A stretch of 64,000 nucleotides of DNA from Tribonema minus. Taxonomy: Eukaryota; Sar; Xanthophyceae; Tribonematales; Tribonemataceae. The stretch covers positions 62,001 to 126,000 of the forward strand of contig JAFCMP010000005.1 in NCBI GenBank assembly GCA_017506865.1. Direction: 5' to 3'. Below, in pieces: positions 1 through 64,000 of this stretch (positions within the stretch are counted from its first letter, which is position 1; each line of letters begins with the position of its first letter). Under the pieces are notes generated by a model. The model did not search any database. It was not told the DNA's origin and worked only from the letters and a program-made list of their open reading frames with translations. The position numbers were made by a program, and so were the translations under genes.

Positions 1-557
1 AAAAGCGCTGGCACAGGCTGAGGAAAGTACCTTTTTTCCGAGCACAACGTGCGCCGCCGCTCCGATGGTATCTGCTATCGCAACGCAACTAAGCGTGAGA
101 CCTGTCCCTGTCCGACGTGTGAAGTCGACACTGTGTCCAGACTGAAGGCACTCAAAGAGCTGCACTTGTCGTGCAAGGTTACTTCAAGGGGGGATGCCAT
201 ATAGTGTGGCCGTCAATGAGCTTTGAGATGCTCTGTGACCAAGAATTAGACTCTGGTAGCATGCTTGGGCTCTGGTAGCAAGCTTGGTGTTGATCACTGC
301 GCTTGTTTGCACCCGAAGCGAGAGTGAACAACAAATACTTCACAACCTATCAACTGCGCAGTCGTCCGCATGGTGCAATGCGCGAATTCTAGTCACACGC
401 TTCGCAAGCCACCAACATGAAAACAATGCGCGGGGACAGCACACATGCGCACACACCGCCGCTCTGCCATGCAAGCAACGCTCAGACATCCGCGCACTCA
501 ACGACGAGTTCACCGTTGAGTACACCAGCAGTTCACCAGTACATCAACAGTTCACTA
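1..557. other. Left-edge flank, possible exon remnant
   Basis: No gene can be assigned. In plus frame 1 a stop-free, Cys-containing stretch runs from about 28 to 192 (RETCPCPTCEVDTVSRLKAL region). It is preceded by an AG and holds a possible donor at 173/174 (CAAG|GTTACT), so it may be an exon of a gene entering from the left. The rest is the 3' flank of the minus-strand exon that ends at 558. Confidence 0.2.
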
Positions 558-760
558 TTATAAGTGCCGCACGGTCGTCCGCATGGCCTGGTACGCCACC
601 TCCGGGTCCCACGCGCCCTGCACGCTCGGCAGCCGGCTCACCACGGGCTTGTCGAAGCGCCGCTGCTTGCGCCCCGTGGTCGTGCGCAGGCGGTGCAGGA
701 AGTCGCGTATTGCGGAGGGCGCCTCGTTCTTCACGCCCAGCGTCTTGGGGATGCCCGTCA
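558..760 (-). CDS. Terminal exon of an unrecognised minus-strand gene
   Basis: On the minus strand a GC-rich stop-free block starts after a good 3' splice site (GTGCGCGCAG, AG at 761-762) and ends with a TAA at 558. It encodes about 67 residues rich in Arg and Lys, including GVKNEAPSAIRDF, GRKQRRFDKPVVSRLPS and GAWDPEVAYQAM. The same frame stays open to an ATG at 923, but the upstream part is lower in GC and looks intronic, so I read 558-760 as the last exon with an intron phase of 1. I do not recognise the family. Conserved-looking segments and coding-type composition support a real exon; upstream exons were not found with confidence. Confidence 0.45.
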
Positions 761-923
761 CTGCGCGCACACACGCAGCAGCACACACGGCGCACGCGCG
801 TGAGCGGTTGTGCGCTGCCACGACGCGGTGCCGGTTCACATTCCTTGCGCCATCTGGGGACTGTGATCCCCCTGAGGCGGAAGCATCAGGCAAATCTGGC
901 CTGCCGGTTTCCATCGACCGCAT

Positions 924-2267
924 GTTAACTTCTACTGTAAAGCCTGCACGCTTTGTTGCCTGCGTTGCCGTTGCCGTGCGGTCTGCGCAATTGTTTTCTC
1001 ACTCAGAGTTCATCCCATCGCGCGTCTACACGTACCATATGACTGGTGACATTACACGCAGGCTATGGACATAAGCCCGCGGCAGGGTGCTACGTAGTGT
1101 TCTTGGAAGCAGGATATCAACCCCACCTGCTGGCGCGTAGTTTCGGGGCATCATAGAAATGCGGCAGGATGCGCAAGGGGCCTGACAAGCATTCATCTTG
1201 GTTGTGACAGCAGCCGCAGATGAGTGTCTTGCTCACATCGCAATAGGGCCTAACTGACTGACTTGCCTGCGCCCCTGAGACTAGGATTTGAGCTGGAGGC
1301 TAGCGTCTGCTCCTAGTATATTAGTGATCCATTGAATGCGATTTCACGATTTCAGTGCCTGTCACTGGCACAGTAGTGATCCAATTGCGGGCGCACTGCA
1401 GCAGCTGATGACAGAAAAGAGAGCGTAGCTCAGCGTGCGCATCATGGAGCAAACTGCATGGGCGGAATGGCTTCAAGGGACTTGATAGGGCGATGCATCA
1501 AAATCACCTTCACACGATCTGCAGTGTCTCTGTGTCACGGCCAAGTTCTGTCCTTTTTGTGTGTCGGGCAAGTTCTGCACTTACAGTAGTCCGCCCGGAT
1601 GATGGGGTGCCTATTTCGCCTCACTTCTGTGATTATCTCACAGTGCGGCACAGCTTTGGCAAACGCAACCAGCTCCCTTCCGATAAAGTCCCGCATCCCT
1701 TGACTGCTCCCTCCCCAGTCGCAGTACCGGATGTGTATGCGTTGCAGCTGCATCACGCCTCGAGTCGCCATGGCTTCGCCTCGCTTCGCACTTGCGTGGC
1801 AGACTCGACAATGCTGCCGTTCTTTTAAAGAGAACCTGGCTGCTGCTTGAGGTAGTGTAACACCTTCGCCAAAGCACGAGTCGCAGGCTTCCTGTGATCA
1901 CACACAAAGATTTACAACTTCAACAAGTAACTTCAAGCGGTGACTTAATGAAACTGTTGTTGTGTGTCTTGGTGCATGTATGCTAGCAGCACCGCTCGAG
2001 CTCCTTGATTGATGTCTACTGCACGCCAACACCGACAACCGCCGGCTGCAACGTTGTTGGGGAGGTGACCACTGGCTATTCGTTGGCGAGAACGCGATTT
2101 TAGGAGGCATGCTTCGGCGAGCCCAAACTCTCTGTCGTCGCCAACAATCCCTGATGTGAGTTGCTCGCTGGCGGTGAGAGCTTGCCTTGTATCTACGATC
2201 TTAAAAGTGGTGACCGACGATTTGTAGATACCCACTGTATTCGTGCGTAAGTAGCACAAGACACAAG
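924..2267. other. Intergenic stretch, no gene seen
   Basis: About 1.3 kb of moderate-GC sequence between the minus-strand exon and the start of the coiled-coil gene. Several short frames are open but have mixed composition and no recognisable motifs. The last 200-300 bases presumably carry the promoter of the gene starting at 2268; no clear TATA element is visible. Confidence 0.5.
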
Positions 2268-2936
2268 ATGAACATGACAGCCAATTCAGACTCTCTGGTC
2301 AGCACGCTGACGTCTAACCTAGAGCGCATGGGCGCAGAAGTAGAGGCTCTCAGGGCCGCGAGCCAGCGGCAGCAGACCCTGCAAACCGCCTGCGAGGAGC
2401 TCAACACAGCGCTGTGCCAGCTGCAGCAGCAGAGGGACGCCGAGGCACAGTCCTACACGCAGCACACGCAGCAGCTGCAGGCGCAACTCGCCGGCGCGCA
2501 CGACGAGCTGCGCGCACTGCGGCAGCAGCACGACGGCGTCGGCGCGCAGTTCTGGGCTGCTGCGGGAGACGCGCACAGGCTGAACGGCGAGGTGGCGGCG
2601 GCGCTGCAGCAGCGGAATCTAGCGCTAGCGGGTGCTGCTGACGCGAAGGCGGCCGCGGAAGCGACGGCAGCGGGCGTCGCTGCCAGGCTCGCGCAGCAGG
2701 CCGCGGAGGTGTCGCAGCTGCGGGCGGCGGCGGCGGCGGCAGAGCAGGCGCGCAAGGACTGCGCGCTGCTGAGCAAGCAGCTGGCGTGGGCAGAGTCGGA
2801 CCGCGCCGCGCTGGAGGCGCAGCTGGCGAGCGCTGCCGCGGAGAAGGAGGCGGCGGCAGCGGCGCTGCAACAGGCGCAGCAGGCAGCAGCTGCGGGCTCA
2901 GCGGCCAGCGGCGGCGGCGCCGAGGCCGGCGGTGTC

Positions 2937-2973
<37 letters not shown>

Positions 2974-5900
2974 GTGCATCGCTCAGCAGCAGTGCAGCAG
3001 CGGCGCTGCGCGCAGACCTCGAGGCGGCGCGCCGCAAGGCGCACCGCATGGCGTCGCGCGCCGCAGCCGCGCAGCAGGAGGCGGCGGACGGCGCGGCGGC
3101 GGCAGCGGCGGCGGCGCGCGAGCGCGACGCGGCGGCGGCGGCGCTGGCGTCCGCAGCGCTGGAGCACGCCAGCGAGACGCGGCAGCTACGCGCCAGCGAA
3201 ACCGCTCTGAGCGCGAGGATTGAGGAGCTGGGGGAGCTGCTGGCGGCGCGGCGGCGCGCGGAGGCGGAGCTGAAGGTGCGGTGTGTGATGTTGACGGTGC
3301 GGCGTTTGTAACCTAAAGCACAACGCGCGGCAGGGGGGCCGCAACGGCGGCAACAGCAGCAACGGCTGCGGACGAGCCACGACCTTCATTGTAATCTTCA
3401 CTCCAACTGTAAATCTGCCCCCCCTTAACAGACCGCTGCTGATGAGCGTCAAATGACCATGAGCAATGCAATACAGTGCGCATCAACATGCATTCTCCTG
3501 CCATGTACACAGCACACTTATGGTGGTCCAATAGTTGAGCACTGACGCACTCACCTGCATGCAAACTGCGCCGCCAGCGTCTGCACCTCGCACAGCCTAA
3601 CCTGTGGTGCAAGTAGCCGCGAGTGTTATGGGGTGTACTTGACCATGGTGACTCACCTCACACACACCCCTGCCCCCCTCTTTGCTGCTGTTGTAACCAG
3701 GATGCCGTTGGCGAGCGCGACGTCGCGCTGGCGCACGCGGAGGCGCGGCGCGCGGCGGCGGCGGACGCGGCGGCGGCGGCGGCGGGCGAGGCGGCGCGCG
3801 CGCAGCGCGGCGCGGAGGCAGCGGAGGCGCGCGCTGCGGCAGCGGAGCAGGCGGCCGCGGCGGCGGAGGCGGCGACGCGCGATCGCGAGCGCGCTGCCGC
3901 CAGAGCCTACGCTGGAGAGCGGGAGCGACTGCAGGTGGGGTACTTGTCGCGTTTGACGCAGAGCGGTTGACAAAGGGTCGCTCGTAAAGGCAGGATGTGA
4001 TGTGTATACTTCAAAGTGTGAGGTTCGTGGCGAGTGCTGCTGGGCCCCCGAAAGATGGCCCTGCTTTGGGGGCTTTGAGCTTCCAGCGGCGGCTCGCGGA
4101 AGGGCGGCGGCAGCAGTGACGAGGTTTCTATTCAAGCAGCGCTCAACTTGGATTGCATAAAGCATCTGTTTTGTACCTGAGGTGCTTCTATCTGTATTTG
4201 ATGAGCATACGCTCAAGACGTGTACATACATACATGTGAGATGATGCGGCAACACCTCGGGCATGCAGCGATATAGGCCCAGGTTCTCCCTGGAAGCGGA
4301 CTCTGCAGCGGCGCTTGGCGATGTGTTCGCGAGATCATCCGGGCACAATTGTGAGGCGCAAAGCATTCTTGTTCCGCGTGCGCGCTGCGCAATGTGCCGA
4401 GCACTGCTGCACCGACACATACCTACCTGCCCTAACTATCGCATATGTACGGCGACGGCGCACGCATGACTTTGTGCAGGCGGAGTGCTCGTGCAAGGGA
4501 GGGCTGCATGTTAGGCAGCTGGCTACCTGGTCCAGAAGAAACATCACTGTATATAGTACGCAAAACCGCGTTGCCACAGTCAGCAAGGCATAAACATCAG
4601 CAACTTGTAACCTGAAACAGGCGGAGTTCACCGCGGAGCGTGCGGCGGCGGCGGCGGCAGCGCAGCGCGAACTAGAAGCCAAGGCCGACTTTGAAGCGCT
4701 GACACAGGCGGCGACGGCGGTGAAGGCGGATGCGGCGGCGGCGGTGGTGGCGCTGGCGCGCGAGCAGCGCGCGCACGCGCAGGCGCGCGGCGCCCTTGAC
4801 ACTGCGGAGGCAGAGCGACAGCAGGTGCCTACTGCAAGTTGCAACCTTAGCCCTAGTGGAAACCGCAGCCCGAGCGGCTGCTAGCCCCAATCTGATCCCT
4901 ACTGTAGCGGTAACCCTAGCCCAAGTAGCAGATGCTTACTACTAGCCCAATCTTAGCCCTAGCGGTAACCCATCCCATAACTGTAACCCTCAACGTTAGG
5001 GCGTGACCCTAGTGCGAGCGCAGGCGCGCGGTGCCCTCGCCGCCGCCGAGGCGGAGCGACAGCAGGTGGTGACTAACCCTTCCACCAATTACCACCCTGA
5101 TCCTACCCCTAGCTCTGCAGTAGTTGTAATCTCAGCCCTCGTCATTACCCTAGTCCACGCGCAGGTGCTTGCTAGCCCCAACCCTAGCCCTAGAGGTAAC
5201 CCTAGCCTGAGTAGCTGCGAGCCCGGCCCTGGCCTTAGCCGTAACCTTCGCCCAAGCTGTTATCCAAAGGCAAATTTTTGCCACCGTAACCCTGGTCCAC
5301 GCACAAGCGCGCGGCGCTCTCGACACCGCCGAGGCGAGCGACAGCAGGTGCTTACTGCTAGCCCTAACTCTAGCCCTAGCGGTAACCCTAGCTTCAAGTA
5401 GCAGGTGGTCACTACTAGCCCCAACCCTAGCCCTAAAGGTAACCCTGGCCATGCAGCAGACGCCTACTGCTGGTCCCAACCCAACCCCAGCCCTACATAG
5501 CGGTAACCCTAGCCCGGCAGCAGGTGCTTACCACTAGCCTTAACCCTAGCCCTAGCGGTGCAATCTCAAGTAGCTGTAATCCTAAACATCACCGTAACCC
5601 TAGTGCATGGACAGGTGCGCGTCGCCCTCGACACCTCCGAGGCGGAGCGACAGCAGGTGATGCCTATCCCTAACCCAGAGTCTCACCCTGATCCCAACCC
5701 TAGCCCTGACCTAACCCACATCCTCACCCTGAATCCAACCCTAGGTTTAGGGTTAGCCTAGCCCAGACAGTGACCCCCTTCCGCGCGCAGATGCACGGCA
5801 CTGTGCCGCCGATGCAGCTGCAATGACAATCCTAAGAGCGTATCCATTATTGTGTGCAGAGATGGACCACCGAAGGACCCCAGTTGCCCTAAGACTCACG

Positions 5901-8900
5901 GATCCTAGTGGCGCATGCGTTTCCAGAGGAGGTTGCTGAGGACCAGCACGCTCTTGCATCAGCACCAACTTCAACTTTGCAAAAAGTCTCACGGCTCGTA
6001 GTGGCGCATGCATTTCCAGAGGAGGTCACTGAGAACCAGCACGCCCCTGTGTTCCAGCTTCAACTTCAAGTACAGCCCTTGCAGGCCCCAGTTCAACCTC
6101 AACACGCGCAGAGTCGCGCGCGCTGCCAATTCAATGCCAACACCAGGTCTCGAAGGAGCTCAAGTCCTGCACACGCGCGTCAAACGCATCAACTTTGGCG
6201 CTAGGCAGGGCCCAACTTCAACATGCGCTGAGCCGTCGCTCCGAACTTCAACAGGTTCTCGAGGAGCTCAAGTCGTGCACACGCGCGGCGGAGGACAGGG
6301 CGGAGGCGCTCAAGGCGGAGGCGCTCGCGTACGAGGAGAGGATCAGCGCGCTCGAGCGCGAGCTGCGGCGCGAGCAGAAGCAGGTGCGACTCAGACTCAG
6401 ACTCATGAGGCTCTGACTCAGACTCTTGAGAGGTGCGCATGCGCGAGCGTACGAGGAGAGGGTTAGCGCGCTGGAACGCGAGCTGCGGCGCGAGCAGAAA
6501 CAGCTGAGACTCTGAATTTGACTCAGGCTCTTGAGAGTAGCGTAGGCGCTCTCAACGCGTACGAGGAGAGGATCAGCGCGCTGGAACGCGAGCTGCGGCG
6601 CGAGCAGAAGCAGGTCAGACTCTGAGTTTGACTCAGACTCTTGAGAGTTGTGTGCGAGCTGGGCGCGCCGAGCGCAAGCGGGCGACTGCGGGCGTGGCTC
6701 TGTCTAGGGCTCTCGATCGTCAGCTGCTTGCGCCGGGCAGAAGCAGGCAAGACTCTTAATCAGACTCTCAAGTGCAAGCTCCGCTTTGAGCCGTTTCAAG
6801 TGAGACTCTGACCCAGGGTGAGTGCGTTGCTGCTCTCGAGAGCAGAAGCAGGCGAGACTCTGATTCACACTCTTGCATGCGAGCTGCGGCGTGAGCAGAA
6901 GCGCGTGCGACTCTGGCTCAGACACGCGAGCGCGAGCTGCGTGATTAACAGGGTAGACCCTGAGTCAGACTCAGAGTTGCTCTGCGTGTGCTGCACGGCG
7001 CAGCCGCCGCGACGGCAGCTCTTGGCACAGCGACAGCAGCAGTCGCTGCGGCGCACTGCCCATGCCTCCGGAACTGTCTGATCGCACCGCGACACGCGCG
7101 CGCGCTGAGCGTCGCCATGATGGCTGGCTTCACGGTAGGGTTATGGCTAGGGTCAGGATTAGGATTAGGATAAGGGTTAGGGTTAGAGTAAGGCGCCCCC
7201 TGCGGCAGACCTCCTCAGCGGTTCAAAGGCCTCTGACAGGAGGTCTCTGGCAGCCAAAAGCGGGGCAGGGGTGGAGGCGCGTGCTGCGTGAGTAAGGCTA
7301 GGGTTAGGGTTAGGGTTAGGGTTAGACGCGGCGCCGCTGCAAGTCCGGTGGAGCCACGGCGCGCGGACGCTGTCCGGTCGGCGCGTCATGCCTCGGTGAT
7401 CAGGGGTAGGGTTAGGGTGAGGGTTAGGGTGAGGATTAGGTTACGCGCACATGGAACGTCACCGTGGCGGGCGTGGAGACGTGTGTGCTGCGCGCGTGAT
7501 GCGGCGCAACCGCAACCCCGGGCGGAGCGGCTCGGCGTATCATGCCTCGGTGCTCAGAGTTAGGGTGAGGGTTAGAGTGAGGGTGAGGATTAGGGTTAGG
7601 CGCACATGGAGCGTCACCCTGCGATGGCGCGGGGCCCCATGACGTGCCCCCGCGGGAGAACAATGGGCGCTTGACGGCGGCCTTGGCGCACAGCTGCAAC
7701 TGGCGCAGCGCGCTGCTGTGCGATGCAGCGCCGCTCAGACGCCGCGGGGCGCCACGCGCGGGCGCTGTCGGGCCGCGGCGGCAGCGCTCATCACCCCCTG
7801 AACGATCACCAGAGGACGATGAATAAGGTTTCAAGTTGGAGGGTTGGGGTAGGTTTAGGTATGTAGCAGCAGGCGGCCGCGGGGGGCGCTGCTGCGCTGG
7901 TGGCAGTTTGGGAGAGGAGGCGGTCGCGCAAACGCTGCTTGAAGCGGTGTCAGTGCTCAAGAAAGGCGGACGGTAGCACATACCCTGAAGCACCTGAACT
8001 ATCACTACCGCGTTGCTCAACTGTGTACTTGCACATGCGCGGCGCGGTAGGCAGACGGCGTGCTTGCAGCGCATGACCACTCCGCGCCGTAGCGTCATAC
8101 TGCGCGCGCACGTGCAGCACACACGTGTACTTCTACATGCATTCATTCAGGCAGCCTAACCCTAGCCCTACCCCTAACCCTAAACTGCCTGCTTCGGCCG
8201 CAGGCAAAGGCAGCAGCGCTCGGCACCGCACTAGCGCAGGAGGAGTGGCGGCAGCGCGAAGAGCTGGTCAGGAGCGAGTGCGCCGCATGGCAGCAGCGCG
8301 CGGCGGCGCTGGAGGCGCGGGCGAAGGAGGCGGAGGCGGCGGGCGCCGCGCGCGCGCGCGCCGCGGAGGAGGCCGCAGCAAGCCACGTCAGCGAAGCAGG
8401 TGGGACCATACGTGTATGTGCTCTACAGCTGTGCATGCTGGTATATGTTCATATACCTGCATACCCATTACAGCATGCGCGCGCCGCGGAGGAGGCCGCA
8501 GCGAGCCACGTCAGCGCAGCAGTCGGGGGCATAGGCACAGACTTTGTACATTGTACTTCTACTACCTTTTTTGCGTAGGCAAACTCTGCGTATCCGTACG
8601 AGAATGCGGTACCTGAATGCATACCCGCGTACCTGACCAAGGTCATGCCAACATATACTTGTGGGGCAACGTATGCCCAACTCCTGAATGCATGAAGGCC
8701 TTTGCTGCCGCTCCTCCGCGCCTTCTCGCGAAAACTCGGCCAACCACGATGCGCAAACGCTGCAAGTGCCTGGAGATGGCATGTCACTGGCGTAACCGAA
8801 AACTGTAACTGGAACGTGCAGGGGCCTGAAAGCGCGCCGCGGACATGGCACTTGAGATACACTTGTCCTTCATGTCCTTCACAATGCGCGGACGCTGTGA

Positions 8901-11900
8901 CCATGTAACAACCAAAACTGCAACTGTGAAACATGCAGGGGCCTTGAAGCGGGTCGCGGACGTGACCCTTGAGATGAATGCGCGGACGCTGTGACTGCCA
9001 GGAGGTGGCATGTAAGTGACGTAACCAAAACTGCAACTGTTACTAACATGTGCAGGGGTGTTGACGCGGGCCGCGGACGTGGCCGTTGAGCAGCAGCGCT
9101 CAACAGAGGCGGTGCTCGCCGAGGCGCACGCTGAGGCATGTAACTGACGTAACCGAAACTGCAACTGTAATTAACATGTGCAGGGGCGTTGAAACGGGCT
9201 GCGGACGTGGCCGTTGAGCAGCAGCGCTCAACAGAGGCGGCGCTCTCTGAGGCGCACGCTGAGGCGCTGGGGCTGCGCAAGGAGGCGGAGCGCGCGTGCG
9301 AGGAGGCGCGGCTGCTGCGCGGCAGGCTGCGCGACGCCGAAGAACGCGCGGAAGAGGTACACAATAAGCCATACTTGCTCCCAAAATATGTACTTCAACG
9401 GTCAATAGGTGACTTGTTGCACGTGTTTAGCCTGTAACACAGCCTAATAAATGAGTCTAGCGTTGCGAGGAGGCGCGGCTGCTGCGCGGCAAGCTGCGCA
9501 ATGCTGAGGAGCGCGCAGAAAAGGTATGTATGTGCATGGCGCCAAAAACCCTTTGTTGCCAGAGAGAGTATTCTGGGTGTACATGCTGCGAAGCATGTAC
9601 TATTTGTAGTATAGTTTAGGCTGTATATGATGTGTGATGCACGCACGAGGAGGTGCACAGCAGTAGGCGCGCGAGCCGCTGCGCCTGCGGAGGCGCCACC
9701 AATGTGCAAAGAAGTGCATGATTATGATTGCTTTCAAGAATGTATGGCGAGTCATTAAGGGCGCGAGAAAACGCAGATGGCGTAGCACTTCTGAAGTGTT
9801 TCGGTGTGATTGTGGCAGGATAGCCTTGTCACCGCGCTGTGCGTAGCGGCAGACGCGCAAGGCGTTGCGCCTGCGACTACAGCGGCACCAGTCGTCGTGC
9901 ATTCATGAATGTGATTGCTTCCATGTGTGTGCTTCTGAAGTGTTTCACTGTGAATGCAGCGGCTGTTGTCAAGACGCTTTGCACAGCGGTAGGCGCGCGA
10001 GCCGCTGCGCCTGCGGCGGCGGCGGCGCCGATCGTACGTTCGTGATCATGAGTGCTTCGATGTGTGTACTTCTTTTTTTGTGTGTTTCATTGTGAATGCG
10101 GCAGCACCGTTGTCGTTAGTGTGATTGCTTCCGTGGCATCTGTGTACTTCTGAAATGTTTCATTGGTGAATACAGCAGGGCTGTTGTCAAGACGCGCAGC
10201 ACAGCGGCAGGCGCGAGAGCCGCCGCGCCTGCACCTGTACATCAAATTAATATCAGCAGGACTGCGGTCAGCACGAGGGGGGGGGGGGCGGGGGGGGGGG
10301 GGGGGGGATCGGCAGGGGTGCAGCCACTTGTCAGCGGCACTGCAGCACGAGCCGCTAAGCCCGGCCGTGGCAGCGGCTCGCACGCGCACAGGCAACGCAG
10401 GGAACAACAGCGGTCATATGCCGCATGCGCCGCCAACATGCAGCCATGGGGGTGCTGTAAAGGGGACGGGGGGGGGGGGGGGGGCATGGCCGCAGCAGCT
10501 CATCCGCTGCAGCGCGAATATCTGGCACCGGCGCTGAACGCGCGAGGCTTAGAGGGACTGCAATGGTCAGACGGAGATAGGGAGCGGACCGTCGCGTGCT
10601 GCTGCGACCGACAGCACACATGCAAAAACATTCACTCGACGCGCGGTCGGGTAGCTCATGGTTACATGTAGGGTTAGGACTAGGGTCAGGGGATGGGGGT
10701 AGGGCTAGACTTACGGGCGCAATGTCGTACTGCAAGTATATTGCGTGACCGAATCTGCAGCAAAGCGTATTTTGCGCATGTGCCTCTTCCGCGCGTTTTT
10801 CGGCGTCGCGCAGCCGGCCGCGCAGCAGCCGCAGCGTCTTGACAACAGCCTTGCTGTATTCACAATGAAAACCTTCAGGAGTACACACATCTAAGCAGTC
10901 ATACATCATCATGAACACACATCGAAGCCGCCGCTGCCGCAGGCGCAGCGCCTCGCGCGCCTGCCGCTGACGGCGCGGTGCCAAGGCGATCCTGCCACAA
11001 TCACACCGAAACACTTCAGAAGTGCGTACGCCACTTGCGCTTTCTTGCGCCCTCAACGACAAGCCATACATCTAAGCAATCATCATCATGCATGCACTAC
11101 CGGCGCCGCCGCCGCCGCAGGCGCAGCGCCTCGCGCGCGCCGCCGCGGAGCGCGCCGAGGCCACCGACGCCGCCGCCCGGCGCCTGCGCGCGCGCTGCGC
11201 GGAGGGCGACGACGCCGTAGCAGCGCTCAGCAAGCAGGTCGGCGAGGCGCGCGAGAGGGGCGAGCGCGTGGAGCGCGACGCGGCGCACGCGGCGGCGGCG
11301 GCGCGCGCCGCGGCGGCGGCGGCGGCGCTGCGGCAGGGCGACGCGGAGGAGGAGGCGGCGGCGGCGGCGCGCGACTGCAAGCAGCGCGCCGCGCTCGACG
11401 CCAGCGAGGTGCGTGGCTGCCGCCGCCGCCGCCGCTGTGATGCAGTGTGTGTTGCACAGTCTTGTGAGGGGGAGAGGGATGTGGTGAAGTAGTGTGCTTG
11501 TAAGACTGAGGTGAAAACGGGGGAGATGCGTGCGCGTGATTTTCCTGCGTGAGAGAGCGCAGAGCATGGCGCTGCTTGTGAAGGGGGGCTGCAAGGTGGT
11601 GACGACGGCAAAGGCTACTTCAACTTTGAAGGTGAACTTGTGTGTGTGCAAGGCACCAGTGATGAGGGCTCATCAAAACATTGTATTGGTAGTTCAGTGC
11701 GACGTAGGCCGTGGGCTCCCAATAAATGCATCAGTTGGCCCTAATCTGTAGCTTTCGTGCTGATTCTGACTCTGGGCGCGATGCGTGTGCTGGCGGCGGC
11801 AGCGGCAGGCGCGATGCAACCTCAAGAGTGACTTCCAAAGACCCTGATCATGAAGTCAAGGACGCCCATTCACCACCTGCAGCAATACATGTGGCGTCGG

Positions 11901-14900
11901 CGCTGCTGTCACACCCCTATTGAGGGGGGCACGCACGGTGACGCCGGGGACGGCACAAGCTACATGCGTGCCTGGGGGTTTGCGCATCCTGCTCGCTGCT
12001 CGAACCGAAGTCACTGCGCACGATGCAGGCCGCGCGCGCGTGGCGGCGCTGCTTGCGACGGCACGTGGGTGCGCCAAGTCAAGTAGCGTTTTCGCCGTGC
12101 TTCATTGGAACTGCGCGCTGTGGCAGACATCTACTTCGAAGTACACGATGCACTGTCCACGGGTCCTCGTTTGCAACTACTGTGTGAACTTCTGAGGTAA
12201 AGCAGGGCGGCGCGCGTGACGGCGAAGCTCCATGGTAAGATTCGCGCGCACGAGGACGCGCTGTCAGCTGCTATTGACGACGTCATAAAGCATCACTACC
12301 GCAACGTCAGTGAAACTGTGCGCCGCCGCAGACACATACCACATGCACTGCCCACAACGTCAGTCCTGTAGCCAACTGCGGGAAAGCAGGCGGCGCGCGT
12401 GGCGGCGACGCTCCACAGCGAGGTGCGCGCGCTCAAGGACGCGCAAAAGAGCATCGTAACGTCCCACTACCACAACGTCACTGGAATTGCGCGCTGCAGC
12501 AGACACCTACGACATGCGCTGCTCACACATGCCCACCCGTCATGAACCACCGCACTGTTGCAACAATGCAGGCGGCGCGCGTGGCGGCGACGCTGCACAG
12601 CGAGGTGCGCGCGCTCGAGGACGCGCTCGCGGCGGCGCGCGGCGCGGCGGCGCGCGAGGGCGCCATGTGGCGTGACGCGCACGCGGCGCTCGCGCGCGAG
12701 GGCGAGGGCACCGACGCGCGCTACCTCGACAACCTGCAGCAGCTCGCCGCGGAGAACGACGCGCTGCGGCGCGACGCGGCGGCGCACGCGGCGGAGGTCA
12801 GTGCTCAGCGCCCTGCCGCCGCTGCAGTTGCGCGTCGCCGCGCAGCGGGAGGCGGTGTGTTTGTTGTTGTTGCAGGAGCGTTTTGTGGATTGGTGGTGTT
12901 TGGTCGGGGTGCAGTTGAGTGTGTTGGCGGTGCGATCGCGCACTTGTCGGTACGCGCAGCAGCGCATGCGGCGGAGGTCAGTGCTCGACGCCGCCGCTGT
13001 TGCTGCTGCTGCGCCGCGCACCGAGAGGCGGGGTGTTTGTCGTTGTTGCAGGAGCGTTTTAAGGAGTGGCACTCTGGGTGTGTGTGTGTGTGTCCGGTTG
13101 TGGTTGGGCGTGCTGGGGATGTGATTGCGCGCATTGCGGTGCGCACCGATGCGGCTGCATGCGACTGAGGCCAGTTGCTGCTGCTCACACTTTCAAACAA
13201 AATTGGGAGCTTAGAGTTGGCCAGTGTCGTGCGGTCATCACCCCCACCCCTGTCACACCCTGCGGGTGCGGAACCGTGCGCATCGCCCGTTCTACCGAGA
13301 GCACAACGACCATCTCTCTAGCGTCAGTGATGTAAATCAACTTGACGTCACGCGCCTGCTGGGCAGTCCGACCGCCCACGCATCGCTGTCTCTGCCCACC
13401 TCAAGCTATGCCGGTAGCAATCACCCCTGTGCATGGCCAGCGTTGTCGCATTTGTCATCGCACCCTACGCTAGCCCCTCGGCGCCACACACTCGGCTCAC
13501 GCCCCGTGACGATCACCGCCGCAGAGGCTACCGTAAAGTACCGGGTAAACAGCCGCCTAGCAGTAAACAGCCCCTGCGCTGTAAAAGACCCGGGGGTCTT
13601 ATAGCACCAGGGGGTCACTGCCACCTTGAGCCCCCCTATATGGTAAAAAAGACCCAGGGGACGTTTGCCACGTGATGCTTTTGTCATTAGCTGTACCCAT
13701 GTCACTACATTTATGCTCAAAGTGCCATGAATGACGTGTGTTTACGGATATGTGTGTTACGTCACTGGGCCAGTCAGCACATGCTGCCCTAAAATGCAGA
13801 CATGTGATGCTGTTGTCGTGTATAAACGGCACAACGGTAACCTAACCCCCACCCCGTGGACGACAGCACTTCAGCCGTCACTCAAGTGTCAGTGAACCAG
13901 ACCAAGTCGTCACCTTGTCTTCGCTGCAGTCTGCCTTGCAGCCCACACATCGCTGTCCCTGCCCACATCAAGCTATGCAGGTAGGGAATGCCCCTGCGCA
14001 TTGCCAGCCTTGCCGTACTTGTCACCCGACCACCACCTCAGTGGCTCATGGGCACAGCTGCAGTGCACGCTGCTGCGATCGCTCCTGCCCGCATCGCCCG
14101 GTGCCCTCGCTTTTACGTGTCACCCCGGCCAAAACCCCCCGTCCGACTGCACCCTTCTCAGAGCCAACTTACACCATGTACATGTATATGCCCCCCCCTC
14201 CCCCCCCCCCCTCCCCTCCTCTCAGCAGTTGTCAATTAACACAGCAGTTGTGCAGTAGTCTAAACCCCTCCCCCCCCCGCCGCCTCCCCGATGCGGCGCG
14301 CAGGTGCAGCGGCTGACGTGCGTCGCGGCGGCGCGCGCGCACGAGGCGGCGCGCCTGTCGCGCGACCTCGCGCGCGCCGCCAAGGACCTCGACGCCGCCG
14401 ACACGCGCGCCGCGGAGCTGCGCGACGCCATGCGCGCGCTGCGCCAGTCCGCCGCCGCCGCCGCCGCCGCGGCGCCGCCGGTGCCACTGGGCGCCCGCGC
14501 GCTGCCGCACAAAGCGGCAGCAGCACCTCCGGGCCCTGGAGGGGATGCGCCGCTGCTGCTGCCGCGGAAAACAGCTGGCGCTGCTGGCGGCGGCGGCGGC
14601 GCGCGCGGCGGCGGCGTCGGCTGCAGCGGCGGCAGGCCGGCGAAATCTGGCGGCGCGGCTGGCGGCAGCGGCGGCAGCATCGCCCGTGATGCGGCGCTGT
14701 TGAAGGAGGTCGAGGCGCACCTGCACGCGCGCGCTGCGCAGGGTTTTGACGGCGCGTGCGATGCGGAGCGCGATGACCTAGACTCCCCTTCGACACCCAC
14801 CACTTGCAGCCTGTCGGACACGGAGAGCGGCGGCGCAGCAGCGACGGCGGCAGCAGCGGCGCGAGGCTGGGACGGCGGTGGTGCGGCAAGCGTGGCGGCA

Positions 14901-15500
14901 GCAAGCGGCAGCGGCAGCGGCGGCGGCAGCGGTGGCGCCGCCGCTATGGGCAGCATACTGGCAACAGAGAGCTTTTTGCAAAAGCGCCGTGGACGTGCTC
15001 CCGTGACCGGTACTGCTGCGCTATCAGGCCATGATGGGGTGGCAGCAGCGGCAGCACAGCAGCAGCAGCGCGCGGCAGCGGCGCTGGCGACGGGTTTGGC
15101 AGGGCCGCCGTGGCCCGATGCTGCGCGCGACGCCGCGTCGCCAACCCGAAGACGTCCGCATAATGATGCTACTGCCAGCAGTGCTCAACCTGCGTCTCTG
15201 TCCCCCATGAAGCGCGTGAGCGGCGGCGTTGGCGGCGGCGGCGGCGGCGGCGGCGGCAGCGGTGCGCCCTCCCCGCAGAGCGCATTCGCTTCGCCTGTCC
15301 GTGTCAGAGGTAGCGCGTGCAGTGGCGCATCATCTTGTACCACGTGTGTGGCAGACAGTGAAAGCAGCCATGAGTTCGGCAGCGGTTCCTGCGGCGGCGG
15401 CAGCGGCGGCGGCGCGCTGCCGCCAGCGGCAGTGGCTCAGCTGCCTGCGCGATGCTCTGAGGCACTTTGCGCTGCCACCACAAGCCTACCCAGAATATAG
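2268..15500 (+). CDS. Large multi-exon coiled-coil protein
   Basis: Exons read by frame, phase and GT-AG borders: 2268-3275, 3701-3934, 4621-4824, 6255-6383, 8204-8399, 9184-9356, 11121-11408, 12572-12796, 14304-15500, plus optional microexons described separately. The phases agree: all are phase 0 except the 8399/9184 joint, where one base plus two complete a Gly codon. The core product is about 1,217 residues. It starts at the ATG at 2268 and ends at TAG 15498-15500. Exon 1 opens with a Leu/Gln-rich heptad segment and holds a poly-Gln run (about 2938-2972). Later exons are almost pure Ala/Arg/Glu coiled coil (for example EERISALERELRREQKQ). The last exon ends in a Gly/Ser/Ala-rich tail with an acidic Ser patch near DDLDSPSTPTTCSLSDTE. 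This composition suits a long structural rod such as a centrosomal, tether or cytoskeletal protein, but no family is recognised. An exon may be missing between 6900 and 7120. Confidence 0.6.
5024..5065 (+). CDS. Candidate 42-nt in-frame microexon (copy 1)
   Basis: A copy of the last 42 bases of exon 4621-4824, preceded by GCGCAG and followed by GTGGTG. It translates in phase 0 to ARGALAAAEAERQQ, 14 residues or two coiled-coil heptads. The parent exon has a CAG at the equivalent internal position, so duplicating the exon tail plus donor would have created a ready-made acceptor. Inclusion in mRNA is inferred, not shown. Confidence 0.4.
5307..5347 (+). pseudogene. Decayed 41-nt microexon copy (copy 2)
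   Basis: A second copy of the same exon tail, followed by the conserved donor context CAGCAG|GTGC. It is one base shorter than its siblings, and the base triplet before it is AAG rather than CAG with an extra shift in frame, so it could not be spliced in without changing frame. Probably a dead member of the ladder. Confidence 0.4.
5615..5656 (+). CDS. Candidate 42-nt in-frame microexon (copy 3)
   Basis: The third copy, bounded by GGACAG and GTGATG, is again exactly 42 nt and in phase 0. It encodes VRVALDTSEAERQQ, two heptads. It is embedded in CCCTAA/CCCTAG-like repeats that supply pyrimidine tracts and possible CTAAC branch points upstream. Confidence 0.4.
5900..6254 (+). repeat. Duplicated acceptor and exon-start region
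   Basis: Two copies of a block with GTGGCGCATGC.TTTCCAGAGGAGGT occur at about 5910 and 6001. An imperfect copy of the real 3' splice site at 6254 lies near 6146: CAACACCAG followed by a close copy of the first bases of exon 6255-6383 (GAGCTCAAGTC, TGCACACGCGCG). The acceptor copy is about 107 bp upstream of the used site. Confidence 0.6.
6320..6925 (+). repeat. Tandem donor-side repeats with GACTCAGACTC spacer
   Basis: The 3' end of exon 6255-6383 with its donor is repeated at about 6447-6500 and 6560-6614, each followed by GACTC-rich intron sequence. The reading YEERISALERELRREQKQ is kept in the real exon and nearly so in both copies. The first copy has lost the donor (CAG|CT); the second keeps CAG|GTCAGA. 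More decayed pieces continue to about 6920. The period is about 115 bp. Confidence 0.75.
7130..7612 (+). repeat. Interstitial TTAGGG-type arrays, G-rich strand
   Basis: Four clusters of TTAGGG and close variants: about 7133-7197, 7290-7325 (several perfect TTAGGG units in a row), 7403-7441 and 7555-7600. Between them are two related GC-rich blocks that each end in TCATGCCTCGGTG.TCAG before the next array. Orientation is opposite to the array at 4845-5765. They lie in an intron of the coiled-coil gene, so they are interstitial, not a chromosome end. Confidence 0.85.
8150..8186 (+). repeat. Short CCCTAA-like tract before an acceptor
   Basis: A short run of CCCTAACCCTAGCCCTA type directly upstream of the 3' splice site at 8203. 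It would serve as branch point and pyrimidine tract for exon 8204-8399. Confidence 0.7.
8790..9183 (+). repeat. Four-rung ladder of one 3' splice site
   Basis: The acceptor of exon 9184-9356 is preceded by three copies whose AG ends fall at about 8821, 8937 and 9056, then the used one at 9183 (spacing 116, 119 and 127 bp). Each rung has a branch-point-like run (ACTGCAACTGT..., CTAAC or TTAAC), then TGCAG and a copy of the exon start ending near GCGGACGTGGCC. The third rung extends furthest into exon sequence but is one base shorter near its start, so it would change frame. Confidence 0.8.
9461..9523 (+). CDS. Candidate 63-nt in-frame microexon
   Basis: A diverged copy of the end of exon 9184-9356, preceded by GAGTCTAG and followed by a strong donor GTATGTATG. 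It is exactly 63 nt, phase 0, and encodes 21 residues (RCEEARLLRGKLRNAEERAE plus K), three heptads. A CCTAATAA branch-point-like sequence lies 16-22 bases upstream. The start at 9461 was chosen because it keeps frame with both neighbours. Confidence 0.4.
9640..11110 (+). repeat. Intronic direct and inverted repeat cluster
   Basis: A unit containing GTGTACTTCTGAAGTGTTTCA and GGCGCGCGAGCCGCTGCGCCTGCGG recurs at about 9650-9700, 9790-9880, 9930-10025, 10060-10090 and 10140-10235. From about 10770 to 11045 related sequence returns on the opposite strand, including an inverted copy (about 10785-10850) of the end of exon 9184-9356. A 35-base stretch broken by single bases near 10276-10308 and one at 10468-10483 are poly-G. 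Confidence 0.65.
12020..12620 (+). repeat. Ladder of copies of the acceptor before exon 12572
   Basis: The sequence GCAG|GCGGCGCGCGTGGCGGCGAC and the following exon bases recur with decreasing similarity upstream of the used site at 12571: AG ends near 12388, 12206 and 12026, about 180 bp apart. The 12388 copy keeps about 50 bases of exon-like sequence through GAGGTGCGCGCGCTCAAGGAC. Confidence 0.75.
12770..13170 (+). repeat. Duplicated donor region after exon 12572-12796
   Basis: The exon end and donor CATGCGGCGGAG|GTCAGTGCTC recurs at about 12965-12986 after the real one at 12797. The repeated block also contains GTGTGTTTGT.GTTGTTGCAGGAGCGTTTT and a TGCGATCGCGC / TGTGATTGCGC segment. The period is about 180 bp, with a short GT microsatellite near 13078. 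Confidence 0.7.
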
Positions 15501-17060
15501 AGACATACCGTAGGGGCATGTGGGTGTGGTGTCAAGTGTCCTCATTGTGTGCCACCACCGTGCCGCTTGTGCCATGGTTTTGCACTCTGATCAGCCTGAC
15601 GCTACGTTGTTTCTGCACTTCAAGGGAACAGTGTTGTGTTGCGCCTGTGATGTTTCTGCTGTGACTCCACCTTGAACTTTGGCGCATAGTTCCTGTCGCA
15701 GTGGAAGGTAGACACGCTTCACCTGCTTGTGCATAGGTACCTCACCAAGCATACATGCACAAATGGCATCCTTTGAATGAGCTTCACAGAAGCCTTTAAA
15801 TGGGACTTGCTGCCCATACCCAGTGATTGCCCCGTCATGCCGCTGCCGATGGCTGGAAAGCACCCGGCTGGACGGGCATTGTGTTGCACTGCATGCGCAA
15901 ACATGTTCAGACCGCAGCTCAAGCTCAAGTGTTTTGCAGCGACATCACATTTGCACTGACAATCGCAGCAGAGGACGACGCTCGTGCTGCGTTGCATCCT
16001 GTGAAAAGTGTGCATGTACAGATCAGCCCGTGTACCTGGTATGGCGGCTGAAGGGTGTGTCCTGCGCATGGTGCATGCGCGATGCCGTTTACGTTATGAG
16101 ACACTTTGTCTCAAGGTACATGTTGACGCTGGCAGCGCGCTTGGCATCAACCATCTGGGATTTTTCGTGTCTTCAGCAGGCACTTGTTGAAAGTACCACG
16201 AGTGGGAACAGCATCAAACTTGAGTAGGTTGAGCACGCACGCACTTCTTGCACAAGCAGGGTTACATTTATAGCAAATTGGGCGTCAGTGGTGTGCAACC
16301 TCAATGCAGTTATATCGAGCAGTGGAGTCATGGCCGAGACAGATCCTGCACATACAGCAGTTGTTCAATTCCTGCCGCAAGAAACAATGATAAACGCTCA
16401 GCTTACAGTGGTGCACATGTCATTCAGTGGAGTGGTGGATTGCGAGCGAGCATGCGTGTTACTGTCGCGTTCCAAAGCAACTCAACCATTAATGCTGGCC
16501 TTCGAGGTATGTACGTCCACCGCGTCAATGGGGCAGGGGGGCGAGTTTGTGCCGTTGCGCAGCCAAATGCCCATACAATCCGCTTCGGCTCGCGAGATGA
16601 TCACACGCGACTGGCGTGTCACGTGGTAGGGCCCTTACGGTCCTACTGCAACGCCTTGAAATCAACTCCACAAAGCAACATCAACTTCAACACTGAATCA
16701 ACAATTCACTAACAGAACAGTGGAAAAAAAAAAGCAAAGGTGGAGCTAGCTGCTGTAGGCTCACAGGACGGTGGCGACCGCTCGTATCTATCTCGATGCT
16801 GAGGCCCTCTGCTCACTTAGGTCCCACGCGCTGGCAGATGTGCACTGCACCGTTGATGCCGCGCTTTGTCTGGGGGTCGGCAGCTGCTCTTGCGCACGCA
16901 GAGGTGCGGATTGAAGCATCTGTGGCTTTGAGCAGCTGCACTGGTGTGGTGTGGCGGCGTCATTGGGGAGGCTCATGACCGCTCCGAAAGTAAGTGTTAC
17001 GAACTGTCCTGCATAGCCTTACGAGGTGTGTTGCAGGTGTGTTGACGACCTGACAGACAA
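14870..17060 (+). repeat. Segmental duplication, copy A
   Basis: The 3' half of the last coiled-coil exon plus about 1.5 kb of downstream sequence is repeated at 17604-20050 in the same orientation. Landmarks shared in order: ATGGGCAGCAT.CTGGC, GATCAGCCTGACGCT, TGCGCATGGT, CATCAACC.TCTGGG, and the block around TCATGACCGCTCCGAAA followed by GAGGTGTGTTGCAGGTGTG. Divergence is moderate and includes many indels. Confidence 0.85.
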
Positions 17061-17131
17061 GTGCCGCATGCTACTGGTGCTGATGCCAAGAGAGCCTGCC
17101 ACTCGGTGGATAACTTCAACAGCCTCTCACT
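15501..17131 (+). other. Flank of copy A, no convincing gene
   Basis: Contains small open frames, such as ATG 16330 to 16629 (about 99 residues, beginning MAETDPAHTAVVQFL) and 16796-16978. Their counterparts in copy B are not kept open, so coding is doubtful. A segment near 16060-16190 reads LGINHLGFF and is related in DNA to copy B (about 19000-19050) and to the tail of the LINE (about 59895-59945). Confidence 0.4.
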
Positions 17132-17603
17132 CCACTCAGCTGGCACTCACCTAGCTGCCATGCGCCTGAAAAGTGTGAGATAGGTTACACCATCGGGGCC
17201 CGAGGCCTCTGAATTCCGAATATGCAACCTCTTACCTAGAGAGTCAGAGCTACCGCCGCTGCTGGGGCTCCATCACAGGCTCTCTCCTGCATTGACTTCA
17301 TCGAGACGCCATCAGATGGCGGAGCAACGGGTCTCGGAAGCCCCCGTTGACGCCCATGAAAAACTGGCCTGACACACCTGAATTGAGCGCGTACGCGCGG
17401 CGCGCGCAATTTGGTCGTCTGAACCTCATAGTTTCAACGGCAGCAGCTGACCAATCAGAACCTTGGGGTGTTTCTGCAAAAACAAACATCTCCCTGTGAG
17501 AAAGCGCTGCTGCCTGTGGCTACCTGCATCAGTAGCGCGTGAGTTACTGGTACGCACGTGCTGCGCACAGCGGTGGCGCGCGCTGTTGCTGCAGCAGATG
17601 GGC
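17132..17603 (-). repeat. Long inverted repeat, left arm
   Basis: About 472 bp that is a close reverse complement of 21874-22363. Boundaries are sharp: similarity starts at CCACTCAGCTGG and stops after GCAGCAGATGGGC, where copy B of the segmental duplication begins. Arms differ by a few substitutions and small indels, so the event is recent compared with the A/B duplication. Confidence 0.85.
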
Positions 17604-18212
17604 AGGGACTGCAGTGCGGCAAGCGTGGCGACAGCAAGTGGCAACGGCAACGGCAGCGGCAGCGGCAGCGGCGGCAGCGCCGTCGTTATGGGCAGCATGC
17701 TGGCGACAGAGAGCTTATTGCGGAAACGGCGTGGGTGCGCTCCTGTAACTGGTACGACTGCATTGTCAGGCAGGGTGGCAGCAGCGGCGGCGCAGCAGCA
17801 GCAGCGCGCATCAGCTGCGCTGGCGACGGCTTTGGCAGCGCCGCTGTGGCCCGACGCTGAGTGCGACGCCGTGTTGCCGACTCGAAGACGCCCGCGTAAC
17901 GATGCTGCTGCCAGCAACGCTCACTGTCCCCATGAAGCGTGGGAGCGGCAGCACTGGCGGCGGCGGCGGTGGCGACGGCGGTGGCGGCAGCGGCGGCCAT
18001 CCCTGCAAGGCACATTCGCTTCATCTGCCCACGTCAGAGGTGGCACATCATCTTGTACCACTTCTGTGGCAGACAGTGAAGGCAACCATGAGTTCGGCAG
18101 CGGTTTCTGCGGCGGCGGCGGCGGCGCGCTGCCGCCAGCGGCAGTGGTTCAGCTTCCTGTACGATGCTCAGAGGCAATGTGCGCTTTCACCACAAGCCGA
18201 CCCAGAAAATAG
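17604..18212 (+). pseudogene. Truncated copy of coiled-coil gene C-terminus
   Basis: Corresponds to residues of the last exon from about 14878 to 15500. Clear matches include MGSMLATESLLRKRRG, RRRPRNDAAASNA and GSGFCGGGGGALPPAAVVQL. Between about 17925 and 18030 the homologous reading leaves this frame and returns (a Trp/Arg-rich stretch replaces the Gly run), which points to compensating indels. No upstream exons accompany it, so I read it as a non-functional fragment. Confidence 0.6.
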
Positions 18213-20050
18213 ATCATATCGACATGTGGGTGTGGTGGCATGTGTCTTCACAATACGTCATTTCTGTGGCACTCGTGCCATCGTTGCACTCTGATCAGCC
18301 TGACGCTGCATTGTTATTCCACTTCAAGGAGATACAGGTAGTGGTGGGTTGCTGTGATGCTTCTGCTGTGGCCCCGCCCTGAACGTTGGGGCATTGGTCC
18401 CGGAAGGTGGACACACTTGGCCTGCTTGTTACACCTCACCGTGTACACCTCACAGTGGGGCGGGAGATGCCACTTGGTGATGTAGTTGGCAAGTGATCGT
18501 GAAACACTTTTAAGGCGTTTACAAGATGCATGTAGATTCTGGTAGCAATTGCACCATCTGGACTTCTTGCACGCCTTACCTAAGCAAGAACCACAAACAC
18601 GTACACCTCACCAGGTATGCACAAATGGTAACCTGTGATGAGCTTCACAAAAGCGTTCAGACGGGAACTGCAGCCTGTACCCAATGACTGCACTGCAATG
18701 CCGCTGCAGGTCGGGCAAGTGCGCCAGCTATAGCAGAGTATCTTAAGAACGCAGCTCCAGTGCCCTGCAGCGACAATGCGCGTGCTCTTACATCAGCAGC
18801 AGATGACACCGCCTGCGCTGAACTGCAACGTGTCGAGTGCGTGCATGTGCATAGCAGCAACATCAGCCGGTGCTTTGAAATGGAGGCTGAAGCGTGTAGC
18901 CTGCGCATGGTACAAGCGCGATCTCGTTTTATAGCAATCATTGATGCACATGCACATGGAGACACGTCATCACAACATACATCTAGACCCTGGCAGCACG
19001 CTTGACATCAACCTTCTGGGCTTTTTTGGTGCCCTCAGCAGGAATACATTCAACGTAGAACGCGCGGTAACAGCAGGTGCCTCGTCAGTCGGGGAGTGCA
19101 GCAGCAGCGCAGACAGTATAGTCGAAGGATGTTGAGCTCTGCAGCTTCCGCACATTGCACTGCACAAAGCAGGGTCACATGTCTAGCAAGGTGTGGGCGT
19201 CAGCAGCGTGCAACCTCATTGCCATTTTGCAGTGGTTTCATGGCTGGCACAAAGTCTGTGCACAGGCTTCGCTGCCCTCCTGCCGCAACAAGTAGTGATG
19301 GACACCAGTTGGCACCTGGTGCAAATGTCATCAGTGTGTCGATTGCGAGCAACGCGCATCTCATAAGCAACCCTGACCCGTTGGCGCCGATTTTGAACGT
19401 TGTCAACGGGGCGCGCTGCAGGCACAGCAGCCAGCGACCATGGCGACTGGCGCCGACAAAGCGGCCCCGTGTCTTAGATGTTGCTAAACACTTCGGCGGC
19501 TCGCGAGCGGGACTGTCGCGTCACGCGCTCCACAAACGCTCTTCCTTGCCAAGGCGGCGGTAGGTCCGAGTAGCACTCGACACACTGGTTTTGCGCGTTT
19601 TCTGCGCCTGTCGAGAAAAAAGCGGCAACCGCAGGCTGCAGCTGCAGCGCTGGAACTCACAACTTCAACAGTGGAACCCCCTGTGACTCCTAGTAGTAGA
19701 GAAAGCGAGGCAGGCAGCAGGCAAGGCGGGTGCCGACCTGTAGGCACACAGGGGTATGGTCACCGCTCGAATTTATTTCGATGCTGAGACCCCCTGCATG
19801 CTTAGGTCCCAGTCGCGGGCGGAGTGCACCGTGGTGGACCTGCAACCGCGCTTTGTCTGGGGGGGGTTGGCAACTGCACTGGCCGGACGCAGATGCAGTC
19901 GGCGCGGGTTGAAGCTGCCATGGCTCACAACAGCTGCACTGGTGTGGCGGCGCCATTGGGGAGCCTCATGACCGCTCCGAAAGGTGAGTTGTACAAACTG
20001 CGAGTCCTGCATCGCCTTGCGAGGTGTGTTGCAGGTGTGTCACCGGGTTG
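17604..20050 (+). repeat. Segmental duplication, copy B
   Basis: Second copy of the block at 14870-17060, starting directly at the inner edge of the left inverted-repeat arm. It carries a truncated coiled-coil C-terminus followed by the same 3' flank. Confidence 0.85.
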
Positions 20051-21873
20051 GCAAGCGCGACCGCAGAGACGCGTGTCGCATGCTGCTGCTGCTGATGCTA
20101 ATAGAGCCTGCTCAAGCATGGTGTCACATGATGGTGTATTACAGGCCGGACAATGAGAGCGGCGAAGGCCTGCGCGTTGGGCGCGACGCCACTTTCAAAC
20201 ATGCGAGCACAACAGCAGCGACAAATGCAATGCCTCATGATCCATTCTCGTGGCAGTGATTTCTGTTCGGAGAACGAGAACGTTCGTTGCAATGGCCGCA
20301 TCTCAGGGAATAGCATCACTCGCACTCATCAGCCACGCAAATTTGTCTACCGAAGCCACTCTCATGCCTTGTTTCACGTGTGGCGGGGTTGGCCTTCATT
20401 GCAAGCACCGGTTTTGGTATATCAGCAAGAGGTTGACACCTACCATGACTGGTCGAAGCGCCTGCCATGCCTGCGTTCAGATGGCAGACCTGAATGCTGC
20501 TCGTGCTGACCAGCTTTTCATCCTGAAATGCCGCAACTGCCATCTGCAGTATGTTCCTCTGCTTGTACTCCACACTACGACATTCTCATTCTGCGCAACT
20601 TGTGGTCAGCCCTGAACAGCCTCTCATTTTCAATGGAATATTGCCGTCGGAGCAGGGCTGCAGGTGCATTGCTGGTGGAGCACGTGCCTTTCCAGTTGAA
20701 ATTCCCACGCGCGCTTTCCTGCTAGGTGAGTGCGTGATCTTCTCAATGACGCTGCGTCATTGAAATGCGTGCTAGTGCTGGTTCCTTGCATCTGGCGTAC
20801 TGTGCCAGCCATGATCTATCTAGTACAGTCATTTCATACCTACGACAGGCACACCTCTTGTGTAGTTTTTGAAAGCTGTAAAGCATCAATGTACGTCTGT
20901 CGAAGGGTCTGTACTGCAGGCAGCACACATGAGGTATCTGTGTTGGGATGGTATTGATGTTAATGCTGTGCGCCAACCATACCATCTTCTTGGCATGCTG
21001 CGCCAGTTGGTCTGTTGTTGGTGTGTGTGCTGCTGATGCAGCATTGCATGTTCACGCATGCCGTCGCAGCCTTGTGCTTATGATGAAAATTGCGCAGTTG
21101 CATTATCTTGCTGCCAAGGGATCAATACCACAGCTATGACAAGCGCAGTCGACGTCACCGTGACGCATCATCTGGTTGCTGTAGAAGTGCCACGCTTGGA
21201 ATGTTAAGACTCGTGCAATATGCATTTCAGCATCATGCTGTTGTTGCAGTGAGCTCAATGCTAGCCGGATTTAACGCCTCTAATGATGTTATTGTGCCTC
21301 GCTGATCTCGGCCATCTGCACTTGCCACATTGCCTATGACTGCGCTCCCCCGATATGCTGATGGTGACATGCTTGTTTTTGCTTTGCCCGTCTTGGACGC
21401 AGCACTCCTGCACTACAAAGTCTGCAATTAGGGGGATGGGGGTGGAGCGTCAGGGGGATGAGGGTGGAGCGTGCTAGAGTGTGAATCACCAGCATGGGGG
21501 GCAAATGCACACTGAGGATCATCAAGGAAGGGAAGGAGGGCAGGGGGGAGGCTGGGTGCCAATGAGGTTTTGAGGTATGTTGACACATGAGCACATTGTC
21601 ATTGTGTGACCCATTGGAGCATTGCCATTGGTCAAAATGGTACTTCAAAAAAGCCATGATGGTGCACACCTTGTTTGTGTTGGTCAGAATAAACGCGCCC
21701 AATATCATCATCCGCAAGCTAAGTTCAGGTGGTTCTTGCGATGATGAGCTTGTCCTGCAGGCAACTATAACATCTAACCCATCACTGCATGCAGCTCAAC
21801 GTCTAATGGCGTTTACACTTGTGCGTACTTGGTGTTAAGCGAACTGTTTTTTTTCACTTTATGCCAGTGCAAC
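20051..21873 (+). other. Loop of the inverted repeat, mostly no gene
   Basis: Moderate-GC sequence unique in this window. One Cys-rich frame is listed separately. The rest shows no motif; a small direct repeat (CAGGGGGATG.GGGTGGAGCGT) occurs at 21428-21470. Confidence 0.4.
20292..20615 (+). CDS. Possible Cys-rich small protein or exon
   Basis: From ATG 20292 an open frame of about 107 residues carries four CxxC pairs (CFTC, CHAC, CRNC, CATC) at regular distance, which looks like paired zinc-binding knuckles. The neighbouring frame continues as PEQPLIFNGILPSEQG to a donor-like CTAG|GTGAGTG near 20726, so this may be part of a spliced or decayed gene. I do not recognise the family, and it lies within a rearranged region. 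Confidence 0.25.
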   Translation: MAASQGIASLALISHANLSTEATLMPCFTCGGVGLHCKHRFWYISKRLTPTMTGRSACHACVQMADLNAARADQLFILKCRNCHLQYVPLLVLHTTTFSFCATCGQP

Positions 21874-22363
21874 GCCCATCTGCTGCAGCAACAGCGCGCG
21901 CCACTGCTGTGCGCAGCACGTGCGTACCAATAACTCACGCACTACCGATGCAGGTAGCCACAGGCAGCAGCGCTTTTTCACAGGGAGATGTTTGCTTTTG
22001 CAGAAACACCCCAAGGTTCTGATTGGCCAGCTGCTGCCGTTGAAATTATGAGGTTCAGACGACCAAATTGCGCGCGCCGCGCGTCCGCGCTCAATTCAGG
22101 TGTGTCAGGCCAGTTTTTCATGGGGCGTCAACGGAGGCTTCCGAGACCCGTTGCTCGGCCATCTGATGGCGTCTCGATGAAGTCAATGCACGAGAGTGCC
22201 TGTGAAACCAGGATGCAGAGCTGGGAGCCACAGCAGCTGCGGTAGCTCTGACTCTCTAGGTAAGAGGTTGCATATTCGGAATTTAGAGGCCTCGGGCCCC
22301 GATGGTGTAACCTATCTCACACTTTTCAGGCGCATGGCAGCTAGGTGAGCGCCAGCTGAGTGG
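21874..22363 (+). repeat. Long inverted repeat, right arm, just upstream of the HAT gene
   Basis: About 490 bp, reverse complement of 17132-17603. In this orientation it contains a plausible short intron (CTAG|GTAAGAGG at 22259 to CTTTTCAG at about 22330) and a second donor-like CTAG|GTGAGCG about 15 bases later. It lies 220 bp upstream of the acetyltransferase ATG, so this arm may be the original 5' leader or promoter and the left arm a displaced copy. Confidence 0.75.
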
Positions 22364-22582
22364 CTGGTTCAGACCCAGCATCTTCGGCAGAACATCTTTC
22401 CGAGCCTGGCAGGCTCTCAGCCGCTGCGATCTCATCGCCTCTTGCCCCCAGGTCTCCACGCGTGGCGAGTCCCCTTCACTGGCGCTCGTACGGCAGCACA
22501 AAGCGGACCACGGCACACGGAGGGCCTCTGAAGGCCTGAGTGGCCCTCAGGGACACGCCCGCCATCGCCCTGCCCAGGGCAC

Positions 22583-24285
22583 ATGAACGGCGAGGCTGGG
22601 AACGCGAGCTCCACAACAGAGGCTCAGGATCGGGCGCTTCAAGCGGACGTGAGGCGGGTAGCAGCTGCGGTGGTTATGGGGCATGGGGAGGCGCCAGCTT
22701 GCGAGGGGAGCTTCACCACTGCTCTCAACGGTCTCACCGTGGAGTTGGCGGTGACTCCGGACGCTGGCGCGGGGCCGGCAGCGGCTGGCACAGATGCGTA
22801 TGGCGCAGCGTTGAAGCGGTCGGCTCCACCTGATCCACAGATTCGCCCAGATATGAAGCGGCAGAAGGGGCTGGCGCACGGCAAGATCTGCCCCCACTGC
22901 AAGGCCACTGTAGGCCCTCGCACCCACCAGTGCAAGTTCTGCTCGGGGATCATCGAATTGAAGTCACCGGTCAGCACTATTCCTCCTCCTCCATCTGTCA
23001 ACGGCACCGTGGCGGCGGCGGCGGCGGAACCCGCGCGCGAGCCGCGGTCATCGGCTGCGGCTGCCGCTCCCTCCCTTCCGCCGGCGCCGGCTCCTCCTCA
23101 AAAGCGGCCCTCCCTGAGGCGAACAACGCTGCCGCTTCGGACGCAGCTTGAGAGAGCGCAATCGCAGCTGGCGATGCTGGAGCAGCAGCAGGCGAAGCTG
23201 ATGACTGCTGCGAATGCTGCGATCGCCCGGCGAAGCGACGAGCTCACCAGGGGCGCATTCGGCGGCGCCGGGGCCGGCGCCGCCAGGGAGTCGCTCAAGA
23301 TCCGGATCCCGAGGGCGGCGCTGCTGCAGCAGCAGCAGTGGCAGGCGGGTCAGGAGCAGGGGGGGGTGAAGCGGCCGCGGCCGCAGGCGCCTGGGGACTC
23401 ACACAAGCGCGACGCACCGCCGCCGCCTCCGCCGCCGAGCCCCGGCTTGTCAGCAATTTTTGGGCGGCGCGTGGTGCCGTCGGACCTGGCGTGCCTGTCG
23501 TCGTACCGGCCGCCGGGCTCGCTGCCGGCGACGGACGCCAGCCTCAGCCTCAGCGCGCTCAGCGTAGCGACGCCGGAGGACCTCGTGAGCCACCTGCAGG
23601 CGCTGCGCAGGGACTTCATCTTGCGCGTCCTGCGCCCCGTGCTGAATCGCCTCATGTCGCACACGAGCAACCGCAACGGCCTCTTCAACACCCCCGTCGA
23701 CCCCGTCGCGCTCAACATCCCCAACTACCTCGACGTCATCTCGCAGCCGATGGACTTCGGCACCGTCAAGTGCCGCCTCTTCTCGCTCGAGTACGACGAG
23801 GCGGACGCATTTGCGGCGGACGCGCGGCTCGTGCTGAGCAACGCCATCACGTTCAACCCGCCGTCGCACCCCGTGCACCAGTGCGCGGTTGCGCTGCAGG
23901 CGGAGTTTGACGCGGAGTACTCCAAGGCGCAGACGCGGCTCGTGCGCGACGCGCAGAAGAAGGACGAGCACCACTGCACGCTCTGCCAGGGGCAGACGTG
24001 CGCGCTGTGCGGCGACAAGTGCCTGCGCCTCGAGCCGCCCGTCCTTATCTGCCACGGCCCGTGCTCGGCGCGCATCAAGCGCGGCTGCGTCTTCTACGTC
24101 TCCCCCGACGCGTGCCGCGTGTGGTGCCAGAAGTGCCATGCGCAGCTGCCAGCGGAGCTGCCGGAGGAGCCCAACGAGTGCGAATCAGACGACGAGGATG
24201 GAGTGGTAGACGGGGCGCCGGAGGCAGCTGCGGCAGTGCCTGGCGCAGACGCGGCGGCAGCGGCAGTGGCGCCGGCTGGAGCGGC

Positions 24286-24318
<33 letters not shown>

Positions 24319-27300
24319 GGCAGCAGCGGCGGCAGCAGCAGCTGCGGCGGCGCCAGCAGCGGCAGCAGCAGACAGCCCAGCGCTGATGAAGCGGCAGCTG
24401 CTTAAGCGCAAGTTCGACGAGGACATCAGCGAGGCGTGGGTGCAGTGCGACCGCTGCCAGAGCTGGGTGCACCAGGTGTGTGGGCTCTTTAACGCGCGCG
24501 CAAACGTCGGCGAGGCGGAGCTCACGTGCCCCATCTGCAAGCTCAAGGACGTGGCGGGAGAGCTGCGGCTGCGCGACGCTGCTGCTGCTGCCGGCGCTGC
24601 TGCTGCTGCCGGCGCTGCCTCTGCTGCCGCGCCTTCTGCTGCCAGCAGCGCGCCTGCCGCTGTGCCGCCGCCGTCTGCTGCCGCCTGCGACATGGAGGTT
24701 TCAGATGTTGCAGCATCACCAGCACCAGGCGGTTCACCTCTGCAGGGCGGCGGCAGCGGCGGCGCTCCTGCTGATGCTGATGCGGCCGGCGGCGACCCTA
24801 TGCTTGTAGATGCGGATAACTCGCTGGCCAAGAGCATCACCCTTGGCATCGAGCGGCGGCAGGCGCTGGCGGCGCAGCAGCAGCAGCAGCAGCATATTCA
24901 GCAGCACATCCAGCCTCAGCCGCAGCAGCATCCTGCGCAGCAGCACCAGCAACCGCAACAGCAACAGCAGCAGCAGCAGCACCACCACCACCAGCAGCAG
25001 CAGAACCAGCACCACCACCACAATCACGCGCAGCCGCCGCCGCTCAAGGGCACCTGTCCGCCATCACAGCTCAGGGACCCCACCTCTGTTGCCGACGCAG
25101 TGCACCAGCATGGCGCCGCTACAGCGCCGCCGCCGGTGGCACCATCACCGGCAGCGGCAGCGGCGGCAGCAGCAGCGAGCAACAAGGTGTACTCGGCGGC
25201 GGCGCTGCCGCGCTGCGCCATGAGCGACTTCATCGAGCTGCACGTGCTGCGGCGCCTCGACGAGCTCGGCATGCCGCCGCCGCCCGGCTCCATCAGCATC
25301 CGCGTCGTCAGCAGCATCACGGCGACGCATGACGTGTCGAGCGTGGTGCGGCGCACGTTCAAGCCGGGCGGCGGCGCGCCGCCGGGCGCGTGCATACCGC
25401 GCGAGCTCTCATACGCGAGCAAGGCGCTGTGCATGTTCCAGTGCATCGACGGCGCCGAGGTGTGCCTCTTCAGCATGTACGTGCAGGAGCACGGCGCGGA
25501 CGCGCCCTCATTCAACGCGCGCCGCGTGTACGTCGCGTATCTGGACAGCGTGGAGTACTTCCGGCCGCGCGCGGCGCGCACGCACGTGTACCACGAGATC
25601 CTGGCGGCGTACCTCGACTGGGCGCGGCGGCGCGGCTTCCGCACGGCGCACATCTGGTCGTGCCCGCCGCAGCGCGGCAACAACTTCATCTTCTGGGCGC
25701 ACCCGGAGCACCAGAAGACGCCGACGCGCGAGCGCCTCATGACGTGGTACCGCCTGATGCTGAGGCGCTGCGAGGCGCTCGGCGTCGTCCACGCCGTCGA
25801 GAACCTGCACACGACGCACTTCCAGGCGGTCGCGCGCGCGGTGCAGCAGGCGGCGGCGGTGCAGGCGGCGAGCGACGGCATCGTCGGCGGCGCGGCGGCG
25901 GCGGCGATCGCGGAGGACGCGGCGGCGGCGGCGCTCGACGATCCGCGCCCGCCCGTGCCGCCGCTCTTTGACGGCGACTACTGGCTCGACGAGATCCAGC
26001 GCCTGCTGCGCCTCGTGGAGAGGAAGTCGGACGCGGACTTTGTGACGGACCGCATGAGCCCCACGGAGCTCTGCCGCGGCGCGCTGGAGGCGGTGACGGT
26101 GCTGCCGCAGGCGGCCGCGTTCATGGAGCCCGTGGACCCCTTCGCGCACCAGTGCGCCGACTACTTTGACGTCATCAAGCACCCGATGGACCTCGGCGCC
26201 GTCGCGGCGAAGCTCGCGGGCGGCGAGTACGCGACGGCGGAGGCGTTCGCGGACGACGTGCGCCTCGTCTTCGCCAACGGCGTCACGTACAACCCGCCCA
26301 AGCACCCCGTGCACGTCGCCGCGCGCGCGCTCGCCGCGACGTTCGACCGCGGCGTCAAGCGCATCCTCAAGCTCATGCGCGAGCGCCTCGGCCGCGCCGT
26401 CACCATGCGCGAGGTTAGCCTGGCGGCGCCAATCGACGACATCGCGCTCGCGGGCGGCCTCGGCGACGGGGAGAACTCTATGGATGGCGGCGGCGGCGGC
26501 GGCGACGACGAGTCAGCGCTCGGCAGCACGCAGAAGCCGCGCGGCTCGCTGTCGCGCTCGTACTCGGTCTCAGGGTTCCACGGCCTGGCGGGCGGCGACC
26601 GGCCGCTGTCCGCGTCCAACGCCATCATCTGCGCGGAGATCGAGGGCGCCACCGCCGCCGGCCGCTGCACGCCGCGCAGCCACCGCTCCAACAGCTGGTC
26701 CAACCTCAGCTTCGGGCCGCTCGCAGCGGCGGCGGCGGCGCGGCGGCGCAGCAGCATGGACGCGACGGCCAGCGTGAACGGGGCCTGCGGCGCTGGCGGC
26801 AGCGGTGGCGGCGGCAACGGCAGCAGCGCGCTGGCGCGCGCATTCAGCGGCAGCGGCGGCAAGCTGCTGCTCTCCAACGACGCCAAGTTTGAGCGCCCTG
26901 CGGAGCGGCGGACGTCCGGCGGCAGCGACAAGGGCGTGCCGGCACCTGCTGCTGCCGCCGCTGCTGCCGGCGGCGGCGTGCTGCCGCCAATACCGGAGCG
27001 CAGGGACAGCCTCGGGGGGGGAGCGACGCTGGGAGCGGCGGCGGCGGCGCGGGCGGCGGAGGCGGCAGCGGCAGCGCGCCGAGCTCGGCGTTTGGCGATG
27101 CGAGCACGCGCGCGCACACGGTCACTGGCAACAAGCGCAAGTGGCTGCTGAGCCAGCTGTGCAAGTCGGTGGACCTCATGAAGCAGGATCTGCTGGTGGT
27201 CTCGCTCGCGCCGCACGACGCGCCGCTTGCAGACGCCGCGTGGGACGCCGCCGCGGCGGCGCACTGCGCGGCGCTCGACGCCGTGACGTGCCGCGACCCC

Positions 27301-28446
27301 GACCCGGCGCTGTCGCGCGCGCTCGTCGACAGTCGCCACACGTTCCTGGAGATGTGCCAGTTCCGGCACTACCAGTTTGACTCGCTGCGGCGCGCCAAGC
27401 ACTCGAGCGCGATGGTCCTGTACCACCTGCACCGCCCGGAGGCGCACAGCCTGAACCCGTTCTGCATGCGCTGCAACAAGCCGATCCGCGCGCTGCGCCA
27501 CCACTGCAGCCAGTGCTCGTACGAGGTGAGCCCCTCGCGAGTGACTCAGAGTCTTTGCTCCACTCGAGTATTTGTGGTTGTGCAAAAAGTTGTTGTTTGA
27601 GTATGTGTTTTGACATCAACTGCTGTGTTGATCATAGCCTGGGGTTGCAGTGACGGATGTTAGCAGTGTCTAGTGGCCTTTGATGGTTTGCATTACCATG
27701 CTTGAGGTACACGATATTGCAGTCGCACTGCACAGTACACAGTACACATTTGCTGTGCGAGTGTGCTCCACCATGCCTGCTTGGTGGCCCATTGCATGCA
27801 TCATGCCATGTCTGATGTAGGCCTCTGCAACTTGCACGTGACCGACTACACAGACTACACAACACTCTTGTGTCAGTAAAGCACTGCCTATTGCCCGTCA
27901 TTTAGTTGTGTGTCTGAAAGCAGTGTATACATACCCTCCTGTATCATACATCACCTTACCACGCGCTACCATCCCCCTTACTTGGTACCAACACGCATGC
28001 CCTAGTTACATACATCTAATCCTCTCCTGTCCATCTGCTTCCGTGCTCTGTGCGCGCAGCTCTGCAGCGCGTGCGAGCGCGACATGAATGGCCAGTGCCT
28101 GGAGATGCACCCCCTCACCCCCTACCGCGTGACGTTCTGCTCGAACGTGGTGGAGCCGCCACGGCCGCAGCCCCTGCAGCAGCAGCAGCGCTCGCACCAG
28201 CTGCAGCAGCACTGCCACGCGCCATCGCAGCCGGAGCAGCAGCAGGCGCCGCCGCCGCCGCAGCAGCAGCGGCCGCCGCTGCCGCCGCAGCAGCACCAGC
28301 CGCAGGGCGCGTGCGGCGGCGAGGCTGCGTACGCAGCGGCGGCGATGGATGTGGTGGCGCCTCACGAGGATGTCACACCGTTGGTGGCGCACATGCCGCC
28401 GCCGCCGCAGCTGCCGCCGCCGCAGCAGCCGCTGCTGGCGCAGTAG
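22583..28446 (+). CDS. p300/CBP-like histone acetyltransferase with two bromodomains
   Basis: Acetyl-CoA-dependent lysine acetyltransferase of the KAT11 (p300/CBP, plant HAC) family, acting on histones in the nucleus. Exons 22583-27525 and 28060-28446 (phase 0), about 1,775 residues. Domains: zinc ribbon C103/C106/C117/C120; bromodomain 1 about 334-450 with N425; Cys-rich block about 460-530; PHD finger about 610-655 (WVQCDRCQSWVHQVCG); KAT11 core about 869-1085 with YLDSVEYFRP at 986 and conserved W1025 (HIWSCPP) and Y1056 (TWYRLML), equivalents of p300 W1436 and Y1467; LFDGDYW near 1126; bromodomain 2 about 1163-1272 with N1237; then the KAT11 tail (SLRRAKHSSAMVLYHLH) and a ZZ finger split by the intron. 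No TAZ domain; the C-terminus is poly-Gln/Pro. The frame switches at an 8-G run (27014-27021), consistent with one missing base there. Confidence 0.88.
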
Positions 28447-31036
28447 CAGGGCAGCGCGCGATAAACGGCGGCAGGTGCATGGGGGGGGGGGGGGGCGGGG
28501 ATCTGGGGGAGGGGGGGTGCGGTGCACTGTAACGGTGATCGGTGCTGGCGCAGCGCGTACATCTGTTACCCTGTTTTGTGCATGTATCCCATGTATCCTG
28601 TAGAGCGCACATGTGTACACGCATATATACACAGCCCCACTGCTTCAATCCGTTGATGTGCAATGCGTGCCATGTGTTTGCGTCAATGATATCATGTGAA
28701 AGGGCTGTTGCTGGTGTTTGTTGTGCGTGACTGCAGCACTTATGCGTGTTTTGTGTATAGCTAGCTTCGTGTGGCAGTGCTCAGCGAGGTGCTGTGTGCA
28801 CGGAGTCGAGGTGAGAGCTTGACAGGCTGCCTTCTACAAAGAGTGTATGTTGGAGCTGTGTGAGCTCTGCTGTCACAGAAGTTGTGCGTGTGAATACCTG
28901 GTTGGAAAGTAGTAGTCTTTGATTGTTATTTTGTTGAGTGGGGTCCACAGTACATGTGAAGTTGCACTGTGTACATTCAACAAGTGTTCACAACTGATTA
29001 CATACTCATGCAACAAGAATACATACTTAAAACGCCCCTAATTGCAGAATTGGAGACTGCAACTGTTTGAACTGCATGTGAACATGCTGGTGTGCGAGAG
29101 GCCTTTTTTGATTGTTGCGTTGGCCACCAGTTAATTGGATACATCTGGATGCAACAAATTCTGGCGACCTCCTACATCAAGGCAGTGTCAGCACCAGAGC
29201 GGGCGTCCATGGATGCTGCAAACCAGCGCAGAGGTATACGCCCTAAAGGGTGGGCACGGTCACGGACACATTCAGATGCTTTCAGCGTCTGTATACTTTA
29301 AGCACATATATTGATGGGATGTTGACATTTACCCCACAAATAACACATGAGCAAAGTTTGCTTATTTGTAGGTCATCAGGATCAGCACATGTAAACTTGC
29401 AGGTTTGGCAGTTGGGAAACATCCTCAACTGAGAGGGAGTGCTGCAAGTATTGGAAGCTTTGGCAACAGGATCTGCAAAAGGTCTTGGAGTTCTGGCCTA
29501 GGGCACTAGCCTGACGTCTGGCTTCAAAACGAAAGGTGGTAGTGTGCCCCTTGTGCGAGAATCATGGCATGAAACTTTGACACCTACAGAGCAAGAGACG
29601 ACCTGTTGTCGACACTGCATCTAGCGCTGGGTACTGAAACAGCAGCTGCTGCCATGGCTGCCACACAACAGGGCTCAGCAATGCAGTTGGTGACGTTCAA
29701 GCAACACATCAGCTGCAACAGCCAAGAGCACGCTTGATCAGAAACCCTGCAGCCATGGCCTTCAGGAACGTGAACAAATAGACAGTGCCGGATGTGTTGA
29801 TGCTGAAGATGTGACTCTCCATGCCGTGACCCATTAAGACATGGAGGATTCCATTTCACAAGCCGGACAGCAGCGGCTGGCGGAGCCACGGCAGCTGCAC
29901 GCCGTGTGCGACGACTGCAGCAGCTGCGCTCAGTGAATTGAGGCAGTGCTCACCAAAGAGCAACAGCAACCTGAGGGTCAGCAGCAGCACACAACAATTT
30001 TGCTGCAGCGCTCAGACGCGCGCTCTCATGGTACATTATCACAGCAGGGGGGCGATGACTCATGATGGGTTTGACCGCGTCAGTGGCACACGCATTGACT
30101 GCCAGAGTGGCACCGGGAAAAAACGGTTGATCACTGTGCATGCTTGCACGTCGGTCAAGCCACGCTGGCTCGCCTCCGCTTCAGTCCTGATGCATGCAAT
30201 GATGAATGACCTGACGAACACCGGTGCGCCCTTTCAGAAGAGCTCCATGTCTCGTTGAATGCATGCCAGAGTTGCTGGTCTGCCCTGCCGGGAGACCGAC
30301 GTGAATGTAGCCAGCCAACGCACTCAACACAAAAAACAAAACAGCCATCAATGTGTCGGAAGCATGTCTCAAGATGCTACAGCCACAAATCAGATAAAAC
30401 CACTGATTGCATGCCATGTATAACAGTTGCGCCAAGCAGCAGAGCATTTGCGCAGTTGCGTAAGAAATTCACCTCACAAAGAGATCCCTCGGTCTCGAGA
30501 CGTTGCCACAATTGCCACATCAGTTGACTGTCAATCAATTGACAGACAGCACTTGTGCTGATGACTGACAAATGAGATGGACATGTTTGAAAGTGGCACA
30601 CCTGCGATCTATGTAATTGTCACCTTGCACAACTACATTGCCAGCCACGTCTTCACATGCAGGTTTACAATTTTGATCAACAACTTGCCGCCAGTGCCTT
30701 CACCCGCTGGGAAGCGGTCGCCTTCGCCCGCGCTGGTTGGAATAGCTTCTAATGCGTCCAGCTTGTGCCCCCACCACACGCCGATCAAGACTTCAGCTTT
30801 CAGAGCCACAGTCAAATAAGGTTCTGTGGCGCTGATCAGCATGAGTTATTGCTGAGAACCAGTGTCAGGTGTCCCATCATTACAGTCTGTCTCTGTGACA
30901 CGCAACTGAGTCTGCATCCAGAACGTTTCATGTCGCGACCACGATCGCGCTCGCTCTATGACCTCTCGGCCTGGAAGCTCGACCTTGAAGGTAAACTACA
31001 CACACTTGGAGCGGTACGCCATCACATCATTGCAGC
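28447..31036. other. Intergenic, no gene recognised
   Basis: About 2.6 kb. It opens with poly-G tracts (28481-28495 and 28504-28517), then becomes moderate in GC. Short frames exist on both strands but show no domain, no consistent composition and no convincing splice structure. The last part is presumably the promoter of the transporter at 31037. Confidence 0.5.
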
Positions 31037-34000
31037 ATGAGGAGAGGCTGTTGTAGGGGCCTGGCGCTGGCCTGCTGCGCCGGAGCTTGCTCCGCACTCG
31101 TGGGAGTGCGGGCACCGGCAGGATGGTCCAGAAACAGAGTGCAGCTGCAAGGTGCAGCTGCAAGCCGTGATGCGCCATCCCTGCGTTCCCGCTCGGTGTG
31201 GCTGATGCGATCTACTGCCACGACGAGACGGCGGAAGCGTCAGCATCTGGAGTTCAAATCCGATGTCAAGCCACCCACAGCAGATGAAAAAACACCCAGA
31301 GTGGAAAATCTTATTCCGCGACGCCCTCCTCTGCAGCTTGACCCCAAGCTTATGCCTCATGCCGATGGTCATCAAGACATCGAGGCCCTGGCTCCCCTTG
31401 AGGTCGAGGGTCCCGATCCTTCGCCCGGTGGCGGCGACGGCGCGCCCGGGTTGTGGCAGGCTCGGCTGCTGCTGTTGCTGGCGAGCGCCCTCTATGGCAC
31501 GAACTTCGCCAGCGTCAAGCTCTTGGAGGAGTCCTTGGAGCCCTCCACGGCGGCAGCCTTGAGGTTTGGCATAGCCGCACTGGCACTAGCGCCAGCACTG
31601 ACGAGGATCACCGGCAAGGCTTTGCGGGATGGTCTGGAAATTGGGCTGTGGGTAGCGATGGGCTACATCAGTCAAAGCATCGCCTTGACTACCACCTCGG
31701 CGTCCAAGTCAGCCTTCATCTGCAGCCTCGCTGTGGTTTTCGTGCCCATTTTGGACAGCGTCTTCGGCAATAGGTGAGTAAAGTAGGTTTGGATCTTCTT
31801 GCGGAATGCAGCGTATCTTTCGTGCGAATTTGGGGGATCTGCCAGCGATGTACTCGAACGATCCTGTTGATCTTGCTTGCTATAGGCATTCAGCTGATGT
31901 GTGGTGACTTGACTCATATATATTTTTGTGAGCGGCAGGCTCAATGGTAGCCGTTCGTCCGTGTGGCGCAGCACAGCCACGTGTCCAGTAAGCACATGTT
32001 TTTAATTAAAACAATCCATGTATCCTGTGCACGAGCGCAAGTCGCGCTTGAGACCCTTTTCACAATATGAAGCCATGCACTGTCTTCTTGTCGGGTTGGT
32101 ATTGCAGCGCTTTTGCAGCAGTATCCTTACTGACTTTCCCCTTTTCTCGGCTCCCGCAGCAGCTTTAGGCAGCCCCCCGCGTTTGCACGCCATTCCACCT
32201 TGATAGCCCCCCCCCTACTTATTTACATACTATGTTCATGTTATTATCTTTCAAACTGCTGCTACCTTCAGCCATTGCGTGCACAGCCGCTCTAACGTCC
32301 GTGCGCGCGGGGCGTGCCTTTGCCAGTCCTGCGCTCCACCGCCCCCCACCAACCCGCCCATCCAGCGCGTGTCCGTGGCGTCTTTGTGCTCACCTAAAAT
32401 ATCGCAACATGTGCTCTGTTGCCGCGCGCCCTTTGTCAACTTCAAACAGTAGCGAGACGGCAGTGGAGCAGGCCAGCGGCGGACACGCTTTCGGCGGCGG
32501 TGACGGCGGCGGAAAGTGGACGGCAGCGCTGCTTGCTGCGGCAGGTGTTGCCTGTCTTGAGCTCGGCGGCCTCGAAGCTCCAGCAATAGGTGAGTGTTTG
32601 TCAGTGATTGCGCCATGTGCAAGCCCTGCTGACTCTGAAAACAGAACTCTTGAGTATTATCGCAGAGGGCGTGGCGCGGCACTCTGAACTTGACAGCCTT
32701 TGAGATCCCGCCGCAGTTGGGTCCTGGACATGCATGATCATTTGAGCAAGCAGCAGGTCCAGGGAAGAGCGCAGCAGTGTATCAGCAGCGCGCAAGATGG
32801 ATTCAGGCACGGACATACAACCTGCATGAGGCTGCAAGCTGCTGTTGTTGTGGGGAGTTGCGCGCCTCCTTTCCCTATGTGTTTGTCTCGGTGCGGGACC
32901 TCCTTTCATGCATAAAATTCGCACAGGAAGCTTTAAACCTCTTCTTGCAGCAGTGCAAGCAGAGGGAGGGGGCGTGTCACCATGAAAGCTGCAGCAATCC
33001 TGCTCGACAGATGCGGGCCTCACTTTTGGCACAGAGTGCATGCCACAACTCCCATCTCGCTTTCAAAAGAGCAGAGACCTACTGAGCGCTGGCACAGCCG
33101 GCGCACCCGCATGCTCACTCGGCGCAGATTCTTACGCACGCGCGCGCGAATGTTGGAGTTTGGATCGCACCTTGGTGCCACCACACCCACATCCTGCGCA
33201 CCGCGTATTCTGTCGCGCAATACTGTCCCTCGACACACGCACTCCTGAGCCATAGTTGCACATTCAGCGTATCAACGTTCAACTCGTTTGCACTTCCCGC
33301 TGCTGCACCGGGGGCAGCCGACCTCTGGGCGCTCGCGTAGCTCGTGTGCTTTGGTCGCGCCATGCTGCCCCTCGACACATGCGCTACTGAGCCATAGTCC
33401 ATGCGTTCAGCGCCTCAGTGCTCAACTTGCTTGCACAACGCTCAACTCGCTTGCACTCCACTTCTGCACCGTGGGGGCAGGCGCCCTCTCGGCGCTCGTG
33501 CAACCCGTGTGTGCTTTGGTGGCGCCACACTGTCCCCTTGACGTGCGCTCGTAAGCCATACAACATGCGTTCAGCGCTCTCACCGCTCAACTTGCTTGCA
33601 CCTCCCGCTGCTGCTCTGAGGGCAGGTGATCTGTGGGCGCTCGCGCAGCCCGTGTGCTTCGGCATGGGGTTCTGGAGGATGGCCAAGTTTGCGCGCGAGA
33701 GCCCGAACCACGCCATGGGGCTCACTGCCGCGCAGCTGCTGGCTGTGTCAGGGCTCAGCACGCTGTGGGCGATGCTGTCGGGCGCGGACTTCTCTGTAGT
33801 GCCGGGGGTCCTCGCAGGTGCGGATTATAGTTCAACAGTGACTCACCGCATGTGTAACTGCTCCAATGAATGAATGAATGAATGAGTGGACTTCTCTGTG
33901 GTGCCGAGGGTCCTCGCAGATGCGCATTTTTCTTCAACAGTGACGCACCGCATGTGAAACTGTTTAATGAGTGTCATCGCACGTGCGAATTGCTTCAATA

Positions 34001-35189
34001 ATGACGCACCAGATGTAAAACTGTTTAATCGGTGTCCTCGCAGGTGCGGATTTCTTCAGCAGTGATGCACCAGATGTGAAACTTTTAATGAATGTCTCAC
34101 AGATGTGGATTTCTTCAACAGTGACGCACCGCATGTGAAGCTGTTCAATCATTGAATTAATGCTATCGCTCATGCTGCTGTGCTGTTGCTAATGCTGATG
34201 CTGAATGGCATCTGTCACCGCGAGGCAGCCTCGTGTTTACTGTGATTGATGTTGCAAGTGAGGACTCTTCAACAAGTGACGCACCAGATGCGAATCTGCC
34301 GCATCTGGAGCTAGAATGTGGTCATCGCCACACAAGGCAGCAAGGCTTGTGCAGTGCGACATACTTAACCATACGGACGCATTTCAATTGCTATGCTATA
34401 CATACCCTCACCGCGGCGCATGCGACGGCGCAGCGCTGCTGGCACATACCCTGACTGTTGTTCACAATACATACATACCCTCATTAACTGTCAATTGCGA
34501 TACATAATCCCACTGCGGCGCGCGCGCGCAGGCGACGCACGCATCGGCGCGGCGCTGCCGGCACACATACCTTAACTTTTGTGTGCAATACATACGCACA
34601 CTAGCTGTCGTTCACGATATATACCCTCAGCGCGGCGCGCGTCTGCAGGGGACGCGGCGCAGCGCTGCTGGTGACTATTGTTTGCAATCCATACATACAC
34701 TTACTGTCATTAGCAATATGCACCCTCACTGCTGCGCACGCACGTCGCCCCGGCGTTGCTGGCACACATACTAACTGTCGTCCGCGATGCATACCCCCGC
34801 GCGCAGGCGACGCGCGCGTCGGCGTGGCGCTGCTCTGGACCGGCCTCATCACCACGGCGCTGACCGTCGGCTTCGAGACCGTCGCGCTCAAGCGCCTCAG
34901 CGCCGCAGAGTCGACCGTCATCTTCTCCACGGAGCCGCTGTGGGGCACGGCATTTGCGGTGGCGCTGCTCGGCGAGCACGCGGGCCTGCACACCGCCGCG
35001 GGCGCGCTGCTCATCCTGTGCGCGTGTCTGTGGAGCACCATGAAGAGGCAGCTGCTGGGGGGCGCGGCGGCGGTGGGGGGGCTTCTGGGCGCGCCCGCGC
35101 TGCTGGAGAACGCCGCCGTGAACGCCGCGCGCCTCCTGGAGCCGCTTGCGGAGCTCCTCGGCATCGACCCCCTGGACATTGAGTTGTGA
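31037..35189 (+). CDS. EamA (drug/metabolite transporter superfamily) protein, probably organellar
   Basis: Membrane transporter with ten predicted helices in two EamA halves. Exons 31037-31773, 32450-32589 (start least certain), 33626-33817 and 34807-35189; phases 2, 1 and 1 fit and give 483 residues ending at TGA 35187-35189. The N-terminus (MRRGCCRGLALACCAGACSA) resembles a signal peptide followed by a basic, Ser/Arg-rich stretch, as in proteins sent to complex plastids. Helices begin at LLLLLASALYGTNF (about residue 143). The first half ends in FVPILDSVFGN, the second holds DLWALAQPVCFGMGFWRM and the signature STEPLWGTAFAVALLGE, and the last helix is AAGALLILCACLW. The substrate cannot be told from sequence. 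Introns 2 and 3 carry duplicated splice junctions. Confidence 0.8.
33295..33665 (+). repeat. Three copies of the exon 3 acceptor of the EamA gene
   Basis: The block TTGCACTTCC.GCTGCTGC...GGGGCAG followed by exon-like CTGGGCGCTCGCG..GCTCGTGTGCTTTGG appears near 33290-33353, 33455-33522 and 33590-33663. Only the last has the phase-1 exon start (CAG|GTGATCTG) that matches the preceding exon. The period is about 150 bp. Confidence 0.8.
33800..34160 (+). repeat. Four to five copies of the exon 3 donor of the EamA gene
   Basis: After the used donor (GTCCTCGCAG|GTGCGGAT at 33818), copies follow at about 33917, 33978, 34042 and 34098. Each has TCTTCAACAGTGACGCACC and CATGTGAAACTGTTTAATG. Two copies have lost the GT and two keep it. 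A TGAA microsatellite lies at 33866-33889. The period is 60-100 bp. Confidence 0.8.
34405..34835 (+). repeat. Four to five copies of the exon 4 acceptor of the EamA gene
   Basis: The element ACACATACCCTCA...GCGGCGCGCGCGCAG|GCGACGC.CGC.TCGGCG recurs near 34425, 34532, 34650, 34745 and the used site at 34806. The 34532 copy keeps the AG and about 25 bases of exon start. The period is about 60-120 bp. Confidence 0.8.
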
Positions 35190-36811
35190 TGACAGGGGCG
35201 GGGGGGGGGGGGTCGCGGCGGGCGGGAGCAGCCGCGGCGGCGGCTGTCGTGAGCGGCGGCAGTGCACGCTGGGGGCTGGCAGCAGCGGCGGCGCTGCATC
35301 GCTGGCGTCAGCGGTGGCGGCGGCAGCGGCGAGCCAGCTCCGCCAGTAGCAGCGGAGGCAGCGGCGCTGTGGTCGTGTCCTGTGAGACAGCTGCGCGGCG
35401 CGCACCTTGTCGCGACGCCCCCTTCTCGACTGCGGCGGCGGCGGCGGCGGCGGCAATCTGCTCTCGTGCGCGACTCACTGAGCACTGCACACTGCATGTG
35501 ATGAGTTTGTGTTACACCTGGGGCGCAAGTCACATGCGTCTCTCCCTACAAGCAGGGGCGGGGCTGAGCGCTGCCCCTCTACTTCAACTTGAAGTTGTCT
35601 ACCTACTGCGCGAAAGGCGGTTGGTCGTCTAGGGCATTGGTGCGCCAGCAGAGAGTGCTCTGAAGCCCACTGCGCTGGTCTGTGCGCTGCAGGGCTGCAT
35701 GCCCTGGGGTTGTGCGAACGCAGTGCAAGACTTCGGCGTGCGGCGTCATCGCGCGCGCGGAGCGCTGCCACAGCAGAGAGACCCCGCGGCGTCTGCTTGG
35801 CAGTTGCTCATTTTCTATGCGTGATGCACCGGTTTCACACTGGTTCTCTTTCCAACGCACACACACACATGTGCGCCCTCTCCGCTGGCGGTCCCCCTCC
35901 TGACAGCGCGCAGCTGTTGCACCTTGCGTGCACGCTTCTTTGTAGTGAGGGGCAGCGGGAATGCGCGATGAGCATTAGTGTGTGATAGTGACAGCAGATT
36001 TGGGTTTAGAGATATTGCCGGAGTATAGAGGGCTGGGCTGCGGGGAAGGGGGGAACGACAGGGGTGCGGCGTTTACGGCCGCTTAGGTTTTTAGATCGCA
36101 GGAGAGCATGTTGCATTTGCGTCGGCATGTCGTCGAGCAGCGCTGACGCTTCCTTTTCCCCGTGCGCATTAGGCAAACTATCACACCACTGGCAACACAC
36201 ACACACACTCTGCCTGTACACCATCAAAATACAGATAGACGGTGCCGTTGACACTCCTCCTTGACAAATGATGCATCAAATTTGTCCTGCATTGTTATGC
36301 GGTGTGACATGTTGCATGTCTGGTGCCGCGTGTGCATGGTACTGCGTGACGTCTACGGCTCAGGGTTGACGCGCGGGGCCCAAGCATAACAAGAGTTGTA
36401 TATATATCATCTCTGTGCCGTGATCACAACGTAACCATGTATTACAGACACAAGGTGGTGGCTGTTTCTCGCATGTATACACTTCGAGGTATAAGCACTC
36501 TGCAATACCTGTAGCTTTTTAAATCTGTGATCAGAGAAGCTTCAGCATTACAGACGATGATGCTGGTTGAGCTGAGCTGGTTCCAATAAGGTGGCTGTAG
36601 TAAAGTCTGATGGTTGCGCCATTTGCATACATGTTGAATGCAGGCATGGCCACTATCAGTGCCTGCTAGTTCTTCTTGGGCTGACCAATGTCGAAACAAG
36701 CTACTACTTCTTGCAGCGTTTTTGCCCCAGGCCAAAAAGCGGGCTTGCTCGCACTAGAAAACAGCGTGTAGTCTAGTGACAATGTGGGCATCCACCTACG
36801 TCTCACCACTC

Positions 36812-37030
36812 AGGAGTACATGCTACCTGGGGATGCCATTGGCCCATTCGTTGCACTACTGCGACCCCGTGGTGGCAAGAGATGCAAACCTGACATGGCG
36901 AACTCACTTTGTTCAACAACCTCAAGACTACGGAGTACATGTGATCTGGGGATTTACTGGGCATTGCACTACTGCAGCCCAATGGCAAGAGATGCAAAGG
37001 CTGACTGACATTGCTCAACTCACTTACGAA
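36812..37030 (+). repeat. Direct repeat of about 115 bp, two copies
   Basis: GGAGTACATG and TCTGGGGAT / CCTGGGGAT, then CATTG...CACTACTGC and GGCAAGAGATGCAAA, recur in the same order at about 36812-36925 and 36927-37030 with moderate divergence. Confidence 0.6.
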
Positions 37031-37469
37031 ATATGGCAAGCCTTTCTGTTTGAAACAGCCAGAACTTAGGCGCCCGTGACACTATATATAGGATTTGATC
37101 AATGTGATTGCCACGCTTGTCCTCGCACAAACTCATATGCCAAGCACGTTGTGTCTGCCAACAAAATGGCCTGCAGTGAACTGCTGCAAAGTGATATGAA
37201 CACAACAAACGTACCAGGCAGGATACCTGACTGTGTTGAGATTTGTGCTTCCGACAGTGCGCACGTCGAGTATACTGTATACATGCAGCAACCATGTGCT
37301 ATCCTGCTGTGCTCTCAACGATGCACTAGCGTGCCAGCAACACACAAGATGCTTTGACACCTGCCCACCCTCAGTGTGCTGCACGACACAGAAGCACTGA
37401 AGCGGCGTGCATCCAAACCGGCATGACCTTGCAGGCGGAACAACAGTGAACACACGGGCACGAATCTAC

Positions 37470-37800
37470 AACACTCGCCAACAAGCAGTCTGCAGCTGAA
37501 ACTTGCGCAAATGACCAGCGCAATTGGTTTGACAGCATCAGAACAAAAATGCTTACGAGCAAAGCTTGTCTACCACCAGGCCTCCCGCAACGCACGGGGC
37601 GCGGCGAAGGCGGCGCATGACAAAGCACAAAGAACATTGTCAACAAGCAGTTTGCAGTCGAAACTCGCGCAAATAACCAAGGCAACCTGTGCAGCATCAT
37701 CAGAACAAGCAGCTTACAGAGAGGCTACCGCCACGCCTGCCGCAAAAAACGCTGGGCGCGGCAGAGGCGACGCATGACAAAGCAGAAAGAACACAACCAG
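37470..37800 (+). repeat. Direct repeat of about 160 bp, two copies
   Basis: AACAAGCAGT.TGCAG..GAAACT.GCGCAAAT and the later GCGCGGC...GCGACGCATGACAAAGCA.AAAGAACA are repeated in the same order. The copies are interrupted by small indels. Confidence 0.6.
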
Positions 37801-38777
37801 CGTCGCCTCGCAAGAAAGCGCGACACACCGCGGCAGCTGCGGCAGACGACTGCGCCCTGAACAGGACTACACGCATTGCTGGCTCTCGGCCAGCGGCGGC
37901 CGTGTGTAAAGTTGACATGAAATCATATTTATGCAAGCGCGCGCGCGGCCGGCGCAGGGCGGCGGCGGCAGCGGCGGCGGCAGGTGCGCGCGCGCGCGCC
38001 GCGCCACCGCAGAATCCGTGGACCCTACCCTGCAGGGTGGAGACCGAAACCGCCCCTAGCGAGGCCAGTGTCATCAACAGAATTGGACTAAGGCGCGGGC
38101 GCGGCGGCGGCGCGCGGGGGGAGCCGGCGGGGCCCGGTAATGAGGCTAAATTGTGCGACATGAAAGGCGGCCTGCGCGCGGGCGCTAACGCCGGGCGCTG
38201 ACGCGCGTGTGTTTGCTGCGGCTGCTGTCGAGCGCTGCTGCGCCTGTGCGACAGCTACTGAGCACTGCTGTTGCACTGCCAGCTGCGATGACCAAGCACC
38301 TTTGCACCTGAACAAGGGGGGCGGGGAAATGGGGGGGGGGAGGCGGCTCGCCCTCACCCCCCCCACCCCACCCCGCCGCCCGGACTTGCTGGTCTGCTGC
38401 TCGCTGCAACCAAATCAAAATTCCCCAGTGGGGCGGAACGCTACAGGTGGGTTGGGTGATAAAGCCACAGGTGGTGTACACTGTGTGCCCCTGGGATGGG
38501 GGAAAACCGTCTCCCCCCGAAAGCGGGGGGAGGAGGGGTGGGCGGGGGGGGGGGGGGAAGGACAGGAACAAGCAAGGGGTACCTTTTTCGCCGGTCACAC
38601 CCCAGAGGGGTGCGCAGAGCTCAGCCCTGAGCTCCGCCCGGCTCTCCCGGACCGTGACCTAGCCGCGCCCGCGGACGCCGTTCCGCCGCGCCGCAGCAGC
38701 GCGCGCGAAGCCGCCCTCCGCGACGCCCCGCCACGCGCGCAGCGCCGCGCTCGACTGGGCGTGCATGCGCGCGATAC

Positions 38778-39944
38778 CTACCTGCCCTGCGCGCCGGGGG
38801 TCTGCGCGAGCAGGTGGAGGAGCGCGAGCTCGAGGACGCGCGCGTCGTATTCGCGCTGCGTCTCAAAGCCGACCATCTTCTTGGCGCCGGAGCCGGGCTT
38901 GGCGCCCGTCGTGTGCCACACGTACGTGACCGCCTCCTCGCGGTTCACGCGCAGCAGCGTGCTGCAGTCCACGTACTCGCCGCCGAGCACGCGCGCGCTC
39001 TCCCAGTACAGGCGGTTCTTGCTCGGGTTGTACTTGAGGATGCGCGTCTTGCGCCCGCCGCCGTGGTTGTGCTTGACAACGCGGAACCCGCGCCCGTCCA
39101 CCAGCACCAGCTTGAACTTCTTGAACGCGTCGAGCTGCAGCGCGGCGTCGCGGTTGTCCTGGTAGAACTTGCGGTGCACGTCGGCGGGCGCCGCGCGCGG
39201 CGCCGCCGCCGTCGCCGCCGCCTCCGCCACCGCCGCGGCCGCGCGCTCCGGGCTGCTGCCGCCGCCGCCGGTCGTTGCCGGGAAGCCGCTGACGGCCAGG
39301 TCTGCTGCGTTGCCCGATGGCGCTTCCCGGGCGCTATCGGGAGTCTCGTCTACGAGCTGGGCGAAAATCTCCTTGGCGAGGCACCGGGTCAGCTCTTGAG
39401 GGACACGCCGGCTCAGCAGCTCGTCGATGCGGCCTACTACCACATCCGAGGGGTCGGAGTTGGCGCTGGGGCTGTTGGTGGAGTCTCCGCTCTCCGTGGA
39501 CGCGCCTCCGCCGCCGCCGGCCTGCCAGTGCGCAGCTTGACAGGCATCCTCCACCACCCTCATCTTGCCCCTGAGAGCGCCCACCAAGTCCGCGTAGACG
39601 TCATCTGAGATCTGCTTGGCGAGCTGCCTGCATATTCTTCTTGTCACGGCCGCCACCTCGGCCTCCGTGGCTGCATTGCTGCCGCCGCTGCTGCTGCCTG
39701 AGGCCTTTGTGCCATTCGCTGCGACGACGCAGCTGCTGTTCTGGTCGACGGCCGCCTTGAGGTTCTCGGCGTTGGACTCTGCCCAGTACTTAAACTGCTC
39801 GCCGCCTACAATGCGCTTGGGACTAGCGGCATCCGCTGCTGGGTCCGGGAACGTCGTTGCTTTTTGACCGACACCTGGCAATGCCCCAGGCTTAGCCAAG
39901 CCGGCCGACTGCTGCTGGTACTGAACGTCTGCCATGTATGTCAT
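38778..39944 (-). CDS. Intronless paralog with C-terminal PH-like block (gene A)
   Basis: Single open frame of 388 residues from ATG 39944 to TAG 38778. The first part is Ala/Ser-rich with two helical Arg-rich blocks (VTRRICRQLAKQI, LSRRVPQELTRCLAKEIFA). The last 130 residues form a conserved block: DAFKKFKLVLVDGRGF, KHNHGGGRKTRILKYNP, NRLYWESARVLGGEY, TYVWHTTGAKPGSG, KKMVGFETQREYDARVLEL. Its pattern of beta strands ending in a helix suggests a PH-like fold, but I do not recognise a named family. It is homologous over its whole length to the spliced gene at 42092-46797 on the same strand. A donor-like CAG|GTAGGT overlaps the last codons, so a further small exon cannot be excluded. Confidence 0.75.
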   Translation of the reverse strand: MTYMADVQYQQQSAGLAKPGALPGVGQKATTFPDPAADAASPKRIVGGEQFKYWAESNAENLKAAVDQNSSCVVAANGTKASGSSSGGSNAATEAEVAAVTRRICRQLAKQISDDVYADLVGALRGKMRVVEDACQAAHWQAGGGGGASTESGDSTNSPSANSDPSDVVVGRIDELLSRRVPQELTRCLAKEIFAQLVDETPDSAREAPSGNAADLAVSGFPATTGGGGSSPERAAAAVAEAAATAAAPRAAPADVHRKFYQDNRDAALQLDAFKKFKLVLVDGRGFRVVKHNHGGGRKTRILKYNPSKNRLYWESARVLGGEYVDCSTLLRVNREEAVTYVWHTTGAKPGSGAKKMVGFETQREYDARVLELALLHLLAQTPGAQGR

Positions 39945-42091
39945 GTAGGGCAGCGATCCAGCAGCCGCAGGTGGAGAGTGCGAGGCTGGCTCCTGTCGAT
40001 CACCGCGCCTCTCAGGTCACCTCGAGGCAACTTGTAATTTAAAAACGCAACGGGGCCGTGATCTGCGCGCAGCTCAAGTCGCGGCGCCTGCGAATGAGAG
40101 GCAGAGCAAGATACTCCAAGGCTCTCTGCAATTTGCTCCTCGATGACCAACGCTGGTAGCTGCCTGTGTCTAGGTTTGACAAGGCCGCCGGGACTCTTTT
40201 TTTCTTTTTTTTAAACTACCGTGAGATGATGCTCAGGCAGGTCCCCTTCGCTGAAATCTGAACCCAGGTGCGAGCGTGACGCGTGAGTAATGACGCTCTG
40301 CCACTTGCCTTTGTCCCGCCGCGCAGCCTCACTGCTATTGGACACTACAGACTACAACAAGCGCGTGTGTGCAGTCACCCACAACAAGTCTACCTGTGCG
40401 GCAACACGGCAGCGCGGATCTCGGATCTCACAGCACCCTCAGCTGCTTTTATATCGGTCATGAGTATAGCCGCCTGCCACGAAGGGCCATGGCCTCAATC
40501 AATCAATCACGCGGCATAGGCACGCTGGAATTATTGCAAACTATCCTGCACCAGTATGCAAACACCAACTGATGCTTCCAGCCCTGGCCGTACCAGAAAA
40601 CAAACAACACACGTGTACACTGCTTCTAAAATACGTTGTTTAGCTTCCTGCCTGCCGTCTGCTCGGCAGTTCTCATTGCGATGGCAACAATGCCCGATGT
40701 AATGCACGACGTATGTCATGATGCACAAGCAGCAACGCAGTATGAGCACCTTCCATCTTGTTTTTAGTTGCAATTGGTCATGACTTTGATATTTTTCGTC
40801 GTTGTTCAAATCACTTCTAAGAAGTTGACAGACAGTAGCAGTAAACAAGGAGCTCAAAGCTGCCACACCTGCTCGTAGGCTCAAAGCTTTGTGATCCCTG
40901 TGTTCGCTTTGTGTCGTCCATCAGGTCAGGTTGCAAGTGAGTGCAGGCAGCTACGACGCAGTTTCATGAAGTTTACTCAATCAACTTGAAGCGTTACAAG
41001 CACGAGACTACAGTAGCAATCTGTCATAGCGCTCACAAGCGAACATCCACTAATTTGGCGAAAAAAATTGGCGCGATTGAGGCAGCGCTCAACAGGTTGC
41101 GCCACACAGCAGCAGCGCGCAGAGAACAACGACACACCTGCACATCATGAACGGTGTGGTTGCATGGACTGTTCTCACTAATGTGGCACACAACGACCTG
41201 CGCTAAATGAACCGACAGGCTACGCACCTACGCACTCAATGGTGACCCCCCCCCCGCCCCCAACCCCCCTTGCATCACAAACACGAGCTCCCCCCCCCCC
41301 CCTCCCCCCGCGGCTGACGTGCGCATGTGATCGAACAACCGAAAAAAAGAACGCAGCGAGCATCCCCCCAGCACGCAATGGGCGGCGGCCGCTTACACTC
41401 TTACGCTCTGCTGCCAGCGGCGGCGCCGCCGCCTCCGCTGCGGCACGCTGCCGCAGCCGCCCAGGCGTGCGCGCCATGCACCGCGGCGCAGCGGCCGCCG
41501 CTGCCGCTGCGCACGAAAACTGTCGCCTCTCTGTACACGCCGCTTGATCCAGCGGCGGGTTCAATGAAAACGCGCACACCGCGAGTGCTGCACCCCCCCC
41601 CCCCCCACGCGCGCCGCCCCCCAGAGTTTTGGCGGCAGCAGCAGCAGCCCACACACCCCCAAGCCAGGGCACACACACACACACACACACTTACGGAATG
41701 CGCGCGCGGTGAAGACAAGAACGGCGGTGAGGACAGAGCGTGCAGCCCTCCCCCCCCAGCCCCCCTGGTAACCCAGCAGCGATGAGGTGCAGCACCGCTC
41801 AGCCTCACGGCGCAGCAACTCGCCGAGTCGCGCACGCGAGCGCGCGCTCCGCCGCCCCTTGCGCCGCAGCCCGCAACGAGCCCCGGCGCCAGCGCGGCAG
41901 GCTACGTGCGCTGCAACTGTGCACGCGCCAGGCGCTGCCGACGTGCACCTCACCGGCACCGGCACACAGCAGCGCCGCTCAGCACGCGCCGCGCAAGCGC
42001 CGCAGCTGCCGTCGCTGCCTGCGCAGTGCCGCCGTCGCCGCAGGTGCTGCCGCCGGGCGACGCCGCACTGCGCTGCGCAGCGCAGCAGCGC
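39945..42091. other. Intergenic between the two paralogs
   Basis: Holds the promoter of gene A (39945 upward; T-rich tract at 40197-40211), then moderate-GC sequence without a gene. From 41240 it is very C-rich, with C-runs at 41247-41258, 41291-41308 and 41587-41606 and a CA microsatellite at about 41670-41690. Confidence 0.45.
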
Positions 42092-45000
42092 TCAGGCCTT
42101 CTTGGCGTGCGAGCCGTGGTCCTTGAGGTGGAGGAGCGCGAGCTCGAGGATGCGCGCGTCGGCCTCGCGCTGCGTCTCAAAACCGACCATCTTCTTGACG
42201 GAGCCGTGCCGCCCGCCCGTCATGTGCCACACGTACACAACGGTCGCCTCGCGGTGGATCTGCGCGGCATAAGTTGAAGTTGAGGTACGCGTGGTGAAGG
42301 TGAAGAAGTACGCGTCGTGAAAGGTGATGTTGATCGTGAAGTATGCTGACGTACACGATTGTGTGCCGCACGTACACGACCGTGACCTCGCGGTGGATCT
42401 GCGCGCGTGAGCATGAGTGGAAGTGCACGGGAGTGAAGGCGAAGTACGCGCGGTCGAGGTGACGCGGGTTGAAGTGCACACGGGTGAAGGTGAGTCGCTT
42501 GGTGAAGGTGACGTTGATTGTGAAGTACGCTGACACGGGATCATGGCCTCACGGTGGATCTGAGTGCTCGCGCGCGTGGGTTGAAGTGCACGCGGGTGAA
42601 GGTGAAGAAGTAAGCATGGTGAAGGCGAAGCTTAATGTTTAAAAGTACGCTGATGAAGGTGAGGTTGATTGTGGTGTATGCTGATGAAGGGAAGTACACT
42701 GATGACGTCAAGTACACTGATGAAGGTGAAGTGCACAGGTGGATGACACCACAGCTCGACCGCGGCCTCGCTGTGTAGATCCGTGCGCGCACATGAGCGT
42801 CTGTGGCAGCACACCATGACATACACACGAGGAGATGACACAGGTGCAAGGTGAAGGCGCAAATGGACACAGCGCACTGCATGACAAGCACTGCCTCATG
42901 TGCACGGATCTGATCACCAGGGTTGAAGGCAAAGGGTATGCACACTAAAGTTGAAGTACACTTGATGAAGGTGAAGTACACAGCGCGGCGATGACGCCAC
43001 AGTTGAGCAACTGCGCGGTGGCGAAAGTGATGATCCGTGCCATCTGCATGCATGCGCGCGCACACACTCACACTAGGCTGGGTAATGTCAAGTACACACA
43101 TTGACAGTGTGCAAGCCTGCCAAGCTTTTCTACACCCCCCCCCACACACATCCTGAGGCCCCCAAACCCTAAATCTGACCGTTGTAAGTACGTTCAACAA
43201 TGCGAGAGGGGGGTGATCAGCGTGACCCACACCTCAAGTTGATTTCAGCGTTTAGGAGGGCGGGGCATGTATGTATGTACCTTGACGATGCGCGAGCACG
43301 ACACGCGCTCGCCGCCGAGCACGCGCGAGCTCTCCCAGTAGATGCGGTTCTTGGCGGGGTTGTACTTGAGGACGCGCGTCTTGCGCCCGCCGCCATGGTT
43401 GTGCTTGATGACGCGGAAGCCGTTGCCGCGCGCGAGCACCAGCTTGAACTTCTTGAACGCCTCCTGCGCGCGGCCGCAGCGACACACACACAAGCGCAAA
43501 CGAATGTCAGTCGCTCACGCTGTATGCATGTCACTCATGTGACGGCGCAGCAGAGGGAGGGAGAGCCGACGAGGGCGGCACTGCTGTCTCTGAGGTAGGG
43601 TACGCTGCCCCTTACTCTCACCATAAAACAGGCCTGCGTAGACCCTGCCTGTGTGTAGTCATAGGTAATTCTGGGCGCAACTGCCAGGCTTGGCGCTGGG
43701 CACTGCACAAGACCATACAGCGCCAAGTTGATGCGCTGCACAAGCTAAACAACGACCCGATGGCAAGGCGCGCCGCCCTCGCTCACGGCGAAAATCAGCA
43801 GCAATGAGCGCCTGGCGTTGAGTCGGAGTTTGACAAAAACAAGTATCAAGTTCAGGAGCCTGTGCACCATACCACCACCGAGGTTGCACTTTGACTTGCA
43901 GAAGCGCTCAAAAACGGGCTGCTGAGAACAAATGTGCAAAGAGCCTACTACCATGCAGTAAGGGGCATACACTATTTGCCACTTTTGGCGCCCCTTGTCG
44001 ACTCCTCTTGCACACACTCCACTGTGCAGATGGTCCACTGAAAGTTATGGTCCGCAACACTCTCAAGACATGAAGCTCCGTCATGCATGCAAGTACATTC
44101 AAGGGGCGATGCCCCTCGCGCCGCAAATGCGTCCGCCATCCCCACATTTCCACGCACACGACATAGCGCATCGCATCGTCCGCAGCAGACAACAGCAGGC
44201 GCGCTGCCCCATTCAACTTCAAGCAGTGACGCACCTCGCGCCGCGACACGTTGCCCATACACTGCCTGGGGCGTGCATGCTCCGACACACACGCGCCAGC
44301 ACACGGGCCACTGCCACCGCGCACTCCCCACACACACGCGCGACAGCACTCCAACCCCCCCTACTCATAAACTTCAAGCGGTGACGCGTAGCGTTAACGC
44401 ACCTCGCGCTGCGTGGCGTCGTCCGTCAGGTAGATGCGCTTCTCGCCGCCGCCCTCTGCCCCCGCCGCCGCCGCCGCCGCCCCCGCCGCCGCCGCCGCCC
44501 CACCCTCCGTTTCAGACAGCGCCAACGGCGACGTCCACTCTGAGTCGTTGGTAGAGTCGTTGGAGGCGGCGCCGCCGCCGCTGTGGGCGGGCTCGTCGGG
44601 GCGGATGTCGAAGCTGGCGGCGGCGCCGCGCCACGCGGTCTCGTCGAGATCGTCGTCCTCCTCGAGGTCATCTTCGGTGGAGGAGGAGTCCTCCGCGCCG
44701 GCGGCCATGAGCTGGCTGAAGATCTGCCAAGGGGGGGAGGGGGGGAGGAGGGGGGGGGCGGTGGGGGGGGGAGAGGCGTTCAGGTGCTGGGCCAGAATAA
44801 GAGATGGGGGGCGGGGGGGGGGGGGGTGGCATTGCGTGCAGGCAGTGGGCCGTGGTTGGCATTCCGCGCAGGCACTGGGCCAGGGAATTTGATGATGATG
44901 ATGGTTTTAAGCTATACTGTAGCAGTGACAGATTCGCTGAGAGGTGCGCAGGTGCCAGGCCAATGAATCCCGGATGGTCAACCCAGCGCACGATGATCGA

Positions 45001-46797
45001 GCAACAAAAGAGAGGAGTACGCTCGTGCTGCAAACTTGAGCGTGCCCAACTGCAAGTTGGTGCGTCACCGCGCGCTGCCGCCGTAGCAGCAGCGACATGA
45101 GTGATAACTCAGAGCCATCGAAAGCACTTGCCTCATCCAGAAGCACCTGACGGTATTGAAGCGTGCTGTGCTGCCAGGCACATTACTGGCGCTGTGATAA
45201 AAAAGAATGCAAACTAAAGTGCAAGTTAAAGTTGCTGAGCAGTGGTGTTAGAGGCCGTACCATCTCTCGCGTGCTGGCACCTCAAATAATCTTCATCAGA
45301 CCATGTATGCGACTGTTGAACAGTCAGCATCGGAGTGTGGTGTGCCGCGGTGGGGCTTACAGCAAGGTATGTCCTGTTTTCCTGCCTACATTGCAATCTG
45401 GCTGAGCCCTCCATGCTAATAAAAAATGCAGCCAGCCCACCAGCGATTTGTGGCGGAGACGCTGCTGCTGTAACAACTTCAACTGGAACACTTGCATTAA
45501 CGTACTGTGGTGCATGCCACATCCAACTATTGTGCCAACGGCATGTGCAACTTCGCAAGAAGAAAATGTAACATTGCTCACGGCATTACATAAGATGGCA
45601 GGCACCCAGCAAAGTGCGCTTGGGAATCTGCTATGCACAGCTGATGTTACCGGCAGATCAAAGGACGTGAAGATGATTAGAGCAGCAGTAGGAGCAATTT
45701 CACGGCAACAACAGCACACAATTAGGGTCAGGCGTGGTCATGCATGTGAAAGCGACAGTGAGCAGTAGGGTCAGTAGTAGCAACAGGAGGCGAAAGCGAT
45801 AGGATTGCCCTTTTCCACCGCGCGTGTGAGAACGAGAAATGCGACAGGCGGAATAAGGAGTTGCAATTGAGGCAACGAGGCACGCGGAGCTTGTGAGCGC
45901 GTGCAATAGCCGCGAGGAGCGCTGCGCGAGGTCAAGTGCATGCCTTGACATGTCAATAAGCGAATCTGCGCACGAGTCTCCAAGGAAGGCCTGCCTGCCT
46001 CTGCACGCTCAAGGTCAGGACAGAATGAATGCTGGGACCGAAACCCATGTGCAGTGATTAAGCAATGGGAATGCAGTGAGCAAGAGTGCACGTTTCAAGC
46101 CCGTGTTCCTGTTCTGCTGCGGCCATGGGCACATTCAGAAGGGAGGAGCGCCTGTTTGTTTGAGTGAGTGTGCGAAAGAGAACTGTGGTCGGTGCTGCTT
46201 TTGAGGATATAGAGTGCGACTAGCTCATATAATTACTTCACAGCTGTATATACTTGTGAATGATCGTTTTCTAAACAACTGATGCTTTCAAGGCAAGCGT
46301 GTGCCTGTGCGTACCTCTTTGGCTATCCATTTGGACATCTCCTGGGGTATGCGGCGGGTCAGTATTTCCGCCATTTCCTGGCCAGTAGTGCTGCTACCGC
46401 TGCTGCTGTCCTTGTTTGCGCCCTCGGGAGACTCCGTTATGTCGTCCTCCTCGTCGTCCTCGTCGTAACTGTACAGTTGGTCCAAGCAGCTCTCTTCCAC
46501 GACCTTCATCTTCTCGCGTGCCTCCCCGATGAGGGAGTCAAAGGTCTCTTTCGGGATCTGCATGGCCACCTGCCGCGCGATGCGCCTCGTCAGGACGGAG
46601 ATGGTCACCTGCTCGGTGGACCCCTTGCCCTTAGGAACCTTGACGTCCTCGGCGATAGCGTGCTGCAGAGAGGCAGCGACATCTCGTGCCCACCACTTGT
46701 AGGCCTCCAAACTGCGGTCGCCCTCAGTGCTGGCGGGCTCGGGGGAGTCTGGAGGCACGCTGCTGCCGCCATCTGCCCAGTCCACCTGTGCTGCCAT
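42092..46797 (-). CDS. Four-exon paralog with C-terminal PH-like block (gene B)
   Basis: Exons on the minus strand: 46797-46315, 44723-44403, 43463-43281 and 42259-42092, all phase 0, 384 residues. The frame is also open upstream to a GTG at 46881, but the first ATG at 46797 (MAAQVDWADGG) gives nearly the length of gene A. Alignment by eye supports each joint: LTRRIPQEMSKWIAKE joins IFSQLMAAG as in gene A's LSRRVPQELTRCLAKEIFAQL; DDATQRE joins EAFKKFKLVLARGNG; SRIVK joins IHREATVVYVWHMT. The last exon ends KKMVGFETQREADARILEL and a Lys-rich tail. Exon 2 is acidic and Ser-rich. Both genes probably arose by local duplication; function unknown. Introns are 1.59, 0.94 and 1.02 kb. Confidence 0.75.
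42240..42570 (-). repeat. Three copies of the last acceptor of gene B
   Basis: On the minus strand the 3' splice site GCGCAG|ATCCACCGCGAGG and about 35 following exon bases recur at 42396-42401 and 42557-42562 after the used one at 42257-42262 (spacing 139 and 161 bp). Looser copies may lie near 42770 and 43040. The spacer is rich in GGTGAAGGTGAAG.ACGC. Confidence 0.75.
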
Positions 46798-48176
46798 CGT
46801 TTCTGCCTGCTCGCTGTTGTCCCTTGGTCGTCCGTCAGCCCCAGCGACGCGCTGTGAGGTCGGGCTTGCCGATGAAAGCACTGCAGCAGCTAAGCTCTCG
46901 CTGCTTCGATTTTACAGCTGCTGTAGCTGCTGCTGCTTGCTGGCACTCTCGTCCCTGTGTCTGCGCGTCTGCTGGAGCAAGAAAGAAACTGCCCTTGACG
47001 AGCCTGAATTCCAAGCAGCCTGGCCGCTTGCTGAGGCTAGGAAGTTGCCGTCTGCGTTGAGGTGGCGGAGGCAGCTCTCGCGGCAACGCAGTCTGCGGTG
47101 ATCGCGTGCGAGCTAGGTGCGAATCCGGTCGTCGCGTCGTGATGTTTTTGAGAGCCCTTCGCCGTATGGTGCAATTCGCGAATACGTGCAATTAGCGTCG
47201 ATAACTGCAGAGAAGTCGCGATCCCCTATTAGGCGTGAGCCGGAGCTGGAGGTGCGAAGCTGGCATTACATAGCAGTGTGAAGCTGGAGCAATTTTGTTC
47301 ATCGATGCAGCTGTGCAATCGATGACTCAATGGGTCAGCCCTTGCTCAGGCTGAGGTGTCTGATGCGCACCGATGATAAAATTAGCAGCATGTGTGGTTC
47401 GTCCAGTGCTTCCCGGCTGCACACAACGACAGGCTGTACTTGCATTATGCAACTGTGGTCACTCTGCTTAAGTATGCATTGGCGCACGTCGCCATCGCAG
47501 CCATGTACTGCATGCATGTCGAACCAGCATCATCGGCACTTGTTGCCTGCAGCATAAGGAACAACCACTCTGGCTTGCACCGACAAGACCAGAACCTAGC
47601 ACAGGCTGGCGTAACTGCGCAGCAGAAACTAAAGGTGGCAGACTTGGCACCGCAGCGGGCGATGCGCGAAGGAACACGCATATGCTGACAACAGAATACG
47701 ATATTTTCATTCAAGCCATGAGCAGAGGACTGCGCCACAACAGGCGTATGGATTGGCGGTCAAGGAACATGTATATTTGCAGGGAGCCGCTGCTGTGAAG
47801 CGTCTGTTTGTTTTGCTTGTTTCTGCTGGTTGCGTGGTTTGTTCGCCTGCGCACTTTCACGTGTGCTGTGTGCGCAATGCTGTGTATATGAACCTGCGGA
47901 CCTGCTAGCTGCAAGTCTGCAGCTGGGTGCTGTGCCCTGATGTGGCACTGTCTTGCGTGCGAGCGTAGCTGCAGCTGCAGGTGGTTGTGCTCGCGAGCGC
48001 GTAATCTTCGATTTCAGAGAGTTTCACGCACCTCGCGCCTTGGGCGCCCGCTGGCGGATCTGCAGCAGGCGTCCTCCTCTCAAAGCAAGGGTGCGTGGCA
48101 CGAGTGCGCACGGCGCAACAGCGCGTGGGTGGCGTGTATCCCCCCTGTCGAGCGCTGCCATTGCACCGCTGCGCGC
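46798..48176. other. Intergenic, no gene seen
   Basis: About 1.4 kb holding the 5' flank of gene B and the 3' flank of the DUF1279 gene. No open frame shows recognisable features. Confidence 0.5.
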
Positions 48177-48726
48177 CTATCTATGGCGTCTATCCCTCAG
48201 GCTCCGCCACAAGGGCGCCGGCCTGGGCTTGATGTGCGTGTTCCACACGTCCGCGGCGGCGGGCGTCGCGGTGATGGTAACCACCGCCCGCATGGGGCCC
48301 GTGAGCATGGTCGCTCCGTAGGCGACGGCCAGGTGCCCCGCTGCGGCGTTCGCCGTCAGCAGGTCCTGGTCCATCAGCGGGATCTGCGCCAGCAGCGAGG
48401 TCAGGTCCAGTCCCGACGCGATGGCTGTGTACATGGAGCCCAGCGTGCACACGTACACGGACGAGTGCACGACGCCTGCCACGGGCCCGTACTTGCGGGC
48501 GAAGCGCAGGAGGTTCTCGTGCGACAGCCTCTGCCGCCACGTCGTTTGAGCGGGCTGCTGCTGCTGCTGCTGGTGCTGCTGCTGCTGCTGACGTTGCTCG
48601 ACATTTGAGCTGCTGCTGCTGCTGCTGCTGCTGCTTTGCCGACACGGTTGACACGCCGCGCTGGCGGCCGGCTGCGCGTGCTGCAGGACGCGTCTGAACT
48701 GCCGTACGGAGCCTATGCGTCAACAT
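48177..48726 (-). CDS. DUF1279 / FAM210-type membrane protein
   Basis: The domain reads KYGPVAGVVHSSVYVC, LGSMYTAIASGLDLTSLL, AAAGHLAVAYGATMLTGPMR and VVTITATPAAADVW, which matches the DUF1279 pattern of FAM210 proteins of mitochondria and plastids (two hydrophobic segments, a GlyLeuAsp turn, and the AYG...L.GP.R motif). It ends at a TGA at 48177. The best start is ATG 48726, giving a basic, hydroxylated presequence (MLTHRLRTAVQTRPAARAAG) fitting an organelle transit peptide. However, the presequence and the domain are in different frames separated by CAG/CTG repeats (about 48540-48635), so either a tiny intron or a repeat-length change lies there. Confidence 0.7.
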
Positions 48727-49246
48727 TCAAACAAAGACAACAGTAGCTCAGCTCGTCGTCAAACCAAGCTGCCTAATTGCCAAGCCACGCAAGAGGCAGA
48801 GCCGAAAATCAAAAGTACGGGTACGGGAGTAACAGGTCACGCCGCAGTAGTGGCCCAAGATGGAGCACAAGGTCTGCTTCACGAATGTTGTTCCCCTGCG
48901 AGTTTTGCTGCGCTGCTACCACAATGTATGCTGGCGTGTCAATGGGACATCAAGTGGACAGCCGCACACGGATGTATCTTTGTGAGTGATGTCGCGCACC
49001 TGTGCTCGTCAGAGCTGCTGAGGCGCTGCCAGTTCGAGCCAGTCCCCATACATGTGCAGCGCTCCGCAGCATGCTCGCTGCCTCCCGCCTAACTCTAGCA
49101 CACACAAAAAAATCTCTTCAAGTTCCAGTTGATGTTTGGACTTGCCTCGTGCTCGAGCTCGAACCATCGCGTTGTATTACCTCCTCTTATTGGTTGGCGC
49201 AGCCGGCACTGTTGAATACGCTTGCAACGCCGCGAAGCCGCGGAGC
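48727..49246. promoter_or_regulatory. Divergent intergenic region between DUF1279 and TPR genes
   Basis: About 520 bp separating two start codons that point away from each other, presumably holding both promoters. No TATA element is clear. Confidence 0.35.
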
Positions 49247-50286
49247 ATGTCAGCGGGAAGCGAAGAAGCTGTAGATGGTGGCGCTCCTGCTTCGGAACCT
49301 ACCAAGAAGGATGCAGGTGACGCTGTAGCAGCTGAAGATGAACTGATGAAGAAGGAGAAGTCGTCGATATTCGAAACTAGGTGAGGCTCTTGCATACAAT
49401 CACTCTAAGCTATTGTTGCTTGGTTTTCAAGGTCTTTGGCGACCACAGTGAAAAGAGGGAGGCGGGTTGGGGCAGTTCTGCATGGGGCATACTTCGTATT
49501 TTACCATAACGCCCCTTAGTCCACTTTAACCAAGCAAGCTTCATGGAGGATTGAACCGATATATCATGCCTTCACCCCCCCCTCAGGCTAGCAGATGCCT
49601 CCAAGCTCAGAGAGGCCGGCAATGAGCTCTTCAAAGCTGGCGACCTCGCCGCCGCCGAGCGGCGCTACCGCCGCGCCCTCCACCACGTCGACATGGACGA
49701 ACTTCAAGTTCAGTTCGGCCTAACCGACGCGCACCGCGCCGCGCTCTTCGCCGTCAAGGTCCCCGTGCTCCTCAACATCTGCCAGTGCGCGCTGCGCAGC
49801 GCGGCGCCCGGCGGCGCAGCCGAGGTGATTGAGCTCGCCACCGCGGCCATCGCGATGGACGCGGGGAGCGCCAAGGCGTACTTCTGGCGCGCGAAGGCGC
49901 GCATGGCAGCAGCGGGCGGCGGCGACATAGCGCGCGCGCAGGAGGACATGGCGCGCGCCGCGGAGCTCGCGCCCGGCGACAGGGGCGTGCGCGCGGGGCT
50001 GCAGGCGCTGCGCATGCGCGCGCGCGAGCAGGAGCGGCGGTCGCGGCGCATGTGGAGCGGCCTATTCGAGAGGGCGCGGGGGGGGGCGCGGCAGCTGGGC
50101 GCTGCTGCCGCTGGCGGAGGGGGGAAGGGGGATGGGGGGCTGGGGGTTAGGGGGGCGGCGCAGGGGGTCAGGTTTTTGCATCGGGCGACGATGGCTTTTT
50201 TTGTGGGTACCGTGGCGCTGGCGGTCTTGGGCGCGGTGTTTGTGTATAGGAAGGGCGTGCTCTTCCCGCATCAGCAGGAGCTGTGA
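49247..50286 (+). CDS. TPR protein with C-terminal membrane anchor
   Basis: Exons 49247-49380 and 49587-50286 (phase 2), 277 residues. The frame is open further upstream but without an ATG; the first is at 49247 (MSAGSEEAVDGG). An acidic head is followed by TPR units: LREAGNELFKAGDLAAAERR opens the first, a middle unit contains VLLNICQCALR, and the next contains AYFWRAKARMAAAGG with a following ARAAELAPGDRG. Near the end a basic stretch precedes a single hydrophobic helix (TMAFFVGTVALAVLGAVFVY) and a short tail. This layout matches FKBP8/AIP-type tail-anchored TPR co-chaperones of mitochondria or ER, but no FKBP domain is present. The intron is 206 bp and shows no junction repeats. Confidence 0.75.
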
Positions 50287-51052
50287 GCGCGCTGCAGCGG
50301 CGATAGGCGATTTGTACATGACATCATCACATTTGTAAATATGACATGGTGAGTGCCGCAGTGCAGATCGTGCCACAGGCACTGTGGACATTTTACAAAC
50401 CTTTAGCGTTTAATGGCTGTTTGGCTGTTCTGCGCTTGTTTGCACTGTGTTGTAACTGGTAAGCAGATGTACAACTGAATGTATGCTTGCTGGTTTTTCA
50501 TACGCAGCTGAACATGCGGTTCCCAATGTAGGGACGTGGTGTATTCAAATGTAAGAATCAATTGGAGCCTTTGAGTCATTCGTGGTGTCGAAGAAGCGCT
50601 TCACGGTGTATTCCACCTCAAGTGTAATCACTCGTCTCAAAGCGAGAAAAATGCATACACAGTCAGTGCACCAGTACTGCATGTGCAGAGACACGTAGAA
50701 CAGTCTGAGCACTTGCTCAATAAATTGCTGATAAAGTCATCAAACATGCGTCAGTTCCCACAATCTCATTGCACTGACTCACGGCAGTGAGAGCGTACGC
50801 ATGGCAAACCACACACATATATTGCATGTTTCGCAATGCCGACAACATCGAATAACATGCAGCAGGGGCAATTCTGAAGAGCAGAGGAGCGCTTGCAGCT
50901 TGGATATGTGCTCCTCCCTGCCTGCTCCTATGCTGTTGCATGAGTGCCTCAATGCTCTCCAGCATCCACGCATTGCATACAGGCAAACAGAGGGGTGCAG
51001 GCAAACACAGCAGCTGATCGTCATCCTAGACATGCTGAACTCACAGCGTTGG
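50287..51052. other. Intergenic, no gene seen
   Basis: Moderate-GC sequence between two convergent genes, presumably two 3' UTRs. No motif recognised. Confidence 0.5.
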
Positions 51053-52103
51053 TCATGTGATCATGACAGAAAGGCTAGTGCCGATGCGCAGGGCAGTGCG
51101 GTATGAGCCAGGCATCTGCAGCGTCTGTAGGGATGGTGGTAGGGGACCCAGCTCCTGCTGGTAGCCGCTGCCGAGGCGCAGCACGCGTAGCGAGGGGGGC
51201 ATTGGGCCGAGCGGCTGGTTGAACATTGGTGACTTGCCCAGATCTAGCACCTCCAGCGCATCTGGAAGGGGGCCAAGGGGCTGGTCGAATTCGGGCAAGC
51301 CTATGGTGAGTGTGCGTAGCCCTACCGGCAGCAGCGCCGCAGCATCAGCCAATGGGATGCTCAACGCGATGCCTCCCTCTCCATGGCGCACAGGGTTGTC
51401 CATCTCTGGGTCCTCTATGACTACCAGCTCTCGAAGGGTCGCCGGCAGGTGTGTGAACAGGTGGCTGACGTCGTCATCGACACATGTGCTGCACGAACTT
51501 ATCGTCACACTGACCAGCTGCGACTCCTCGGATACAATGATTGGCCACCCTATGAGGCATGCCTCGACGTAAAGGGTCTCCACACTGGCTGCGATGTCGG
51601 GGAGGCAGTCGCACCTGTCTATTACCAGCAACGGCGCCTGCGGTATGGTGCTCAAAGCTCCCAAGCCGTCTATATTGTACATGGACAACTCACGCAGGCC
51701 TGTCGGAAACAGAAACGAGTCTGGAATGGTCTCCTGGACGAACCATCCATTTATATCCAGGCCCCGGCTGACACTTGAATATTTCCAGAAGCCTCTGAGC
51801 GACCTCCCACTGCGGCACATCGATGGTGAGCGCTTCCATGACAAACCTGCCGTCGGGCAGCGTTGCTGGCACACAATGCCGACCATTCACGTCATCGTCC
51901 AAGATGTAAACTCTCGCTATGGTCTTGCTGGCAACAATGCGCGGGAAGTGGTCCCAGGCAGCTCTGATCAGGTCCACATTACAGCTGCGAGAGCAAACAC
52001 GAGCGACAGAGAGAGGCACATCATTGCACATTCGGCTGCCAAGATCATAGCACAGATACAAGCGTGACTCAAGAAGGGCAGATATGACACAACAGCTTGC
52101 CAT
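51053..52103 (-). CDS. FNIP-like repeat protein (gene C), one frame change
   Basis: Leucine-rich protein with repeats of the FNIP type (LPDALEVLDLGKSPMFNQPL, LPPSLQTLQMPG). From ATG 52103 the first frame carries SVARVCSRSCN, an AWDHFPRIVASKTIARVY segment and DVPQWEVAQRLLEIF; the second frame from about 51775 carries RGLDINGWFVQETIPDSFLF and the repeats to the stop at 51053. Compared with the paralog at 53519-54406, there is one extra base near 51774-51780, so the copy is either a recent pseudogene or the base is an assembly error. The N-terminal part resembles the F-box-plus-repeat layout common for FNIP proteins, but an F-box is not certain. Gene C and its paralog are head to head. Confidence 0.6.
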
Positions 52104-53518
52104 TCATCCACGAGATCATCATAGGCAGGCATTGGCTTACCGATGCCTGCAGCTCTGATACAGTGATCTGCTGAGTGACCAGGCTGACTTGGGGCACAGA
52201 TTGCGTTGCGCCATCACCACCAGCACCAGCTCCTTGGTGTCCATCGTGCCAGTTTGCGCCATCCTCTTCGGCTGATCGCCATCATCGCCATTGCATTGCG
52301 CCATCGATCACACGCACAATCTGCAACTGATTTTTCCTCTCATCTCACCTCTGAAACTTCAACTCACCAGTCTTCAACTCAAACTCAAAGTTCATGCGTG
52401 CACGCAGGAGAAAGAACGACTCGGGAAAGTGGAACCAACGTCGTCAGCCATGCGTGAGCAACTGAAGCTGAAAGCCCAGCGAAGCGCGATGGAGGACAGG
52501 GATTGATACTTTCGGTCATGGCACAACGCAACTTGTGCCCCAAGTCTGCCTGGTCACTCAGCAAGTCACTGCATGGCAGCTGCAGGCATCGGTAAGCAAG
52601 CGATTTGCCTGCAAAATCAGCCTTCACCATAAACTTGCGTAACATGCGCTCGTTTTCACACATCTGGTGTCAGCAAGTCACTGCACCACAGCCGCAGGCA
52701 CCGGGAAGCCACATTTAAGTTGGCAAATTGCCCTGCAGTCATACATTTCTATGAGGCTTGTAAACAATTTTTAGCCGCTGAGGCAAAGCTTCCACGAGGA
52801 ACGACCACTTGTAAACTGTAATTCTTTGCCGGCCACTTGTAAACTGTAATTCTTTGCCGCTGAGGCAAAGCCTCCACGAGGAACCACTTTACAACTATCC
52901 CTGATGGGATGAGTCCAAGCAGCAAGAGCAGGCGCTGCGTTGTATAGGCCTGGATGGTGACGAACCTAAGATACGCGGCTGGCGAGCTCGCGCCGTCGCC
53001 TGTGGCCGGAGCGGCGCTAGGGAGTATCGGGTCTCCGGTTGAACGCTGAGGAAGGCGAATTATGACCCGATTGCCGACAGCATGTGCTGCCGAGAGATTC
53101 CACATGTAGCAGATGCAAAGCAGTGCCTGGCTTTGTCCAAGGCCTCACTACGATTTGTCAATCACGGTCGCTCAACCGGAGCTGTGACGTACCCTGTCAT
53201 TTGCCCAATTTCACCGCCTTGCTGCTTTCTGGACGAAACACCAGTATGTACCACGCACGCATGGCAGACAAGGCTTTGCCCGGTGAACAGCGCATGTAGC
53301 AAAAAAGGCTTAGTCGGGTTACCATGGTTAGTCTACAACGCCAGCCTAGTACCGCGCCGCGGCGCACACGAACGAGTGTGCGCGCCGCTGCCATTCACGT
53401 TGTAGGAATTACATAGCAGGACACGCCGTCGGTAACAGGTGCTGCTTTCTTTACTTTTTGGGCTCGCCCTGTGTCTGCGGTTCAGCTGCGAAGCCATCCA
53501 AGTGCGGTCTGCTGAAAG
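52104..53518. other. Region between the two FNIP-like genes
   Basis: Contains the 5' flanks of both genes. A small direct repeat (CCACTTGTAAACTGTAATTCTTTGCCG and neighbours) occurs at 52805-52860. An upstream exon of the plus-strand gene may lie here but could not be fixed. Confidence 0.4.
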
Positions 53519-54406
53519 TGCCCGCTCTCTGCCGCCCGTGTTTGCAGCTGTAACGTTCTTCTGAGCCAAGATTCTTGGGACCACCTTCCAAGCATCGCCT
53601 CCAGCAAGACCATTGTAACAGTAAGCAGCGACGATGTGGATGACCTCAGTTGGCTGCCAGCGATGCTGCCTGACAGCAAACTCAACATCGAAGACCTCAT
53701 CACGTGGCCGCCAACATGGGAGTGTGCTGCCAGTCTTCTTGATGTCTTCACTGTCAGTCGGCGCCTGAAGTTGGATGGAGAGTACATCAATAGAGACGTT
53801 CCACAATCGTTCCTGTTTCCAACAGGCCTTGACGAACTGGAGCTGATTTTTGCAGTTGGCCTGGCTGGTGTGACCGCCACGTCGCAGGCTTTGTCACTCG
53901 CGATAGCATGGTGCGCTGACCTCCCGCGCATCGCTCCCGTCGTGGAGAGGCTTTGCCTCGAGGCATGTAAGTTTGGCCAGCCAATTTCTATTCCCATGGA
54001 TTCGCAGCTGGTCGCTGTGACGGTGACGTTGTGCCGCTTATATCTCAATGCGCACGTCAGCCACCTGTTTTCACATCTTCCGGCGACCCTTCGAGAGCTG
54101 CAACTCGTGAATGACCCTGCTCTAGATGACCCCGTTGGAGATGAAGAAGTGGGTTTCATCTCCATCAACATCCCGTTGGCAGATGCGCTGCTGCCGGTAG
54201 GACTGCGTACGCTCATCATAGGCTTGCCTGCGTTCAACCAGCCCCTTGGCCCCCTTCCAGACGCAATGGAGGTGCTGGATCTCAGCAGATCACCCAGGTT
54301 CAACCAGGCACTTGGGCTATTGCCTCCGTCCCTTCGCGAGTTGCGCACTGACATTGGCTTCCAGCAAGAGCTGGGTCCCCTACCTGCATCCTACAGACGC
54401 TCGTGA
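53519..54406 (+). CDS. FNIP-like repeat protein (gene D), 5' exon not found
   Basis: Open frame from an AG at 53517-53518 to the TGA at 54406, homologous to gene C over its length: CPLSAARVCSCNV, SWDHLPSIASSKTI, WECAASLLDVF, DVPQSFLFPTGLDELEL, HLFSHLPATLRELQL, LPVGLRTLIIGLPAFNQPL and FNQALGLLPPSLREL. Because no ATG precedes the conserved start in frame (a TGA lies just upstream), this is probably a later exon joined to an upstream one. The C-terminus stops slightly earlier than in gene C. Function unknown; FNIP repeats usually mediate protein binding. Confidence 0.6.
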   Translation, partial: CPLSAARVCSCNVLLSQDSWDHLPSIASSKTIVTVSSDDVDDLSWLPAMLPDSKLNIEDLITWPPTWECAASLLDVFTVSRRLKLDGEYINRDVPQSFLFPTGLDELELIFAVGLAGVTATSQALSLAIAWCADLPRIAPVVERLCLEACKFGQPISIPMDSQLVAVTVTLCRLYLNAHVSHLFSHLPATLRELQLVNDPALDDPVGDEEVGFISINIPLADALLPVGLRTLIIGLPAFNQPLGPLPDAMEVLDLSRSPRFNQALGLLPPSLRELRTDIGFQQELGPLPASYRRS

Positions 54407-55059
54407 TGCCTGGCACTGGCATATACCAAGCTCCCGTGCGCATCGGCGCTAGCCGTTCTGTCACATGATGACCGCTGTGATATCACAATGACTATTATGA
54501 AGATGTTCATGGATGCAGATTCTTTGAGCTCTCTGTTTGTCTGTGTGTGGCCACACCAGTGTCATCCTTGCCGTGTCCACTTCAACTCTGATGTGAAGTT
54601 GATAGTCTGGAAAGCTGCGGGAAAAATGAAAAGGTGATGAGAAAAGAATGTCTCGTCAAGCTTTGCAAGCTCCGAAGCACGCATCTCATGGTTGAGTCAA
54701 GCGGGGCTGACTCAGCTTGCAGAGCATCAAAGGAGGAGTTTGCAAATGAGTTTCTGCTGCACATACATCTTGTACTTCATAGACATATTGTAAGAGATTG
54801 CAGCGTCAGCAGTTGATGAATATGGTTACATGTCAGCATCAGCCTGCTTTCTGCATTTTGGCTTTCTCACTGCTTCCATTAGGTTACAGAGCACCATTGT
54901 CATCCAGTTATTAACCAACTTCAAGTGTATAAGTCTTCGCAAGAGACAGGCGAATGTACATGCTTTACATACAGAAGAGTACATGTGTGCTAGTAGGCCT
55001 CCACGAGATGCGGATAGGTATGTAGCTGTAGCATGTAGCACCATGGCGTAGCAGAGATC
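54407..55059. other. Flank between FNIP-like gene D and the LINE
   Basis: No gene. The last part probably belongs to the 5' untranslated end of the retroelement, whose exact left border I cannot fix without a second copy. Confidence 0.4.
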
Positions 55060-56394
55060 ATGAAAAGAATATCATGGCGGCGGCGGGAGGCCCGTATTGC
55101 CAACTCTGAATCAGCGCAGAAATGCAAGGAATCCGATCTAGCGTGCGCACAAGCGCAGGATATTAGCACCAGTGCTGCAGATGGCAATGGCGCTTGTCAA
55201 CAGGACGATGGGACGAGTGGCAGCAGCAGAGCAACTGGAGACGGACGCGCAGCGCACAAACGCAAGAGGGTACAGAATGACGGTTGGTCAATTTCCGATC
55301 AAACAGGCGAAGGGGAGCACACGGGCGGGCAAAGTGCAGTCAAGCGCTCTAGAACAGGTCATAACAGTCTGGAACAGCAACGTCTGATGCTAGACGACGA
55401 AGCTGGAGGTGGAGGCAGTGCGGACCCGGAGTACAAGTGCAACTTATGCGACCTCGTGGTGAAGAAGGGCATGTCGCTGCTCTCGTTACAGCAGAGGTTA
55501 AACGCCCACATCGCGGCGAAGCACCAGCGCAAACACCACAGTGGGACAGCAACAACGTTCCTGGAGCGCTCCGACCTCAGCACGTCGCACTTGCAAACCA
55601 TCTACACCGAGTGTGCCTTGTGCAAAAACCTGTTTCATGCCAACAAGACATTCAGAGTGGACAGCAGCGATGCCAGCGCGGGCAAGCACTGCCGCAAATG
55701 CAGGCCTATCACTTCACCCGCTGCAGTGGCGGCAACATTGTCAACAACAGCATCAGCAGCACCGCTAGCACCTGATGCATCGACGGCAACAGCTACCACG
55801 TCGCTGCCACAGCAGCAACCGGCGTGCACACCCATCGGCAACCCCTACGCAAAGGGACCAGCGCACGCGCAGCAGGCACCTGCTGCTCAGGCTGGTGGCA
55901 GCAGCTCCTCCGGCAGCTCAAAGAGGCCGGAACGCGGGGGCAGCAGTGCTACACGAGGGGGTCGGGGTCGCAGTGGAGGGCGCGGACGTGGCAATGGAGG
56001 ACGCGTTCGCAGCGGCAGCAATGATGCAGACATCAGCAGTAGCAGAGCGACTAGCGGCAGCAGAACCGGAGGCGGCAGCAGCAGCGGTGCCGGCGGCGGC
56101 AGTGCAGCCGGTACTAAGGACAGCGGCGCTGGCAACGGCCGCAGCAGTGATGCCAGCAGCCGCAGCGGCGGTGCTAGCAACAGCGGCAGTGGCGCGCAAA
56201 CTCAAAACGGCCGCGGTGGCCGTGGCAGCGGTCGCAGCAGCGACAGCGGCGGACGAGGCTGTGGTCATGGCGGCCGCGGCGGCGGCGGAGGGGGCCCCAG
56301 AGCGGCAGGTGCGGCGACAGCAGCGGCAGCGCCAGGCCCTGCAGGCGCAGCAGTCCAAACACCCCCCCGCTGCGCCAGGGGAACAACTCCATGA
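55060..56394 (+). CDS. LINE ORF1: zinc fingers and Gly/Ser-rich tail
   Basis: 444 residues from ATG 55060. A C2H2-type finger (C127, C130, H150, H155) is followed by a second Cys cluster (CALCKNLFHANKTF to CRKC, about residues 185-211). These are as expected at the N-terminus of RLE-type LINE proteins, where they bind target DNA. The remainder is Gly/Ser/Arg-rich low complexity. It overlaps ORF2 by 620 bp in another frame. In related elements fingers and reverse transcriptase are usually on one protein, so either two proteins are made here or the frames are linked by a shift in the low-complexity overlap. Confidence 0.65.
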   Translation: MKRISWRRREARIANSESAQKCKESDLACAQAQDISTSAADGNGACQQDDGTSGSSRATGDGRAAHKRKRVQNDGWSISDQTGEGEHTGGQSAVKRSRTGHNSLEQQRLMLDDEAGGGGSADPEYKCNLCDLVVKKGMSLLSLQQRLNAHIAAKHQRKHHSGTATTFLERSDLSTSHLQTIYTECALCKNLFHANKTFRVDSSDASAGKHCRKCRPITSPAAVAATLSTTASAAPLAPDASTATATTSLPQQQPACTPIGNPYAKGPAHAQQAPAAQAGGSSSSGSSKRPERGGSSATRGGRGRSGGRGRGNGGRVRSGSNDADISSSRATSGSRTGGGSSSGAGGGSAAGTKDSGAGNGRSSDASSRSGGASNSGSGAQTQNGRGGRGSGRSSDSGGRGCGHGGRGGGGGGPRAAGAATAAAAPGPAGAAVQTPPRCARGTTP

Positions 56395-59300
56395 GCTATC
56401 CGGCATGGTTGATCAGCTTGTGGCGAAAGCAGCCGACATGCCAGCAGAACTCAGCCTGTTACAGGGGGAGGGAATTGAGCCAGAGACGGTTGCCAAGCTC
56501 ATCCAGCGAGCAAGCCCTTACAGTGGAGCAGGCCCATCGGGGCTGCGCTACAGCCACCTGCAGGATGCGCTACGCACAAGCTGGGGACGGCATGAGTTTG
56601 CTGCTGTCCTCACACGGTGGCTTCAGACCGTTATGCGGGAGGCTGCGCGGCTGCCGGATGCCTTCTGGCAGTTGCATGGCGCGGGGCGCCTGACGCCACT
56701 TGCAGAACAACAGGAAGATGGTACAGCTAAGCAGCGGCCCATCGTTTGCGGCGAGGTGCTGCAGCGACTATGCACTTCGGTGTACGTGGCAGACCGCAAA
56801 GACTTCCTGGCGGAGCTCCTTGAGCCAGACGGGCAGTATGGGGTAGCCGTCTCAGCAGGAGCGGAGAAAGCGGCCATGGCCGGCAAACTCGCGTATGAGC
56901 TCGGTCACTGGCAGTTCATGCTGGACCTCAAGAATGCCTTCAACATGGTGTTCGTCCTGGCGGCAGCGGAATGGGTAGCAGCACAGCTGCCGGACTTCCT
57001 CGACTACTTCATCGGCACATACGTTCGCACTCGGCCACGCCTGCTGTTCCAGCACGTTGACGGCTCCACGCGCATCATCATGTCTCAGCGCGGGTTTAAG
57101 CAGGGGGACCCCGCGGCACCGATGCTCTTCTGCGGCGCCATTGCTCAGTGCTTGAAACGGTTCAATGAGGCGGCGGCTGCGCAGCGCGCGCGGAGGCGGA
57201 TGGGCGCCTACATGGACGATGCCAACGTCCGAACAGGCGCTTGCACGCTGACTCAGGATGACATACAGGCGGTGGCGCAGCTCAAACAACACTTTGCGGA
57301 GGTGGGGCTGGAGCTAAACCTCACCAAGTCACGCGCGCTGCCTGGCAGGGGGCATGTGGTGACAGACCACGAGCGGCAACTGCTGCAGCAGCTGGGCGTT
57401 CAGCTAGTGGGGGATACGGATGAAAATCAGAACCGTGGAGCTGTGTTGCTGGGGGTGCCGGTGGGCCACAGCAGCTTTGTGGACGCATGGCTGCGCAGGG
57501 AAGCGGGTGCAGGCGGGGCAGGGGCTCGATTTGCAGAGCGATGCGCGCGCCTGACATCTCCGAGGGCTATGTTCAGGTTACTGCGCTACTGCGTGGTGCC
57601 TCGCATGACGTACTGCCTGCGCACCATTCCCACTACGCAGACAGCGCCAGCCGCCAAGGAGTGGGATCGGGTCACGCAGTGGGTGCTTGAGCACTCAATG
57701 GGCCTGCAGCCACCAGGCCAGACCTGGCGCCAGTTTGAGCAAAGTGGGGCCCACTTCCATCTGGCAGCGCACGGCCCAGCCTTACAGCAAGCGCGACTCC
57801 CAACACGGCATGGCGGCCTTGGCATTACCAGCGCCTGCGACATCGCTGATGCTGCGTATGTGGCGGGCACGTTGCAAGCGCTGCAACCAGCACTCTCTGG
57901 ATGGGCGGGGGTGCTGCAGCAGGCGGCTCCTCAAGCGGCTGCAGACAACGCTGCTGAGGATGCGGCAACACAAGCGGCACCGGCAGCAGCGGCAGCAGCA
58001 CCAGCACCAGCAGCATCAGCAGCGGCAACTGTTACAGCGGCAGCGGCGGTTGCCAGTGGAGGCGCGACCGCTCCGGCAGCGGCAACTGCATCAGCGGCTG
58101 GCCGCGCTTATGGCGCAGCCATTCTGGCAACACACGACGCAGCTGCCGCTGGATCAGGGGCCGCGGCGGCAGCACAGGCGGCACCAGCGGCAGCAGCAGC
58201 AGCGGCGGCGCACGGCGCAACTACTCCGGCGGCAGCAGCAGCGGCGGCAGCAGCAGCTGCTCCAGCATCAGAGGCTGCTGCAGCAGCGGCAGCACATGTT
58301 GCACCTCAAGTGGCCTCGGCGGCATCACTAACTGCAGCATCAACAGCAGCGGCTGCGGGCATAGGCAATACAGCTGCTACAGGCCCTACTAGCCTAAGGG
58401 CTGCTGCAGCACCTGCAACAGGAGCAGCGTCGGCAGGCGGCGCCGCAACCGTGCCGGCTGCGACAGCGGCAATGGCGGTGGCAGCGGCCAATGCGGCAGG
58501 TGCTGCACCAACACCTGCGGCAGCAGCAACACCACTGGCAGCAGCAGCAACGGCAGGCGGCACAGCTGCAGCACCAGCGCACGCAGCAGCGGCAGCCGTC
58601 AATGCAGGCGCTGCGCGTTCCACACCAGCAATGCTACAAGGCGCAGCAGCAGCAGAGGTGGCGCGCCTGCCCCTCATGCGGACGATCGCCACAGCTGCCA
58701 CATCTCTACGTGCAGCAACAGGTGACAAGCTGGAACATATACTGCCACCAGCGCTAACGCCACTGCAGCAGCAACCACCTACGCAGCAGCCGCCGCTGCG
58801 GCCGACAGCAGGTGGTGGCACTGGTGCGGATGCTGCTTGCGTACTTGACGCCAGTGCTCTGCAGTTGCAGTGTAGCCTGAAGCGCCCCAATCAGAGTGCG
58901 CTTGCAGATGCCGTCGCTACCGAGCTTGCAGATAAGGTGGAGGCGGACCTGCAACAGCTGCCGCAGGGCACGCAACGCACGCAAGCACTTGCTCGATTCC
59001 GGTCGCAGCGCCACATGCACTCGATCGGCATGGCATTCCTCAACGAGCCCATGTACTCCACAACGGCTTCGTTCGATGGCCTATCCTGGCAGCTGGCCGT
59101 CAAACGCGCCATCGGAGTAGAGGAGCAGACGGCAGGCTGCAAGCTGTGCGGGAAGTCGCCGGGCGGCACCCTGCATGCACGGCTGTGTCAAGCGCCACGC
59201 GTCAAGGCGCACGACACCATTGTCCACAATAGCGTCAAGAGGGCCACGCAGCGCCTCCTGCGGCAATACCTCAAACCGGGACTGGTGGACGAGGACTACA

Positions 59301-59845
59301 CGCCGTTTCTGGGGTCCGCCGGGCCGCCGGGGAGTCGCAGGATGGACATCGTGCTGCCTGCCGACGCCTTCCCGGTGACCGGCTACGACGACCCGACACG
59401 CCACCTACCGCTCATGGTGGACGTTACCTGCTTCGAGGCACAGGTGGCGTCGCGGGCGGCGAAGACTGCAGCAGACCCCGAGCGATGCTGCCGCGACCAA
59501 GAGGCCGCCAAGACTACCCACTATTCTGGTCATTATGATCAGAATTGCTACAAACTTGCCACATTGGCAATAGGGTCATTTGGCAGCATCGGGGAGCAGG
59601 GGCGGAAGTTGCTGGAGGCTGTGGCGACGGAGTATGCCAGCAGGATGTCAGTGCCCGGAGGAGCGCGCCCTAAAGCTCTCAAGGGCATCGCCCTGGCGCG
59701 CTTACGCTCGGCACTGTCGGCAGCGCTCCACATGGCGTACTCTGGCCGTGTCATGACACACATGGCAGAATCCAGGGGAGGGGGGCACATGGAGGAGGAC
59801 GTAGGGGAGGACCCCGAGATGCCATTTGGCGGCGGCGGCGTTTGA
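55775..59845 (+). CDS. LINE ORF2: reverse transcriptase plus restriction-like endonuclease
   Basis: 1,356 residues from ATG 55775; the first 200 overlap ORF1 and are low complexity, so real coding may start later. Reverse transcriptase motifs: SPYSGAGPSGLRYSHLQ (about 247), FMLDLKNAFNMV (about 380-392), SQRGFKQGDPAAPM (about 437) and the catalytic YMDD at 479-482. A long Ala-rich spacer (about 700-1050) precedes the C-terminal domain: zinc knuckle C1122-x2-C1125-x8-H1134-x3-C1138, then HDTIVHNSVKRA, RRMDIVLPAD (D1191) and LMVDVTCFEAQ (D1216), the order seen in R2-like endonucleases of PD-(D/E)XK fold. No APE endonuclease is present. YMDD instead of the common YADD or FADD of LINEs is notable. 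Confidence 0.85.
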   Translation: MHRRQQLPRRCHSSNRRAHPSATPTQRDQRTRSRHLLLRLVAAAPPAAQRGRNAGAAVLHEGVGVAVEGADVAMEDAFAAAAMMQTSAVAERLAAAEPEAAAAAVPAAAVQPVLRTAALATAAAVMPAAAAAVLATAAVARKLKTAAVAVAAVAAATAADEAVVMAAAAAAEGAPERQVRRQQRQRQALQAQQSKHPPAAPGEQLHELSGMVDQLVAKAADMPAELSLLQGEGIEPETVAKLIQRASPYSGAGPSGLRYSHLQDALRTSWGRHEFAAVLTRWLQTVMREAARLPDAFWQLHGAGRLTPLAEQQEDGTAKQRPIVCGEVLQRLCTSVYVADRKDFLAELLEPDGQYGVAVSAGAEKAAMAGKLAYELGHWQFMLDLKNAFNMVFVLAAAEWVAAQLPDFLDYFIGTYVRTRPRLLFQHVDGSTRIIMSQRGFKQGDPAAPMLFCGAIAQCLKRFNEAAAAQRARRRMGAYMDDANVRTGACTLTQDDIQAVAQLKQHFAEVGLELNLTKSRALPGRGHVVTDHERQLLQQLGVQLVGDTDENQNRGAVLLGVPVGHSSFVDAWLRREAGAGGAGARFAERCARLTSPRAMFRLLRYCVVPRMTYCLRTIPTTQTAPAAKEWDRVTQWVLEHSMGLQPPGQTWRQFEQSGAHFHLAAHGPALQQARLPTRHGGLGITSACDIADAAYVAGTLQALQPALSGWAGVLQQAAPQAAADNAAEDAATQAAPAAAAAAPAPAASAAATVTAAAAVASGGATAPAAATASAAGRAYGAAILATHDAAAAGSGAAAAAQAAPAAAAAAAAHGATTPAAAAAAAAAAAPASEAAAAAAAHVAPQVASAASLTAASTAAAAGIGNTAATGPTSLRAAAAPATGAASAGGAATVPAATAAMAVAAANAAGAAPTPAAAATPLAAAATAGGTAAAPAHAAAAAVNAGAARSTPAMLQGAAAAEVARLPLMRTIATAATSLRAATGDKLEHILPPALTPLQQQPPTQQPPLRPTAGGGTGADAACVLDASALQLQCSLKRPNQSALADAVATELADKVEADLQQLPQGTQRTQALARFRSQRHMHSIGMAFLNEPMYSTTASFDGLSWQLAVKRAIGVEEQTAGCKLCGKSPGGTLHARLCQAPRVKAHDTIVHNSVKRATQRLLRQYLKPGLVDEDYTPFLGSAGPPGSRRMDIVLPADAFPVTGYDDPTRHLPLMVDVTCFEAQVASRAAKTAADPERCCRDQEAAKTTHYSGHYDQNCYKLATLAIGSFGSIGEQGRKLLEAVATEYASRMSVPGGARPKALKGIALARLRSALSAALHMAYSGRVMTHMAESRGGGHMEEDVGEDPEMPFGGGGV

Positions 59846-60803
59846 GTGGTTGTCGTTGCGACACTTTCAGACTGTCATACGACATGTAGATTCCTTACAG
59901 CTAGATGCCAATCATCTGGGCTTTTTCGCGCCCTGAGCGAGAATTAATAAAAAGTACATGCAAGGCAACGTGACAACCGCTTTGATCAAACATATGCACT
60001 GGACAAAAACACGCAGGCCAAGACGACATGAACAATCACATGGTGCATTCAAGGTGTAGTGAATGTACATTGAACCACCAGCGCATGCCACCAGCAAACA
60101 CAGCCGCTCTGATGTTGACAACACGCAAGGCTGCACTTGCAGATGCTGACGACGGCTGTACATTCGAGAGCCGCCCTGTCAAACTTTTGACGCATCATAC
60201 TTGAGGTATGCGTCATTCCTTCACTGCCTTATGGCTCCAACCTCTTCGCTACTGCACACAAAACCTGCCTCTGCATCACACCGACGACACACACATACTC
60301 ACGAAGACATGCATCCAAGGCACTGCACTATGCTCAACACGTGGCTTGCGTTGATACTGAGCCCTTTGCGCGCCACCCTTGATTCCCCCGCGTACACACA
60401 CCCTTATGGAACATGTATTGCCAATGTACATGCGCGCGCGCCGCAGCAGCTTTCAGCGTCAGCCGGCGCGGCAGCCACGCTCAAGCCCCTTGCCGTGATT
60501 GGTGGCATCTGGTAGGTCATCGAAGGACTTGTTCGGGGCTACTTAGTCGGCATCTTATGCACCACACTGCGCCAGGCCAGCCGTGGTCGATGCAACCACT
60601 CTGTGCTCAGGAAGCTCCAGCCCTAGCCCTAGTTGGTGACCGCGCGCGCCGCGCAGCAGCTTCCAGCCTCAGAGAGCGCAGCCACGTTCAATCCCGCAAG
60701 CCTTGCGCACCCGCGCCATGCGCAGCATCCCCAGCCCCAGCCCTAGCTGGCGACGGTCTTGCGCAACTGCGACGTGCGCAGCATCGCATCGCCAGCCCTA
60801 GCC
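59846..60803. other. Flank between LINE and ABC gene, with end-of-exon repeats
   Basis: After the LINE tail there is no gene. From about 60433 to 60803 pieces related to the 3' end of the ABC gene recur: CGCCGCGCAGCAGCTT.CAGC at 60440 and 60650, and CCCTAGCCCTAG.TGG at about 60625, 60735 and 60797, the last being the stop region of the gene. Confidence 0.5.
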
Positions 60804-63731
60804 CTAGTTGGCAACGGTGTTCGGGGGCGGCGCGTTGGCGGCGGGCGCGCGCAGGTGCACAAGGTTGTCGAGTGTGCGCGCCATGATCTCGCTGGCGGCG
60901 CGCGCGCGCTGCACGCGGCGCACGCGGCGCTCGAGGCGCGTGCGTATGTACGCGATTTCTGCCGTAGGGCCGGCCTGGAATGCATCCAGGGGCATGTAGG
61001 AAGCGGTGACAGTCAGGAGAAGAGCAGCGATGCGCATCTGTGTAAGGCGGGACTAAGTGTGTAAGGCGTTACTGAGTGTGGGCCGCTGCACATGGCGTGC
61101 ACGGCGCGCAGGGCGCTCGAGGCACATTCGTACGTACGCATTTCCGCCATAGGGCCGGTGTGCCGGGCGCGTGCGGGGGTACAAAGTTTGCGGTCAGCAG
61201 AAAGAGGCAGTGATGCGTGTCTGTGTAAGGTGGGGTTGAGTGTGGGCCGCTGCACACAGCGTGCGCGGCGCACGCGGCGCTCGAGGCGCGTGCGTATGTA
61301 CGCGATGTCCGCCGTAGGGCCGGCCTGGAATGCAATCAGACGTACGTAGGTAGCGGCGAGGTCAGGAGAAGAAGCTTGCGATTGCACATCTATACAAGGC
61401 AGGATTGAGTGTGGGCCGCTGCACGGCGCGCGCGGCGCACGCGGCGCTTGAGGCGCGTGCGTATGTACGCAATTTCCGCCGTCGGGCCGGCCTAGTGCTT
61501 GCGCGGCGGTAGGTAGCGGTGGCAGTAAGGAGAAAAAAGCGGTGATCGCGCGTCTGTGCAATGGCGGGGTGGAGTGTGGCTGCTGCGCAAGGCGTGCACA
61601 ACGTGTTGTTGTCCTTATATTGCACCTCAAACGCGAATGACCATGCGAGTGCGGTGCATGCAGAAGCGCTGTCCAGCGTGACTGCCATTTGCCTGATCTG
61701 CGCAACTTCATTACGATTGCCCGCAACTGTACGACCACCTGATTGGCTTTGTTATGCGAGCTAGTCGGAGCAATTGCCATCTCCGGCAAATCGCTCCAGA
61801 TCTTCATAGAAGTACTTCTTTATTGTTATGTGGCATGTGGCATTGCCTGCCTACGTGTGGCACATGAGGACTGTGCCCATCTCGCAGCGAATGCAAGAAT
61901 GTTGCTGTTGGAGCATATGGCAGTCACACGCTCATTGACAGTTGCACGCTTGACGGTCATGGCGGCTACACTTGCCAGTACACAGATCACAATGCATTCG
62001 CTCCTAGCAGCAGCCCCTAGCAGCAGCCCTCTACATTGCAGCAACTGTGTGCGCGCCATGCCTCAGCCGCTGCTGAAGCCGCTGGCGTCTACGTTTATTC
62101 TGCACCGCGTTAACGCTCGTATGCGTGTGCAAGCGCACACACCACGCGCAAAGACAGGTGCTCAAATTGCTCAGACAGCAGCAGCGGAAGGCAACAATGG
62201 CTGTTTTCAACGATGCATGGTGCGACATTGCTGGACATTGCTGGACATTGCTGATGGGCGGCTGCAATCACCTGTATGACCTGCCCGTTGCTGAAGACAA
62301 TGGCGGCGTCCGACAGCTCCAGCACCGTGTTCATGCTGTGCGATGAGAACAGGATGCCCACGCCGTGGACGTTGAGCAGCCGCCTCATGACGCCCTCCAC
62401 CCTGACGCGCACTCTGCAATATACATACATACCATACACAAAAACAGGTGCGAGAGGGGGGGGAGGGGGGGGCATCAGCGCACTCTGCGTATACATCCAT
62501 ACACCAACAGGTGCGGGCGAGGGGGGGTGGGGGGGTGAGGGGCATCAGTGCATCACACTGCAGAAGATTCCGCAGGTGTACGTCGCGTACTTACAAGTGT
62601 GCCACGACGCATTGTCTGAAAAGTGGCGCTGGCAACAGACCTGCGCAAGCAATGGGTTGCATTTGCGGCTTTTCGTGTTGACGCAGCATGCATGTGCATG
62701 CCTGCGATGTCAGGGCTTCGGCGTGACATGCGCACGACATGTACCGGGAGGGGGGGCACAGTCGTGCATCCTACATTGGTGGCGTCATATGTATAGCCCT
62801 CATGCGTCAAAGCTACTATTGAGGGCGCAAAGCCGCACATTACCAAATCTGCTCATGTGCCCAAGCCTGATCAAGTGCTCCGCTTGAAGTTGTGTGCTGT
62901 ATGATGCGCTGCCACGTTGCACATGGGACACATTGAGCTCCATACAGTTGGCTCTCTTGGTGTACACAAACACAAACATACTTGCACAAAAAATACATAC
63001 ACAGCGCTCAGCACTGGCGCCCGTGGCTCACTTCGCGAACACAGCGCAGTGCGCTCGGGCTCAGTCACCCGTCGCACTCACAGATAACCACAATACTGGC
63101 GCCGGCACGCATTCATACGCTGGCATGTACTTTGTGTGTGTACTGTGCACTCACGCACATGCCTTGCCTCAAATCCTTACGGACAACGCGCTTAGTGCAC
63201 TAGCAGCCCAGGAGGCTACTCCTTGCATTTATAGATCCCTTGCAAGTACACTCAACTTTGAAAAGGGTGTTCGCAACTGGTATACATTGATGTATGCACA
63301 TCCCCTAGCTACAAAGAAACGTTTCATCTGCGCTATTTAAACCTTGCATGCCATCCTTCCATTTCAGCAATGCAATGCTTGCTTTGTAGACTCATTTGGA
63401 CACAGCAAATGTGACCTTGCCCCAGCCAATCTGCTAACAGCTGGCAGCTTCAACAAGCACTACACTGTATTCTATTACAGGAGGGGGTGAGGGGGGGGGC
63501 AGGGGGGGCCCCGTGAACATTCTTGTTCAGTATATATGTATGCATCTACTCTCTGTACACACATTCCCTTGATGATTATTGATAATCAGTCACTGTATGA
63601 AGCAGGCCTCACCTCTGATCCTCGTGGTCCAGAAACTCGTCGCACAGCAGCACAGGGGGCTCCGGCCCCGCTACCCCCGCCGCAAGCGCCATCGCCAGCC
63701 CAAAACGCAGCACCTCGCCGCCTGACAGGTC
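60804..63731 (-). CDS. ABC transporter ATPase, 3' part of gene
   Basis: Nucleotide-binding domain of an ABC transporter, in three minus-strand exons: 63731-63613, 62413-62272 and 60974-60804 (phases 2 and 0; stop TAG at 60804). The first holds the signature LSGGE and Walker B VLLCDEFLD. The second holds the H-loop segment GVGILFSSHSMNTVLE and SDAAIVFSNGQVIQ. The third continues AGPTAEIAYIRTRLERRVRR and ends APPPNTVAN. The order and the GQ-x-GP ending resemble ABCG-type domains, though the subfamily is uncertain. Walker A and the membrane part would lie upstream, beyond the right edge of the window or in exons not recognised between 63732 and 64000. The introns hold G-runs (62455-62470, 62520-62536). 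Confidence 0.7.
60880..61505 (-). repeat. Four copies of the last-exon acceptor of the ABC gene
   Basis: On the minus strand, GCATTCCAG|GCCGGCCC.ACGGC followed by about 60 exon bases through CGCGTGCGCCGCG recurs with AG equivalents near 60975 (used), 61158 (damaged), 61325 (intact AG) and 61492 (intact AG). The period is about 167-183 bp. Each copy is followed by the same GTGCAGCGGCCCACACTCA type spacer. Confidence 0.8.
62455..62540 (+). repeat. Poly-G tracts in ABC gene intron
   Basis: Two G-rich runs broken by single bases, each next to a near-identical stretch GGCATCAG.GCA..., ATACATCCATACACC and CAACAGGTGCG.GCGAG, so this is a tandem duplication of about 65 bp containing the G-run. Similar G-runs occur at 63480-63510, 44727-44830 and 10276-10308. 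Confidence 0.6.
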
Positions 63732-64000
63732 CTGCAAGCACCAGAGCGCAGGAAAACACAATCATTGTAAAACCTTGCTGTCAAGCGTGATGTCATATGG
63801 ATTGCCGCCGCCCATGCGTGACATACTAGCTGATCATCATTGTGACAATGATTCCTGCAGCAGCCGCCTCGTCCCACTGCAGTGGCCATTGCATCACCCG
63901 CATCGAGCCACCATCAATGGGCGCTGGTTGCCAGAAGCACAACAAGCGATATGTCTGAGGTCAACATCGCCATTACGAGTTGATCGCCAAGGGCTGTCAC
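63732..64000. other. Right edge, intron or upstream part of the ABC gene
   Basis: No further exon recognised; sequence composition is intron-like. Confidence 0.4.

Follow-up and report, generated by a model that had tools for sequence, protein, structure and literature searches.

Junction copies inside introns of Tribonema minus suggest that introns lengthen by recurrent duplication at their edges

Tandem arrays with repeat units from tens of bp up to about 200 bp, in variable copy number, are known within introns as minisatellites, and internal gene duplication with intron creation is said to have been treated by Gao and Lynch in 2009. In potato, a local tandem duplication over part of an exon and the adjoining intron, including the splice site, is described for RdRp in the consulted sections of the report (Ma et al., 2016, PMC4974935), and single duplications of an exon-intron border can create introns or exons according to excerpts of four papers (PMC4974935, PMC2891723, PMC3629103, PMC3443670). 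The AGGT model proposes the tandem duplication of an exon segment (Rogers, 1989; Hellsten et al., 2011; both as cited in excerpts of PMC4974935 and PMC3443670), 24-nt arrays of tandem exon-derived units inside an intron are reported from fission yeast (excerpts of PMC3629103), and in Drosophila intron sliding and tandem duplication near splice sites alter intron borders (Lehmann et al., 2010, PMC2891723, in part). Introners are presented in the consulted sections of Gozashti et al. (2022, PMC9860276) as a genome-scale intron process found mainly in fast-evolving lineages such as green algae.

In the window (the whole 64-kb stretch of Tribonema minus DNA analysed here), copies of splice junctions lie inside the intron that the junction itself borders, forming ladders that comprise between 1 and 6 inner copies under the score cut-off applied. 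As in internal gene duplication, the nearby duplicated unit holds exon as well as intron sequence; that process, as far as the excerpted sources go, yields a new intron or an inserted exon, whereas in the window the intron pre-exists and the unit would become intron filler. Repeated events at many junctions also set the ladders apart from single border-spanning duplications. Minisatellites have the array form of some ladders, but the units in the window contain in addition the host exon edge and the splice site. The AGGT model, as excerpted, shares tandem exon-derived intronic units with the ladders and predicts intron ends resembling the opposite exon edges, which was found for 0/17 introns in the window. 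Intron birth by exon duplication was rejected on the same count, reciprocal end similarity above the best of 100 shuffles being absent at either end (0/17). Drosophila intron sliding consists of scattered cases from species comparison, with no inner-copy ladders described in the consulted part of the paper. Introners, according to the excerpts, share sequence across unrelated introns, in contrast to the units in the window, which are private to each intron; they were rejected as candidates, since pairwise comparison of all 17 introns gave one 33-bp antisense match, which involves two introns belonging to a single gene. The statement of the original prediction that no named element class behaves like this fits the literature searched, as recurrent junction-spanning ladders are not described in the titles or abstract openings among the matches listed, but junction-spanning internal tandem duplication as a type of mutation is known. 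The window differs from the duplications described in those sources by the recurrence at many junctions of pre-existing introns and by the product, which is intron length and not a new intron.

Five gene models were assembled manually within the window, guided by open frames and GT-AG signals, comprising nine exons of a coiled-coil gene (CC), four of EamA, four of gene B (minus strand), three of the ABC gene (minus strand, near the end of the window) and two of a TPR gene. The frame is open at all exon joins, and the models contain 17 GT-AG introns, i.e. 34 junctions; they were not drawn up blind to the ladders. The spliced EamA protein gave an EamA Pfam match (residues 291-432, E=3.1e-22) which runs over the exon 3/4 join and therefore supports it. 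Similarly, the exon borders of gene B are supported by its alignment with an intronless paralogue within 38778-40016 (42% protein identity), for which a Pfam search gave no match. CC is without a homologue here and its model rests on frame and splice signals. Pfam searching gave no name for the ABC gene fragment, which is presumably an ABC gene from an LSGGE-like motif seen by eye and the label of the original prediction. A tblastn search for relatives among viral contigs found none. The window also holds an inverted pair of FNIP-repeat genes (51017-52016 and 53522-54504; DNA 69.5% identical), the first above and the second below the Pfam cut-off, a long open frame at 55769-59845 with a reverse transcriptase domain (PF00078), which we take to be LINE-like, and a 4.6-kb open frame at 22532-27151 with HAT_KAT11, two bromodomain stretches and a PHD finger below the Pfam cut-off. 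The 3' end of CC and the DNA downstream of it are duplicated (14881-17099 and 17614-20111, about 2.7-3 kb apart, in pieces of 64-78% identity), and CC intron 4 carries short telomere-like TAGGGT/CCTAAC runs (7136-7600 and 8155-8183).

Copies of the junction inside its own intron were found at 15 of the 34 junctions, spread over 11 of the 17 introns, in CC, EamA, gene B and ABC. They occur at donors and acceptors, on both strands and in the four unrelated genes, just as the original prediction had claimed. For their detection, the 60 exon bases at each junction served as query, and their best score in the own intron was set against those in each of the 16 other introns and in 100 shuffled versions of the own intron. 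Fourteen junctions beat all 16 other introns and all 100 shuffles, and for 13 of these the match reaches to within 2 bp of the junction; the CC intron 7 donor passes on score with a match that stops 28 bp before the junction and was left out of the 15. Two further junctions, the CC intron 8 donor and the ABC intron 1 acceptor, were detected once the intron side was included in the query, the latter being the weakest case. Own-intron scores amounted to 39-110 at 13 of the 34 junctions, compared with a maximum of 37 against other introns for any of the 34. The ladders and single copies are located as follows, the used site being given by the two bases that flank it.

4774-5708, plus strand: CC intron 3 donor ladder; used donor 4824/4825
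4927, 5018, 5161, 5298, 5515 and 5612, plus strand: starts of the inner copies of the CC intron 3 donor
6094-6287, plus strand: CC intron 3 acceptor copy (6094-6179), with the used acceptor 6254/6255 adjoining
6315-6984, plus strand: CC intron 4 donor ladder; used donor 6383/6384; six inner copies from 6435 to 6984
8354-8533, plus strand: CC intron 5 donor copy; used donor 8399/8400; the copy at 8477-8533 has TC, not GT
8749-9265, plus strand: CC intron 5 acceptor ladder; used acceptor 9183/9184; copies start at 8778, 8888 and 9007
9297-9526, plus strand: CC intron 6 donor copy; used donor 9356/9357; the copy at 9460-9526 is exon sequence plus GTA
10884-11155, plus strand: CC intron 6 acceptor copy (10884-10987); used acceptor 11120/11121
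12012-12627, plus strand: CC intron 7 acceptor ladder; used acceptor 12571/12572; copies start at 12012, 12199 and 12383
12775-13175, plus strand: CC intron 8 donor copy (12955-13031); used donor 12796/12797
33212-33662, plus strand: EamA intron 2 acceptor ladder; used acceptor 33625/33626; copies start at 33263 and 33436
33786-34162, plus strand: EamA intron 3 donor ladder; used donor 33817/33818; copies start at 33888, 33974, 34031 and 34096
34395-34833, plus strand: EamA intron 3 acceptor ladder; used acceptor 34806/34807; copies start at 34395, 34523 and 34594
42223-42653, minus strand: gene B intron 3 acceptor ladder; exon 4 starts at 42259, a border backed by the intronless paralogue; copies 42450-42362 and 42621-42546
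60911-61597, minus strand: ABC last-intron acceptor ladder; last exon starts at 60974
61158-61095, 61382-61264 and 61534-61414, minus strand: inner copies of the ABC last-intron acceptor
62407-62535, minus strand: ABC intron 1 acceptor copy; exon starts at 62413; the copy holds 7 exon bases only

At a score of at least 32, a total of 45 inner-copy alignments was counted. The junction is crossed with at least 6 exon and at least 4 intron bases by 32 of them, at 14 junctions, and the remaining 13 include exon-only and intron-only matches. The copies stop at differing depths in the exon, as had been noticed before, with a longest exon reach per junction of 7-82 bp (median 41). Ladder-free introns stand beside the ladder-bearing ones (6/17: CC 1, CC 2, EamA 1, B 1, B 2 and TPR 1), again in line with the earlier observation; at the B intron 2 donor a short look-alike near 44236 was noticed by eye and lies below the thresholds. 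In the acetyltransferase region (27152-31000), which was scanned as a region without a splice model, the filters left no local direct repeat. Overall, such repeats make up 33.7% of intron bases vs 8.3% of exon bases, and 3.0% of the bases outside the modelled genes and other long coding frames. The suggestion that the pattern is a property of the genome is supported in part, the analysis covering one 64-kb window in which 9 of the 15 ladders belong to CC.

Sliding 40-bp exon tiles were then matched to the adjacent introns and binned by their distance from the junction. Strong matches were obtained for 22/68 tiles at 0-19 bp, 11/68 at 20-39 bp and 4/68 at 40-59 bp, for 0/235 at 60-139 bp, for 4/98 at 140-199 bp, all from one exon (CC 7), and for 0/338 at more than 199 bp. 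Within the window, exon-derived copies in introns come from the junction edges and not from random exon positions.

The mean divergence between copies is about 11% for exon sequence and about 16% for intron sequence, and there are indels as well. Relative to intron drift, mismatches in the exon copies amount to 0.50 at codon position 1, 0.41 at position 2 and 1.28 at position 3 (28/381, 25/380 and 70/375), a pattern expected when one of two copies is under coding constraint and the other is free to change. The copy at the exon edge is thus constrained, and the inner copies drift. Polarisation with at least two inner copies assigned 0/1/6 changes at codon positions 1/2/3 to the used copy. Changes specific to inner copies (21/19/37) are likewise biased to position 3, as would be expected if the used copy had been duplicated several times in succession, although residual coding constraint may also contribute. 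A frame-changing gap was observed in 11 of 30 aligned inner copies, and 32 of 37 would, if used, break the frame or introduce a stop. That one copy per ladder fits the phase, as originally stated, was therefore nearly right: an open frame would result from the use of 5 of the 37 inner copies, and of these 3 have an intact GT or AG. Judged from the frame and the codon-position constraint, the inner sites are probably not spliced in RNA, and the same two features argue against the duplicated units having added an intron or exon to the mRNA. The dinucleotide is kept as GT in 11/19 inner donors and as AG in 15/18 inner acceptors (Fisher P=0.15). Selection against decoy GTs, suggested by GT in 6/13 readable crossing donors vs AG in 16/18 acceptor copies, was rejected as a candidate, the fuller count (P=0.15) being not significant.

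We consider it probable, at roughly three chances in four, that these introns were lengthened from their edges by recurrent local duplications of about 60-240 bp whose unit holds the splice junction. Such an event would leave two copies of the exon end, the splice site and some intron (at an acceptor, the mirror image). Frame and codon-position constraint suggest that only the copy contiguous with the exon preserves the protein, so that this copy would remain in use; the other copy, now inside the intron, would turn into ordinary intron sequence and drift. Later duplications with other breakpoints would extend the ladder, and such differing breakpoints would explain why the copies reach different exon depths. 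Replication slippage, microhomology-mediated repair or unequal exchange may be the molecular cause. For several ladders local tandem duplication is the simplest cause, since neighbouring copies share an offset, for example 102 over 301 aligned columns at EamA intron 3 and 184 over 265 columns at CC intron 7. Some ladders are head-to-tail arrays (TRF rows 6447-6648, 9007-9265 and 33913-34149, with mismatches and indels), and other copies are spaced. The CC intron 5 and intron 6 donor copies (57 and 63 aligned bases, offsets 123 and 167) are separated from the original by an unduplicated spacer, and both junctions of CC intron 6 also occur as inverted copies within that intron, so that template switching or later deletion or rearrangement must be added to the duplication model. 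The exon end at the CC intron 6 donor is inverted at 9308-9361 vs 10779-10832 (54 bp, 94%) and the acceptor region at 9667-9978 vs 10833-11138 (323 columns, 79%). A long hairpin is predicted for the RNA from 9667 to 11138, with the CC intron 6 acceptor region in its outer stem.

Any unit whose two ends fall in exon and intron, respectively, necessarily includes the junction, and crossing alone therefore proves no junction-specific mechanism; the evidence for a junction preference is mixed. Edge duplication is compatible with duplications that arise at random everywhere and are lost from exons by selection, the ladders being the visible junction-crossing share of the surviving intron and junction duplications, and this we regard as slightly short of an even bet. 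It agrees with the point-level test, in which random points in the same introns were crossed like the junctions (9.2 expected, 11 seen, P=0.27), and with the overlap of unit sizes among intron interiors, junctions and DNA outside genes, but under uniform placement the family-level densities and the short exon share would be unexpected. Machine labelling gave 13 junction-crossing and 8 interior families, and 7 outside the modelled introns; the CC 6 donor and EamA 3 acceptor families were relabelled as junction-rooted from sequence inspection, and the exon-exon low-complexity family at 2631-3845 was dropped, together with two low-complexity coding families for the per-kb densities. On these partly hand-labelled counts, 15 junction-rooted families were found vs 0.7-2.0 expected from background densities, and junction-rooted families are, on the same partly hand-labelled basis, 7.5 to 21.7 times denser per kb of target than the background. 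Among intron families, 15/20 are junction-rooted vs 6.0 expected for random founding units (P=0.0008 counting only 13), the fraction of the unit taken from the exon is small and departs from uniformity (mean 0.30, KS P=0.0009, 15 junctions), and interior families are about as dense in introns (0.27 per kb) as they are outside genes (0.19 per kb). All of this would suit a refinement of the edge-duplication model in which junctions are true hotspots, a transcription- or splicing-coupled process targeting duplication to within about 80 bp; candidates are a paused polymerase, an R-loop, or a step in nucleosomes or base composition at the exon edge. We hold this refinement tentatively and below even odds, given the absence of a junction excess at the point level, the concentration of the ladders in CC, the two families relabelled by hand and the three low-complexity coding families dropped from the counts, and an exon constraint that keeps junction ladders recognisable for longer than interior arrays. 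The disagreement between the point-level and family-level tests may, in our reading, be due to ladders that grow inward and fill the intron.

Explanations that would replace edge duplication fare worse. The many inner copies that retain GT (11/19) or AG (15/18) might have been maintained by selection to serve as decoys or as a backup for splicing, but the first two codon positions show 7% mismatch, from which about 85% retention is estimated even in the absence of selection; donors fall below this estimate, acceptors about equal it, and the difference between them is not significant (Fisher P=0.15). As the inner copies moreover drift and break the frame, we think such a role improbable. Re-insertion of spliced RNA or splicing intermediates, the latter named as a possible cause in the original prediction, has in its favour a few copies that end within 3 bp of the junction (5018, 5612, 9460 and 61158). 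Most junction-crossing copies contain intron sequence, though, and when the best match per strand was taken for each of the 17 exon-exon joins, no intron copy convincingly spanned a join. The match of B join 2 (39103-39166) lies in the intronless paralogue, outside the modelled introns, B join 3 matches its own acceptor copy with 6 points above the exon part alone, which was taken as chance, and the matches of CC joins lie outside the modelled introns with scores near those of shuffled queries. This origin was therefore dismissed as very improbable. Tandem regions are difficult to assemble, but misassembly would not give copies that have diverged by about 11% (exon) and 16% (intron), with indels and a structure by codon position, and an assembly artefact is hardly credible.

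How introns lengthen is poorly known, and duplication at their edges would be a concrete source of intron sequence which brings its own built-in control, the exon copy being constrained and the inner copy not. Long introns are found across the relatives of Chlamydomonas, where the advantage of keeping them is unknown and the driver probably ancient, according to the consulted sections of Craig et al. (2021, PMC8226300). It is conceivable, if rather doubtful, that splice junctions of this lineage are mutational hotspots at which a process coupled to transcription or splicing repeatedly duplicates 60-240 bp across the exon edge, that introns grow edge-inward at many genes, and that this could explain the unusually long introns of some green algae. 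If the ladders occur genome-wide, they would provide numerous natural experiments on how a splice site is chosen among almost identical ones, and if junctions are indeed hotspots, splicing or transcription would shape DNA mutation at exon edges.
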